Part shown: in pieces, positions 1 through 64,000 of the stretch
Layout of the letters: each line of letters begins with the position of its first letter
Numbering within the stretch: position 1 is the stretch's first letter
Origin: Trebouxia sp. TZW2008
Lineage: Eukaryota > Chlorophyta > Trebouxiophyceae > Trebouxiales > Trebouxiaceae
Reading direction: 5' to 3'
Length of the DNA stretch: 64,000 nt
NCBI GenBank assembly: GCA_002118135.1
Contig: BDIU01000232.1
Location: forward strand, 1 to 64,000
The notes under the pieces: model-generated
Databases searched by the model: none
Told to the model about the DNA's origin: nothing
What the model saw: only the letters and a program-made list of their open reading frames with translations
Position numbers and translations under genes: made by a program

Positions 1-3000
1 GAGGAGGAGAGGGTGGGCTGGGTGGCGGTGGGGGCGGGGGCGGGGGCCTTGGAGGAGGTGACGCAGGTGGGGATGGTGGGGGAGGAGAGGGTGGGCTCGG
101 TGGCGGTGGAGACGGGGCCCTTGGAGGAGGTGATGCAGGTGGAGATGGTGGGGGAGGGGAGGGTGGGTTGGGTGGTGGTGGGGATGGAGGCTTTGGTGGG
201 GGTGAAGAGGGTGGAGGGCTGGGTGGCGGGGAGCTTGGTGGAGGAGGTGGCGGTGGTGGGGGGGGTGGAGGAGGTGAGGACGAGGGAGGTGGTGAGGGTG
301 GAGGGGGTGAAGACGGGCAGAGATTGCATGTCCTTTGACAGTTTGCCCTGCAGAGCAATAGCAGTGAGCGCTGCAGCAGAGCTTGCTTGTCATCTTTGAA
401 GCTAGCCTGGTACTGCTGTACGCATTGCACTCAGGTTGCTACAAGCTGCTTCTGTAAGACATCATGCATGACCTGCATGCTGGTGCAGGTGCTTGCTCAG
501 CGTCATATGCAACTTAACAGCGACATGACATACCTGAGATAGTCCCCAACACCTCCTGGCAGTGTGCAGTCGTTCTCGACTGTCTTGCAAATGCTGCTGC
601 AGTCGCTTGCTATGTCCACACATGTCCCTGCAGATGGTCCTGGAGCAGTAGCTGCTCCTGGTGACTGCTGCATGCCTGGTGTTGACATAGCCATGCCAGG
701 AGAGCTGAGTGGCAATGGTGAAGTCACAAAACTGCCAGGTGAAATGCTACCACTGCTTGCAGGCACTTCAGGAGACTGTATAGGTGACGCTTCACTCCCT
801 GGCTGGGCAGTGAGCGTGGGTGGAAGAGGGAGTGGTGAGCTTGGCGTATCAGAAATGCGAATGCCGGTGAATGGTGAAGGTGAGGCGAGCGGTGATGGAG
901 ACCCTGGACTGCCTGGTGCAGGTGATTGCCCTGTGCTGGGACTGACTTGCACTGGTGATGAGATGGATGCAGGAGAGCTTGGAGCTGAGACAGTCTGGGT
1001 TGGTGACTCTGCAAGCAACAGAATGGTGATGTCACCAGTAAACATAGTGCAAGTGATTGCATCATCCGCAGGGCTTCCAAAAGTTTTCATCAGTGCTAGG
1101 CATTGCAAATGCAATAGGCACGTATCTGGTTATTACCTGGGGAGGTGTTGCTTGGTGAAGGACTGTTTGATATGCTGCCGTGTGCAGGTGACTGTTCTGT
1201 AGGGGTAGGCGTGGGTGAAGCCACCTGCGCTGGTGATGTGACAGGTCTCGCAGGAGAGCTTGCTGATGGAGATGATGGCCCTGCAGCAACTCCAACATGC
1301 AGTAAGGCCACAGAACGCTTGAGCTTGCATTCACTAGGAGCAAAGCTTGTTGTTGCAGACCGATGTTTGGCTTTGCCATGACATCTTATACCTGAGGTGC
1401 TGCTGGGTGAAGGAATGCTTGGCGTGCTGCCTTGTATGGGTGACTGCTGTGTAGGTGAGACAACCTGTCCTGGTGGTGACACTGGTGCTGCAGGAGGGCT
1501 TGCTGATGGAGATGACAGCCCTGCAGTAACCCCAGCATACAGTTACACTGCAGAGCATGCAAACTAGCACTGGCTATGAGCCAATCAGCAAGAGCAAGAG
1601 TTGCAGGTTTGCAGTGCATACACTTTACATTTTGGCCTTGCTATGGCAATACCTGGTGAGGTGCTGCTGGGTGAAGGAATGCTTGGTGTGCTGCCTTGCG
1701 CAGGAGACTGTGCTGTAGGCGAATTAACCTGTGCCGGTGATGTGACTGGTGCTGCAGGAGAGCTTGCTGGTGAAAATGTCAGCCCTGCAACATGCCACAT
1801 AGTGAGGTTGCAGAGCATCTAAGCTTGTACACAGTAAGAGCAAAACAGTAGAACTTGTTGCTGCAGGCTTGTTACTTTGGCGGCTCGACTGCAACACATA
1901 CCTGGGGAGGTGCTGCTAGGTGAAGGTCTGCTTGGTGTGCTGCCTTGTACAGGTGACTGCTGTGTGGGTGAAATGACCTGCACTGGTGATGTGACTGGTG
2001 CTGCAGGAGAGCTTGCTGATGGAGATGGCAGCCCTGCAACCACACCAGCATGTTGTGAGACTGCAGAGCATTCAAACTTGTAAGTTGGTAGAGGAAAGAT
2101 GGCAAACTTGTTGCTGCATACTTGCAGTGCAATCGAATGATGTCTTGCCCTGGCTGTGGTAAGTAAATACCTGGTGGATTGTTGACTGGAGAGCTGCCTG
2201 ATGTCGCAATGCCTGGAGAGAGGTTGCCTCCTTGACCAGGGGAAGTCCCTCTTGGTGAGCTGCTTGACCGAATGTAAGGTGAAGGTGAAGATGTGCCTGG
2301 ACTGATTGGTGCTGGTGTCGATAATGCAGTACTTGATCCGGTCACTGTGCCTGTTGCAGGTGCGCCGTTGCCAGATGAAGTGCCTGGAGTAGAGCCTGTA
2401 GGCAACTCAGCCAAAGGTGTGGGTGTAGGTGACTGTGCTGGTGCATTGCTTGCAGGTGATGTTCCAGTAGGGACAGTTGGAGGTGCAGAGGGGTTAGTTG
2501 GACTTAATGTGCTGCCTGTAGACTGTGCTGGACTGCTTGAAGGGCTTAGAAATCCAGGAGCAGACGGCACAGGCACAGGGGAAGGGCTTTCAGGAGAGGG
2601 TGATGGACTTTGGAGTGTGTTGGGTCCTGATGTATTAGCTGGTGACGGTGACCCAGGCAAGGTTGAGCCAGATGGTGATAGGCTTGGGTTGTTGCCGGTG
2701 TCAGGTGCTGTCACAGGCACAGCCCCAGGATTGCCACCAGATGGGGAGGCGAGTGATGTTGGTGAGTTGTTGAGACCTGGACATCTGCCACAAGTGATCT
2801 GGCAATAGCCCTGGGGCAAGCCAGGTGCAGGATTGGTGAAGAGGGGGCTGGTACAGTTGCCAAGCTGCTTCTGCATCAGCAAAGACCACCCCCAGCTCAG
2901 CAATGCAGTGTGCTCAAGGTTGAAAAGGCAGCGTGCATACCTTGGTTTGCACTTGCAGGCGCAGCATAAGGGGCTTTAAGAGCATAAAACTGCTGCAGTG

Positions 3001-3586
3001 CATGATGTGCTTGCAGGCGGTAAGCTGCTGCATATGCCGCTTGACATACCTGTTGAGAGCAGTTGTACGGACTTCCAGGCGGTGCCACGTCAATGCAGCT
3101 GTTGCCAGGGGGTGAAATGCCAGACAAGCTTGTGGGACTAGCTGGGGAAGACCCTGATATGCTTGGTCCAGGTGAAGGTGGCAGAGCACTTGTTATTGTG
3201 CCAATGGGGTAGACAGGGCAAAGACCACAGTATAGCTTGCAGCCAGCTCTGCAAAGTCATCAGTGTCAGTCACAATGATACACTGCAGCCTCTAGTACTG
3301 AGTCAGCAGTTGACACAGGTTGCTTTGTTTGCATAGCACAGTACAGCAAAGTCGCTTACAACACACAGATTGCTCACCTCAGATAGTTCCCAATGGGAGT
3401 CTGTAATGAACAGGCATCTTCAACATTGCCAGGCGTTCGATTGCAGACTGCCTCACAGTCGGGGGCAGTGTTGGTGCAGCTGTAAGGGCCTGGTGCCACT
3501 GGTGCAGCTTCTGGAGCAGTTTCAGGTGCTACTTGAGCAGATACTGAGACGACCAGAAAGAATAGCGCCAGCCAGACGGTGCACAT
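1..3586 (-). CDS. Secreted Ser/Pro-rich cell-wall glycoprotein with Cys-rich domains (3' end outside window)
   Basis: Hydroxyproline-rich-type extracellular matrix protein, unnamed. Exons in transcript order: 3586-3378, 3248-3050, 2870-2171, 2033-1902, 1784-1653, 1520-1392, 1280-1137, 1008-534, 347-<1; every phase closes. The start at 3586 gives a signal peptide (MCTVWLALFFLVVSVSAQ). Three Cys-rich modules follow, each split by an intron, and each ends in a CxxxCxxC motif: CKLYCGLC, CQITCGRC and CQRTCNLC. This resembles the ShKT/SXC type of extracellular domain. Between the modules are long SPSP/STPG spacers, and the last exon is a pure SPPPPPSPP polyproline tract running off the left edge. 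SP and PP runs are the classic arabinosylation sites of algal wall proteins (family knowledge). Four spacer exons are tandem copies of one another. Exon calls are firm; the function is inferred from composition. Confidence 0.8.
1137..2033 (-). repeat. Tandem array of four duplicated, symmetrical phase-1 exons
   Basis: Exons 2033-1902 (132 bp), 1784-1653 (132 bp), 1520-1392 (129 bp) and 1280-1137 (144 bp) are copies of one exon plus about 110-130 bp of intron. Each opens after TGCAG with GGCTG or GGCCAT and closes at CCAG or TCAG followed by GTA. All encode the same SPxxPVTSP...QGSTPSxPSPSSTS motif. All begin and end in phase 1, so any number can be included or skipped without shifting the frame. 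Confidence 0.85.
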
Positions 3587-4961
3587 GTCCGTTATTGTCT
3601 GCAAGCACCTGTACAACCAACAAAATGTCAACAGGCACATCGACTGATTGAATTTGCGGGCTCGAGAGGCTAAAACGCGTGGCACATACCACAGAGTCGT
3701 GCCTTGTGCGCACTAACGCGATGGCAGATTTCCGGCAGCAAAGGTGCGCAGCTACAAGTCGAAGATGTCTGCTATGCTTGCGCTGAAAGCATGGATGTCA
3801 AAACGCCCTGCGCAGCATACTGTGGAAGCTTGACCGGGAGGCGGTAAAATAGCAGGCTGCAGCAAGCAGAGCGGAATCGTGGCTGTGACGAGCGCCGGCA
3901 GTTTGGTCCGCGTTCACCAGCAAGCAGAGCACAGAGCAGAAGCTGTTGGCTCTTCTTGCGCTTGCTGTATAGCGCTTGGACTCAACAGGCCCGCCAAACA
4001 GGTCCAGCCTGGCAGTCGACCCCGTTGCGGTGCAGTAGGCGATGCTCGATAGTGCAACCTCAAGCTGGAGAACGCAACACCTGCTTGAGGATGCGTATTG
4101 CAGACGCCGGCAAGGAGCAGGACGGGAGTGTACAGGGTCTGCGCGCTTCAAGAGTCCAAATAGGCTGTGAAAAGCTGAGCACAGCATGCTGATCACGTCA
4201 TTGGCATGGCTCAAAAACTTGAATTGCTGCAATCAGAGGATCTCAGAAGGTGCCGGAAGGTGCAGCTACGGCTTGCATGTCACCTTTGGGTCTCGGTCAC
4301 TGTCGGATGCGCTGCAGCTAGCTCTGCATGACATGACCCGCCCTTGAAATTGTTCAACACAGCTGCAATTCCGTGATGAGCCTGAACTTCAAGGTAGCGC
4401 GTAGTGCTGTGCTGCGTAATGACGGGGTGACAAATCATACAAAGAAGATTGTGACATGCCAACAATGTGAACAGTTGTGGTGAGTCACAGAGTTGCCTGA
4501 CCTGAACGCACTGCAGAAACTGTGTGCTGATGTACATGAAAGAGTCATCAGCTTCAATTCAGCAAAGGAATGTTAGCAGACCTTCCTGGACCTTGTCAAG
4601 GATGTTGAGAGCCACAGACGCAACAGGTATCCAATGTCATGTAGCCCTTCCTTCATGTTCATCATGTTTGCGCAGGATGCTGTTGCTGAAATGACAAGGA
4701 AACCAAGCAGGAACACAAAGGCAAACAATTCAGTTTGAACAGTAAGCATCCAAGGCCACTAGCTGATTCGACGGCATCTGATCAGTGTCGAGGCTTTTTG
4801 CCTGCTGCCGGTCAGTGCCATTGAGCTGTGTTGTCAAGAGTTGCAGATGAAATTGTCGAGCTGCTATGGAGGCAGCAGAAACCCCATGTCATTCTTCAAC
4901 TTCAGTGGCATGGGCGCCACAACGCTGATGGACTGCTTGTCAGTACAAGGGCTTTACTATT
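3587..4961. other. Intergenic, no supported gene
   Basis: This stretch lies upstream of the glycoprotein start (3586, minus) and downstream of the AP2 stop (4962, minus). Only short ORFs without recognisable motifs or splice context are present, such as a 144-residue minus frame at 3798-4232. The glycoprotein promoter should lie in its left part. Confidence 0.5.
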
Positions 4962-7900
4962 TCAAACAGGTGTCTGTACAGCAGGTGACGGCAGGTCTTT
5001 CAAGTCACTTAAGTGATCCAGCTCTACGTAGTTGACAGGTTGCAGCCCCTGCATTCAACACACACTGAAGTCTTCTTTTCTTTCTTTTTTTGGCGCAACG
5101 CTTGATGATGGTCACAACTGCAGTGTGTCCTTTGATGATGGGATTGACAGGGGCAGCTGAATCACTGTCAATGCTTATGCACAAACTTGATCACTGCATC
5201 TGGCATGTTGCCTAGACAAGGGCTGTAACAATGCCTGCCAGTCTGACAACATACATTAGCAATGAGCGTTATCAGCATGCAGTGGTAGATATGAGGTCTG
5301 AGGTAGGGGCCAGATGTGACTGATCCAAAGAATAGCCATGTAAACAGTTTGCCTTGCCATGTCAGTGTCTGCCAACTCACGTGCTTGATTCGAGCCTCGT
5401 CAACGGCTCTGGCAGCCTGCTCCTCAGTTTCAAAGCTGCCAAGATGTCGCTTCTGTTGCTTTGGCACATACAGGGAAGCAGTGAACTTGCGGTGTGGCCC
5501 AAAACCAACCCCAGTGAATCTGCATCACGGCAGAGTTTGACAGGCTGCCATAATCCTGTCATTGCATTACAGAGCTTGCCAGTCACAAGCTGTCAAATGC
5601 AAAAGGTGCAGTTGCACAAAAAGCAGCGACATGCAGCGAGCTGCAGGCAGTGCAAATGCATAAAACAGATGAGGTGCAGACCATTCAACCTGATACATGA
5701 TCGTGATACTGTTTCTCCTGGTATCAGCTAGGTCGGAGCCCATAAAGAATGTGAATGGCATGTAGCTGTGCCCATATGCGCATGTGTCGACAGTGTTCAA
5801 AGGAATGCTGTGACTCTCACTTCAGCAGTCTGCTAATGTATGAGCACCTATGTGCATTGGAAACAGAAACCAGTGCGGTACAGTGAGCATGAATTGAAGA
5901 AGAGCACCTGCATGTGCTGTGCACAAAGAGGGTCGCATTCACGAGGTCTTTGGGAGATTGTGATTCACATCAACGGCAGCTTTTGAACAGCTTCACCACT
6001 GGTGACTGCCGGAGATTTTGCATCTGGCAGTGTCAGCTCTAGCCGTGACAAGTGGCTGAAGCTGTACATGTTTTCTGGGCGAGTGCTGAAACCATCCGTG
6101 ATTGTGAGGCCAGTAATGAACGGTAGAATCTGTTGAAAAGCCTCGCTCACGCCTGCTGCCTGGGGTTCCTCAAGCTGGCTGCAGCTGGCTGTGAATTCAA
6201 GCTGCAGCTGCACGTGTCTTTTTGATGCAGCGGCAAAATGACCCAGGAGTTGCAGGTATTGAAGAGTTGTTGATGTCCTTGACTCCAAGCGGCATTGAAG
6301 GGTAAGGATGCTGCATTCAGGACTCTCCAAGGCTTGCATGCATTCCTTAACCACTTCTGGGTTTTGGTATATTGGGCTGCAGATGTTAATCTTGGCATTT
6401 GGAAATTCAGACTTTAGCTTCGTGGCCTTCTCTTGCCAATCACTCTGTTTCAGCTTCTTTTCCTTCTCTGGCTCTGGATTCAACTTCAACTTGAGATCAA
6501 CTGTGCCTGAGAGCTCGGAGGCTTTGATGGAGTCGCGCCAAGTGCGACATGTGAGCCGAAACGCTGTTTGTGCGTCATACGGCAGTTGCTGGACGGAAAG
6601 TTCGCCTGGCAGCTGCACAACACGGCATCCTCAGCTGATGCGCGATAATCGAGAGCATTGCGCCAACAAGTTTCACAAGCTGGTGTCACTGAGCTTACAT
6701 CGGCATATGACTTTATACGTGGCGCCTCAATTTGCTGATCGGTCAGAATGTCTTGGTAATGGCCTGAGATTTTGTCTAGATCTATATATATCTGCTGATA
6801 AGGCAACCGTGCGCAATCCAGCTTACACTTTGTCTAAACAGTTAAGACAAACAAAATGAGTCCAGTGCATATCTCTGTATTGTTGTGAAAGGATGCAGTG
6901 GATGCAAGCACCCTTTGACATGGCTAGCTAATTGTCTGCAAGCATCAATCAGCATCTTAGAGCAGCAGCAGTGCATTGCTGTCCATTCAACCGCAAACAT
7001 TAGTAAACGTATATATCCATGTGCACACAGACATTGCTGCTCGTCTCAACTAATCAGCAACGATGGCACCAACTGTCTATACCATATCAACGGTGGGCCA
7101 GGCAGAATTTGCAAGGTAAGTAAGGCATGAATAACCTGTTGGGTTTTCACTATCTATCTTGACCCTACATATATGCTACTTGAGCAGAACCTGAGGCAAG
7201 CTAGATGACTTTGATAGCCCTAATGTGGCAAACGCAAGTGCATACACTGAAACATGTGGACAGTACCGCTGCTTCTTGTCAACAGTCTAAGTATACTCAA
7301 CATGCTACTGTACGAGGCATTCTCTGCTCTTCAGCCGACCAAAACAACCAATTGCTCAACATGGCTCACACAGCACAGACCAGCTGCCAGAGCCATACAA
7401 AGTCTAGACCAGTCCGCCAACAATGCTTACTACCAGTCTTGCACATCAACACTGACTAGGGTCTGTCACAGATATACTTGTATGGCTGCATTGCAGCAGG
7501 GCTACTATGTCTGGCATCAACATGCATATGGTCTACAGCCAAATGAGCATGAGCACAGCAATATCTCTTGCATGGGCTTTGCAAAAGACCAAGGTCACAA
7601 TACCCAGCAGTCAAGCTGACATTGTGTCGCAGCAGCAGCTGCAACTGCTCAAGCAGTGACTTCTGATCCTCAGGCGGGCCCAAGTAAGCCATGTGCAAAA
7701 CCTGTAGCCTTTCAAGGGGTTCATTCAGCTTGACTGCTCGCCCCAGTGACAGTGCTGACACATGCATCAGATCCTGAGATGACAGCATGCATGGGCTGAT
7801 TCCAGAGTCAACCTTCAAAGATGTGATGTTTGGCAGATCTCTGAGCATGCCAACCACGATTGAAGGCTGAAGGGATTGGTGATGTGCGTGCAACTGAAGG

Positions 7901-10900
7901 TAGCACAAGCTGGGTAAGTTGTAAGTTGTAAGTTTGGGAGATTGTGATTGCAGCAAACCAGACAGCAAGCCAGACAGGAAAGAGCTTGATAAAAAAGAAT
8001 GAATGCCTGACCTGCTGTTTTGCTTTGCTTTGGCGGGTTTTAGTGCTAGATGGCGACAGAAGGCCAAGAAATTCTGAAGGGAATGCCGTTTCAGAGCTTC
8101 TTTGTCATACTCAGCTTCGGGAAAATTGACTGGCGCCCGGCCCTGCATATGTTCACTACCAACTACAAAACTGATTGCCCTGCGTATATTCATGGCAGGT
8201 GATAGAACTGTTTGCCCTGCATATGTTCACTGCATGTTGTATGAATGATCAGCAGAGGATCGCCACTTGCAAATGCAATGGGACAAAGCCTTGTCCGTCA
8301 AATCAGGAGGCCCTGAGATTGCGCTGTTATCACTCAGATGTCCAGCGACATGAGTGGCAAACAAGACAGGATGCTGAGCATTGCCATGCTTGATGCATGA
8401 CACAATGCGCAGCCTTGCCGCAAGTGAAGCCTTGCATCAGGGCCTGATCATTCGCAAGAATGTACATTCGTAAAGTTGAACAAGAAAGACACCGAAACAC
8501 ATGGATGACAACTTACAAAAAAGATGATTTCACTGTATATCCCATACTTGGCAGAACTGTCAAACTTGTTTGCCTCCTTTGTATGCTGCCCTGTGTGAAT
8601 TATCTGTTAGACTGATTCCAGGTGGCAAGCCAGATTGGGTAACTGCCAATGCACAGGCATGTTGAGGTCATCAGCAGACATCCAGCCAAGCTTGCTGCAA
8701 GGCAACAGCAAATGACGGGATGCCCACCTCAAGTATCAAAGCGCTGTCATACATCTGGGCAGCTTGCTCCATTGAATGAAAAGCTCCAAGGCGAGTCCCT
8801 ACATCTTTTCCTGCAAATGCGTACCTGGCTATGTATCTGCCATTCATGCCTGTTACACCAATATACCTGCAGATGTCAGAAGGAACAAATAAACAACACT
8901 AAAGCAGTCCAAAAGGCGCAAAGAAGGCACATAGAGTTTAGCGGTTTCGTAAAACATGCAATGGTGGCCACAACTTGACTTTGGAAGTTGATGGCTGGCA
9001 GGCAGAAACCTTGCAAGCATCAGAAGGCTCTAGCAAGCTTGCAGCATGTAGCACTTGTCACAGATCAGCGCACAGAAGCAAAAGTTGTGAATCCGCTGGG
9101 TTCAATCAACGCAATCACTGCTGGCTATCACCAGGTCACAATGAGGCAGGGCAACCCTGATTGGGGAGGACGCACAGAAGCACACGTTGGCAGGCAGCAC
9201 CAGTGGAGCAAAGACAACCTGCTTGCTCACATGTGTACAAATACAATATCAAGCATATCAATAGCAGCATGCTCATATGCGTTGTGCGCAAGCAGCAGGA
9301 TACTGCTTTGTGTAGTGTCACAGTGTTCAGACCCACAGTGAATAGACAGCCAGATATCAGGCTGTGTCTTGGTCGGCAAAACTTGCTTTGAGATGCCTCA
9401 AAATGAGAAAGCTTCTGCTGTCTTTACTCTTTGTCTTTTTGCCATGACAGTAATCTCTTGATATTAGGACACTTGAGATATAAGGACGTTCTCAATGTAA
9501 GGATGATGCAGCTGGCAACCAAGCACTGCACTCTGACTACATTGGTGCTTCTGAGTAAGGACAATTTCATGTTAGGAAATTCTTCTTGGTGACGAATGCA
9601 GTCTTTATATGAAAAGACTACTGTACATTGGTCTGGTGTCTTGATACGCAAGCAATACACGCATTTGTCAGGCGCTCACTTGCATACTCGCTGTCGCGAT
9701 TGACGTGATGATTTGCTTATCTGTCTGGCAGAGGCTTTGCTTGCCTCAGCTAGATCCTTGAGTGTATCATGCTTCATGATGTCTGCTCTGTCGTACGTAC
9801 CCTCAGGAAGATTTACAGGGTGACCTGTCTGCATGCAACAACCCTCAACCATTTGACATTGGGGGTGTCATGCTTCATCATGCCTGCTGTGTCATACGTA
9901 TCCCTGTGGAACTTTGAAGGGCGACATAATGCCATACTTCACGTTGCAAAATAATAAATAGTAATGATAATCATTAAATCTTTCTGCAGGTGTGTGGCCC
10001 AAATCCTGTCTCGCCAGGCAGGCTTGTTTTGAGCGTCTCTGTAAGGATGTCTAGTATTCAACTTTTGGAACTCAGACAACTCTACATCACAATATAAGCT
10101 GAGCAAAATGCAGTGACTCACTCACCTCATAGATGGATGCATGGTCATATGCTTTTGCTGCTTCTTCTTCAGTGTAGTAAGAGCCAAAGGACATATGAAA
10201 GCCCTCGCGATTCACTGAGGCTCGCCACCGGTTGTGGCTGCATCCAACACCCTTGAACCTGCATACGGGCACCTTGACATTGTTGGAATGATGTTGAAAG
10301 CAGATCAGTGACTGTTTACATGCAGAAGTTGACTACAAGCACACGACAACATGCATGAGCAGCAATCATTCCATTTAAAGCTGTCATTGAGACAGATTGC
10401 ATCAGCTGAGAACAGCACACAATGCCATTGTGCAGCAGAACGATGTCTTGTAAACTTGAGCCGGCTTGCTTTGTTTGGCTGAACAGCATGTGAATGACTG
10501 TGCGCACGTCAAAGCTCACAACAGGCACGCAAAAGACATGCCTGAGCAGCCAACAGACCATTTGCAGCTGTCATTAATAGATTGCGTAAGCTGAAGATAG
10601 CGCATAATGCATGCAGGGCTGTGGTGCGGTCTTCACCTGGAGGTCTTTCCTGGAGACCTGTGAGTGTTGTTCTGCGTCCCCGCAATCTGCCGTTTGTGCT
10701 GCACAAAGGCCGCAAAATCCTCAAACTGCTTGATCTGGTCAAGCTCATACTCAGATTCCAGGAAGTTCCTGGTTTGTTTGCCCTGCAAACACAGTGCAGG
10801 CCTTTGGTGCCAGCCAGGAGCAGCGACTGAGCATCAATGTGAGCTTGCAAGTCATGCCTACCTTGTTGCACATGCCAAGATAAGTTGGCTGCAATAGGCG

Positions 10901-11802
10901 TTCATGACCAGGGTTGAATCTTCAACTAAACAAGACTGGAATCAGCCTGTGCCCATGCAGTGGAAAAGAGGCAAATGCAATCTTGGAAATGAAGCAACAT
11001 AGACGGAATGAATGATTTCATAAGTATCATTCAGAGACAACAGGTGTATGACTTGGCTCAAGGCTGCTAGTAAGTTGTGACAACACACGAGTTGCATCAT
11101 GGCTGGCAACATAGGCAGAACTAGAAAGGCTCATCAGTATGGCAAGACACTGTCAAGACACTATAATGTCACATGGCTTGCCTTGTAGATGCAAGCCTCA
11201 TCATGCACGCGAGCTGCTTCTGCTTCAGTGTTCCAGCTGCCAAGGTAGACTGAACGGCCGTCATGTCCTATGCTTGCAGAGAAACGGCGGCCAATGCGCT
11301 GATAGCCCTTGTACCTGTTCAAACAGAACTGTTGGACAGAGTCACTCGAAGGCCGGCATTGCTTTGTATGCCTCTAGTTGGATCACAGACTTTCACTCAG
11401 ACGCATCAAAGATGCACAGCTGCTTGTTTGGTGACTGCCTGGAGGACAGACTGCCAAGCAACACAGATCAATGGCATGCATTGAGGATTGTGATGATATC
11501 ATGCACACAGGCATGCAGATCTTGGTCAGCTTGCGGTCCACAAGGCTCAGCAAACGCAAGGCAGGGCAACAGGGCAGGCAGTATGCGTCTTACTTGTTGG
11601 TCGTTTGGCTCGAGACCCCATTGAGTGCCTGACATCTCACGTCCCTACTGACAGGTGCCCCAACAAGCCCCTGCCATCTGTTGCCCGTGCAGTCTGTGCT
11701 GCAGTGCTGATTTGGCCTGTTATGCCGAGTGGCACGTGGATGGGCACCTCTATTGGGCAGCAGCTGCAAATGTGAGTGCTGCCCGCCTAGCCGTGTCACC
11801 AT
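4962..11802 (-). CDS. Transcription factor with four AP2 domains
   Basis: AP2/ERF-family DNA-binding protein, about 421 residues. Exons: 11802-11594, 11314-11182, 10782-10637, 10258-10126, 9828-9680, 8866-8728, 8142-8012, 5519-5381, 5048-4962. All phases close and the total is 1266 nt. Linker and AP2 exons alternate strictly. Each AP2 exon is 133-139 bp, enters in phase 2 and leaves in phase 0. Hallmarks seen: YLGSWNTEAEAARVHDEA, MSFGSYYTEEEAAKAYDHA, LGAFHSMEQAAQMYDSA, HLGSFETEEQAARAVDEA. Linkers share a PVN(F/L)PExxYD motif. The first AP2 exon appears to end at a GC donor (AAG/GCAAGC). The start at 11802 is the first ATG of the open frame. Land-plant AP2 proteins normally carry one or two domains, so four is unusual. 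The 2.5-kb intron 8011-5520 carries a foreign F-box/LRR fragment. DNA target unknown; nucleus inferred. Confidence 0.85.
5965..6640 (-). pseudogene. 5' half of an F-box/LRR-like gene inside an AP2 intron
   Basis: An open frame (6618-5965) begins LPGELSVQQL and continues AFRLTCRTWRDSI, which fits the start of an F-box. About 180 residues of leucine-rich sequence follow, such as FSHLSRLELTLPDA. No in-frame ATG precedes the F-box, since TGA lies just upstream. The frame stops beside the 17-bp repeat at 5949-5965. A plausible original donor (AGTG/GTGAAG) lies near the end. It sits entirely within an intron of the AP2 gene on the same strand, downstream of its own apparent 3' half, so the order is scrambled. 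Confidence 0.55.
7619..7935 (-). pseudogene. 3' half of an LRR-like gene inside the same AP2 intron
   Basis: The minus frame encodes leucine-rich repeats of the same style as the fragment at 5965-6640 (LPSLCYLQLHAHH, LRDLPNITSLKV, LERLQVLHMAYL). A splice acceptor candidate (TTACCCAG) precedes it, next to the 17-bp sequence that recurs at 5949. On the transcribed strand it lies upstream of the F-box half, the reverse of the order expected for an F-box/LRR gene. Confidence 0.5.
9455..9640. mobile_element. Short TAAGGACA-type repeat element (MITE-like)
   Basis: Related copies sit at 14993-15165, 16085-16180 (partial), 56110-56275 and 58195-58500. Shared blocks are CTTGAGATATAAGGACG/CTCAATGTAAGGACAA near one end, AACCAAGCACTGCA in the middle, and CTTGGTGAC..AAAGCAGTTGT toward the other. 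Ends with CAGTA-like sequence suggest a Tc1/pogo-type MITE. I did not resolve the target-site duplication here. Confidence 0.5.
9877..9930 (-). repeat. Ghost copy of the AP2 linker exon 9828-9680
   Basis: On the minus strand, GTTCCACAGGGATACGTATG and the following ATGAAGCATGACAC repeat the linker exon's CTTCCTGAGGGTACGTACG and ATGAAGCATGATAC, lying just upstream of the real exon. The copy contains an in-frame stop, so it is not coding. Confidence 0.6.
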
Positions 11803-12264
11803 GCACTTTCTGCAGGTGAAATTGAAGTACGGGCAGTAACTAGGCCTCTGGCCTGGAGTCGGCTGGATGAGAGCGCTTGCAGCTCAGAATAGGTTGCAGT
11901 GTCTGCTGTCTGTGATCAAGCTGACCGACTTTGAGCTGTGCAGCAAATTAAAGTCGGCAGCAATGGACTTTCAGCTTGTGCGATGAAGTCGTAAGCTTCT
12001 GTGTGTACGATCCGTCTGATTCAGAGCTACGAACCAAAGCAACGTTGCGACCGGGGAGGGATGCAGCAGCCCGTGCCAAATGTGTTTGCTTTGATTCTGC
12101 TTGATGACACAAATTCACTGCTAACCCCGTTGCGCAAATTGTACAGTCAGCCAGCGGAGTAAAGCAACCGCAAGCAGAGCGCTGAGATCAGTTGCTGCAC
12201 TATCTAGTCATCCCTGGGCATATGGTTTCGGAGCTTCCTCGACATTTTCTGCCGAAAGTGTCGC
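11803..12264. promoter_or_regulatory. Shared upstream region of divergent AP2 and HOS1-like genes
   Basis: About 460 bp separate the AP2 start (minus, 11802) from the HOS1-like start (plus, 12265). No gene is visible. Any promoters for both genes must lie here or overlap the first exons. No TATA box or binding site could be assigned with confidence. Confidence 0.5.
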
Positions 12265-15200
12265 ATGCATATGGTGTCGGAGCACTGCTTGACTTTCAAT
12301 AGCTCGGATGGCCCAGCAAATGAAGTTGTGCATAGTACTGCTGCAGAGGAAGCTGCTCAAAAGATCAGCTCAGATGTGCCAAAACTGCAGTGCTGCTTGA
12401 GTGTTCATCGTGCCCTGGAAGATCACCGCCAGATGGCGACGGGTTTGACGGTCGCGGCCCTGCAACAACTTGTTGACGCAGACCCGCCCAGTTACATCAG
12501 CAGATCTGGTGGCACTCGCACTGTGAGAGCGGTATTCGATAGCTGCAAGGCTGCACGACTAACAGATGCTCAGGCTCCAACAGATGTCTTGGCTTTAGAG
12601 GCTGTCTTCGACGTTGCTCTGCACAACGGGTTAGGCTGTTTGATTTTGGACTATGTGCACGAAGTTTGCATGAGCCGCACGCTCGTGTCGAGCGACCCCG
12701 TCGATGCTGCTATGCTGGATGGCAGTACTGTACAGCGCTGGTGTCAATCCGCCCTGCACAGAAGCAAAGCCAAGGTGCTGGAGCAGCTCAACAACGTCAG
12801 TCTGGAACGTCTCCATGGTTCAGCTGTTCTGCAGCAAGAGAGCGGCTGCATCAATGCCTTGCTACTGGTCGTCAAAGCCCTTGCTTCTGAAGACTCAAAC
12901 AGGTCAGAATTCAGCCAAAAACGCCTGATCGCTCTCTACACTTGGCTTCATCTGCTAGTCAAATTCAGTCAAAATGCCTTCCTTGCTGGCGCGTTGCAGA
13001 ACCTCACCGTGGTGGTGATGCTTGTCAGCAGCTTGATACTAAGTCACAACCGTGTGTTTTGCAGTGCCAGCATGCTTGCCGAGGCACAGCGCCTGAAGCA
13101 CCTGCTACAAGTAGGTGGCAGACTGCATGATGCATGCCAGGCATCATGGTACAGACGTTGAGTGCATCCAAGACAAATTGCCTAGTATCATCTGAGCATA
13201 TCCATTTGCTCTAAGTATGCTGTTTGACGCATGTCATGCAGCACAGAGCATGGAATCACAATGCAGTCAGATGTGCATAGACAGGAGTGTATGCATACAA
13301 AGGTTCAAGAGAGCATGCAGGTGCTTTAGCACACTTTGCACAGACAGGTAGTATCTTTGCATGCAAACAGTGGTGACAGTCTGCAGGTGCTGGAGTGGTG
13401 CAGCACTCAGAAGCTGCTGCCAAAGGCAGGCCGCTTCAGCTCCTTGGCTGATTGGAGGACAGCTGTCAACAAGCGCCGTGCAGTACAGCAGCCGCGGCCA
13501 TTCCTGGAAGACTTGCTGCAGGGCGTCGCACCCACACACGGACCTCAGGTCGGTGATCTGCTTGCAGCAGACATGTATGGTTGCAGCTTCTTGTGTCAAA
13601 CTTGTCCAGCAAGCATACGCTTGTTGATGCAGTCTGTACTGCTCTTCAAGTTGCTTGAGCCAAAGAAGCAAAAGTAAGCAGCTTTTGCATTGGCAACACG
13701 ATGAAGCTGACAGCAAATCCAGGACATGACCATGTGTCTGTGATGATGACCAGCGCATATGCCACTTCTTGTGTGAGTGCTAGGACCAGCTCACATAAGC
13801 AAGCTCAAGTTGATCCTGCTTTTGCAAAGCCCTCCTGGGGCTGAAAGCAGGTCCACGACATGGTCAGAACATAAAACCCCACATTTTGACTGTGGTGTGA
13901 TAGAGCAGGAGTCAAGCAGTCATACATACCCGCCAGACAGCTTGTCAGCATTTGCCCAGACGCTGTTCCTTCAAGGCAAAACTGACGCAACAGCCTGGCA
14001 TAGCAAGCTGGCCCTATTGCTGTACTGCCTGCTGGATAGACAAGGAGGAGCTGCAGGGCTCAGACTGGACTTGGCCTCCTTCAGGTCGGTTTCCAAGTCA
14101 CCACCTGCCTTACTGGAATTGCATTGCTTGGCATGCATGTCTTCATGCTGCGGCGTGCTAGTTACAGTTACTCAGTGGGATCTGGAGTGCTTACAGGGTA
14201 CTAGTGCTTGTGTCAGTGATCATCATGATGTCCTGACTTCACGCAAAACAAGACTTGTATCCTAGGCTGATGGTCAGAAATAGGAGTTACTCAGCACTGC
14301 AAACGTACAGCGACCTCTGGTGTCCCTGTGAAAACTACATATGCACTGACCGTTCTGACCAATTCGTTGACCACAGGATGCCTCCAATTACTTACTTGCT
14401 TCCAGATAAAATTACAGTACAAACACTGTTGGAAGCTGAAAGTGGACTGATGAAATTCACCTTCCTGATATAAGTGACAGCAGCACCAACTGTGTATTGC
14501 AGGAAAACATTTGACTTGACAAGGGCTGAGGTGGAAGAGTGGCACTGCCAGTTCCTGTTAGATGACGCTTCAGTGCAGTCAGCCCAGTCAGCCGCCAGCA
14601 GTCTTCAGGCTGCCTGCACAATTCTGCCAGGTATGTTTTCAAGCTTAAACATTGTGCAGTCAGAGGATGGTCAATGCTTTGGATTCTGTTGTTCTACTCG
14701 TCAAGCTGCCGCCATCACAGTTCCTCTTGGATGACGCTTCACTTTAGTCAGACCAGCCGGCAGCCTTTATGCTGCCTGCACAATACCGCCAGATATGTTT
14801 TGATGCTTCTGCCTTGTGAATCAGAGGGTGTCTGATGCATTGACTCCTCTGGCAGTACCTGTCGTGCTGCCATCATCACAGTTCCTCCTGGATGGCGCTT
14901 CATTCAATTCAGCCCAGTCAGCCACCAACGGCTTTCAGGCTGCCTGCACAATGCTGCCAGGTGAGCTGCATCAGCTGAGCACAACCGTACAGTAAACTCT
15001 CGTCGTAAGGACACTCAATGTAAGGACAATCTTAACATAAGGACAACGCCATTGGCAACCAGTCACTGCATTCTGACTGCAGTGCTCCCTCTGAGTACAG
15101 ACAATTCAATGTTGAAACAAATTTTTTGGTAACAAAAGCAGTTGTTACAAAGAGTTTTGCTGTGTCTGTATGCTTGCATACAGGCCTTTCTATTTGTCCA

Positions 15201-18200
15201 CAAGCTGCAAGCAAAGCCTGACATCATGTAGTCACAGCTGGCTGATGTGCCCAAAATTCTGTGGCGTTGGTGTTTAAGCTGCCAACACCACACACTCCAT
15301 TAAAAGGCAAAGCAAATGTTGGCTTATGAACAGCAGCTTGCACAGCTTGCAATGGTGGTTATGTTTAGCTATCTTTGGCACAGACTGCCCTGCCGTGACT
15401 GTAAGTGAAGACTTTGGGGCCGTGCTTTTTGAGGCTGTGGCCCCAGGCAACTTAAACCTCACACTGCATGCAGGGGTAGCAAGCAGATGTAGGGCACCAT
15501 CTCGACACTCAATGCCCTTCAAGTTTGTGCAAGCCTTGGCTGCGCTGAGTCAGCCACATGCTGCGCTGGCAGTGCTTCACGCCAAAGGTTGTATCAGTGA
15601 TGCAGACCATGGCAGGGATCTCAAAGTTCCCCAGGCAACTCAAACCTTGCACTGCATGTAGGGGTAGCAAGCAGATGTAGGGGTGCATCTCAGACCCCAA
15701 CCCCTTTCAAGTTTGTGCAAGCCTTGGCTGCATTGGGTCAGCCACATGCTGCGCTGGCAGTGCTTCAAGCCAGAGGCTATGTCAGTCATGCAGACCATGT
15801 GTCATCAGAGGAAGCCTTTGAAGAAGCTCAGACAGGCCTCAACATCAGGCTGCAGTGTGGGGTCTTTACAGAAGCCATTTCAGAGGTGTGTTCTCATTGT
15901 TCCAAAGCTGCTGAAGGGCTGGACATGGTGCTCAAATTTTGGACAATAATGCTTCTGTTTGAGGCAAAATTGCTCAGCTGCTGCTAGGAGCCTTTGTGGT
16001 TCTGCTTCAGAAATCACGTTGCATAACACTGGCCTGATTACAAAATAGGACTTCAGGTCAAATGTAATCGTGGACGTCTTTCTGCAATCTGCCTGTAGTG
16101 GTCCCTGTGAGTCTGGACAAGTGAATATAAGCACGACGTCTTGGGTATAACGGCAGTTGCTACGAAAAGATGTCCACTGCACGTGTCGTGCAACAAGTAC
16201 ATGTGTGTCAGACCATTGATGTTGCATTCAGATGAGGACATATACTGGGCGTCTAGCTTCAGATGTCAAAGCAGACAGGACAGCAGTTCTGATGACTCAG
16301 CTGTTGGACTGGGCTGTGAGCACAAGGCAGGTGCATGCCATCATTGGGCTGCCTCTGAACAGCTTAGAAGAGCAGGTATGCAGCCCTGGCATTTGCATAG
16401 TCAATCACACATGCCCCTACCAGGAACCCCTGTCCCATTCTGAGCCTCATGCTGGCTCCGCAAATTTCTGTTTGCATGTTGTGCATGAATGTTCATGCTG
16501 CCGATGTACCGCGCAATGCACATGGTAGCTGTTGCTGGAAATAGGATTTTGCAAGTACGCCGTCGATTTTGCAAGTACGCTGTCATTGGGCTGCCTCTGA
16601 ACGGCTTGGAAGAGCAGGTATGCAGCCCTGAAATACATCCAATCACGAACCCCACTCCAAGCTGCGATTGCATCCATACCCTCCTGAGACCTGTGCTGGC
16701 TTTGCACTTCTGGGCTTTGCGAGTGGCTATCCTGGCGTGCAAGCCATGCATGTTGCAGTTCATGCTGCAAAGACGCCTCTGGTGTGCTGTCTGAAGCAAA
16801 CATGCTGCCTGCTTCTTTGACAGCAGAAGTCTTTACATGGCATAGACAGTCCTTTCGGCAAAGTGCATGCTGCTGCTTCACTGAGCTTTGCAGCTCAAAC
16901 CTGAGGCACGATTCATGCACCTGCCAGTGCTTAGAAAATCAACAACAAGAAAATCTGACATTTCACGTGAGCTTGAGAATCTTTCATGCTGCTGTAGATC
17001 CTGGTGCATTGGTTCCAGCAGCAGGCACAGAGGGGTAGACACGTGGCCTTCATGCTGCCCATGTACTATCTGCAGCTTGGCCGTCTTGCAGAGGCTCTAC
17101 ATGCACATACAACTGTCAAGGATAGCTTTGCTGGACCTCCAGGTTTGACCATTTGTCCTACATGGGCTGCCCTAGTGACTCAGCCAGCTGCAATATTGAG
17201 TCGTTTCTACTTGGAGGTATCACTGCAGTGAGCATACAGTCATGTGTTCCAGATTGCATTGTCCTTACAACAAGAATGTCTGTATCCTATACCTTCGTAC
17301 ATCAAGGTATACAGACAAGTGCTATGACATTGTGTCAATTGACGACTGTGACAAGGCTGAGAGGACAGCTGAAATGTATGCAACTTCATGCTTGCTGTCT
17401 CTCAGGCCGAGGTTTGTTATTTGAGCAAGCAATGCACGGAAAATGTGGCAGCAAATGTCACACACTGCGCCGAACAAGCTGACAGCTTACCATGTAGCAA
17501 TGTGATCTCAACCTGTAATCATAAAAACATTACAGGGCATGAAGGGTATGCTAAGTATCAACTTGTAGTGTAGGACATGCAGAGCAGCAGCAGCAGCAAC
17601 AGCAGCAGTTGGAAGGGCTGTTAGCAGCTGCAGCCAAGATGCTGCCTGCCCCTCAGCACAGCCTGGCAATAGCCCTGTGTCAGCCTAGCAATTCTGCCTC
17701 ATTGCTCGTCTGTCCGCAACAATGCACCTTGTGTAGCAGATGAAGAGCAGCCCTTTGCCCTTGCTTTTGCCCTGTTCCTTGTGTCTGTCAGTCGATGGTG
17801 ACAGCTGCTGAGTACGCTCCTTGCTGTCTAGGAAGTGAAGAGCAGCAGCAGCAACAACAGCAACTTGAAGGGTTGCTAGCAGCTGCAGCCAAGATACTAC
17901 CTGCTCCTCAGCAGGGCCTGGCAATAGCCCCAAGTCAGCCTGGTGGCCCTGCCTTTGCCCTCACCACTGCCTCTGCTGCTGGCCAGGTCAGTTTCTGTTC
18001 CATCCTCTGCTGTGCATTTCAAGCAAATTGATGCATTGCAATTTGCACATGCAATGCAAGCCATTTTTGTGTATTGCAAGTGGCTCAGTTCTTATTGTAA
18101 GCAAGCTGGTATGTGTCACAAATAGTGTTGGCTATGTTGCTATGAGATGATGCTGAATGACATCAGCTTCTGTAGAGGTCCATGTCACGCGCATTGTGGG

Positions 18201-19244
18201 CAATAATGCTAGAAAACCCCCTTGTTGTAATCCAGGGGTTGTATCAACTTGATTGTGCTGGGCAGATATGTGCATGCACAATTTGCGTGCCCCAGGTCGG
18301 CTTGCTCTTGTTGGCTTTGTCCTCAAGTGAGACATGTTGAAGCAGACAGATGTAATTGGTGCCTCAACAACAGCATCATATGCATAAGCTTGTCTCATTG
18401 CTGTTCATCGGTCAGTGTATCCTCTCTTGCAATGCTGTTAAGTGGGAGGGCAGACATATGCCGTCCAGTTTTGTACGCCTGCTGACGGTGCCATTTGCAT
18501 TGATGTCTTTTTTATCTCCCTATGCAGGGTGCCAGGAGTATACTAGGCGGCATCCAGAACTTGCAGCTGGCCAATGCTCAGAGCATACCCACTGTCCTAA
18601 TCAGGCAATATGCCAAGCTTGGCTCACCGCTGCTGAAGTTGACAAGCCAGCATGCAGACATTGCTCTTGCTTTGTCAGACAAGGAATACAGCAAATTGCA
18701 CCCGCCTGCTGCACAATCTTCACAAGCAAGCGCAGCTCAGACAAGCCAAAGCAAGCCTGCAAGGCCCAGGCAGCCTTTCAAAGCACCGCTGACTCCCCCT
18801 ACGTCTTCGTCCCTGCTGACTGGGCGCTTGACTAAGCAACCTGGGCACAATCTGACTCATTCAGCTGCTGGGAGAGCTGCAGGCAAAGGCTCTGCGGCTG
18901 TAGCATCAGACCCTGTCCCTGGGGCTGTTGCAGGAAGCCCTGCAATGTCACATGGGTCAGCCTACAGGGGCAATGAGTCAGCTGAGATGATGACACCCGC
19001 AGCTGGTTTGGCAGCTGACCAGGATCGGTCAGCAGCACTGCAAGGCTCTGGCTGGTCACAGCAACAATGGGATGAGCTCATGCAAAGTGGCCATGGCAGT
19101 CAAGCCCTGGCTCCAGCAAACCTTGAGCAGGCACCACCTGCATCAGACACACGAGTCAAATTGTCAGGACGTAGGAGACCTGCAAGACCTGTCTTGAAGA
19201 AGCAGCGCATGAACACCAGCTCTGTAGGTGATGAGCTGATATGA
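12265..19244 (+). CDS. HOS1-like nuclear-pore protein (ELYS-type domain) lacking the RING finger
   Basis: About 844 residues. Exons: 12265-12902, 13065-13110, 13387-13548, 13909-14084, 14503-14630, 15662-15885, 16232-16375, 16998-17142, 17832-17986, 18528-19244; all phases close (2535 nt). Co-linear matches to Arabidopsis HOS1 from memory include a segment after FDVALHNG containing VSSDPV, VLEWC, TLFLQGKTDATAW, FLLDDAS, LGQPHAALAVLQARG, AIIGLPLNSLEEQ, MYYLQLGRLAEAL, a Gln-rich LEGLLAAAAKILP block and a basic tail (GRRRPARP). Known HOS1 is an E3 ligase and nucleoporin partner acting in mRNA export and cold signalling. Here the N-terminal exon runs without a break through the place where the RING should be and has no Cys/His cluster. 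A nuclear-pore role therefore looks likelier than ubiquitin ligation. Four exons have decayed copies in neighbouring introns. Confidence 0.85.
14721..14960 (+). repeat. Two ghost copies of HOS1-like exon 14503-14630
   Basis: Segments 14721-14793 and 14882-14960 repeat the exon's 3' two-thirds (TTCCTGTTAGATGACGCTTC through CTGCCAG). The nearer copy has an in-frame stop and a lost donor. The farther copy stays open (FLLDGASFNSAQSA) and keeps a GTGAGC donor, but its entry phase does not fit the preceding exon. Confidence 0.75.
14993..15165. mobile_element. TAAGGACA-type repeat element in a HOS1-like intron
   Basis: Begins ACAGTAAACTCTCGTCGTAA and carries GGACACTCAATGTAAGGACA, then AACCAGTCACTGCATTCTGA, then AAAGCAGTTGTTAC. 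These are the block order and sequence of the elements at 9455 and 56110. Confidence 0.55.
15474..15661 (+). repeat. Ghost copy of HOS1-like exon 15662-15885
   Basis: A 188-bp offset duplication. GGGGTAGCAAGCAGATGTAG and the downstream QALAALSQPHAALAVLHAKG frame match the real exon (QALAALGQPHAALAVLQARG). The ghost has a good CATGCAG acceptor in the correct phase but runs into a stop before any donor. The real exon is entered through a TAG acceptor that is itself the ghost's stop region. Confidence 0.75.
16085..16180. mobile_element. Partial TAAGGACA-type element
   Basis: The middle and right part (GTAGTGGTCCCTGTGAGTCT, ATATAAGCACGACG, GGCAGTTGCTACGAAAAG) matches the right half of the copy at 14993-15165 with many changes. 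The left half is not recognisable. Confidence 0.35.
16582..16630 (+). repeat. Ghost copy of the 3' edge of HOS1-like exon 16232-16375
   Basis: The exon end (IGLPLNGLEEQ) is repeated together with the donor and the first intron bases (GTATGCAGCCCTG) about 240 bp downstream. The copy has no usable acceptor. Confidence 0.75.
17580..17700 (+). repeat. Ghost copy of the Gln-rich HOS1-like exon 17832-17986
   Basis: After ACATGCAG the frame reads E followed by Gln codons, then LEGLLAAAAKMLPAPQ, mirroring the real exon, and it enters in the same phase 1. It lacks the GTCAGT donor of the real exon, so inclusion would need a cryptic donor. Confidence 0.75.
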
Positions 19245-20074
19245 TCCATTTTGTCACGAAGGGCATCATCAATATTGAGCTGAAGCAGATCGACACTTTA
19301 TACACGGCCATCACATTCTGCAATTGCAGCTCTGGCCACAAAATAGACGAACCTCAGATGAAACTCATGATGAAGTTCACGATGGAATCCATGATTCACA
19401 ACAGCAGCGTGCTGTGAATGTTCTTGCATTTACTGTCGATGCTCACATGCAACTGATGTAGCATCTGGTGCAATGCTGAGTTAATTCACTGCTGCGAGAA
19501 TATATGTTTGGGCTCTGTTATGTTGTACATCTGCCTAGATGCCATGAATCATTATGGCAGTGCAAACGTCTTTTCGTGGCGCTCGAGTCACTTCCACAAA
19601 TGGCAGTGCGAGTATGACAAAGTACACATGCGTTGAGTACAGCGCAATGTTGCAGAGTACTACTCACCCCAGCAGGACTATATGACACGTGGCGAAACGC
19701 CAGCAATCAGCCGCGCTCCCGCGCCCTACTGTCGGCATCGTAAAATCCGTTCGCTGCTATTGGTTTCGACTTTGCGCCTATGTCTGCAAACACACGTTAT
19801 CAGCATCGTGTGAAGCTCTCAGCATTGTGTTCTTGATCGGCAACTCAAGCGCCAAGAGGTACTGCAGATAAGCACCATCACGATCTGATCGGGTTGGAGG
19901 TCGTCACCGAAGGCCAAGTACGTCGCACTGCATAGGGTCAGTACCTAACCAGCTCCATTTATTTTGTTCTGTCTGGCGCGAGCATTGTGTGTCGCCCCAG
20001 GACAAGCACTGACTTGTTTGCCGTGCTGCAGATCACCTGCTCCAGAGCTAGAGTAGCTCCTCTTCTGCCTGTGG
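19245..20074. other. Intergenic, no supported gene
   Basis: Lies between the HOS1-like stop and the GT31 start, both on plus. Short ORFs only. It should hold the HOS1-like 3' end and the GT31 promoter. Confidence 0.5.
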
Positions 20075-21370
20075 ATGAGTAGACGCTGCAGCTCGTGGAT
20101 AGCGTGGCTTTCCTTGACGTCTCTGTGCAGCTTTGCATCAGCCATCCGGGTCTTGGGACCTACACAGGGGATCCTTGGTCCTGACAGCAGCAGCCTCAGT
20201 ATTCTCGCTTTTGGCCTTTGCTCATCCAGCAGAACAGTGCAGCACAGACTTGAAGATGTCGCAACTTGGTGGCAGTCACAATATCAGGGCCTAATGTTGG
20301 TTGACTCAGTGCCAGACGGCCTACCTGCTCTGCCTGAAGGTCTCCAAGTGAAACCCTCAGATCAGTGGCAGTTTGTCAGCGATGCAGAGCGCTGTGCTTG
20401 GGGTCAGGTGGCAGACACTCATGCAGCGTTTCCAGACGCAGATTGGTATATCCTGGGAGATGATGACACTTTTTTTGTCCCAGAAGCCCTGCAGACAGTG
20501 CTGATCAAGTATGATGCTGAGCAGCCATGGTACATTGGACCAAAGTCAGAAAGCTGGTGGCAAAACTTTGATCTTGGCGGCTGGCTGCTCAGCACAGGAC
20601 CGCAACTGGGAGACTTCGCCTTTGGTGGCGGCGGAATCATCATCAGCAAGGGCTTAATGCAAGCCTTGATCCCAGGCTATGAGCAGTGCCTGCATGACCA
20701 TGACGGCATGTTTGGTGGTGACCAGAGAATCGGCGCCTGTGTGAAGCTTCTATCCCCAGGCACAGATCTGACAGAAAACCTGGGCATGCACCAAGTCGAC
20801 GTCTTCAACCATGACATTGACATGAGGGCAATTCTGGAGACCCACCCCGTGCAGCCCTTGATATCACTACACCACTTGGCAGATGTACCCTTGCCTGGAC
20901 TTGGAGACCTGAAAGGACTGCGTCCACACGTCAAGAGCAATCCCTATGGCATCCTGCAGCAATCCATTTGTCAGTCAAAGCAGTTTGGCACCTTCTCTAT
21001 CACAGCTGGGTTGTCTGTGCGATGGTGGAACAACAGCACAGATATCAGCCTTGAAGACTTGACAGATGCTGGGAAGCGTGGTAGCCTACCGCCTGTATCT
21101 AAGAGCTTTGTGTATGCAGACAGCTTGAACACGCTTGACAACATGCGCAGCAAGACTGTTAGCACATGGTATGCTGTATATGATGGGTTCAATGGTGACT
21201 CCCAAACAGAAGCTGACTTTCCCATCAAGGTGGAAGTTGAAGAGCCTGCTGGTCCTGTGAGATGGGCAGGTGACACCTGGGATAGACTGCAGTGCTCGCT
21301 TGTTTCTGGCAATGCTGCAGACAATAGCATACGCATTGTGTTGACTGAGCAGCAGGTGGCTGATGTTTAA
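20075..21370 (+). CDS. GT31/DUF604 (Fringe-like) glycosyltransferase, intronless
   Basis: 431 residues in one open frame, notable beside intron-rich neighbours. Residues 1-23 form a hydrophobic signal or membrane anchor, which suits a Golgi type II enzyme. Family marks: DADWYILGDDDTFFVPEAL with the metal-binding DxD-type triplet at residues 129-131, KYDAEQPWYIG, SWWQN, FAFGGGGIIIS near residue 182, and GGDQRIGACV. These are the order and spacing of plant DUF604 proteins related to Fringe and C1GALT1 (family knowledge). It probably transfers a sugar from a UDP-sugar to a glycan; donor and acceptor are unknown. The ATG at 20075 begins the predicted signal anchor. Confidence 0.85.
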   Translation: MSRRCSSWIAWLSLTSLCSFASAIRVLGPTQGILGPDSSSLSILAFGLCSSSRTVQHRLEDVATWWQSQYQGLMLVDSVPDGLPALPEGLQVKPSDQWQFVSDAERCAWGQVADTHAAFPDADWYILGDDDTFFVPEALQTVLIKYDAEQPWYIGPKSESWWQNFDLGGWLLSTGPQLGDFAFGGGGIIISKGLMQALIPGYEQCLHDHDGMFGGDQRIGACVKLLSPGTDLTENLGMHQVDVFNHDIDMRAILETHPVQPLISLHHLADVPLPGLGDLKGLRPHVKSNPYGILQQSICQSKQFGTFSITAGLSVRWWNNSTDISLEDLTDAGKRGSLPPVSKSFVYADSLNTLDNMRSKTVSTWYAVYDGFNGDSQTEADFPIKVEVEEPAGPVRWAGDTWDRLQCSLVSGNAADNSIRIVLTEQQVADV

Positions 21371-21852
21371 CTGTGCCAATTTTGTGAACTGGCTTGCATT
21401 TAGATAGCTTGACTCAAATTTCATTTAATTTATTTGTGAATCAACAGTTGATTTCACGCAGTGAATTTGCTGTCTTTCTGTTATTGCCTTCTGAAAGCGT
21501 CAGAGTTGCTCTCGAGTGGACTTCAGTCAGAGTTTTGGTGAGTTCTGCTCGTGCAAGTAGTTAGGATGTACATGCGCATGCCATGAGAACAACATTGATA
21601 AATGCTTTTAATGGTGCGAGGCTTGCCCGTACACTAGCTATTGTGTGCAAACGAGAAGGGCCGTTGTTGCCATGCCCACAGCAGGCTTTGTGCTCAACGC
21701 TGTGAGCATCATGTAAAGCTCGTTTATTCTGTGCAAGATATCAAATTCTGAAACAATCAGCAGATTCATTTGTGGCATAAACGCAGCCGATCTGAACCAC
21801 CAAGCCTGCACTGGCAGCTGCTGCCCACATGCATACATATAGCAAACTGGCT
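21371..21852. other. Convergent 3' intergenic region
   Basis: About 480 bp between the stop codons of the GT31 gene (plus) and the EDEM-like gene (minus). No gene seen; holds both 3' UTRs. Confidence 0.5.
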
Positions 21853-24800
21853 TTAATCTGGTTGACAGAAACCATGCACAGTGCAGACCCTAGCACGGCA
21901 GGAAACGCTGTCTATGCCGCACTCTGCATTTGAGGCACAGCTAGCATCATCTGCACGGTCTGGAACATGGCAAAGAGACAGAGTTCGAACATGCTTTGTT
22001 CCAAAGGCTGGACAAACACGTTGCATCAGAGCGTCAGGTATTTGCTGTGCCACATCTACATCATGACCAGGCTGTGGCAAAGCAGCTGACGAACCAGGAA
22101 CAGACTGTTGCGAGTCCTCATTGCCAACCTGCACTGCCAGTTCAAAGGCATCACTGTCTGTTTGACCATAGTAAGGGTGCGACTTGCGCTTTTTCCGCTT
22201 GCTGTTTGGAGTCTTTTGGACATCAGGCTTGGCATCTTGCTGCTGACACTGCTGTGGCTGCTGTTGCTCCACATCAGGCTGCACTCTACCACTGATGGCT
22301 ATCTCAGGGCTGAGGGCACCTTTCTCAGGGCTGAGGGCATCTTTTTCAGGGCTGACAGCACCCTTCTCAGGGCTAAGGGCAGATTTCTCAGGGCTGACGG
22401 CATCTTTCTCAGGCCTGAGGGCATCTGTCTCAGGGCTGGTGTACTCAGCTTGTGTTGCTTTGTAGTGATCAATGAAAGCTTCCACTGAAGCTTCGGCTTC
22501 AGTGCTCTTGCTGTCTGCCTTGGGCCCTGAGAAGTGTTTTGTCATTGCCTCAAGCAGCTGCCACACTTTCCTGCACATAGCAGATACTCCATCAATCACT
22601 TGTAGGCTAGCAGGCAGAAGACACAGTCTGCTGTCAGCATGACAACATTTGGTGCTGTTGCACTAACGGCAATGTACCAGAAGGCAATGGATCATGTAAG
22701 ACAGATGCAGCGTGGGCAGGATAAAGCTTCTCCTGTTCTGCGCTCACAGTTTTGAGCTGTGGCATGCATGTTGTAGCCATTGTGTAGATACACAAATTAA
22801 GCGCAGAGCAGTGTCTGACTGGCAAGCAGTGGTTGTGCATCAGTGGGAGCCACAGTGTCATGTCAGCTGAGATAGAACAGTTGGCCAACTTGATTGAGGT
22901 AGGGAGCTAGCAGCCAATGATTATCTGGCATAGCACAAGTCATTCAATGACTGACCAGAGAATTGTGCAGGTGCAGCAGTGGGACTCACGGTGTTGTGTG
23001 AGCTGAAATTGGAACATGTGGTCTGCTGGGTTGAACAGATGGCTTGCTTGGTTCAGGCAAGGTGCTAGCAGGGGACTGTACTGGCCGCAGCATGCCTTGC
23101 AATTCGGCTCTGGCTGGGCTTGGGTGCTGCAGCTGATATGAGACTGGAAACATATGGCCCTCAGTAGTAAAGATGTAATTCTTGCCCTGCAGGCCGGCAG
23201 GGTCAAAATGTAAGATGTCAGGAAGGGTGGAACAGGGTCAAAAAGCAAGCTGTTGGAGATGCAATATGGTCACCAAAAGAATGGCACTGGTCGCAGCATG
23301 CCTTGCAATTTGGCTTTGGCCGAGCTTCGATGCTGCAGCTGATATGAGACTGGAAACAGATGGCCCTCAGAAGCGAAGATGTAGTTCTTGCCCTGCAAAG
23401 CAACCGGAGAACCTGTCAGTTTGCAAGATGAATTGCATGGTCAACAGTATTCAACTGCTGCGCTGCAGGTCCCTGTTCCAGTTCCAAACATTGCGCAGGT
23501 AAAACGTAGTTCTTGCCCGGCAAAGCGTACTGGAGGAGCATCAAAGTGTCAGCTCTAAAACATACACTATCAAGGAGTGTACTGCTATGCTACAGGTGGC
23601 TCATCACAATAAAGTCAAAGCAAGTCGATTGGGGCTATTGATCTGCACAAAAGAGCGCAATAAAGAATCCATTGGCACAAAATTGCATGCCAAAATCAGC
23701 TGCGCAGGGCAGACTTGTCAGATAGAATCACAAGGGTTGAAACCGCATTGCCATAGAAGTCTTGGGCTCTGAGCAATACACATAGTTCTGATGGTAAAAG
23801 CCAGCCTGGCTAGACAGGAGATGGGCCACACACACTCAGCTCCTATATTAGCACACGTATTTTTCATGGTCTATGACTTCATGATAAGTGTGAATAAGCA
23901 CCTGGAGAAAGGAGTCATCAAACAGCAGGTACAGGTACTTGCAAGCCTCAGCAAGGAAGTAGGAGGGCATGTGGTCCTCCAGCTGCCCTGTGTGCACGCT
24001 TTGCATGCTGGCCCAGCCGCCCTCCACCCGGTTCAACTTGTTCAAGGAGGTGATCATGGCTGCTCCTGCGTCCAGGTACTTTGGATCCTGTGTGGCCTGC
24101 AACATGGGTTCAACCTGAGCATTGTCTGTTCAGAAAGCATGCTTTGCATGCTGGCCCAGCTGCCCTCCACCCGGTTCAATTTGTACAAGGATTTGATCAT
24201 AGCTGCCCCTGCAGCCCCTGCACCCAAGTACTTTGGGTCTTGTGCAGCCTGCAACATGGATTGAGTCCTAGCATTATTCTTGTACCAATCATGCTTTGCA
24301 TGCTGGCCCATCCGCCTTCGACCCGGTTCAATATGTTCAAGGCATTGATCATAGCTGCCCCTGCATCCAAATACTTTGGGTCCTGTGTAGCCTGTAACAC
24401 AATTTGAACTTGATCAACTTGTGAACTTTATTAAGTGAGAGATGCTGTTGATGTATGCATGCTCTGCATGCTGGGTGTGCACTCATGTTGAAGCATGCAG
24501 GAAATGAGTCGTGGCTGCCTCTGACTTGAAGTACGATGGGTTGTGTGTGGCCTGCATCATGATCTCAAGTCTTAGCATTGTCTGTTTGAAAGCATGCTTT
24601 GCATGCTGACCCAGCTGCCCTCCACCCAGTTCAATTTGTCCAAGGAATAGATCATAGCTGTGCCTGCCTCCAAGTACTTCGGGTCCTGTGGATTCTGCAA
24701 CGTGAGTCAAGTGAGCATCTCCTTCTGAATACCCATGCCTTGCATGCTGACCCAGCCGCTCTGCACCCAATTCAAAGCAGTTTGGGAGTCTGCTTATAGC

Positions 24801-27800
24801 TGCCCATGGCTCCAGGTACCTGGCGGCCTGTGTGGCCGGCATTACATGATGTTCGGCATGCAGACACCAAACCCAAGGAAGCGACTGGTCAGAGCAATAT
24901 CAAGGCGTTGCATCATGACATTCATTACCAAAATATACTACTGCTCAACAAATAGAGTTTAACACAAATGGTATCATGTGCGGGACAACGTTTAGCAGAA
25001 CCACTTGCTCAAAAGCGCACCTGATACAGCAAGAAAGTGCTCTCCATGAGCTCAGGTCTCAGAGGATACTGATGCTGATTGGAGTGCAGCTGCCTGTGGG
25101 CATACATGTAGCGCTCTGGCAGCGCTCCAAAGCTCTTCCACAGGGCAAAGTAGTGCCAGTAAGACTCCTGAGCAGCCAGCACATCCCCTGCCAGCACCTG
25201 CATACCTGTATGGGCTGTGTCAGTGAGGAGTCATGCACCCAGCAGGGTCATGGGATTCCATGAGATCCCACTAGCAACCATGCAGAATTATGATGAATTG
25301 GAAACTTTGAAATCATTTTATCATTTTACTGCATACGAGCCTGCCCAGTTTCACTCTGACAGGAAAATGCCTTGGACAATATACATAGCCATTATGTGCA
25401 TGGATGTCCTGTTATAACAAGCTGTTACAATACGACGCCCCAACATTTGAGTCAAGGGCATCTGAGCCTGACTTCGGTCAGATCTCCATGCAACCCAGTA
25501 TGTATGTCCTGTTTCTAAAACAACTAGAGCAACACAGGCAATACAGGTTCCTCACAAAGCAGTATCTAGAGCATTACAGGTAGTGAGTACTTGAATGACT
25601 GCAGCTAGACCCATCACCTGGCCAGAAGGCTTGCAGCGACTGAAACTGCTGATGGACAGAGCGACCATTCAGTATGTCTGCGTCGTCATACCAAGGGCCT
25701 GATCTGTAGTGCTGCATCACTGCCCTGTATGCATCCTGGAAAACCTCCCAGTACTCTTCATGACCTAAACAAATCCACGGGTTGATGCACCAACTGAAGG
25801 AGCAGCTGCAGGTTGTCAAAGGTGTGATTTGACTCTACTTGGAGACAAAGCTCTTGCTGTCATGACTTGACAAGTATGACATGAAGGTTCTGCGCGTTGA
25901 AAGCACAACAGTAACAACGTAAGGGAGTCAAGCATGATGACAAGGATTACCTCCTGACTGCAAGTCTGTCAATGAAATTCACTTTCTATAGAGGGCTGCT
26001 GAAATCACTATGCTCAATGCTCTTTGCATGTGCTTGCTGGGAATCCATCAACGCAGCTGTGGTGTTGTCCACATCAACCCTCAAGTATGCCCTGGAAGGC
26101 TCAGGCATGGACGTGCGTAAGCGGATGCAGTGCTGACAGTGTTGCAGATAGTACTGCAGACAGTAGTGCCGACATCCAAGCAGACAGTGGTGCAAATGAA
26201 CAAGCAGACAACGGTGCACACAAAAGTGCAGACAGAACTACAGAAAGTAGTGCGTACAGCGTGGAACAGGTATCAGAGTCACTCTCCAACATGCCAAAGA
26301 CAAATTAGAACAGGGACTCATGGGAGAGTCTGCACCTGCCCCTGTGCCACCCACCCGGTCATTTCAGTGCACTTGGCGCATGTCAATGAACACAGGCACT
26401 AGTGCAAAGAGTGTAAAACAGGTTTGGGAGTCAGTGTCTGACTTGCCAAAGAGAACATAGGCCTTCAGCAGGTACTCGTAGAATGAGTCTGCACCCGCCC
26501 CTGTGCCACCCACTCGGTCGTTCCAGTGTACATGATACATATCGATAGAAGTACCCACAAGGTTCAAGGGGGACCGCATGCTCCACAGCCTTGCCAGCGC
26601 TTTTGTTGCTGCCACTTCATAAGTGTGATCACCTGCACACAATGCAGCTAGAAAGAATTGAACATGTGGAAACTCCTCGACAGGGCCTTGAATGCGACCC
26701 CATAACTGCAACCACCTGCAGAGGATGTGCATATGTGCAGTGTCCCGGGACATGCTCTCCATACAATCCTTGACGTGCTGAAAACAATTTGATGAGAGTA
26801 AACGCAAGCCTGATCACAGGTTACTCATGCTAGCACAGCTGCTGGCTGTTTGTGGCCGAAAGCCTATTTGCCAGGGCTGATTGATGTTCTGAGCATCCCA
26901 ATAAAGAAGCTGGGCTTGGCAGAAATCTTGAAACCATTTGCAAGAGCTGCAAGGAGTCTGCAATTGTGCGGACATGTTGTGCGCAGACAAGAGGTCAAAA
27001 TGTACAGTGTCAACGCTTGGTAGTTTGAAGCCCGTACCTGTCAGTCTGGACAAGAGGCCCATTTCAAGAGTGAGGGAGCCAACAGCAGCAGTGTTAGTTT
27101 CTTGAATGGCCCACTCCTCAGCACCAACACCATGCCGCAAATTGACCCAGGCAAAAGGCATATCTGTATGCACCACAGTCAGCTTCACTTGCCTAAATAA
27201 GCTACATCAGTCACTTTACACCAAATTTGAAGGCATGTCTGCATCCATTGCAGCAGACTTTATTTGACTCAGTACATGAGACCAGTCATTACACACCACA
27301 AAAGATTGTTGTTGCACAAGAAGATATCTTTGCGCTGCCGTATGTTTTCAGAGAGATTGAAAATGCTGACAGGTATAAGGTGTCTGGTGGGTTCAGCATG
27401 CATACTCAGTCCTGTAATCAGTCCTTGCGAACGCACGCAGTTGCCTGTCTGTAATGCGGCATGATTTGCTGGATGCTTTTGTTCTGACAGCAGAGCTGCA
27501 TGATGGCTGTACAGATTGTAGAAACTGCTGCGCGTCACTGTGAAAGCTTCTGCATTCAATGCATGTAATGTTGATTTCATTGACAGTGTTGGCAGTTTTA
27601 CTCTGGCTATTCCAATCAGGGAAACAGATAATTGAGATCACCTGATCTGAAGGCAGCCATCAACCTGTCACCTAAGTCAGTCGCAGGAACAAGAAGCTCG
27701 CCATTGTAGGGCTGTTGCATCAGCCCCAGGCTTGTGTCTGCTGCCAGCAAGTGGGCTGACAGAAGCCCTCCAAGCAGCCTGATGTTTGCCTCAAAGACAT

Positions 27801-29001
27801 TGACTTTCAAGTCAACATCAAATGTAAGCTGCATGCAACACACAGACTATAAGGTGGTCAGGAAGAGGAGGGTATAGTTCCACAATGTTTGTATCAAGTC
27901 TTCAGCAGCAAGCTCAGGTCTGACGATGCATTGGCCAACAACATTTGGACATGGCGGTATGTTCTTTAAACATGCAGGATTTACACAATGTACTCAATGA
28001 CATGCATACTGAGCTGTACAAACTGCAATACACATTGCACAGATTTGGGTACAAACATGGTCTGGGAGGGCACTGCTGAGCGCATGGTGAACTGCTGGCA
28101 ACTCTGCATGATCCACACAGCAACTTGCAGACCCATGTGACAACCCCTTGCCTTACCTCTTCTGCAAGCCACCACACTCCCTTCTCAAATTCTGTCTTAT
28201 TGCCAATTATTGCCAAAGTAGATAGACAGTCTATGAGGGTTAGGGCCACTCCGCTGTAGCCTTTCCGACATTGGGGTGGATCAGGGTTGCCGATCTCACC
28301 TGCAATAAACTACTCGACTATGTCCATAAAGCCGTATTGACACATTAATTTCTAACTGAAGATCACATCTTAAGCAAAGGGTGAGGGTAAAGATACACTT
28401 TGCTTTATTGAGTATAAAGAAAGGGAAAGGTCAGTGATTTCGCACAAAGGGGTACGAAGGAGGACAAGGGTGTCAGACCAAACGCTAGCAAGAAGGTCAC
28501 AAGGAGATCTGCAAGAGAGGATTCAAGCTTGAAAGCATGTCAAGATATGGACACGTGCTAAAGTGTGAGAGTACTGCCAGGAATGCAAGTTTGACTGACC
28601 TAGAGAGTCAGTGAAGTCTTTGCTTATTGGCTTAAGCTCGTCATGGGGAAAGGCATATCGCATGTAGTTGTCGTAACCATGATAGAACCTGCAAAATACA
28701 CAGCAGCTCTCATGAACACACATGAAAATGCAATGTAGATACCAATTTCAGGCAAGATGTTTCTTAAGCCTAGAAGAACTTAACACTGAAAGTACGTACA
28801 CATCCAAAGCCTTGTGCTTCCATGCCTCCTTCTTCAATGTCCAGAGATCTGCTATGCCAAAGCCACAGGATCATGACAACGCTGATGAGCATGATTTTAA
28901 CACAGCAGACTGTTGCTGTTTGCATTCAAAGCACCTGTTGAGTGGCACAAGCCCGCATTGGCCAGACTACATAGCAGCACAAGCTTGATCACACTGCGCA
29001 T
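21853..29001 (-). CDS. EDEM-type alpha-mannosidase (GH47), ER-associated degradation
   Basis: About 781 residues. Exons: 29001-28935, 28848-28800, 28688-28600, 28299-28157, 27828-27642, 27163-27038, 26632-26447, 25764-25618, 25205-25021, 24096-23902, 23186-22990, 22627-21853; phases close (2346 nt). Signal peptide MRSVIKLVLLCSLANA, then GH47 blocks in order: FYHGYDNYMRYAFPHDEL, TLIDCLSTLAIIG, FAWVNLRHGV, GLLSRLTG, GAGADSFYEYLLK, SLQAFWPGMQVLAGD, FGALPERY, YPLRPELMES, LEDHMPSYFLAEACKYLY and FTTEGH. These include the acidic catalytic and Ca-binding positions known for GH47. EDEM proteins trim or recognise mannose on misfolded glycoproteins in the ER. The C-terminal exon is a low-complexity tail with SPEK heptads and a basic NSKRKKRKS stretch. 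Exon 26632-26447 appears to use a GC donor (TTTG/GCAAGT). Three exons have ghost copies in the introns. Confidence 0.9.
22298..22438 (-). repeat. In-frame 21-bp repeat coding SPEK heptads in the EDEM tail
   Basis: About seven units of 21 bp (core TTCTCAGGGCTGAGGGCA on plus) encode SPEKxAx heptapeptides in the last exon, giving an evenly spaced charged Ser/Pro tail. The length keeps the frame. Confidence 0.8.
22826..23525 (-). repeat. Ghost copies of both edges of EDEM exon 23186-22990
   Basis: The exon start GKNYIF(T/A)(T/S)EGH recurs at 23392-23283 (long copy, ending in TGA without a donor) and as a nine-codon stub near 23525-23503. The exon's 3' end plus donor (ISAHTTP region, CAGTGGGACTCACGGTG on plus) recurs at about 22826-22880. 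Only 23186-22990 has both acceptor and donor in phase. Confidence 0.8.
24097..24843 (-). repeat. Array of five ghost copies of the 5' part of EDEM exon 24096-23902
   Basis: Copies begin, on the minus strand, at about 24842, 24694, 24551, 24391 and 24248, a period near 148 bp, ahead of the intact exon at 24096. Each begins at a CAG acceptor with a version of ATQDPKYLDAGAAMI and ends after GWASMQSM, before the catalytic LEDHMPSYFLAE segment. The copies nearest the real exon are best preserved (24391 and 24248 are open). The copy at 24551 is cut by a stop. Confidence 0.9.
26120..26270. repeat. 12-bp minisatellite in an EDEM intron
   Basis: About eleven imperfect units of GCAGACAGTRGT. The plus frame reads ADSSADIQADSGANEQAD, but it lies inside an intron of a minus-strand gene and has no splice context. 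Confidence 0.7.
26310..26372 (-). repeat. Ghost copy of the GAGADS segment of EDEM exon 26632-26447
   Basis: On the minus strand it reads CACTGAAATGACCGGGTGGG and on through GGCACAGGGGCAGGTGCAGA, matching the exon's HWNDRVGGTGAGADS region, then diverges. It lies in the intron immediately after the real exon. Confidence 0.75.
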
Positions 29002-29749
29002 GAGCGCATCGAAGCTACAGCGCATGTCAAGCTGCCAATGCCGCGGCTGTGCAGTCTCGCTGTCGTGTTCGGTAGCAGAAACATGCTTTGCAGAACAGCC
29101 GTGATCATTTCAGCAAAGCCGGTCGCATGGCAATTTAGTGTCTCAAATTCTGTGAAATGTTTTGTCTGCAGCTTCGCTGTGTTCGACACAAGTTAGGCAC
29201 CAGCTTTTGGTCTTTGCATGCGCGATGCAGCAACCTGGGCTCGGCAAAATGTCAGTAGGAGACCAAACGTTCTATTTCTCCTGATTGCAAAGCGAAGTTG
29301 TTCACAGACCTTTTGTGTATTTTCGTGGTGGTCGCCGTGCTGGTCCCTGCATTATGAAATTGCAATGCAGAAGTTCTGAGAGCTCCTGCATTCTGCGGAA
29401 GAAAGGATGAAGATTGTCCAAAGAAATAATGCTGATGGCTTTAGCAACGATTGCACTCAACAGGATTTCTCAAACACTTCAGACGTTGTTTGTCTTGCTG
29501 GACGTCGACCATTGGGCCTGTGCTAGGCTGCGTACATCAGCGCTGCAGCTTTGCCCATTTTGACAAGTTTTGAATTACAGACCTAATGGACTCGGAGCAC
29601 TTTATATACGTCAGGCAAGCCTTACAAACACACATGCCGATGTAGCTTGTCCAAGGCGCTGTGACGCGCTATGGCGCAGCTAAACAACATGAGTGACAGC
29701 GTTCTGTTTTTGCTCATCGTAACGTTTCCCGTCGCAGCCACCGCCTGAA
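29002..29749. promoter_or_regulatory. Shared upstream region of divergent EDEM and FMN-reductase genes
   Basis: About 750 bp between the two start codons, without a supported gene. It includes TTTATATA near 29602, a possible TATA-like element for the plus-strand gene. Confidence 0.4.
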
Positions 29750-30604
29750 ATGCTGGCGCTTCAGCAGCGAGGATTGCTGCCTCATGGCGCACCGTCAAAC
29801 CGACTGACTAGGCTCGGCCCTGTCTCTTGCAGCGCTCAGATGCGCGTCCTAGCCATTCCAGGCGCGCTGCGCAAGGCATCCACCAATAACGGTCTTCTTA
29901 GAGCCGCGGCACAGGTTATTCCGGAAGGCATGCACCTCGTTCTAGCTGACATCAGTCAACTACCGTTGTACAATGATGACTTATGGGACTCTGGTGTCCC
30001 AGAGGCTGTCACCAAGTTTCGCGAGCAAATCACAGCTGCGGACGCGTTGCTATTCTCAGTGCCAGAATATAACTACAGCCTGCCAGCCCCTCTCAAAAAT
30101 GCCATAGATTGGGCATCTCATCCTAATGTATTTGCTGGCAAGCCAGCCACAATGCTAGGTCAGTGACAGGAGGCCATTCCAGCTTCTTTGTGCATTGACA
30201 ATGCTGATGATGACAATCAGACTAAGCATGTGCACAAGCACATGTTCTGCTTACACTTACAAAGTGCACCAATGCCTAACTACATGCAACACACATCATG
30301 TTTGTGTTGGAATCTGGCTTTGACATGATGCACACAGCAGATCATGAAAGAGGGCTGAGAATGCATACACATGACTGCAGGTGCTGGTGGAGGATCTGGC
30401 ACTGCTACAGCACAGCTACACATGCGGCAGACTGCTGTCTGGCTGGATCTGCACTTCTTGAACAAACCTGCCATTCAGATCAATCGCTTCAAGGAACAAG
30501 GTGTGTTTGACGCTGATGGCAATCTCATCAATGACAAGTGGCGGGAGAGGGTGCGAGAACAGCTCATAGCGCTGCAGAAATGGACCGTCCAGCTGCAGAA
30601 ATGA
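29750..30604 (+). CDS. NAD(P)H:FMN / quinone reductase, flavodoxin-like fold
   Basis: About 210 residues from exons 29750-30158 and 30381-30604; the phase-1 junction closes. After a 30-residue extension, possibly an organelle transit peptide, the conserved core begins MRVLAIPGALRKAS. It continues with LPLYNDD, LLFSVPEYNYSLPAPLKNAI, DWASHP and, across the junction, GAGGGSGTATAQ, then LDLHFLNKP and FDADGNLI. This matches the NADPH-dependent FMN reductase family and plant NQR in order and length. Such enzymes reduce quinones by two electrons using bound FMN and limit semiquinone formation. The location depends on whether the extension is translated, because a second ATG lies at the core start. 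Confidence 0.9.
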
Positions 30605-31710
30605 CTACACATTCGACATGCATATCATCATTATCATCAGCAGCAGCGGAATCAGCAACAACTACGCGCTACAACAAACACAGATGCAGTGAAAGCTGCC
30701 CCTCAGCTTCCTGAATAACATCTTGCGACAAGCTTCTCCGTTACTTTTGTCAGAGATCTGAATATTTGACACCCTGCTAATAACATACACATACATGTAT
30801 CTTTGCCTTAAAAGGCAGGTCAGCATGTCTGAGGATGGTCATGAATTTTGTTCTCCTGACAGTGAATTTACAGGCTTGCTTTGTTCAAGGTCTCATGCTG
30901 GACAATGCTCAGCTGGACGATTGTGAGCTAACAGCTGGACGCATGTTGCATTGGCCGGAGTTTTGTTGCAATTTCCTTGCAAAGACAATAACGAGCTGTA
31001 GCTCAAATACTGTTGAGACCGACCATGGCAACTGCTGATTACCGCAGACCACCATGGCTTCTTCGTTCACAGCAGCTGTAGTTGCCAAATGAAATGCAAT
31101 GCATAACGCTTATGCATAAGCCATTAACGTCAGGTCCTGAGGGGCAGGGTTCGACTTGCTCCAGGCACAGGCAAGCTAAACAGAAACTAAGTCAAGGACA
31201 TCGAGATTTCTTTTTTGGATTTTTGAAAGTGACAGCCAGAACGACGAAGCCTTTTGATCTTTGCAACAACCCTTTCAAAACTGACGGCCAGAACGACAGC
31301 GCTCTTTGGGTTTTGCAAAAATCTTTTGCAACACATTGGTGAGCACCGTTCACACAGCCAAAAGTGAGGACAAGATCTCGTAACATGAATTTAAACCATC
31401 TGCTTATTGGCAGCTCATGTCTTGCCATTTCACGCAAAAGCGCAAACTGCAGGCCAACGGTCTAGCTGTGTTGTCCTTCCTCAGGACACAATTGAGGCAG
31501 AAGTCACAGTTTTGGGGATTGCAAGGCTTGATCAGAGCACCTCACTGAGCACGCGAATGCCAAAGACCAGACGTAGACTGGAAAAGTTTTGCAGTATCAC
31601 TAAGTATGCTGCAACAACTAGATTCACATATGTGCACTCGCTTCCCCAAAGCTGCAAACCACATGCATGGGAAAGCCAGCAGTAGGCTCCTGACTGCTCT
31701 GCAGCCGCAT
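30605..31710. other. Convergent intergenic region with a short tandem repeat
   Basis: Lies between the stops of the FMN reductase (plus) and the TatD gene (minus). About 31205-31325 holds two tandem units of about 60 bp sharing GACRGCCAGAACGAC and CTTTTGATCTTTGCAA-like blocks. No supported coding sequence. Confidence 0.5.
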
Positions 31711-34700
31711 CTATTGGGCCTGCTGCTGGAAATACATCCGTTCAGTATTGCTGAAGACAGATTCTGCGAACGCCTCCACGTCCGTTATGCCTCTGTGGCC
31801 TGCACACATGCACATCTCGATATTGGATTGATGAGTTACCTGTGTTGCTGTAAGCAGCTCAGCGCCACGGCTGCAATATGTACAAGGCAAAGCGCACAGT
31901 AGAGGCCTGTATAGCATCTGGGTATACCAGATAGAACACAAGCTAAGGGTGGCGGTGGGTGGAACAGTGGACATGAAACCTTCATCAACTACCGCTTGCA
32001 ATGAACACCAGTGATCAATCATCATTACGCCGCATTACATTACGTTACATTGTTGTTTTACTGTCTCAGGGACCCAGCAGGGAGTCATACAGACAATGTC
32101 AAAAACAGGCACAATTTGCTTGCATGTTGAAATGTCTGGCTCACCTGTGACCACCTCAAAGACAGATAAGATATTGCATGGCTCATTGCGACCCTTGACC
32201 AGCATATTTTGGTCATACTTCTTCTTGTCCTTGGCTAGCCGAGCTGACTTGACATGTGCTTTGCCAGCGTGTGATGGTCTTACGTCACAGTATGGGCTGT
32301 CTGTTTCAAGAAGGAGGCGGTCTTTAGGGATTTGTGCCATGACTGATAGATTCTCCTCTGTTTTGAGGGAGCAGCCATTGATGCCTGCAGCATGAAGCTA
32401 TAACAATAGTAATAATAACAACGATAATAATAATTGATGACACATTCCCGTGCAAGTGCTAGGTGTGTGTGGTCCAAGTCATATCTTGCCAGGCTGGCTT
32501 GTTTTGAGCATCACGATAAGGACTGTTGATGTTTAATGCAGCATGAAGCTGTATGAGCATTGATGTATGCACAGGCAGCAAGGCATTTGCTAAGTGCACA
32601 CATGCACATAAAATTTGCATTCGCATATATGCTGGAATGTTTGCCTGTGACAGATTTGCTGAACACCTTGCCTCAGGAACTGTGTTGAAATTTGCAAGAG
32701 CACATGATGGGACTACATCAAGGTTCCGCTGCAAGCTGTGTGATCTCTATTTGGACATGGGACTGGTTGCAACAAGCTGCACAGATTGAGACACAGGAAC
32801 AAACTTATGACAGACTAGCGCTTGCAGATAGTGAATTCCAAAGCAAGGGAGACTTGAGATCACAATGGTGGTTGATGCTTAGCAGATGTACTCCTGAAGT
32901 GATGAGTAATGAAAAAGAGCATTGTCAGCTTGTATCAAGTGCAATTGTATGACAGTGACGGTGGCGCGTCACAAAAGCAAGCTTGAACAGCAGCTATTGA
33001 ATGTTGTATCTGACCTATGCTGATGTTGGAGAATGCCAGCAGCTGATCAAGATGCTCTTGCGTGTCATCAAAGGAATGCACAACGCCTCGAGTGAAGTCT
33101 GCACTGCAGAGCACAACACCCAGTCTGCAACAAATTAGCTACAAGCAGGGTTATGTTGCAGCAAGCTTCACTGCATTGTTGAGGCATCACAAGACTCGGC
33201 TAAGTGGATCTGCTGACAGACATTGCAGACAGCAAACAGCAACAGCAACTACTGCTGGCAATGTGCGCTGCATATGATGATGCAGTACAAGCTTTGCACT
33301 CTTGCAAGCAGTGCTAATCAAACTCTAAAACAGCATTTGTTTAGTCCAACAGTCACCACATCAGACTGCTGTGCATCAATGCACATCGCTGCACCAACAG
33401 TCTGACACTGGAAAACAATCATGGATGCACAACAGGACGCACATAGGCCACGCTGCTGTGCATGAGTTTCACTTGTGCTCTTTCAAAATGACAGCGCAGT
33501 CAGGTGCCGTGTTGCACTGAGCCTCACCTGTGCGCTTCAAAATGACAATGCAGTCAGGGGCCGTGTTACCTTGGATATCACCTGTGCTCTTTAAATTGGA
33601 CAATGCAGTCAGGTGCCATATTGCATTGGCTTTCACCTGTGCTCTTTCAAAATGGCAATGAAGTCTGGTGCAGCTGCCCTCATGTGCAAGAACATGGGTA
33701 ATTTGAAGCTGGAAGCCAACTCAAAGTGCCGTTTGAACCACTTCTGCTGCGTCTGCTTATTGCAGAACTCTAACCTGGGCAGTAAGCAGTTGTTAGCATG
33801 TATATGATCACCTGAAGCAGCAAGGTGACATTGCATGTGAGCCTGAGCTGCTTGTATGTCATGACAGACACTCTATACATGATGGCTGAGGCTTCCTGTA
33901 TGCTTCTGTTCCCTGTTCAGATTCACAGAAGCATAATGACACACAATCCTGCCCTCTGACTTTGCAGCAAGGTCTAAGGGTGTCCACAGTTTGCAGACAT
34001 GTTGATAGCCTAGGAAAGGCGTTCATTGACACTTAGTGCACACCTCATGTTGTCACCATGGTTTTCGAACCATGTGACAGGTTTATAGCCAAGGAAAGGG
34101 GCTCGGTGAAACTTAGTGCACGACCCCTTTTGTTACAAAGCCTGTGCAGTCAGTGCTCATCGTTGCTGCCAGTGTTACCTGTCATAGTCAAGGCCACATT
34201 CACCAACAGCAACAATCTTCGCTGATGCAGCATGATTCCTCAGCAGCACCCTGAGAGCATCCCAGTAGGCCTCTGGGCCTTGAGGGCTGTCCTCGATCTC
34301 CTGACATCTAGTGGGATGCACACCCACTGTGCAAAACAGGCGCTCTGCATACACCATGGGTTGATGATGAGGTTTGCTTCATGCAACAAGCTGTGCAGCT
34401 GTAGAACGGATAGCTTCAACAGATGCACGAGGTGAGGGTGTCTTGCAAATACATTCAAAGTGCTGTGTTGCATGGCAGATTTGCTTGCAGAAACCACAGT
34501 ATACAGTGTCAATTGAGCAGCATTTTAAGTATGGCATGTGAATGTACCATCTGTTTGTGCCAGCGCTAGGGCAGACTCAGCATCTGCCAGGTTGCCGGCA
34601 GTCACGACGATTTTGTCTACCCCTGCGGGATCACTGCCTGACCTCTGAGTCAAATTCCTGTTTACATGTGGCTGTATGGGTTCAAACTACAAAGCGCACC

Positions 34701-35039
34701 TGCTGACCATGCCCTCTCCAAGACTCTGGGCAAGTCTGGCTCATGGTATGACTTCCCCATATACTCTCCTTGAAACATCCCATCCGTCAGGTTGGCTCCT
34801 ATGTCTGCAGGTGCGGAACGCTCCGTGAGCTAACGGGTCAAAGTTCATTATGCCCAAACGCAGCTGCACTTTCCTATGAACCTCATGCTTCTGGTCGCTC
34901 TGGTGGCTGACAATAGCGAAGCGGATGTTGTGCAGAATGTGAAGCCGTTTAAGCGAGATGAACGCTGCACCGACGTCGAGAAAGCACGCGAGCTGCGACC
35001 GCAAAGTCCACAACAACGCACAAGCGGCACTGCCAGCAT
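31711..35039 (-). CDS. TatD-type metal-dependent deoxyribonuclease/hydrolase
   Basis: About 355 residues. Exons: 35039-34874, 34804-34700, 34622-34548, 34344-34179, 33774-33637, 33103-33015, 32384-32145, 31799-31711. Phases close if the first intron is accepted as GA-AG. The N-terminus (MLAVPLVRCCGLCGRSSRAF) is Arg/Ser-rich and looks like an organelle transit peptide. TatD marks in order: DIGANLTDGMF, VGVHPTRC, AVGECGLDYDR, PMFLHMRAA, GVVHSF, INGCSLKT and RLLLETDSPYCDVRPSH. These supply the His, Glu and Asp metal ligands of the TIM-barrel family. The family is linked to 3'-5' exonuclease activity, DNA repair and apoptosis-like DNA decay (family knowledge). The exon 33774-33637 end is tandemly copied downstream. 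Confidence 0.88.
33460..33636 (-). repeat. Three ghost copies of the 3' edge of TatD exon 33774-33637
   Basis: The exon end plus donor (CACCTGTGCTCTTTCAAAAT on plus) and about 40 bp around it are repeated at roughly 60-bp steps: about 33468, 33525 and 33582. All keep CACCTGTGC/CACTTGTGC-type donor sequence. Only the copy at 33637 joins the open frame. Confidence 0.8.
34001..34137. repeat. Two copies of a short dispersed element joined by a hairpin
   Basis: Copies at 34001-34055 and 34081-34137 share GATAGCC(T/A)AGGAAAGG and ACTTAGTGCAC, then CCCCTTTTGTTAC. A third copy with both ends (GTAAC...GTTAC) is at 44031-44093. Between the first two lies a near-perfect palindrome, TGTCACCATGGTT and AACCATGTGACA around TTCG. 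Confidence 0.65.
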
Positions 35040-35353
35040 TCAGAGCACTGGCTCGACGCAAACCTCAGCCCCTTCGACGGATGTGCTGATCAAATGATGC
35101 CGTTTCTGCGCAGTGACATTCACTTTATTGCTTTGGCGAGCTTTCGCTCTGAAACCAATAGTCCGATTGTTGAGGGTATGAAGGAGTGCCAGTAAACGTT
35201 GAATAGCAAGCGGTCGCTGGCTGTGCGTCGCTCGGCAGACTGTGACTAGCTTTCGTGCTATCAACGACGCATTGAGGACTCAAGCATTCATGCGAGACAA
35301 CGTAAATATAGCGACTCCGACGCTTGAACTGTTGTCATCGTTCCAAGCGTAGA
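35040..35353. promoter_or_regulatory. Shared upstream region of divergent TatD and BIVM-like genes
   Basis: About 310 bp between the proposed start codons. No gene seen. Short minus ORFs here lack motifs. Confidence 0.4.
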
Positions 35354-38300
35354 ATGTCGGGGCAAGTCATGGCAGAGTTAGAAGCTGACGCGCTTGCAAT
35401 GGTATCCATCAGGTATGACACGCCTACGTCGCACCGTTGATAAGCATAGCGGAGTTCAGTCCTTCCAGTTCGAACGATGCTTTTGCACCAGTACCCTGTC
35501 CAAAAGAGACGTGTTTCAGCCCACAAATGAACACAAGCTTGGCATGCCTGTGTGCGATGTTATAGTGATGCATGTTTGGCATCGTCACAACGAGAATGTC
35601 CACAGGGCGCAAGAGCCGAGTAGTGTGCAAGAGCAAGCAGATCAGTTAGCGCCATCTCTAGCAGAAAACAGGAGGCTGAGGTCAGCAATCTGCTGCCATA
35701 GTAGTCCGCTCCTTTGTACCTTCAAAGGAGCTCTGCAAGTCATCTGCTGCATTGCTGGAGATGTGCAAGCAGTATTACCTCAAATGCAGTGTTCATCCCG
35801 CCGCCACTGCTGCTGATCAGGCACACTTGGTGTACAGGGCAAAGCTTGCAGCAGCTGAAAAGCGCTTGGAGAAATTGACAGCTGCCATGCGAGCAGCCAA
35901 CCCACTAACACCATTTGATTTCTGCACGACCTCAAGCCCAGATACATTGCCAGACTTAGGATCAGCCCAGCATGCCCAGCATGCACACCAGGCTGATTGT
36001 GTAGTCATGCCTTCAGTGCCAACAGAGCAACTTGCGCAGTTCAGAGATGTGCAGGTGGTGTTGAGCAGGGGCGCCTTGCAGGGCTGGGTGGAACAGGCCT
36101 CCCCTGCCTGTGGGGCGGCCTCTGTGGCTGGGGCCTGGAATGCTGTCAAACCTGCAGGTAATACACTGCCGTTGTACCGTTTGACATTGGCCGCAGTATA
36201 GTACGGCAACCCATGTATGTACTGCAAGGCCCATGCATGTACTGCGAGGCTGACATGTGACAGTGATCCATGTATGTACTGTGGGGTTAACATATGTAGT
36301 GTCATAGCACTTTTGACCAGACAGGTCATGGACAGGCGCATATTATTGGCAAAGCATGTGATGTGTCACTTGCCACTGCTCGCCTTAGCTGCTGTCCATA
36401 CGAAGCAGCATCTCAATGCGCAGCTGTTTCTGTTACCCAAGCAGGGTCTTGCTCCGCAACACCAAAGACACTGCGCTCCCAATGCTTTCTGTCTATGACT
36501 GTGTTTGAGGCATTGAGCTCAAGTGACATGAGATAGCTCTGGCTCTGGTATGTTACACTCATTTGTAGTCTGGTCTTGCCCAGCAAGACTATGCAGGGCA
36601 ACCAAGCTTGAAAGTTTGTTTGATGCCAAATTTGCTTTGCTCAACCACACAGTGTGCCGTGCAGATGCTGCTAGGGCAAGCAAGGAGGATGTGCTGCACC
36701 TGTATGCTAAGAAATGGCGGCAAAGCATAGCCCAGTCATGCAGCAGTTTGGCACAGGCCTTACAGGTGCCTGATGCTTCAGCCTTGCACAGTGCTATAGA
36801 GAAGGCATGGCCCTTCACAGATCAGGTGAGTGGTCCCAGACACCGCATAAAGACCGTGATCTAGTTGTCATTACGCCTGTGCACAATGCGGCTGATGCCA
36901 GTATGTTTCAGCTTTGCAAGTGCGCGTTGGATAGGACATGTGCTGTGACACAAGCTGCAGTGTTGGCATCAGCGCTGTGAGATCACCAAAGCTGTGATCA
37001 TAAGTCTGGTGCATGAGTGGCTTGGCCATGCTGGCGTCATTCACCTCTGTGCTGTGCAGTTTGTTGTGTCATTAGCTCTCACATTGTACAAACAGCATCA
37101 GACAAAAATGTCATTATGCCAGGAGGTCATGATAGAGTAGATGAGCAGCACAGACTGTGACTGTCACACCATGAGGCACTTGCAACCAGTGGGGATGTTC
37201 TCGTACCTTGCCTTCAGAACAAGGCAGATGCTGCAAAAGTGAATGGTCTCTTGACATCATGCATCAATAAAAAGACACATGGGGAATTGTGCAGACTTGG
37301 GTCGAGGGGGAGCCTGTCAAGGCCGCTTCTGCCAAACCTGCCAAGCCCACCAAAGCAGCAGCCTTGCAACTCTTGCAGCAACTGGCAGCTGATAACAGCC
37401 ATTACTCAGCTGCCCCAGCATCTAACAGCATATTAGCTGCTCAAAACAGCCATGATTCAGCTGCCCCAGCATTTGACGGCAAATCATCTGCTGAAAACAG
37501 CCATGACTCAGCTGCCCCAGCATCCGCTGGTATATCAGCTGCCGACCACCACTGCACAGCAGTGAGCCTTGTTCCATCTGAGGAGCACGGTGCTAATTCT
37601 GTCCAACACGCGTTGGGTCGGTCTGAGCAGATAGCCATAAACAGTCTTAAGGCTGAGCTTGAGGATGCAGCAAGATCTGAAGGCGCTGTAGCAGTTGTTG
37701 CAGCGGAAGATTCTGAGGCTGCAGCCAGTCCTAGAGGTGGCATTGCGGAGCGTGAAGAAGATGACCGCCAAGCACCTGCAGCAGGCTCAAGCAGTGTGTT
37801 GCAAAGCATGCCAGTTGAAGCAATCCAAGGTTTGCACGCCGAGCTAACCTCAACCAGCACAGCAGCTGATACGTCATCTGATGCAGATTGTGGTGAATGC
37901 GAGACAGTTCACAACTCTCAGCCGCTTGATGCAGCCACTACAAGTGCCAGTTCACAGCAGCACGAGAAGGCACACAAAGGGCTTGCAATGAAGCAGTCGC
38001 TGGCGGAGCACATTCAGCAGCAGCGACGGCGCATGTCAAGGTCCAGCTTGCAGGTGGACAGTCAGCCTCAAGTCTTGCTTGCCCTGACAGACGCCCAACA
38101 GCAGCAGCAGCAGCGGGCAAAGATGCAGAATGATGTCAGCAGCAGTCTTGGTGCAGACGTGTCAAATGATGCTGCTGAACAAAGGCTAGCAGAGGTGTGT
38201 TGCAGCCCAGATCAGCAGCAGACGCATATGCAGCAGGCACAGGCGCAGATTGATGTCAGCAGCAGTCTTGAAGCAGATGGCGCCACTTTTGCTGCTGAAC

Positions 38301-41300
38301 AAAAGCCTGCAGAGGTCGTTCACAGCTCAGACTCGCAGCAAAGTAGTGTCCAGCGACAGTGTATTGATGTGTCAGGGCAACAAGAGCCTGTTTCAGCAAG
38401 CATTATGACGGCAGGAAGTGCAGGCCAGTCTTTTGCACCTCAGTGCAGTGACATGTCAGCACAAGCTTCGCAACACCCTGTGTCAGATCGCTTGATGGTG
38501 GCAGGCAATGCAGCTCAGTCTGGAGAGCAGATCATGCTTTGGCAGAGGCTGGCCGAGTGCTTGCAAGATGACAAGACTGCATCAAAGCTGGCTCTGCTGA
38601 CACTTACGCTTCTGGCTCGCATGTGAGTGTCTGACTAACCAGGATTGTTGAGATGTGCAGCACTTGCGCTCAAACACCAGAGCAAGTTGTCTTGCGTTCT
38701 AAAATTATTCCTGACTTCTATTGCCAGGATGCTATGCATTTGGCCTGATATGCAAGGCTTATACCCAAAGTGTTGACCGCGCTGTGCAGTGGCTGGAGCA
38801 ATTCAGCTCATACACTCAATTGCATTTGTTTGTGTTATGCATTCAGGGCATTGCCCAAGTATAAAGTCTCGTCTGCCAGTGCATTTGCAGTCGCTGCCAT
38901 TTGCAGTGAGTGCCGCATGAAGTGTTTGCTTGAACATTCACCGGGCTCGGTCACTGCAGCTGATATAGCTCTATCAAACAGTGACTGACTCTGCAGGCGG
39001 GCTTTGTGGAATCTGACAAAGAAGCGTCCCAGCACTGCTCCTGTGGGCAATGATGCTTTGATGGCAGCTATGCGGCAGCTGGGTACTGAAAGGGGAGAAG
39101 ATTTGGCTGTTTGGAAGTTCATGTCAGCAGGTGACCTTTTCGACTTCCAGTCTTTGAAAATTTGTCAATCATTATTTTGTTCAAAATGGAATCTCCAATG
39201 AAGAAAATCCACTGAAACCCTCTCCCGCATCGGATGCTTCCTTACCCCTGTTGCCCGTACCCTCAAATCTGACACCCTTTTCTGCTCTTGTGAATGAGGT
39301 CTTCCATGCGTCTAGTGAAGCCACACCGCACTGTGAGTGCTGAGTTAGGTACCACTCTCCCTGTGCCTTCTTGCAGCTGTGCAAGATTTGCTGCTTGTGT
39401 GCATGCAAGTTTGAGATTGTGTGCAAGAGAATGTACAATTGCAGCCAAAGCACACTTTCCAACTGGTCATGAGCATCAGCCAATGATGCGTGACAACATC
39501 TGTTGCAAGCATGTGCATTGCGGCCATGTATGCTTGGCATTGCAGCAAGCTGTGTTGCTGTTTCCAGGCATCATAGCTGCATTTGGTTGTTTTTGCAAAA
39601 GGCTGCATGTCCATGTGCAGGCAAGCAACGGGCTGAGTTCAAGGCCACAGCTGCATATGCTTGGCATTGCAGCAAACTGTGTGGACATGTGCAGGCAAGC
39701 AAAGGGGTTTTCACAAGGCCATAGCTGCAAATGCTTGGCATGGCAGTAAAGTGTATGGATATGTGCAGGCAAGCAACAGGCTGAGGTCAAGGCCACAGCT
39801 GCATATGCTTGGCATTGCAGCAAACTGTGTGGACATGTGCAGGCAAGCAAAGGGGTTGTTACAAGGCCACAGCTGCATATGCTTGGCATGGCAGTAAACT
39901 GTATGGATATGTGCAGGCAAGCAACGGGCTGAGTTCAAGGTCAGAGAAAGTGACTCGCCAGAAGCAACCCTGGAGCAATGGCAAGGCATTTTGAGAATAC
40001 TGCAGGACAACAGCAGTGCCTTTCTGTATCATTTAGAGAACCACTACTGCTTGGTGTTTGCTGCAAGATATTGGCACACAGATGCAGGTCAGACCTCTCA
40101 CATAAACAGTCCAGCCTTTGCTGACATTCTTATACCAATGCAACTACTGGCTGCTACTGACACATCCTTCAGCTATGCCTCGATGTACCGTTTGGAGAAC
40201 CACTACTGCTCAATGGTTGCTGCACATGTTGGCATACAGATGCAGGTCAGACTTCTCACATGATCAGTCCAGCCCTGTGCTGACATTCTTGTACCATTGC
40301 ATCTGCTGGCTGCTACCGATACTTGTGTGAGTTATGAGGATTTGTCATGAGCATTGGATCAGCAACTCAGCTCGTTTCTGCAAGATGCAGGTGAGACCTC
40401 TGACATGAACAGCCTAGCCTTGTGCTGATTTTCTCGTACCACTGCAAGTGCTGGCTGCTACTGATACTTTATTCACAACTTTCAGCATTTGTCGTGATCA
40501 TTGGATTAGCAACAGAGCTCTTTGCTGCATGAGCTCTTTGCTGCCCAAGCTTGGCGCACACATGCAGGTCAGACTTCTGACCACAAACGCCCAGTCTTGT
40601 GCTGACATGCTTGTACTACTGCAAGTGCTGGCTGATGCTGATACCCGTTTCACTTTCAGCACTTGTCAAAGTCATAGAATCAACAGAGCTCTTTGCTGCT
40701 CGATTTGTGTACACAGATGCAGCTCAGACTTCTAACATCAATGGATCCAGCCCTGTGCTGACATTTTTGTATCACTGCAAGTGCTGGCTGCTGCGTTACT
40801 TCTTTAGCTATGAGTTGGCCTGTTGATAAGATCAGCAACAAAGCTCTTCGCTGGACTGTTGCCATGTAGCAGCAGGTCCATCACTTGCATACGCAATAGA
40901 GTACACACGGTGCACGAGAACAGCATTCTAGGCAAGGGCACAGCTTGCAGTTCTCTGATTCCTATTGCTCCTGTACACGTTTCTGATGGCTTCTTGCTGC
41001 GTTCGTTCGTTCGTTCGCTCGTTCGTTTGTTCGTTCATTCATTCATTCATTTCCGTTGTCTGATCTTCATTGCTCATGTGTATGCTTCTGCTGGCTGCCT
41101 GCCGTCATCACTGACTACCCAACTTACAGTAACTTCTCAAGATTGTTTGCTTCTGTTCTGTTCAGGTTACAGTGGCTGCAAGCTTGTGCGACAGCTTCTA
41201 GTGGCAAGACCTGGACAAAAGCCCTGTGCATGGGTCAGTTTTGAGAGTCTACGCAGCAGCTTGCTCAGTTGGCATGGCTACGCCCTGATGGCAGTTGCAC

Positions 41301-41380
41301 GGCGCCAAAGTATGGTGTTCTGTCAGCCATCTGCTGAAGTTGACTCGGCAGGCGGTATAAGCACTGTACCGGCGCAGTAA
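35354..41380 (+). CDS. BIVM-like conserved eukaryotic protein with a Cys/His protease-like signature
   Basis: Resolved exons: about 35727-36157, 36584-36825, 37295-38622, 38847-38921, 38997-39130, 39947-40087, 41166-41380. Phases close from 36157 onward. A likely first exon is 35354-35412; its join is unresolved. Conserved pieces: WVEQASPACGAASVAGAWN, PVGNDALMAAMRQL, AFLYHLENHYCLVFA, and QLLVARPGQKPCAWVSFESL followed by LLSWHGYALMAV. These align in order with basic immunoglobulin-like variable motif-containing (BIVM) proteins as I remember them (CGISSLISCWNF, YIYHCQNHYF). The invariant Cys before a helix and the His in NHY are where a papain-like fold would place its catalytic pair; this is inference. 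Exon 37295-38622 is a long Ala/Gln/Ser-rich insertion with 17-residue repeats. An alternative small exon near 37220 is possible. Function unknown. Confidence 0.65.
37394..37546 (+). repeat. Three in-frame 51-bp repeats in the BIVM-like insertion
   Basis: AACAGCCATGATTCAGCTGC and CCCAGCATTTGACGG type units encode NSHDSAAPASxxIxAxx three times. The unit is a multiple of three, so it is tolerated in coding sequence. Confidence 0.8.
39555..39940. repeat. 74-bp tandem repeat in a BIVM-like intron
   Basis: GTGCAGGCAAGCAA recurs at 39615, 39689, 39763, 39837 and 39911, an exact 74-bp period. Alternate units differ in a consistent way (CATTGCAGCAAACTGTGTGG versus CATGGCAGTAAAGTGTATGG), so the array also has a 148-bp higher-order period. 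Its last unit abuts the acceptor of exon 39947-40087. Confidence 0.9.
40088..40880 (+). repeat. Array of about five decaying copies of BIVM-like exon end 39947-40087
   Basis: The exon end (LENHYC...DAG), donor and about 90 bp of intron repeat with a period of roughly 150-165 bp. The first copy (from about 40180) still reads YRLENHYCSMVAAHVG before ACAGATGCAGGTCAGACTTC. Later copies keep only ACAGATGCAG/GTCAGACTTC and GTGCTGACATTCTTGTACCA blocks. Confidence 0.85.
41003..41052. repeat. GTTC/ATTC tetranucleotide microsatellite
   Basis: Runs of GTTC with GCTC and GTTT variants grade into ATTC repeats, in the last intron of the BIVM-like gene. Confidence 0.85.
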
Positions 41381-42281
41381 TCCTTTGCTGCTTGTGACAG
41401 CATTGTTGCAGGCGGGAAATAGGTACCCCATGGATCCCTTGTTCATAGCATCATACACAAGTTGTAGACTGTGCGAGGAATCAATTGCGGAGCTTTCATG
41501 CATAAACGCCTGTAATGGTCAGAGGTCAGTCGTGTGTGAGTAGCTCCTTTGCGATTTTTGAAACCATAGATTTACCATGTTTCACATCCCCTCATCAGCT
41601 GCTATGATCCAACAGCCAAGTATGATATGCCTGGATGATGACATACAATGTGGCTTGCTCTGAAGATTGTTTTTTCCTTTGAAAGAATGCTGTATGTGTC
41701 AATGTCAGTTCTGACAGGGGCTTGAGCTGGGATACGCTTCATGTCTGTTTTGCCATTCAATGCATTGATGAGTCACCAGCGTTGGGTTTGATGCCGATTG
41801 CCTTCATCATCGAAAAAACGGCATGCAGTAAAGCTTTTGGTCTCGAATCCAGCAACGTGGCTTAGCAAACGGCTCCATGTGGGTGGCCCGTGCACGCAGT
41901 ATGAGAAACTGCTTGCAACGTGGCGCAAGCAGCTTCGAACAACATGCTGCAGTCAACACCTGTCAAAACATGTGAAACCCACTTTCCACATTGGGTCTTT
42001 CGGGTTGGAGGTCTATAGAGGCTCAGCAGTAATTCCAAGATATGGCCGTGTGAGAAACAACATGGTTGTTTGTTCATAGCACAGCAGGGATTTGTACCCG
42101 AGCGGAATCTGGCACATAACGCTCAGAGCGTGACACACACCAGATGGACTGACATGTGTTACTGCATGGTAACTGCTACAGGCCTTACACCGCAAGGCAT
42201 ATATAGTGTGACATATATGTCACATATATAGTCAGGAATGCTACATCCAAACCCCCCCTAATCAGCTCAAATCCAAGGCCA
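41381..42281. other. Intergenic, no supported gene
   Basis: Follows the BIVM-like stop. Contains a small perfect palindrome around GTGACATATATGTCAC near 42210 and otherwise short motif-free ORFs. Confidence 0.5.
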
Positions 42282-43263
42282 TCAGGCTAAAAGCTGCAAG
42301 ACTTGTACATCACCGTGGTGGCACTGATACATGCCAAGAATAGGGCACACAGGTCGGGGGCCCATTCTTTCTGGCATTGGCACCCCTGGAATGTTGTTAA
42401 ACAGGTCAAGCATGTACTGCACTTCAGTTATGGCAGCTTCTTCAGCTGGTAAAAACTCAATTATATCAACAAGGCTTGTATCTTGCTGTTTTACACCACC
42501 ACCACCAACACTGAGATCAAAGACTTGCCTCTTGTATATTCCAAGCCTGTCACAGTCTTCCTTTGGCATTGCCTGAATTTCTGAATTCTTCAGCTCTTCT
42601 TGTTGCAGCATGTCCTCTAGTATTCCGACTTGTCTTGAGCAGAGTGCCATATGCGCTGCCTTTCCAACCAAAAAAACACCCAGCTGTCACGCAAGTCAGT
42701 CAAAACCACCACTGGCTTGAAGTCTGGATTGAGAATATTGGCTAGCAGCAATATCATAATAGCTTGATACGTGTCATCATGCACTGGAGCTTTCTTGACC
42801 TCAAGCAGAATCGCATGCCTGAGGTATATATCATACTGCGCACAGCATTTCTAGAGCACAGTGCTATGTCTGCTGTGCCTCTGAAATTGTATCCCAAGGA
42901 GTGCGTTGAAGGCTGTGTTAGCAGATTTCTTTTGGCTGACACATTGACCCACTGCCAGTGGCGGCTGTCAACCTTGATGTTCTGCAAAATGTGAGGCAGG
43001 TATCTATCTACTTGAGACTCCTCAGATTGTTCATCCCATTGATATGCTGGTATTGTTTTTGTTTGTATCGGTAGCATGGATGCCTCACAAGATTTTACAG
43101 CGACACGTGCTGCTTGCTGGACTTCCATCCATATGTCTGTGTTTACACTTGACACCTGAGCTGATCTTACGCTGCTTTTTTGACGTGATTCATCCCACTC
43201 AGCAAGGAAGGCAGGCAAACGCAGGCCATTCTCAGCAGTGATCATAATGGCTCCTGCAAGCAT
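42282..43263 (-). pseudogene. PD-(D/E)XK nuclease-like protein, frameshifted
   Basis: Three minus frames read as one degraded protein. 43263-42754 carries RYLPHILQNIKVDSRHWQWV and GTADIAL. A +1 shift near 42803 restores ILLEVKKAP, giving the D...ExK pair of a nuclease core, followed by QAIMILLLANIL and VVVLTDLRDSWVFFW. A further shift at a seven-T run near 42675 leads into the frame 42671-42282. The layout resembles multicopy nuclease-like (Crinkler-associated type) proteins of algae, oomycetes and fungi; that assignment is from memory and uncertain. Two frame breaks and no start or intron that repairs them suggest a dead copy. Confidence 0.5.
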
Positions 43264-43441
43264 TTCTGAATCTCAAAATGCTGACGTGGTTGCAAGCTAC
43301 GCATGTTGAAGTCATCAAGTTGCATTGAACATGTTCAAAAGCTTTCTGAGGATATGGGCAAGACATTGACAACGAAATCTCAAGGCACAAGGTTATGCTG
43401 AAAAGCTGCATTGTATAAGCTCAAATGTGATTGCACACGCA

Positions 43442-43943
43442 TACAGCATCATAGTTGCACGGGCACGGCACTTGTTTTCCGGACACGGCCCGACACGCGC
43501 GTCGGACACGCGTGTCAGGCGGACACGCGTGTCGTAAGGCAAATCACGTAATATATCACCAAGTTCCCATTATATTGCCGTTCTGCATGCATTTTCAAGC
43601 GTTCTTGTCATGATCAGGCATATTTACCCATCGCCACTTGAAAGCAAGCGTTCAAAATTTTCACAACGCTGAAAAAGGCTCAAATTGCCTGTTTTCATGC
43701 ATTTAGGATTGACTCAGGGTTTCTTACGCATGACATGTACGGCCATCTAGGTAGTCATTTTCAGCCATTTCTTGCATGTTAAGGTGGTTTTGAGACTGTC
43801 TGACATTGTTGACATTGTTGCCACCATCAAAAGCCTGAGAGTCACGGTTTTATGGCGTTATTCTGCAATTGTCCTTAAGTATGGCCGTGTCGGGCAAATT
43901 TGTGGACACGCCTGTCCCGTGTCCATGCAACTATGTACAGCAT
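43442..43943. mobile_element. hAT-type MITE with 8-bp target-site duplication
   Basis: The element spans 43450-43935 (486 bp), flanked on both sides by TACAGCAT (43442-43449 and 43936-43943). Its ends are inverted repeats starting CATAGTTGCAYGGRCACGG. Subterminal GACACGCGTGTC-like palindromes are clustered at the left end (43480-43535) and a related GGACACGCCTGTCC lies at the right. There is no coding capacity. An 8-bp duplication is the hallmark of hAT transposition. Confidence 0.85.
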
Positions 43944-44030
43944 GCACATCAAAGGCGACTGCAAATCCTCACGCCACATGCGGGTTGCAAGGCTAAAAGG
44001 CACAAAGGAGACTGAGACTTTGCAATGCAT

Positions 44031-44093
44031 GTAACGGGTTGATAGCCTAGGAAAGGCGCTCGTTGACACTTAGTGCACAGCCCCTTTTGTTAC
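44031..44093. repeat. Complete copy of the short GTAAC/GTTAC element
   Basis: Starts GTAACGGGTTGATAGCCTAG and ends CCCCTTTTGTTAC. It matches the two partial copies at 34001-34137. The preceding 43945-44030 matches repeat sequence found twice at 48457-49030 (GGTTGCAAGGCTAAAAG, GAGACTTTGCAATG). Confidence 0.6.
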
Positions 44094-44349
44094 AGTGGTT
44101 TCAGAGCTGAGTCTATGCGCAAGAAGGTCGTATGGAAATCACACGAGTGGCGTTGGTTGCAGAGCCTATATGCCGGTTCGTAACTCCTGAAGGACGTTAC
44201 AACCTACAACCTAAACTGGTATTGTAACGCACGCAGTCGTTACATACCTCCCTTCCCTGAAATAGTCATAATGTCATATTGTTGAAGCGCTTTCACACTT
44301 GTGATTAAATGGCATCAAAGTGACCAGAAGTCTACTGCAGGTCCTGACT

Positions 44350-44950
44350 AACCCCTCCAACACCAATGGCCCCAGCTCTGATGTCAAGTTAGCCGTTGAG
44401 TGAGCTTTTGGCAGCGTAGATGAGTTGAAGACCAAGCTTAATGCAGCAGGAGCGGCCAGATTTGGTTCAGGATGGGCCTGGCTGGCCGTGAAAGATGGCA
44501 AACTGATTGTCACCTCCACACCAAACCAAGACAACCCTCTCATGCAAGTGGCTGACGATCAGGCCATCCCCATTCTTGGGCTAGATGTGTGGGAGCACGC
44601 TTACTACCTGAAGTATCAGAGCCGCAGACCTGAGTACATTTCAGCTTTCTGGAACGTGGTCAACTGGGAGCAGGTTTGCATCCTTCTCCATGATTGGTTC
44701 AGCTGTGTACAATGAGTATGGACTGCTATGTGAAAGCAGCCATCACTTAGAATGTGTTGTTCAGCTTTCAAGCTGTGTGCTCTGTGCATATGGGTAAGCC
44801 CAAGAACCTGTCTTTCTGACTTGTGTGCCTCATCTGTAGGTGTCTAACAACTACACTGCAAGGGTGGCAAGGTGCCCAATGTTGAGTAGCAATCAAAGGA
44901 TTGTGCCCGCATGTAGATTGCTGCCACACAGGGACACTCAGAATTGCTGA
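44350..44950 (+). pseudogene. Fe/Mn superoxide dismutase, N-terminal half missing
   Basis: The exon ending at 44673 and exon 44840-44950 join in phase 0. They encode the SOD C-terminal half: [59 protein letters not shown] and VSNNYTARVA. The D and H of DVWEHAYY are metal ligands. Just before, the frame reads SSDVKLAVE then TGA (44401-44403) then AFGSVDELK, so the expected helix is interrupted by a stop. The His-rich N-terminal exons are not found upstream, where a repeat and a nuclease pseudogene lie. I read it as a truncated, dead copy. A start or acceptor after 44403 cannot be excluded but would still lack two metal-binding His residues. Confidence 0.75.
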
Positions 44951-46009
44951 GAGCGCAAGCAGAGTGCAAGTTGCATGCATCAAGAGCATGCGCTGCTGCC
45001 ATGTTGCTACGCAGGGTGAAGCTTGTGAACTTTAAGTTTTGATTGTAGACATGCATATATGAGTTGGCTGAGTATTGACGAAACAGGTGCCTTCAGTGAT
45101 GTCTGCATATTGATGAGCTATCAACTTGAAGCCTGCAACATGCACCCTGTCCGTTGTTTGGTAAAATGCTCAGCTTTGCTATGCTTGTGGTTGCTGAATT
45201 GGCATTTGCCCATGAACTCCCATGAGACTCCCATGAACGCCCTACAGTTATATGAAGAGGTTGTGTTGTGGTACTGGTAGTCAAAGCCTGCAATCAAGTC
45301 TTGGAGGTCAAGGTCGGCTGGTTGACGATCAACCTTACGTGGTCCCTTGCAGCTCTCGAGCACATCAAGGCATGCTTTGTGCAACCCGACAATGTGACGA
45401 AGGTTACCTTCAGCAAACTGCCAGGCAGCTGGCACTTCTCAAGCACGCGCTGACACCTGCCAAGCTGACAGAGCGCCTCGAGGGTCTGTAAATCCACAGA
45501 CTCAAGGCCGTCACTAGTCAGAACAATGAACAGGCGGCCAGAGGCACAAGCAACCTCTTAAGAGTACAGCGATGTTGCTGAACTGTCAAGTTGTGCGCAC
45601 CCGTGCGACTGGAACCTTACATTCCATGCTCTGCTCCAAGTCAAAATTTCAAACGTGACGAGTAATCTGGCCATGGTTGCCCCGTCGTCTGGGGGTGAAA
45701 CGCTCCAGTGAGAAGATGAAACGGTAAAATTATTCAATTGCAAGCTGCACTGTGTTCATGACCCATGCCAAGCAGTGCCGATATGGTAGTGATAATGTGA
45801 GCGTCACATCTTCGCGGAACGGCATTGTCTTGCGCCGTGCTGTGCTCTGGCAATTTGGTGTTATGGCGGTCAGTGCAAATGCAGTCCTGTCAGCATTCAT
45901 GTGCTGAAGAAGAACCTCAGTTTGGATATACAGGGCGGCGTGCAAGCTTTCTCATTTGCTGTAGGAAACGAGATGCTTAGAGATCTGTGTTCAGCCATAC
46001 AGCCCACCT
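44951..46009. other. Unassigned region with weak ORFs
   Basis: A minus frame around 45560-45300 reads GRLFIVLTSDGLESVDLQTL and QRVLEKCQLPGSLLKV. It might be an exon of an unrecognised gene, since a GTAAGG donor-like site lies near 45624, but no second supporting exon was found. The rest shows nothing clear. Confidence 0.3.
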
Positions 46010-46640
46010 GCCTTTCTGCCATGCATGGCTGGATGTGCCTCAGTACGTTTTTGAAGCGTTTGCCAACAAAGAATTCCGCCTGCAGGCATTTGCTACAGAT
46101 GATGGCCCCTTGTTGCAGCTGGCACGCCAGTGCCGCTGGAGGCAACGCCAGCGCTGCAAGTGAGCTTCACCATCTGTGTGCTTGCTGCTGGCACCCCACA
46201 CAATCATCGCAGCTGTCATTCAATGATAGCAGTAGTCACTTACAGCAGCAATAACAGCAGTGACACATGCATAACATCAGTTGATGATAGCAGCAACTAG
46301 TTTTGCATGCACTTTGAGCATTGCAAGTCTGCCCTTCTACAACTATGCCAAGCTTTATGTTGCAGCTATAGTTCGCTCTGCTGTGACATTGGCTGGAGAT
46401 TGCTTGCTGCTTACAGCTTCATCTAACGCATGTCTCTGGCATAGATGGCTTGCTGTCTTTTGCAGGCATAAGATCAAGCTGAGGCATGGCTGCAATCACG
46501 TGAAGTGTTGGTGTGGGGCTGATTTCTGCTATCGGTGTGGTGATTCTTGTGCAGGCATATGATTGAGCTGAGTCATGGCTGCAATCACATGACGTGTCGC
46601 TGCGGGGCTGACTTCTGCTACCAGTGTGGTGTGGAGTTCC
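46010..46640 (+). pseudogene. RBR-type E3 ligase fragment with duplicated RING2 exon
   Basis: One exon ending at 46159 (frame LLQLARQCRWRQRQRC) joins in phase 2 to 46466 onward, which encodes HKIKLRHGCNHVKCWCGADF then CYRCG. This is the IBR/RING2-type GCNHxxCxCGxxFCYxCG core. A second copy starts at 46555 (HMIELSHGCNHMTCRCGADF then CYQCG), offset 89 bp. No RING1 is visible upstream and no continuing exon downstream, so this looks like a remnant, though more of the gene could be unrecognised. Confidence 0.55.
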
Positions 46641-47060
46641 TTTGGTTTGACGTAATTGTTGTTTATTGTGCCGCACTTGCTGTCTTAGGAGCCATGGAAT
46701 GGCAAAACAAGATGGTAACCAAGTTTCTTGCTCTTCATCTGCAAAATGATCAAGCAGAACCTTGACTGTCATGATGTTTCTGTAACGTCAGGGCATTGCG
46801 AGAGCGTTAGTCCTCAGAGAAGGTGGTATAGAAATCACACCGTTGTGTTTGATAAGATTGTGATGGCGTCTGGCACAGGCGACGGTTTGTCTCCCATGCA
46901 CGCACTAGTCAATGTTCAGAGGACATAGGTATGATGTCATATGCCTTGATAGCTGTTTACGTTACAGTTTCTAGCTTTACTCATGAAGGCCATGCTGCAG
47001 AGCAAGTGAGTCTGCGACAGTTTGGCCCAAAACCATGAAGCATTGTAACAGACTTTACAA
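46641..47060. other. Intergenic, nothing recognised
   Basis: Short ORFs only, between the RBR fragment and the stop of the minus-strand coiled-coil gene. Confidence 0.4.
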
Positions 47061-49496
47061 CTAACTAAACATTCTTGACGCTTCTAAAGACAGCTCTAGG
47101 GACGAGGCTTGCCAAGATGAAATGAGCTCAATTGCACATGATAATTGCTGGTCCTGTGGCAGATGCGGCACTACAGAATCAAGCTGTTCTAACAAGCCAT
47201 TTGATGGCTGCAAAGCCCGCAGCTTTTTGATGGACAATTGCTGCTCCTCAGGAATATCTGACAGTGCCATCTTGCGCAGCTTAGTTGGTCCTACAGTCTG
47301 CAGTGTGGTCTTGAGATGCTCTGCTTGTTTGTAGTAAGCCTGTGTCGGGGTAAGATTCTTCCAGACATACAGCTCCATATCATGAATCTGCAGTAGATGA
47401 TGGATCTGCCCATCAGTCAGATCGAGCATTACTGGACACATGCAGTAGGCAGTTGCACCCAAGAGGGCTGCAATACTTTGGCCCCTGTGCTGACTTAAGC
47501 TAGTGGTTCCCACACCCTTGGGAACATCAGCCTGCACAAGGTAGAAAAGAGCTTGGAACAGCTGAATGGCATCTTAGCTGTACCTTGTTCAATCAGTACC
47601 AAACTCAGGTTGCATCTCAAGATGCATACAAATGCATGCAAGCATGAAATGATGCAGCCAGCTATATTGCGGCACTGCTGTATGTCATACCTTGACACAT
47701 ATGCTTCCACATGACAAATAAATTTCGAAGGTGAGAAAAGTACAAACAAAGATATCCAGATGATTGCCATATAGTACACAGTGTGAAAAGCACTGCATGC
47801 TCACATGGCAGTGAACGGCATTGCAGTGATCAGCATGCTTATGTACAATGATGAAAGAAGCATACCTGTGGCACCTCTGGGTGCTTCTCACGATACGCAT
47901 GTTTTTGCTCGTGCGATTGTGTGTGCTCGTAAGCCACTATGCTACGTAATGCTGCGGAACTCTTCAACAGCCCATAGGGGGCAATGCTGCCGTCAAATCC
48001 TCCAACGTAGCTTTGTCCAGATGCTGAAATGGCCAAGCACTTGTTCTCAGAGTGCAGGTCATACACTTGATAAGCGCTACGACCAAACTGAACACCAAAC
48101 TTCCGTAGCTGAGTTTCGTGGTGTTGCATGAGGGCTGGAGTGCCGGCATTTTCATCAGGATATATAGAGTAGTCAAAAGAATCACAATATGGTGCCGAAC
48201 TTGCTTGAGAGTCAATTCTGTCTAGTGCATGCCCATCCACCTCCGAGAGCTGCAATGTACACAACAATCTGCTTGCCTCTGTTGAGCTGACCTTCGAAAT
48301 GCCTTTGTCTTGGCCGCTTGCTCTGCTAGCAAAGACCTGTTCTCCTCTCGAATAAGCTGTCTTAAATTCTGATGCTGAAGGCTGCCTGCAAGCCGTAAGT
48401 CATGCTGAGAAATTGCATTGGACAAGTTCAGATGTCATGGCAGGTGCACAGATCGTGGGCATCAAAGTTGACTGCAGATGCTCACATGAAGGTTGCAAGG
48501 CTAAAAGCCACCAAAGAGGGTGAGACTTTGCAATGTATGCTCTCAGAAACATTGTCAACAACTATATGGTAACACCTTCTGGATATGCTTGTGAAAACCC
48601 TGAAGTCTGAGGCAGTCTATGAATTTGCATTTGATGTGGTGGTGTGTGCCTTCTGCAAATTCTGTGCATCCAGCTTGGTTGTTGTAAAGTCAAATTTTGT
48701 TTCTGAGTAAGATGTCAACTTGCTTTTCAGTTCTAGAAGGAGCAGTGCTAGAGACGCATCACACTTGACACCAATGACAAGACTAAGAACACTATTGTGG
48801 TGGTCTAGGGCCTTGACAGGACTGTGACATGACACAAGTGTGCATGCAGCTTAGCCAACTCAGCCAAGTGGTGGCAACAAGTAGCGTGGCAGGCATCAAA
48901 GTTAATTGCAAAATTCCTCAAGCAAATTCTCAAGCCACGTGAAGGTTGCAAGGCCAAATGATACAGAGAAGGCCAAGACTTTGCAGTGTATGCTCTCAAA
49001 GGCATTGTCAAGAACTAGGTGATAATCCCTTTTGGATATGCTTGTGAAAATCCTGAAGTTTAAGACGATCTATCAATTTGCATCTGGTTTGGTGGGTGTA
49101 TGCCTTAGGCAGACTCTATGCATCGAGGATTCCAGCTTGAGCAGTGTAAGGACAACAAACAAGCTGTTTGTTTGAAACAGGATCGTTCACTAAAATTTTC
49201 CCACTAGGAGCAACAGTCCTGGAGAAGCGTAACACTATATGGCGAGTGCTAGGCAAAAACTTTGCAGTCCTGCATTATTGAAAGTGTCCAGAAGCTGAGA
49301 CGGTGAATTGAAGCTCACCAGAGGACAGGGCTGTGATCGCGGCCTGGACTCGGTCCAAGTCCTTATTCAGCTCGCGCAATATAAGGTCTCGAGCCCCTTC
49401 TTCTCTCTTCAGTTCTGCACCCTTTTGTGCCTTCAAGCCTTTTAGCTCTTCTTCCAGCTCGGCCAGCTTACTGCCAGATGCACTGTTGGAGGCCAT
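47061..49496 (-). CDS. Uncharacterised coiled-coil protein
   Basis: Exons: 49496-49319 (starts MASNSASGSKLAELEEELKG), 48385-48292 (LRQLIREENRSLLAEQAAKT), 48249-47866 and 47531-47061. The first pair joins in phase 1 and the last pair in phase 0. Between 48292 and 48249 the phases differ, so an exon is missing or a boundary is wrong. The N-terminal 100 residues are heptad-like coiled coil. The middle part has a compact block, FGVQFGRSAYQVYDL then SYVGGFDGSIAPYG. The C-terminal exon is again helical (DGQIHHLLQIHDMELYVW). The pattern recalls kinetochore or ciliary coiled-coil adaptors, but I recognise no family. Confidence 0.5.
48457..49250. repeat. Diverged ~430-bp tandem duplication in the first intron of the coiled-coil gene
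   Basis: GGCATCAAAGTT, GAAGGTTGCAAGGC, GAGACTTTGCAATGTATGC and TGGATATGCTTGTGAAAA recur in the same order from about 48457 and about 48890. A fragment of the same sequence lies at 43945-44030, so the unit is also dispersed. Confidence 0.7.
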
Positions 49497-49920
49497 CCTG
49501 ACAACGAAAAGACACGGTTCAATGGCAGACAAGCGTAACGCCGAGACACCTTCCAGGATTTCGTACCTCAAAGCAGCGCGATCGGAAAGGTCGACCAAGG
49601 TCTATCAGGTGGAAACCGTCACTTCAGGCCAAAGCGAAAGCTGCAGGTGTATCAAAGATTGAACACTCTGTATTCACAGTACTGTACGTGCATGAGTGCA
49701 ACGATAATTCAGCCAGCTATGCGCGACGATCTCGACAATTTGCTTAGTCGTTAACTTGACCAAAACCTGCCAATTGTGCAAACCCCATCGTGACCGCCTG
49801 AACTCACGCCTCCTATCACTGCAGCAGCTGCAGATCTCAGCGACCTCACAATCATAGACGGCACCCAGACTGTCACTGACAACGCGTTTTTGAGCAATCA
49901 GTTGACCCACGCTGCGCTGA

Positions 49921-50907
49921 AGAGCTTGCAGCTCGCATCGGTGTCGCGCGATTTCTGTTCTGCAGCTGATCAGCGCAGTATGCAGCAGGCCAGCGGTGAT
50001 AGGCGCTGGTACTGCAGCGGCAGATGGAGCAGCACTTTTTGCCAATTTGCCGCCAGACTTGCAATCGCGGGTGCTTTCCAAGCTATGCAACGACACTGCA
50101 GCACTGCGGAGCATCTGTTTCGCCAGTCGCGCGTTTGCAGCAAACGTCAAGTAAGACTCTCTCAACGTGAATGCTATGTGACTGAGCTGGCGAATCTTTG
50201 CCTGGCGGATTGCTCCAGGTGCCGTCGCATTCGACTCCGGCAACAAGCTGTGTCACCGTAGGGATCCATTCCTGTGGCAGCTGCTCATAGAGGAGAGATG
50301 GGGCAAAGAAGCTGTGCCATTTCATGTCAGGAACTTGCGCAGCTTGCAAGCGACATATGTGATGAAAGTGTTGGTTTCTGCTTGGCAACGCCAGACCAGA
50401 AGAAGGGTGAGCACTTCAGGCTGCTAAAAAAGCTGTGATGTTCACTATTCTTCTCAAAGCGCACAAGTATTTCCGAAGCTGTTGAAGACCGAAAGTACTT
50501 GGCGCTTTCTCTGTACCGAATCCTCATCATGTCATGTGACTCTTTTGTGCATGCAGGGGTTGAAGTTTAGATTCCATCAGTTGCCAATGGGCTCATATCA
50601 AGCAGTGCTCCACAAACAAGCTTTCAGCGACTTAGTCCTCAATGGCAGCTTCACATTACACATCAGCGGCGACGTCTTGCAAGAGAGCATACTTGACTAT
50701 CACTATGAGATCTTATACCTCTCTGAGCGAAGCATTGAGTCCTCTGTGTTTGAGGGTGCAAGTCGCTGTGACGTATTGATTGAGTTTGATCAGACGCCCA
50801 AGGATTTGAAGTCTGTACAAATAAAGCCAGTTTCCCAGGGCAGCATGATGCAAATCAGCCCTCAGTGGAAGAAGGTGCAAATTACCCAGACCCTTGAACG
50901 GCAGTAG
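49921..50907 (+). CDS. F-box-like protein (first exon start unresolved)
   Basis: Exons: ...-50150, 50262-50406, 50557-50907; phases 2 and 0 close. The first exon holds an F-box-like stretch, LPPDLQSRVLSKLCND then LRSICFASRAFAANV. The second continues DPFLWQLLIEERWGKEAVPF, as in plant F-box proteins with a W-rich second helix. The third begins GLKFRFHQLPMGSYQ, rich in beta-strand-like segments (FTLHISGDVL, CDVLIEFDQT), and ends at TAG. F-box proteins select substrates for SCF ubiquitin ligases. The frame is open from 49921 without an ATG, so a start exon lies upstream or the start is non-standard. The opposite strand shows a 190-residue ORF that I regard as its shadow. Confidence 0.6.
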
Positions 50908-50970
50908 GCGCAGAGCACAATGGAGAGCCGCTGTGGCTTTCTGTTGTACCTTGTCTAGCTCCCACTACAG

Positions 50971-51494
50971 TGTTCAAGCGTCTGGCGCCTGAATTGGGCA
51001 AGATTGGACCACATTTGGCATTTCACTGGGGACGAAGCAGGACAGACAGAGAGCAGTTGACAGATGAGACCATTTATATAACAAACCGGTGTCTCAGTGA
51101 AGAAGACCCTCGCCAACATGGAATGCTGTACCCAGCCGTCTTAGTCAATGCAAAGGACTACAGGTGGGTGACTGTCACAATGCAGCAGGCGCATCACTAC
51201 GTGTCTTTGGAGAAAGCAGTCCCTTTGGCAGAAACTGCAAAGTGTATGTGGTATGACGAGAAAGTGTATTACGGGGTGAGGGTGAATTTCTGCAGCTGGA
51301 CTGTGAGTGCCAATGGTATAGTAGCCGGCATGAAAACCCAAAGTCCTAAAATTATTCTTCTTCCTGAGAAGCTTCAGCTTGAGCATGCTAAAAACCAGTT
51401 GCGACTCTTCTTCACCTGGGGTGGCAGTACAAGCAGCTGGTTTGATTTGCAGCATTCACAGCAGTTCCAGCTGTTGTGCTACAAGACATTGTAG
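50971..51494 (+). CDS. Exon of an unrecognised protein, possibly the F-box gene's 3' part
   Basis: The open frame after ACTACAG runs FKRLAPELGKIGPHLAFHWG to LFFTWGGSTSSWFDLQ and ends at TAG. It lacks an ATG, so it needs an upstream exon. The nearest donor (CA/GTAGGC at 50902) leaves in phase 2, but this exon enters in phase 1, so the link to the F-box gene requires another exon, a correction, or a frameshift. No family recognised. Confidence 0.5.
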
Positions 51495-51664
51495 GGAAGA
51501 GCGAAAAAAAGGGTCTAGATTGTTCGGCGTCATCACGCAAGCCTGAAACTGAGCATGCTGAACACGAGTTGCACCTCTTCTTCACCTGGGTAGGCAAGAC
51601 TACCAGCTTCTTTGATTTGCACCATTCGCTGCAATTTCAGTTGTTGTGTCACACGACACTATAA
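51370..51664 (+). repeat. Tandem duplication of a terminal exon end with stop and 3' flank
   Basis: 51370-51494 (EHAKNQLRLFFTWGG..SWFDLQHSQQFQLLC, stop) is repeated at 51540-51664 (EHAEHELHLFFTWVG..FFDLHHSLQFQLLC, stop), offset about 170 bp and including some 3' flank. The second copy lies beyond the first stop. Confidence 0.8.
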
Positions 51665-52737
51665 AGAAAGCACAAATAGGAAACAGAAGTGCATGGTTTT
51701 GGATGTGATAACACAAGCCTCTGTGAGTGAAAGCAGCCCAGGAGACATAATGTGGTAGTGTTTGTGGCATTTCTGTAGACCCCACAGCAATACTGCTGCA
51801 AGTCAACTTTCAGACTTGCTGGTGCAACCAGTACTCCCAGCAGTTGTACGTGGCATGCCTGTCAATGGGCCTGTTGCTTGTTTGACGCCTGTGGAGGAGT
51901 CAGCCAGATTGTTGTTGCTGGTACACTTGACCTGCAACTTGCTACACTAGCACAGAAACAGGAAATGCTGATCACACAATTGCACTTGTACTTGAAGCAG
52001 CTGAGGCATATGTTGTAGGCTTGATGATTGAGCACTTTGAACCACTACAGTGTTTTGTACTGAATACCTTGTGCACATCCTGATTGTGGGCAACACCTCA
52101 CCCATTTGTTTTCAACACAGCATTCTCAATCTTACTTGCCAGTCTCAGACTGTGAGACGCTATCACAAGTCAGGGCAATCAATGGGAATCTCATGGACTC
52201 TGCTCAGTTCCAGCAATCATAAGATTTGGCTTGAGGCTGTCAGCCTACGGGCAGTTTTAATGATACATAGTCTTGAGACAGGTTGTCTTGCAGCTGCAGT
52301 TTACAGTATGCAGTTGGAGCTCCAAACAGATTGAATGCAAAGAGTCTTGTGACAGTTGCTTTCACCAGTACATACCTAGCTGAGCGTGCTTAGCCTGTCT
52401 AGCATGCAATTCAATGAATGCAGCAGTCTTTGCAGGCTGCAGCTCCTGCAGGAATTTTGCATCCTGAGTGACTTCCATGCTGATCGAAGCTGGCAGCCTC
52501 ACAGACCTCAAAACGGGTTGAGTCCTTTTTGAGACAGCAGTCAGTCTGCTTGGACAATTATAATTCATGAGAGATTAACATCCTTTGGCCAGCCAACAAG
52601 TTCAGATCAGATGTGTTGGGGTACATGCCCAGACAGTTCTCTCATGTCAATGTACATTGTGAAAGACCCCCATCGAATGTTCGCTGCAGAGCTAAACGGA
52701 AATTGCCAGCCCTGGTTTTGTAGCATTGACAAAAGCC
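51665..52737. other. Intergenic, one possible orphan minus exon
   Basis: Around 52480-52376 the minus frame reads MEVTQDAKFLQELQPAKTAA and on to KHAQLG with a GTATGT donor. A decayed copy of its end plus donor lies at 56497-56540. No partner exons were found. The rest shows nothing. Confidence 0.35.
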
Positions 52738-53772
52738 ATGCACCGTCTTGCGGGCCAGCGTCTGAAGCTGCCTCGTACTCCACAGTGCCGCCAAGGCCAG
52801 CACCGCCTCCTTTTAGCCGGAGGACATTTGTTGTTTGACGGATTTCGTCGCCAGAGCTGCCGTGCTGAAGCTTGCACCCGGAGTCCTTCTGGGCCCAGTC
52901 CAAGAGAAGATCACAAAACAGTAAGCCTGTCTCAGCGCAATGCGAGCCTGTGAGGCTACTATATCTGGAAGCCCTCAGTTGGGTGGCTGGTGTTGTCGTT
53001 ATTGCAGAACATTTGTCGCCGCGGACCGCTGATGCGTTTCGAGCTTCCGGTCAAACTTGGCGAGAAGGTACAGGCTGTCAATATCCCTCAGGAAGACCTC
53101 GACAAGGCTCCTGAATGTCTGCTGTCAGTAGCTGCACAGCGTTGTCAAGCAAGAGTGGTCACGCTGGGCGAGTGGCCTCACTCTGATCTGAACCTATTGC
53201 AGGTCAGCAGCAGACTCTTGGAGGCTTCATGTGTCGATTCCACCTGCATCTGGCAATCCAGTTTGCGACGGAGACTGCAGCACTTTGTCACGACCTCAGA
53301 CACTCACTCAGCGTTCTTTGTGGTGCTACAGGCAGTTGCATGTTGCTTGGCTGGCACTACAACAGCTGATGTGTTGCCACTAGCATACAAGTCTCGCAAG
53401 CAGAAGCTTCGAAGGGCTTTGGAGTACTTCAACATTCCAGATGACTTGTGGCCTCTTGGCATCAACCTAGCAGATGAGCTGACTAACAAGCGTGAGAGGC
53501 TGGCTGTGCAGATATGGGCCATGGTCAAAATTGAGATGAAAAAGCGAGCAGCAAATGTGGGGTTGTTACAAAGCAGGATTGCTGCACAATTCATGCTGCA
53601 TCGCCAGGATGGTCAGATGCATCTCATAGAGGATACCAAAACAAATTGTGCGATACATGAGCCGGTGTGCATTCCAGAGGAGCTGCAAGATCGCTTGATA
53701 GAGCTGGCTGCTGCTGAGCATGTATGTCTTGACATTCCAAGATGCTGGACCATTCATGTTGAAATCCCATAA
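52738..53772 (+). CDS. Unrecognised protein, possibly plastid-targeted
   Basis: Exons 52738-52920 and 53008-53772 join in phase 0 (GTAAGC...TTGCAG) to give about 315 residues. The first 60 residues (MHRLAGQRLKLPRTPQCRQG) are basic, Ser/Arg/Gln-rich and without acidic residues at the start, which suits a transit peptide. The second exon begins RRGPLMRFELPVKLGEKVQA and is mostly helical (RRALEYFNIPDDLWPLGINL, LTNKRERLAVQIWAMVKIEM). No domain recognised. Confidence 0.65.
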
Positions 53773-54656
53773 CAGCTGCGTTTTCCAGCTTCAGGAGCAT
53801 TCGCCTAATGCGCAAGGGCTTTGACTTTTCAATATCCTAGTGCAATAGTCTCCAACGTATGTGTAGCTGAGTGCCCCAAAACTTGGTCTTGATGCATTTC
53901 ACACTTGCTAGTGCTGCCAACAACACAGAACGCCTTGCTTTGATGCCTTCATCACCAAACAATGACACCCCACACACACCCAGTTCTACAAACTCTCACC
54001 ATATGAGGCAGTTACTGTTTTCGTCCTCTTTTGGGCCTATCTTGCATTCAGGGCAACAGCAGCAATGTTCGCTGTCTCTTTCCAGCAGCCAATCTGGAGT
54101 CTACAGATCTTCACAGAATCTGCGCCATGATCTGCCAGATGTGACGACAAAATGAAAGGAACTAGAATGCCTGCACAGGTCTGTAAGACATATGTATCAA
54201 TTCTCATCTGTGAGACTTCTTTTGTATGTGTATCGTCATGACAATCTTTCCAGTGTACAACATAGGCCCTGTGCCAAGCAACATGGCATGGCAACAGCAA
54301 GAGGCTGCACCGTAAGAGAAAGATGCTGCTGGAGTGAGTCATTTTGCAGGGCATGCGCTTGAGGGCTCCTTGAAATCGTTGTACACCGGTAGGATTTGAC
54401 AAAGAGTCTGATGTATGTGATCTGCTACAGAGTGAATGTCTTCTCAACAGCTCTCAAAAATGTCTCAATCTTATGCTCGCCAAAATCTCATTGAGGTACT
54501 CAACTGACCACGCACATTTTGTAGAATCAACAGATATACAGAACCAACTGCAAGCTGGTAAACGGCCCTTGATGCACAATCTCAGAGCGGACAGGCCCTG
54601 TAAGTCACGGACTTGTGGATTTGCACTCATGCTAAAATGCAACAGGTTTGAGCCTT
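53773..54656. other. Convergent intergenic, nothing recognised
   Basis: Lies between the stop of the plus gene at 53772 and the stop of the PsbP-domain gene at 54657. Short ORFs lack splice context and motifs. Confidence 0.5.
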
Positions 54657-57600
54657 TTAGTATGGAGGCGGAGCAGGTGGGGCAAAAGTCTGCAGCACGG
54701 ACTGCAAAGTAGGCTTAAACTGCTCCAGCTGCGACTCTCGGCATTGGCCTGTCACTGTGTACAGCCGATTATACCTGCAAGACACCAAGACTATCAGAAG
54801 CATGAGCCATTGATACAGCACTGTATGCTTTTCATGAAATTGTGCATTGGCAGCAATGCCATGCAGCAAGAAAGTGTTTGCACAAATCGCCACAGAACGC
54901 ATTTGCCAGGCTGTCAAACACATTGATGTGTGGTGCACCCACTGCTGCATGCATTTCATCCGTCAGGCTGGCATGATTCTCTGCTGACCTCGACAGACAC
55001 TGTGATGTATGGCATCAAGCAAACATCACATGCTATAGTCTGTGCAAAGATCTGCAGCATATGCATCAGCTTAGGTGTGAGTGGTGCCACATACGCTTTC
55101 ACACCCAAGAGATTCCCAAGTCCCATACATCACAGGCATTGCCACATACATAGCCATGAACCATACACAAACACGCATGCTTGTTAGGCTCAGAGGCCTG
55201 CCTAGGTATCCGCCAAGCAAGTGTCTTTGAGCAACGTCTGTACACATGCTGAAACACTACAGATGCACTGGTTCAGAGTGTCAGATTGCACATTGCACAC
55301 TGACAAGCTCAGACTTGCCTGTCATTAAAAGCCCAAAGCAACAGTGGACAACACATGCTTTGACAGTGAGTGGGATTGCAGATACTCTTGTGCCCAAGTG
55401 TTCAAAACCCACAAATTCATAGCAGTTGGACGAGCTCAAGTTTACCTTCCATTGAAGCCCAAAGCAATAGCAGATAACAGATGTTTCTCATCTTGTGATG
55501 GCTTCTTGACTGTGTACTCGATGAAGTACATGCCGTTGTTATTCTTGGCATTGATCAGCTTTGCTTCCTACAACACGGCAGCGACCAGTTCAAGAGAGAA
55601 CGATGCTGTGCTTTACCAGTTTTGGACCTCCTGCGAAAAGCTCAAGATTGTTCAGGCATATCCTAATGTGTCATGATGAACTTGTCGGAGCTGAACATAA
55701 GTATGAAAAGACAGAAACAATTTGTCAAGAGTACTTGTCCGAGCTGACTGTGAGTGTGCACAACAGAAAACTCATGACAGGATACAGTCACCAGAGGGTA
55801 AGAGACACTGACGAAAAGAAAGAACGAAATGTGAGAAGGGGTTGTGGTGGACGAAACAGTCACCTGGGCAGCATGGTTGGCGTAGGACACACACACGGAC
55901 GGGGAACAGCCAGGGATGCCTAGGGTCATCAGCTGGACCCTAGAGGGGAGCTGAGGCCAGTGCTCTTTCTGCACATGTCCCCAGCATGTTACCTTGGGAT
56001 GATCAAGTCATAAGTCACTACGACATGACAAGTGCAGCTCAAGTAAAGATAGCAGATGCTGAGTCACGCACATGCCAGATTTCTCATGTATGTACACACA
56101 ACATTTTCTCCTTACAAGGGCACTCGATCTAAGGACATCCTTGATGTAAGGAAAACGCAATTGGGAATCAAGCACTGTATATAACCGGCATCTCTCAGTA
56201 AGGACAATTGTTTGTGAAGAACAAATTTCTTGGTGACCAAAGCAGTTGTGAACAAAAGTCACTGTACTGTTGCAAATTGAGCCTTGCATGCGCATGACGA
56301 TGCAGAAGGACATGGGCACAGATGGCAAAGCTTGTGCTTTTCCCGAGATACTATAACAAGGTGCTTCTGAACATTTCACTCAGCATGCGATCCACAGCTT
56401 CAATGACAGACCTCCCTCACATTCAGTATAAACGGTTCAGTGAGCACAGGACCAAACTGGTTGGAGACAGTTGATTGCTCAGATACGTACCTAGCTGGAC
56501 CTCCTGAGCCTGTCTAGCATGCATTCTACATGAACTGAGATTAAAGAGACATGAGATAAAGTGAAACGCAACAAAACAACACGAAATGATCGTGCCCTCT
56601 GGACAAAGCCGTGTTGTTGTCAGCCATTCTCAAGATCACAGGATTGTCTGTCAACCTCAGATTATGCCTCTCAACCAGTCCTTTGTCAGCCAAGCACTGG
56701 TTGAGAAGCATAATTTGAGGTTGGCGGAGAGTCCTGTGTTCTTGAGAATGGCTGACAACAACACGGCTTTGTCCAGAGGAACATGCAATTTTGCAATTCA
56801 GTGCCACAGCTATGAGGCCAAAGTACCTTTACTGGCCATGCAGATGAACAATGATTCTGTCATACTTGGCTGCGATTGGATGAGCAGCCAATCGCAGCCA
56901 ATTGATCGCAGCTTGACTGACCTGAGGTGGTGTCTTGGGCTTGTTCCAGGATCTGTTCAGATAGCTCCTGTCCATCTGGGCAACAACATTGCCGCCAAAC
57001 TGCTCAGCGTCCCCAAAGCTGCTCAGGCGGGTGTAGTCAGCGCCAACATTGGTGATGAGGACAGTCAGGTTTGTCTCCAGGTCACCTTCAGGATACCTGC
57101 AACGGTATGCAGTCAGTGAATAGCACAACCATTGCTGTGCAAGCGTTGCTGCAGCAAGCAGTCAATGTCAGCATGCCTTGCTCTGTCACAAAGCCTGACT
57201 CGCAACTTAGTTGCAACACAAGTGTTTGTTGATGTTCTGTGATGTAAATCGTGTACAATCTACGCCTCAGTAAATCTGTCCAGTCGAATTGAGTAGACTT
57301 GAAGCCGTCTGCGATTGAGGTTGCTGAGGACTGCGCTGCGCTGTCTGCTGAGCTGCTGCTGTCGGTCACAAATGATTATGCAACACAAGTGTTTGCATGT
57401 TGCTTTGTGCACTCCTGCTGATGGTCCCAACAGGATGGGGTGAATGCGGGGGATTGCTGCATGCTGCTGCTGCATATTGGAGCTTATTTCATGCTGCTAC
57501 CGCATGCTGGGCCTTATTCAATGCTGCTACTGCATGCTGGGGCTTATCTCATGCTGCTACTGCATGTCCAAGCCAATCAAGAGCACGTTGTGACAGTCTG

Positions 57601-58879
57601 GTATACCAGGCCAGGGCTCTGCGTGTACCGCTTGCTCCCGAGTAGCCCTTTCCACCTTCTGCTGCCCCTTCTCCTGCTATCCAGTCTGCAGCCAGCACAA
57701 AGAAGTGCATGAGCGTATGCTAGACAAAGATGACAACATGGGCTTGCTCACAGCATATGGAAGATACATTGTCAGGCATGATCTTCATTCAGCAGCCCAG
57801 CAAGGCAGCTCAGAACTTGAGCACATGCTATGACAATGACTGCATATGCACAGGAAGTCATTGCAATGGTAGGCATGGCTTGCTCTGAGCTCGCTTTAAA
57901 AGAATGCAGTGCTTTCCATGTCAAACATCATGCCAAGCAGGCGGGTGGGGAGTGAGCTGGCTGATCTTATTGCAGACGCATATAGGCACACAATGCAAGC
58001 TGGTGCAAATGGGTGTGCATGAGATGCGCTTACCAGCTGGAACTGATAGGCTAAATTCATCAGCTTTGTCTTTGTAGCTGGACAGGCTGACACTCTCTGC
58101 ATACAGACATGTCTGTTCATAAGGAAACTTGATGTACACAAAATTGATGTGAGAACAAGGCGATTCGGAGGCAATTTCTGCAGTCTGACTGGGGTTGGTA
58201 GTAAGGACAATTCAATGTAAGGATTCTTCATGACCAATGCAATTGCCATTAGAGAATGATGGAGAGAAAATGATGTGCAATCCTTGCAGTCAGACTTTGC
58301 TTGGCTGCATCAGGACTGCCCTGTCAGCAGTACAATATGTGCCTGTTGTAGTGACCATGGGCAAAGCAACATTCTTGCTACCACAAAAATGCAAATGGGA
58401 ACCAAGCACTGCATTTTGACTGCAATGGCACTTCTGATTAGTGGATGTAAGGACAGTTTCCTTGGCGATAAAAGCAGCTTTCACATCAAGACAGTGCTGT
58501 AAACAAGGCTGACCTGCAGCTGCCACTGCAGGCTGAAGGCTTGCCAATCCTGGAGTAGCTACTAATGCAAGTAGAAGCGCTCTGCGGTCCAGCTGTTGTG
58601 CGTACGTTGCAGTGCCATTGCTGCTTGAGCACAGTGCACGCGAGGCTTGCTTGCTGCGCCCTACGTGTCAGCAATCCAGTGGTGAGGTTAAATGATCACT
58701 GACGCTGCAAACCCAGCATGCCTGCTATGCATGCACAGCAGTAAATTGGACGGACCTGCCCGGGCGAGATGTTGCTTAAATGGTTGAACCTGCGATCTGC
58801 ATGTGTTGTGACTTGTCCTGGCGGTTGATCCGGGGATGTTCAACAGTGTGCTCTGTGAGCTTAACACCTGAGGTTGCAT
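54657..58879 (-). CDS. PsbP-domain protein of the thylakoid lumen (Tat-imported)
   Basis: 275 residues from exons 58879-58756, 58660-58514, 58096-58034, 57685-57607, 57096-56922, 55567-55446, 54774-54657; all phases close (828 nt). The N-terminus (MQPQVLSSQSTLLN, Ser/Thr-rich) is a chloroplast transit peptide. A second signal follows with twin Arg at residues 67-68 (QLDRRALLLALVATPG, AVAAA), the classic lumenal Tat signal. The mature PsbP fold shows DKADEFSLSVPAG, DWIAGEG, RRALAWYPEGDLETN, VGADYTRLSSFG, NNNGMYFIEYTVKKP, RYNRLYTVTGQ and a final QTFAPP. PPD proteins assist photosystem assembly or lumenal electron transfer (family knowledge); which PPD this is remains open. The 1.35-kb intron after exon 57096-56922 contains a long hairpin and a TAAGGACA element. 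Confidence 0.9.
56110..56275. mobile_element. TAAGGACA-type element in a PsbP-gene intron
   Basis: Carries GGGCACTCGATCTAAGGACA, CTTGATGTAAGGA, AATCAAGCACTGTA, CTTGGTGACCAAAGCAGTTG and an end TCACTGTACTG. It has the same block order as the copies at 9455 and 14993. Confidence 0.55.
56597..56779. repeat. Long near-perfect inverted repeat (hairpin), arms ~82 bp, loop ~18
   Basis: The left arm (56597-56678, starting TCTGGACAAAGCCGTGTTGT) is the reverse complement of the right arm (56697-56779) with roughly ten mismatches by eye. Within an intron transcript it would fold into a single stem of about 80 bp. It could be a microRNA or hairpin-RNA precursor, or a fold-back MITE. No target-site duplication was identified. 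Confidence 0.8.
57461..57580. repeat. 30-bp minisatellite in a PsbP-gene intron
   Basis: Four imperfect units of CATGCTGGGGCTTATTTCATGCTGCTACTG-type sequence. The plus strand gives a Leu/Ala-rich frame, which is an accident of the repeat. Confidence 0.75.
58195..58500. mobile_element. Fragments of TAAGGACA-type elements
   Basis: GTAGTAAGGACAATTCAATG at 58198 and, further on, GGGAACCAAGCACTGCATTT, then GGATGTAAGGACAGTTTCCT and ACAGTGCTGTAA, match blocks of the elements at 9455 and 14993. They may be one rearranged or two partial copies. Confidence 0.45.
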
Positions 58880-59130
58880 GCCTGCAATAACTTTCGTCTG
58901 CGGTGTTAACAGTATGCCGCGACCGTCAACAACTGCGCTTGATCGCTTTGCAGCTTAGTTTGGAGAGGTCAGGGGCCTTTCTTTTGCGATGCCGCTGTTT
59001 GACCGGGATCTTTGACGCAATCAGATGATGCACGATGCAGTGGCAGATGCAGCGAGGTAAGAAGAGGAAGTGCGACAGCAATAGGTCAAGGTGCTGACAG
59101 AGCGTTTCAGCGTGTCTTCAAGGTTTGTCG
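58880..59130. promoter_or_regulatory. Compact divergent promoter of PsbP-domain and phytepsin genes
   Basis: Only about 250 bp separate the two start codons. No gene fits. No motif could be assigned with confidence. Confidence 0.5.
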
Positions 59131-63845
<4,715 letters not shown>

Positions 63846-63879
63846 AGCCTCCAACAAAGCAGCTTAGCATGTTTCTAGA

Positions 63880-63970
63880 GCCTATCAAAACTGTTCTTGA
63901 CTATGGCAACAAGCATGCGGGCTTTGCTGAGGCATTGCAGCCTTGCTCAATCTCTGACAAAGCATGTTTG
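63880..63970 (+). repeat. Ghost copy of the phytepsin 3' end
   Basis: GTTCTTGACTATGGCAACAA, GGGCTTTGCTGAGGCA and TCTGACAAAGCATGTTTGCA repeat the last codons and 3' flank of the terminal exon (63790-63875) just beyond the stop. The copied frame carries stops. Confidence 0.75.
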
Positions 63971-64000
63971 CATGTCAATTGAGCCTCCTGGCCCAGCGGT

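Follow-up and report, generated by a model that had tools for sequence, protein, structure and literature searches.

The intron-rich genes of this lichen alga probably carry a heavy, ageing load of small tandem duplications (~80-260 bp), placed near-randomly within them, and most of the copies resemble exon edges mainly because exon pieces remain recognisable longest. The window, the whole 64-kb stretch of DNA that was analysed, belongs to the nuclear genome of a Trebouxia-like alga and was compared with 190 kb from 19 further nuclear loci, giving a sample of 20 nuclear sequences and 254 kb in total. Self-comparison yielded 24 clusters of local direct repeats in the window and 81 in the other loci, 105 in all and in 18 of the 20 sequences, while 529 kb of order-1 shuffled sequence gave none under identical settings. 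These counts uphold two statements of an earlier note on this DNA, that the named genes hold local direct copies and that such copies are widespread in the genome. Two loci with plastid-like repeats (L007 and L009, with 5 clusters) were dropped before the 105-cluster set was formed; with them included, the set held 110 clusters, 66 of them at exon edges. The window is not special in cluster density, since it holds 3.75 clusters per 10 kb compared to 4.3 per 10 kb in the other 19 loci (0 to 9 per locus). The density of exon-derived copies is notable, with about 4.0-4.1% of coding bases having a nearby noncoding copy at an identity of at least 80%.

Copies within the genes of the window

The intact exons and their decayed copies (ghosts) in the window are listed below. 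Exons are gene-finder predictions, from a model that was later retrained, unless orthologues are named.

1137..2033, minus strand: wall-glycoprotein array of four tandem exon-plus-intron units (exons 1902-2033, 1653-1784, 1392-1520 and 1137-1280, with lengths of 132, 132, 129 and 144 nt, each divisible by 3), acceptor spacing 240-264 bp
9758..9925, minus strand: copy pair in the AP2-gene region, offset 101, noncoding according to the gene finder
14501..14630, plus strand: ELYS/HOS1-like gene, intact exon whose 3' end is copied, from three Trebouxia orthologues
14879..14962, plus strand: ghost of exon end and donor, downstream of intact exon 14501-14630; orthologues hold one copy
15441..15611, plus strand: ghost of intron end, acceptor and exon start with a 188-bp unit, lying upstream of intact exon 15662-15885
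16341..16388, plus strand: intact exon end and donor (35 nt of exon, 13 nt of intron), from orthologues
16583..16630, plus strand: ghost of 16341-16388 at offset 242, with diverged homology extending on the intron side
17562..17686, plus strand: ghost of exon start, with exon 17831-17986 as the intact counterpart according to orthologues
23070..23216, minus strand: EDEM C-terminal exon copy with TTEGH, which is present in 4/4 Trebouxia orthologues
23279..23398, minus strand: second EDEM C-terminal exon copy (ASEGH), open and nearly whole, upstream in the gene of 23070-23216
23902..24105, minus strand: intact EDEM exon, corresponding to residues 400-467 of orthologue P0121 (orthologue comparison)
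24126..24863, minus strand: five partial ghosts of the start of EDEM exon 23902-24105, upstream in the gene, at about 24126-24266, 24290-24400, 24498-24560, 24581-24697 and 24722-24863 (self-alignment offsets 143, 295, 454, 598 and 739)
26235..26375, minus strand: ghost of exon end and donor, EDEM exon 26443-26632; the intact copy is at 26388-26534
33469..33616, minus strand: three short ghosts of a TatD exon end and donor, downstream of intact exon 33637-33774, from orthologues
39559..39946, plus strand: array in the BIVM-like gene, period ~76/148, on the acceptor side of predicted exon 39917-40087 (self-alignment)
40011..40853, plus strand: array, period ~159, on the donor side of predicted exon 39917-40087 (self-alignment)
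46456..46631, plus strand: 89-bp near head-to-tail tandem of acceptor and RBR/IBR exon start (self-alignment and profile match)
62078..62144, plus strand: ghost of acceptor and exon start, phytepsin exon 62291-62506 (self-alignment)
62666..62741, plus strand: ghost of acceptor and exon start, phytepsin (saposin) exon 62834-63022 (self-alignment)
63890..63943, plus strand: ghost of the phytepsin terminal exon end, past the predicted stop (self-alignment)

Profile matches supported the gene names EDEM (GH47), ELYS, phytepsin (Asp and SapB) and IBR, and the TatD name was supported separately. The AP2 match scored 22.3 bits, under its cut-off of 33.3, and the BIVM-like gene, named in the earlier note only, was without any Pfam match. 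The 9758-9925 pair resembles part of the AP2 protein by eye only, its exon origin not coming from the gene finder. Clusters numbered four in the ELYS/HOS1-like gene, three plus a coding minisatellite in EDEM, one plus an intron-only cluster in TatD, two arrays in the BIVM-like gene, three in phytepsin, one array in the wall glycoprotein and one at the RBR exon. The gene finder called the ghost at 14879-14962 an exon and called exons at both 17562-17686 and 17831-17986, while the 39559-39946 array overlapped a predicted exon in the first gene model and became noncoding after retraining.

By the gene models, 13 of the 24 window clusters cross a splice junction, four are coding and seven are intronic or unassigned, which did not confirm the claim that copies nearly always span a junction. 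The figures came closer to it in the three genes for which Trebouxia orthologues served as anchors, with exon-edge ghosts making up 8 of 10 clusters. The gene finder overlooks some exons, so that some of the seven intronic or unassigned clusters may be exon-derived. Among all 105 clusters, 64 are junction-crossing, 21 noncoding and 20 coding.

Geometry and decay of the copies

The copies are decayed tandem duplications in direct orientation, lying beside a single intact exon as the earlier note had described. Ghosts of acceptor edges lie upstream of the intact exon in 17/19 pairs and ghosts of donor edges downstream in 7/8, so that 24/27 pairs follow the side rule expected of tandem duplication; two additional pairs of different shape were set aside from the 29 pairs listed, and one of the three exceptions (EDEM 23080/23286) was due to a wrong choice of the intact copy. 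The exon part meets the junction facing the ghost in 33/41 blocks. Homology beyond the aligned block was detected at p<0.05 on the intron side in 13/32 pairs and on the exon side in 2/32 (Wilcoxon p=0.0003); this test (n=32) and the breakpoint test (n=41) were confined to two-copy pairs of simple shape with one clear intact copy. Whole exons, complete with both splice sites, are not duplicated as a rule, since 27/29 listed pairs cross one junction; the exceptions are the glycoprotein units, nearly EDEM 23070-23398, and a triplet in another contig. A GH47 profile search for further tandem exons gave one clear extra case (contig C57), while searches with the aspartic-protease and TCP1 profiles (7 and 63 matches) gave no clear tandem copy by eye, short partial ghosts being invisible to this method.

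The observed blocks cover a median of only 0.57 of the offset (0.48 at an identity of at least 85%) and end sharply. It was these spacer lengths that led us to consider non-tandem templated insertion, by which a nearby exon edge would be copied into an intron break and a genuine spacer left between the copies. Likewise, 19/32 pairs lack significant intron-side homology. However, the spacer shows intron-side homology in the other 13/32, the ghosts mostly follow the tandem side rule, and only two inverted local pairs were found outside palindromes, complex arrays and plastid-like loci. Weakened above all by the intron-side homology, templated insertion now appears very unlikely. In forward simulations of random tandem duplication and decay, put through the same gene finder and BLAST, blocks covered 0.60-0.99 of the offset in 15 of the 18 runs with a printed value and 0.46-0.55 in the other three.

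The copies diverge at 5-30% of sites, with indels, which is incompatible with duplicated reads, and the sampled sequence, from contigs of up to 490 kb, is without any N. An assembly artefact is thus hardly credible, although near-identical full-length copies are absent, as a collapse of young repeats could cause. None of the 105 clusters was a young full-length copy, whereas simulated constant birth yielded 78/355; among the 105 there was accordingly no such copy in which microhomology at the junctions could be read, the breakpoints being too old.

Placement relative to splice junctions

The earlier note proposed a genome-wide mutational process biased to exon-intron borders. Copies indeed occur in most loci, while the bias itself fared differently in the window and in the whole sample. 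When repeat pairs were shifted at random, 12.1 junction-crossing clusters were expected in the window compared to the 13 observed, so that the window by itself is at chance level, while the 110-cluster set gave 66/110 against 53.0 expected (P=0.0035). Since random shifting works on the blocks that are still visible and includes ghosts that were called as exons, the forward simulations were added. Given median lengths of 125 bp for internal exons and 270 bp for introns, 46% of randomly placed units of the sizes seen here would cross a junction, and 50% once simple selection filters are applied. Random placement with decay gave 34-51%; the observed 64/105 lies above all 22 runs (0.34-0.51), which were made with assumed ages and with intron mutation rates not taken from measurement.

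The exon-derived share pointed the same way in the whole sample (70/93, against 0.51-0.66 simulated) and, at 14/21 against the same simulated range, was level with chance in the window. Exon-derived remnants outnumbered noncoding ones in all six simulation settings scored in this way (share 0.51-0.66). For block length and coverage, two settings come close to what was observed; the first gave a share of 0.66 (p=0.06) and the second 0.51, which is well under the observed value, p being 6e-5 already at 0.55. Decay should favour exon-containing units, since constraint acts on one of the two exon copies whereas the intron copies are both free to drift.

Support for border targeting is weak, and the size and significance of the excess depend on the decay model. 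If the process really favoured exon-intron borders, for instance through breaks or nicks at splice junctions during transcription that duplicate the edge, this would explain why, in the whole sample, the junction-crossing fraction exceeds both the null of random placement and every decay model; acceptor edges also exceed donor edges (19 compared to 8, p=0.05). Against such a bias, in addition to the chance result in the window, exon-side breakpoints are indistinguishable from uniform (KS p=0.11; 40/41 blocks used), and 21 noncoding and 20 coding clusters stand beside the junction-crossing ones, the size of whose excess hinges on the assumed decay. We regard such a biased process as unlikely, although the excess persists in the whole sample and may reflect some border bias on top of random placement. 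It is similarly doubtful that short tandem duplications once arose in a burst focused on exon-intron borders (perhaps on acceptors) that later ceased or slackened, with ghosts left at about one exon in ten as a source of new introns and repeat exons.

In the subset with at least 85% identity, 22/34 clusters were at edges (22/33 after retraining), compared to 13.1 expected. This enrichment stands, while its reading as young duplications showing a border bias was abandoned: a short block reaches the score threshold only when near-identical, and several blocks have strongly diverged intron sides.

Under the preferred reading, near-random tandem duplication, units lying inside exons or spanning whole introns would mostly be purged by selection, while a unit over one exon edge would leave an intact exon and a harmless copy in the neighbouring intron. 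Both intron halves would then drift beyond recognition before long, whereas drift would affect only one copy of the exon half, so that old duplications would appear as exon edges. The duplications themselves may be of ordinary origin, most likely through fill-in and end joining of staggered breaks or through replication slippage.

Function of the copies and relation to known duplications

As a class, the ghosts look neutral. Splice dinucleotides are intact at 66/78 ghost sites (four more donors in alignment gaps were set aside), and open frames occur in the glycoprotein units and the second EDEM C-terminal exon, as might be expected if ghosts served as alternative exons, poison exons or decoy splice sites under selection. 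However, this retention is near neutral for acceptors (41/46 against 36.7 expected, p=0.14) and donors (25/32 against 25.5); an apparent selection on acceptors (41/46 against 32.7, from block-average divergence) faded once one drifting copy was counted, and was rejected. In 45 edge pairs with one coding-called copy, mismatch at codon positions 1, 2 and 3 was 0.110, 0.104 and 0.195 (intron, 0.173), positions 1 and 2 differing about half as often as position 3, for which one drifting and one constrained copy suffice. Mismatch was 0.153, 0.122 and 0.203 in 16 edge pairs with both copies coding-called, and similar in the 'coding' class (0.166, 0.124 and 0.234), so that this comparison has no positive control for constraint. 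In addition, orthologue proteins hold a single copy in EDEM and the other orthologue-anchored genes. Functional ghosts are therefore very improbable, and the proposal that they feed alternative exons found no sign at the level of the class.

Individual exceptions are suggested by the sequence. The four glycoprotein exons are open, share a common phase, are Pro/Ser/Thr-rich and each have an AG acceptor and a GT donor by trained matrices, and the array looks coding, in agreement with the earlier proposal of true coding exons. In EDEM, 23070-23216 is likely the intact C-terminal exon; both copies keep the AG acceptor, and 23279-23398 is the best candidate for an alternative exon in the window.

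Tandem exon duplications with unannotated intronic copies are reported at 0.08% in fly, 0.06% in worm and ~2% in human (PMC9013439). In that report, exon sequence likewise lies in tandem beside its source and many copies are intronic and unannotated; in contrast, the algal copies are mostly partial, across one junction, and look much denser, amounting to ~4.0-4.1% compared to 0.06-0.08%, by differing methods. The copies match the 'inter-boundary' and intronic classes of Exonize (PMC12343006), the former comprising exon duplicates that straddle exon and intron, degenerate exons included. That work gives more genes with partial, inter-boundary and intronic events than with full-exon ones, and fewer events in 'lower eukaryotes'. 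Intron gain by boundary-crossing duplication, in which splice signals are inherited from the parental border, has the same anatomy as the acceptor-edge copies; the new intron is spliced there, whereas the ghosts here, known from DNA sequence, look neutral. Break repair in mammalian cells makes short (<100 bp) insertions that are small tandem duplications (PMC8355091); these are likewise direct, adjacent and short, making break repair a candidate mechanism, although the units here are ~80-260 bp and their breakpoints too old for microhomology.

If the density holds genome-wide, exon-derived ghosts would be, per coding base, about 50-fold more numerous in this alga than published for fly or worm (a rough figure, as methods differ), and the alga would be a natural system in which to study how introns are gained, how exons are duplicated and what becomes of partial duplications. 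The absence of fresh copies poses a dated burst, or assembly collapse of young repeats, as a question to test. Ab initio gene prediction in such genomes may include ghost exons, as happened here in EDEM and the ELYS-like gene.

Local copies in the window and elsewhere in the genome

Contig C223, whose first 64 kb form the window, belongs to an assembly of 68.5 Mb (527 contigs); the window DNA is nuclear, from a Trebouxia-like lichen alga. The predicted TatD protein was 79% and 76% identical to proteins of Trebouxia sp. C0004 and C0009, four Trebouxia proteins matched EDEM (GH47) at 68-72% identity, and all three matches of the ELYS-domain (HOS1-like) protein (51-55%) were also from Trebouxia. 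The C0009 locus tags of the EDEM and TatD proteins (ABBQ38_013560 and ABBQ38_013562; window 21700-34800) suggest that these genes may be neighbours in that alga too. Exon labels came from a small hidden Markov gene finder trained on the window and further loci of the same genome, which settled on CAG/GTRAG-like donors and TGCAG/G acceptors. By-eye comparison with orthologues showed agreement for the majority of predicted exons in EDEM, TatD and the ELYS-like gene, with some exon starts misplaced, some exons missed and some ghosts (decayed local copies of an exon edge) taken in, an uncertainty that attaches to every exon label given here. A predicted gene at 44115-46765 fuses a Fe/Mn superoxide dismutase C-terminal domain with an IBR (RBR) domain, probably because the gene finder ran two genes together.

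Self-alignment of the direct strand in a fixed search space (offset between copies, 40-1200 bp) yielded 24 clusters of local matches in the window, while the identical search of 529 kb of order-1 shuffled sequence yielded none. A further 81 clusters were found in 190 kb comprising 19 other nuclear loci, only two of which lacked any, so the window does not stand out in this genome. Two plastid-like loci were left out of the nuclear counts; this reading is based on composition and repeats, L007 (C18:30001-33491) and L009 (C27:30001-36927) having a GC content of 0.41-0.42 and being crowded with short palindromic GGGGTA/TACCCC repeats. Leaving aside these loci, palindromes and two complex arrays, only two inverted local pairs were found. 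The arrays (L010:3121-4325 and L019:6079-6503) mix copies of both orientations, in contrast to the simple tandem pairs.

The earlier note had claimed that several named genes bear such copies, and the self-alignment bore this out. Of the 10 clusters in the three orthologue-anchored genes, eight were exon-edge ghosts, one was a coding minisatellite and one an intron-only pair, and each ghosted segment was single-copy in the four EDEM, three ELYS-like and two TatD orthologue proteins used for comparison. The clearest example lies in EDEM:

23902-24105, full EDEM exon
24126-24863, five partial copies of the start of that exon

Outside the window, a GH47 paralogue on contig C57 offers an independent example, with one exon in three tandem copies.

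Counting matches of 80% identity and above, 4.1% of the bases predicted as coding were copied in noncoding sequence no more than 5 kb away. These copies summed to 4.0% of the coding length, and at least 15 nt was copied in 52 of 540 predicted exons, the density being prone to inflation by exons that the gene finder missed. Published figures obtained with another method are about 2% in human, 0.08% in D. melanogaster and 0.06% in C. elegans (PMC9013439); in a rough comparison, the present genome looks far denser in exon copies than that of fly or worm. Tandem exon duplication with unannotated intronic copies is well documented (PMC9013439); Exonize names a separate class for duplications that straddle exon and intron, and found partial, inter-boundary and intronic events in more genes than full-exon events (PMC12343006); a new potato intron was reportedly created by duplication across an intron-exon boundary (PMC4974935); and small direct duplications have been put down to repair of staggered breaks (PMC8355091). 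Among the open-access matches listed, no paper described partial exon-edge copies at high density in Trebouxia or any other alga.

Probable tandem origin and age of the copies

The visible aligned blocks were shorter than the offset (median ratio 0.57), which at first suggested that the copies are set apart by unrelated spacer, i.e., inserted rather than tandem, and in 19 of 32 pairs intron-side homology beyond the block was not significant, so that these pairs may be insertions. However, the ghost lay on the side demanded by tandem geometry in 24 of 27 edge pairs (two pairs of other shape set aside), the exon part met the junction facing the ghost in 33 of 41 blocks, and homology ran on past the block in 13 of 32 pairs on the intron side (p<0.05), compared with only two of 32 on the exon side (Wilcoxon p=0.0003). 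All three results favour decayed tandem units over insertion, the unit being about as long as the offset (median 157 bp; 5th to 95th percentile, 79-264 bp) with its intron half decayed. The copies are real and dense, and decayed tandem duplication is the reading that fits them best.

In none of the 105 clusters did a block covering 80% of the offset reach an identity of 92% or more; five attained 92%, solely within short blocks. A simulation with constant birth gave 78 young full-length copies among 355 (Fisher p=3.5e-10), and the ongoing "habit" of duplication described in the earlier note is therefore not supported. Either duplication was confined to an earlier period, or young repeats were collapsed in the assembly.

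Crossing of exon-intron borders

Internal exons have a median length of 125 bp and introns of 270 bp, so border crossing is common from geometry alone, and a random unit with the observed lengths crossed a junction in 46% of cases. Random tandem duplications were simulated in the same sequences, thinned by simple selection filters, left to decay neutrally, and run through the identical gene finder and search under 22 settings. The simulated junction-crossing share was 0.34-0.51, compared to an observed 0.61 (64 of 105 nuclear clusters; p=0.04 against the highest setting). The exon-derived share, exon-derived clusters over exon-derived plus noncoding ones, was 0.51-0.66 in six settings, against an observed 0.753 in the whole sample (70/93) and 0.667 in the window (14/21). 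The two settings whose block lengths and coverage came near those observed gave 0.66 (p=0.06) and 0.51, the latter clearly exceeded by the observed share.

The proposed bias of duplication to exon-intron borders fared unevenly: the window was at chance (13 of 24 clusters crossing a junction vs 12.1 expected when pairs were shifted at random), whereas the wider sample exceeded all simulations. Geometry, selection and decay explain much of the pattern, and the window requires nothing further; an excess of junction crossing of uncertain size is found in the wider sample. A process biased to borders may exist, although the data do not establish one, and the edge-copy look is probably due largely to geometry, selection and unequal decay. 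Exon-side breakpoints were indistinguishable from uniform (KS p=0.11; 40/41 values). Acceptor-edge ghosts outnumbered donor-edge ghosts 19 to 8 across all nuclear loci (p=0.05), a lead only; this surplus runs opposite to the expectation from competition by an upstream ghost acceptor.

Decay of ghosts and possible coding exceptions

In 45 edge pairs with a single copy called coding, mismatch was 0.110 at codon position 1, 0.104 at position 2 and 0.195 at position 3, with 0.173 for the intron part, as predicted if one copy drifts and the other is constrained: positions 1 and 2 would change on the ghost alone, and position 3 and introns on both copies. The 16 edge pairs in which the gene finder called both copies coding (0.153, 0.122 and 0.203) and the "coding" class clusters (0.166, 0.124 and 0.234) resembled these, and so provide no positive control for constrained copies. 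Ghost acceptor dinucleotides were intact in 41 of 46 cases vs 36.7 expected for one drifting copy, and donors in 25 of 32 vs 25.5, with four donors within alignment gaps left out. By these sequence comparisons the ghosts appear to decay about neutrally.

Two features deserve attention as exceptions to ghost-like decay:

1137-2033 (-), wall-glycoprotein array of four exons (132, 132, 129 and 144 nt)
23070-23216 and 23279-23398, two open copies of the EDEM C-terminal exon (TTEGH, orthologue-like, and ASEGH)

Each glycoprotein exon is flanked by AG and GT and is open in the same phase, so the array is credible as a coding expansion, in keeping with the true coding exons claimed for it. The EDEM C-terminal tail, which aligns poorly to the orthologues, also holds a 21-bp in-frame coding minisatellite (22302-22438). 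G-rich minisatellites at 1-310 (periods 9-72 bp) encode a predicted Gly-rich stretch, and GC skew is strong across the first 4 kb. An imperfect palindrome of 184 bp (88%) lies at 56596-56779, and additional palindromes occur in other sampled loci, e.g., L003, L017, L020 and L021.
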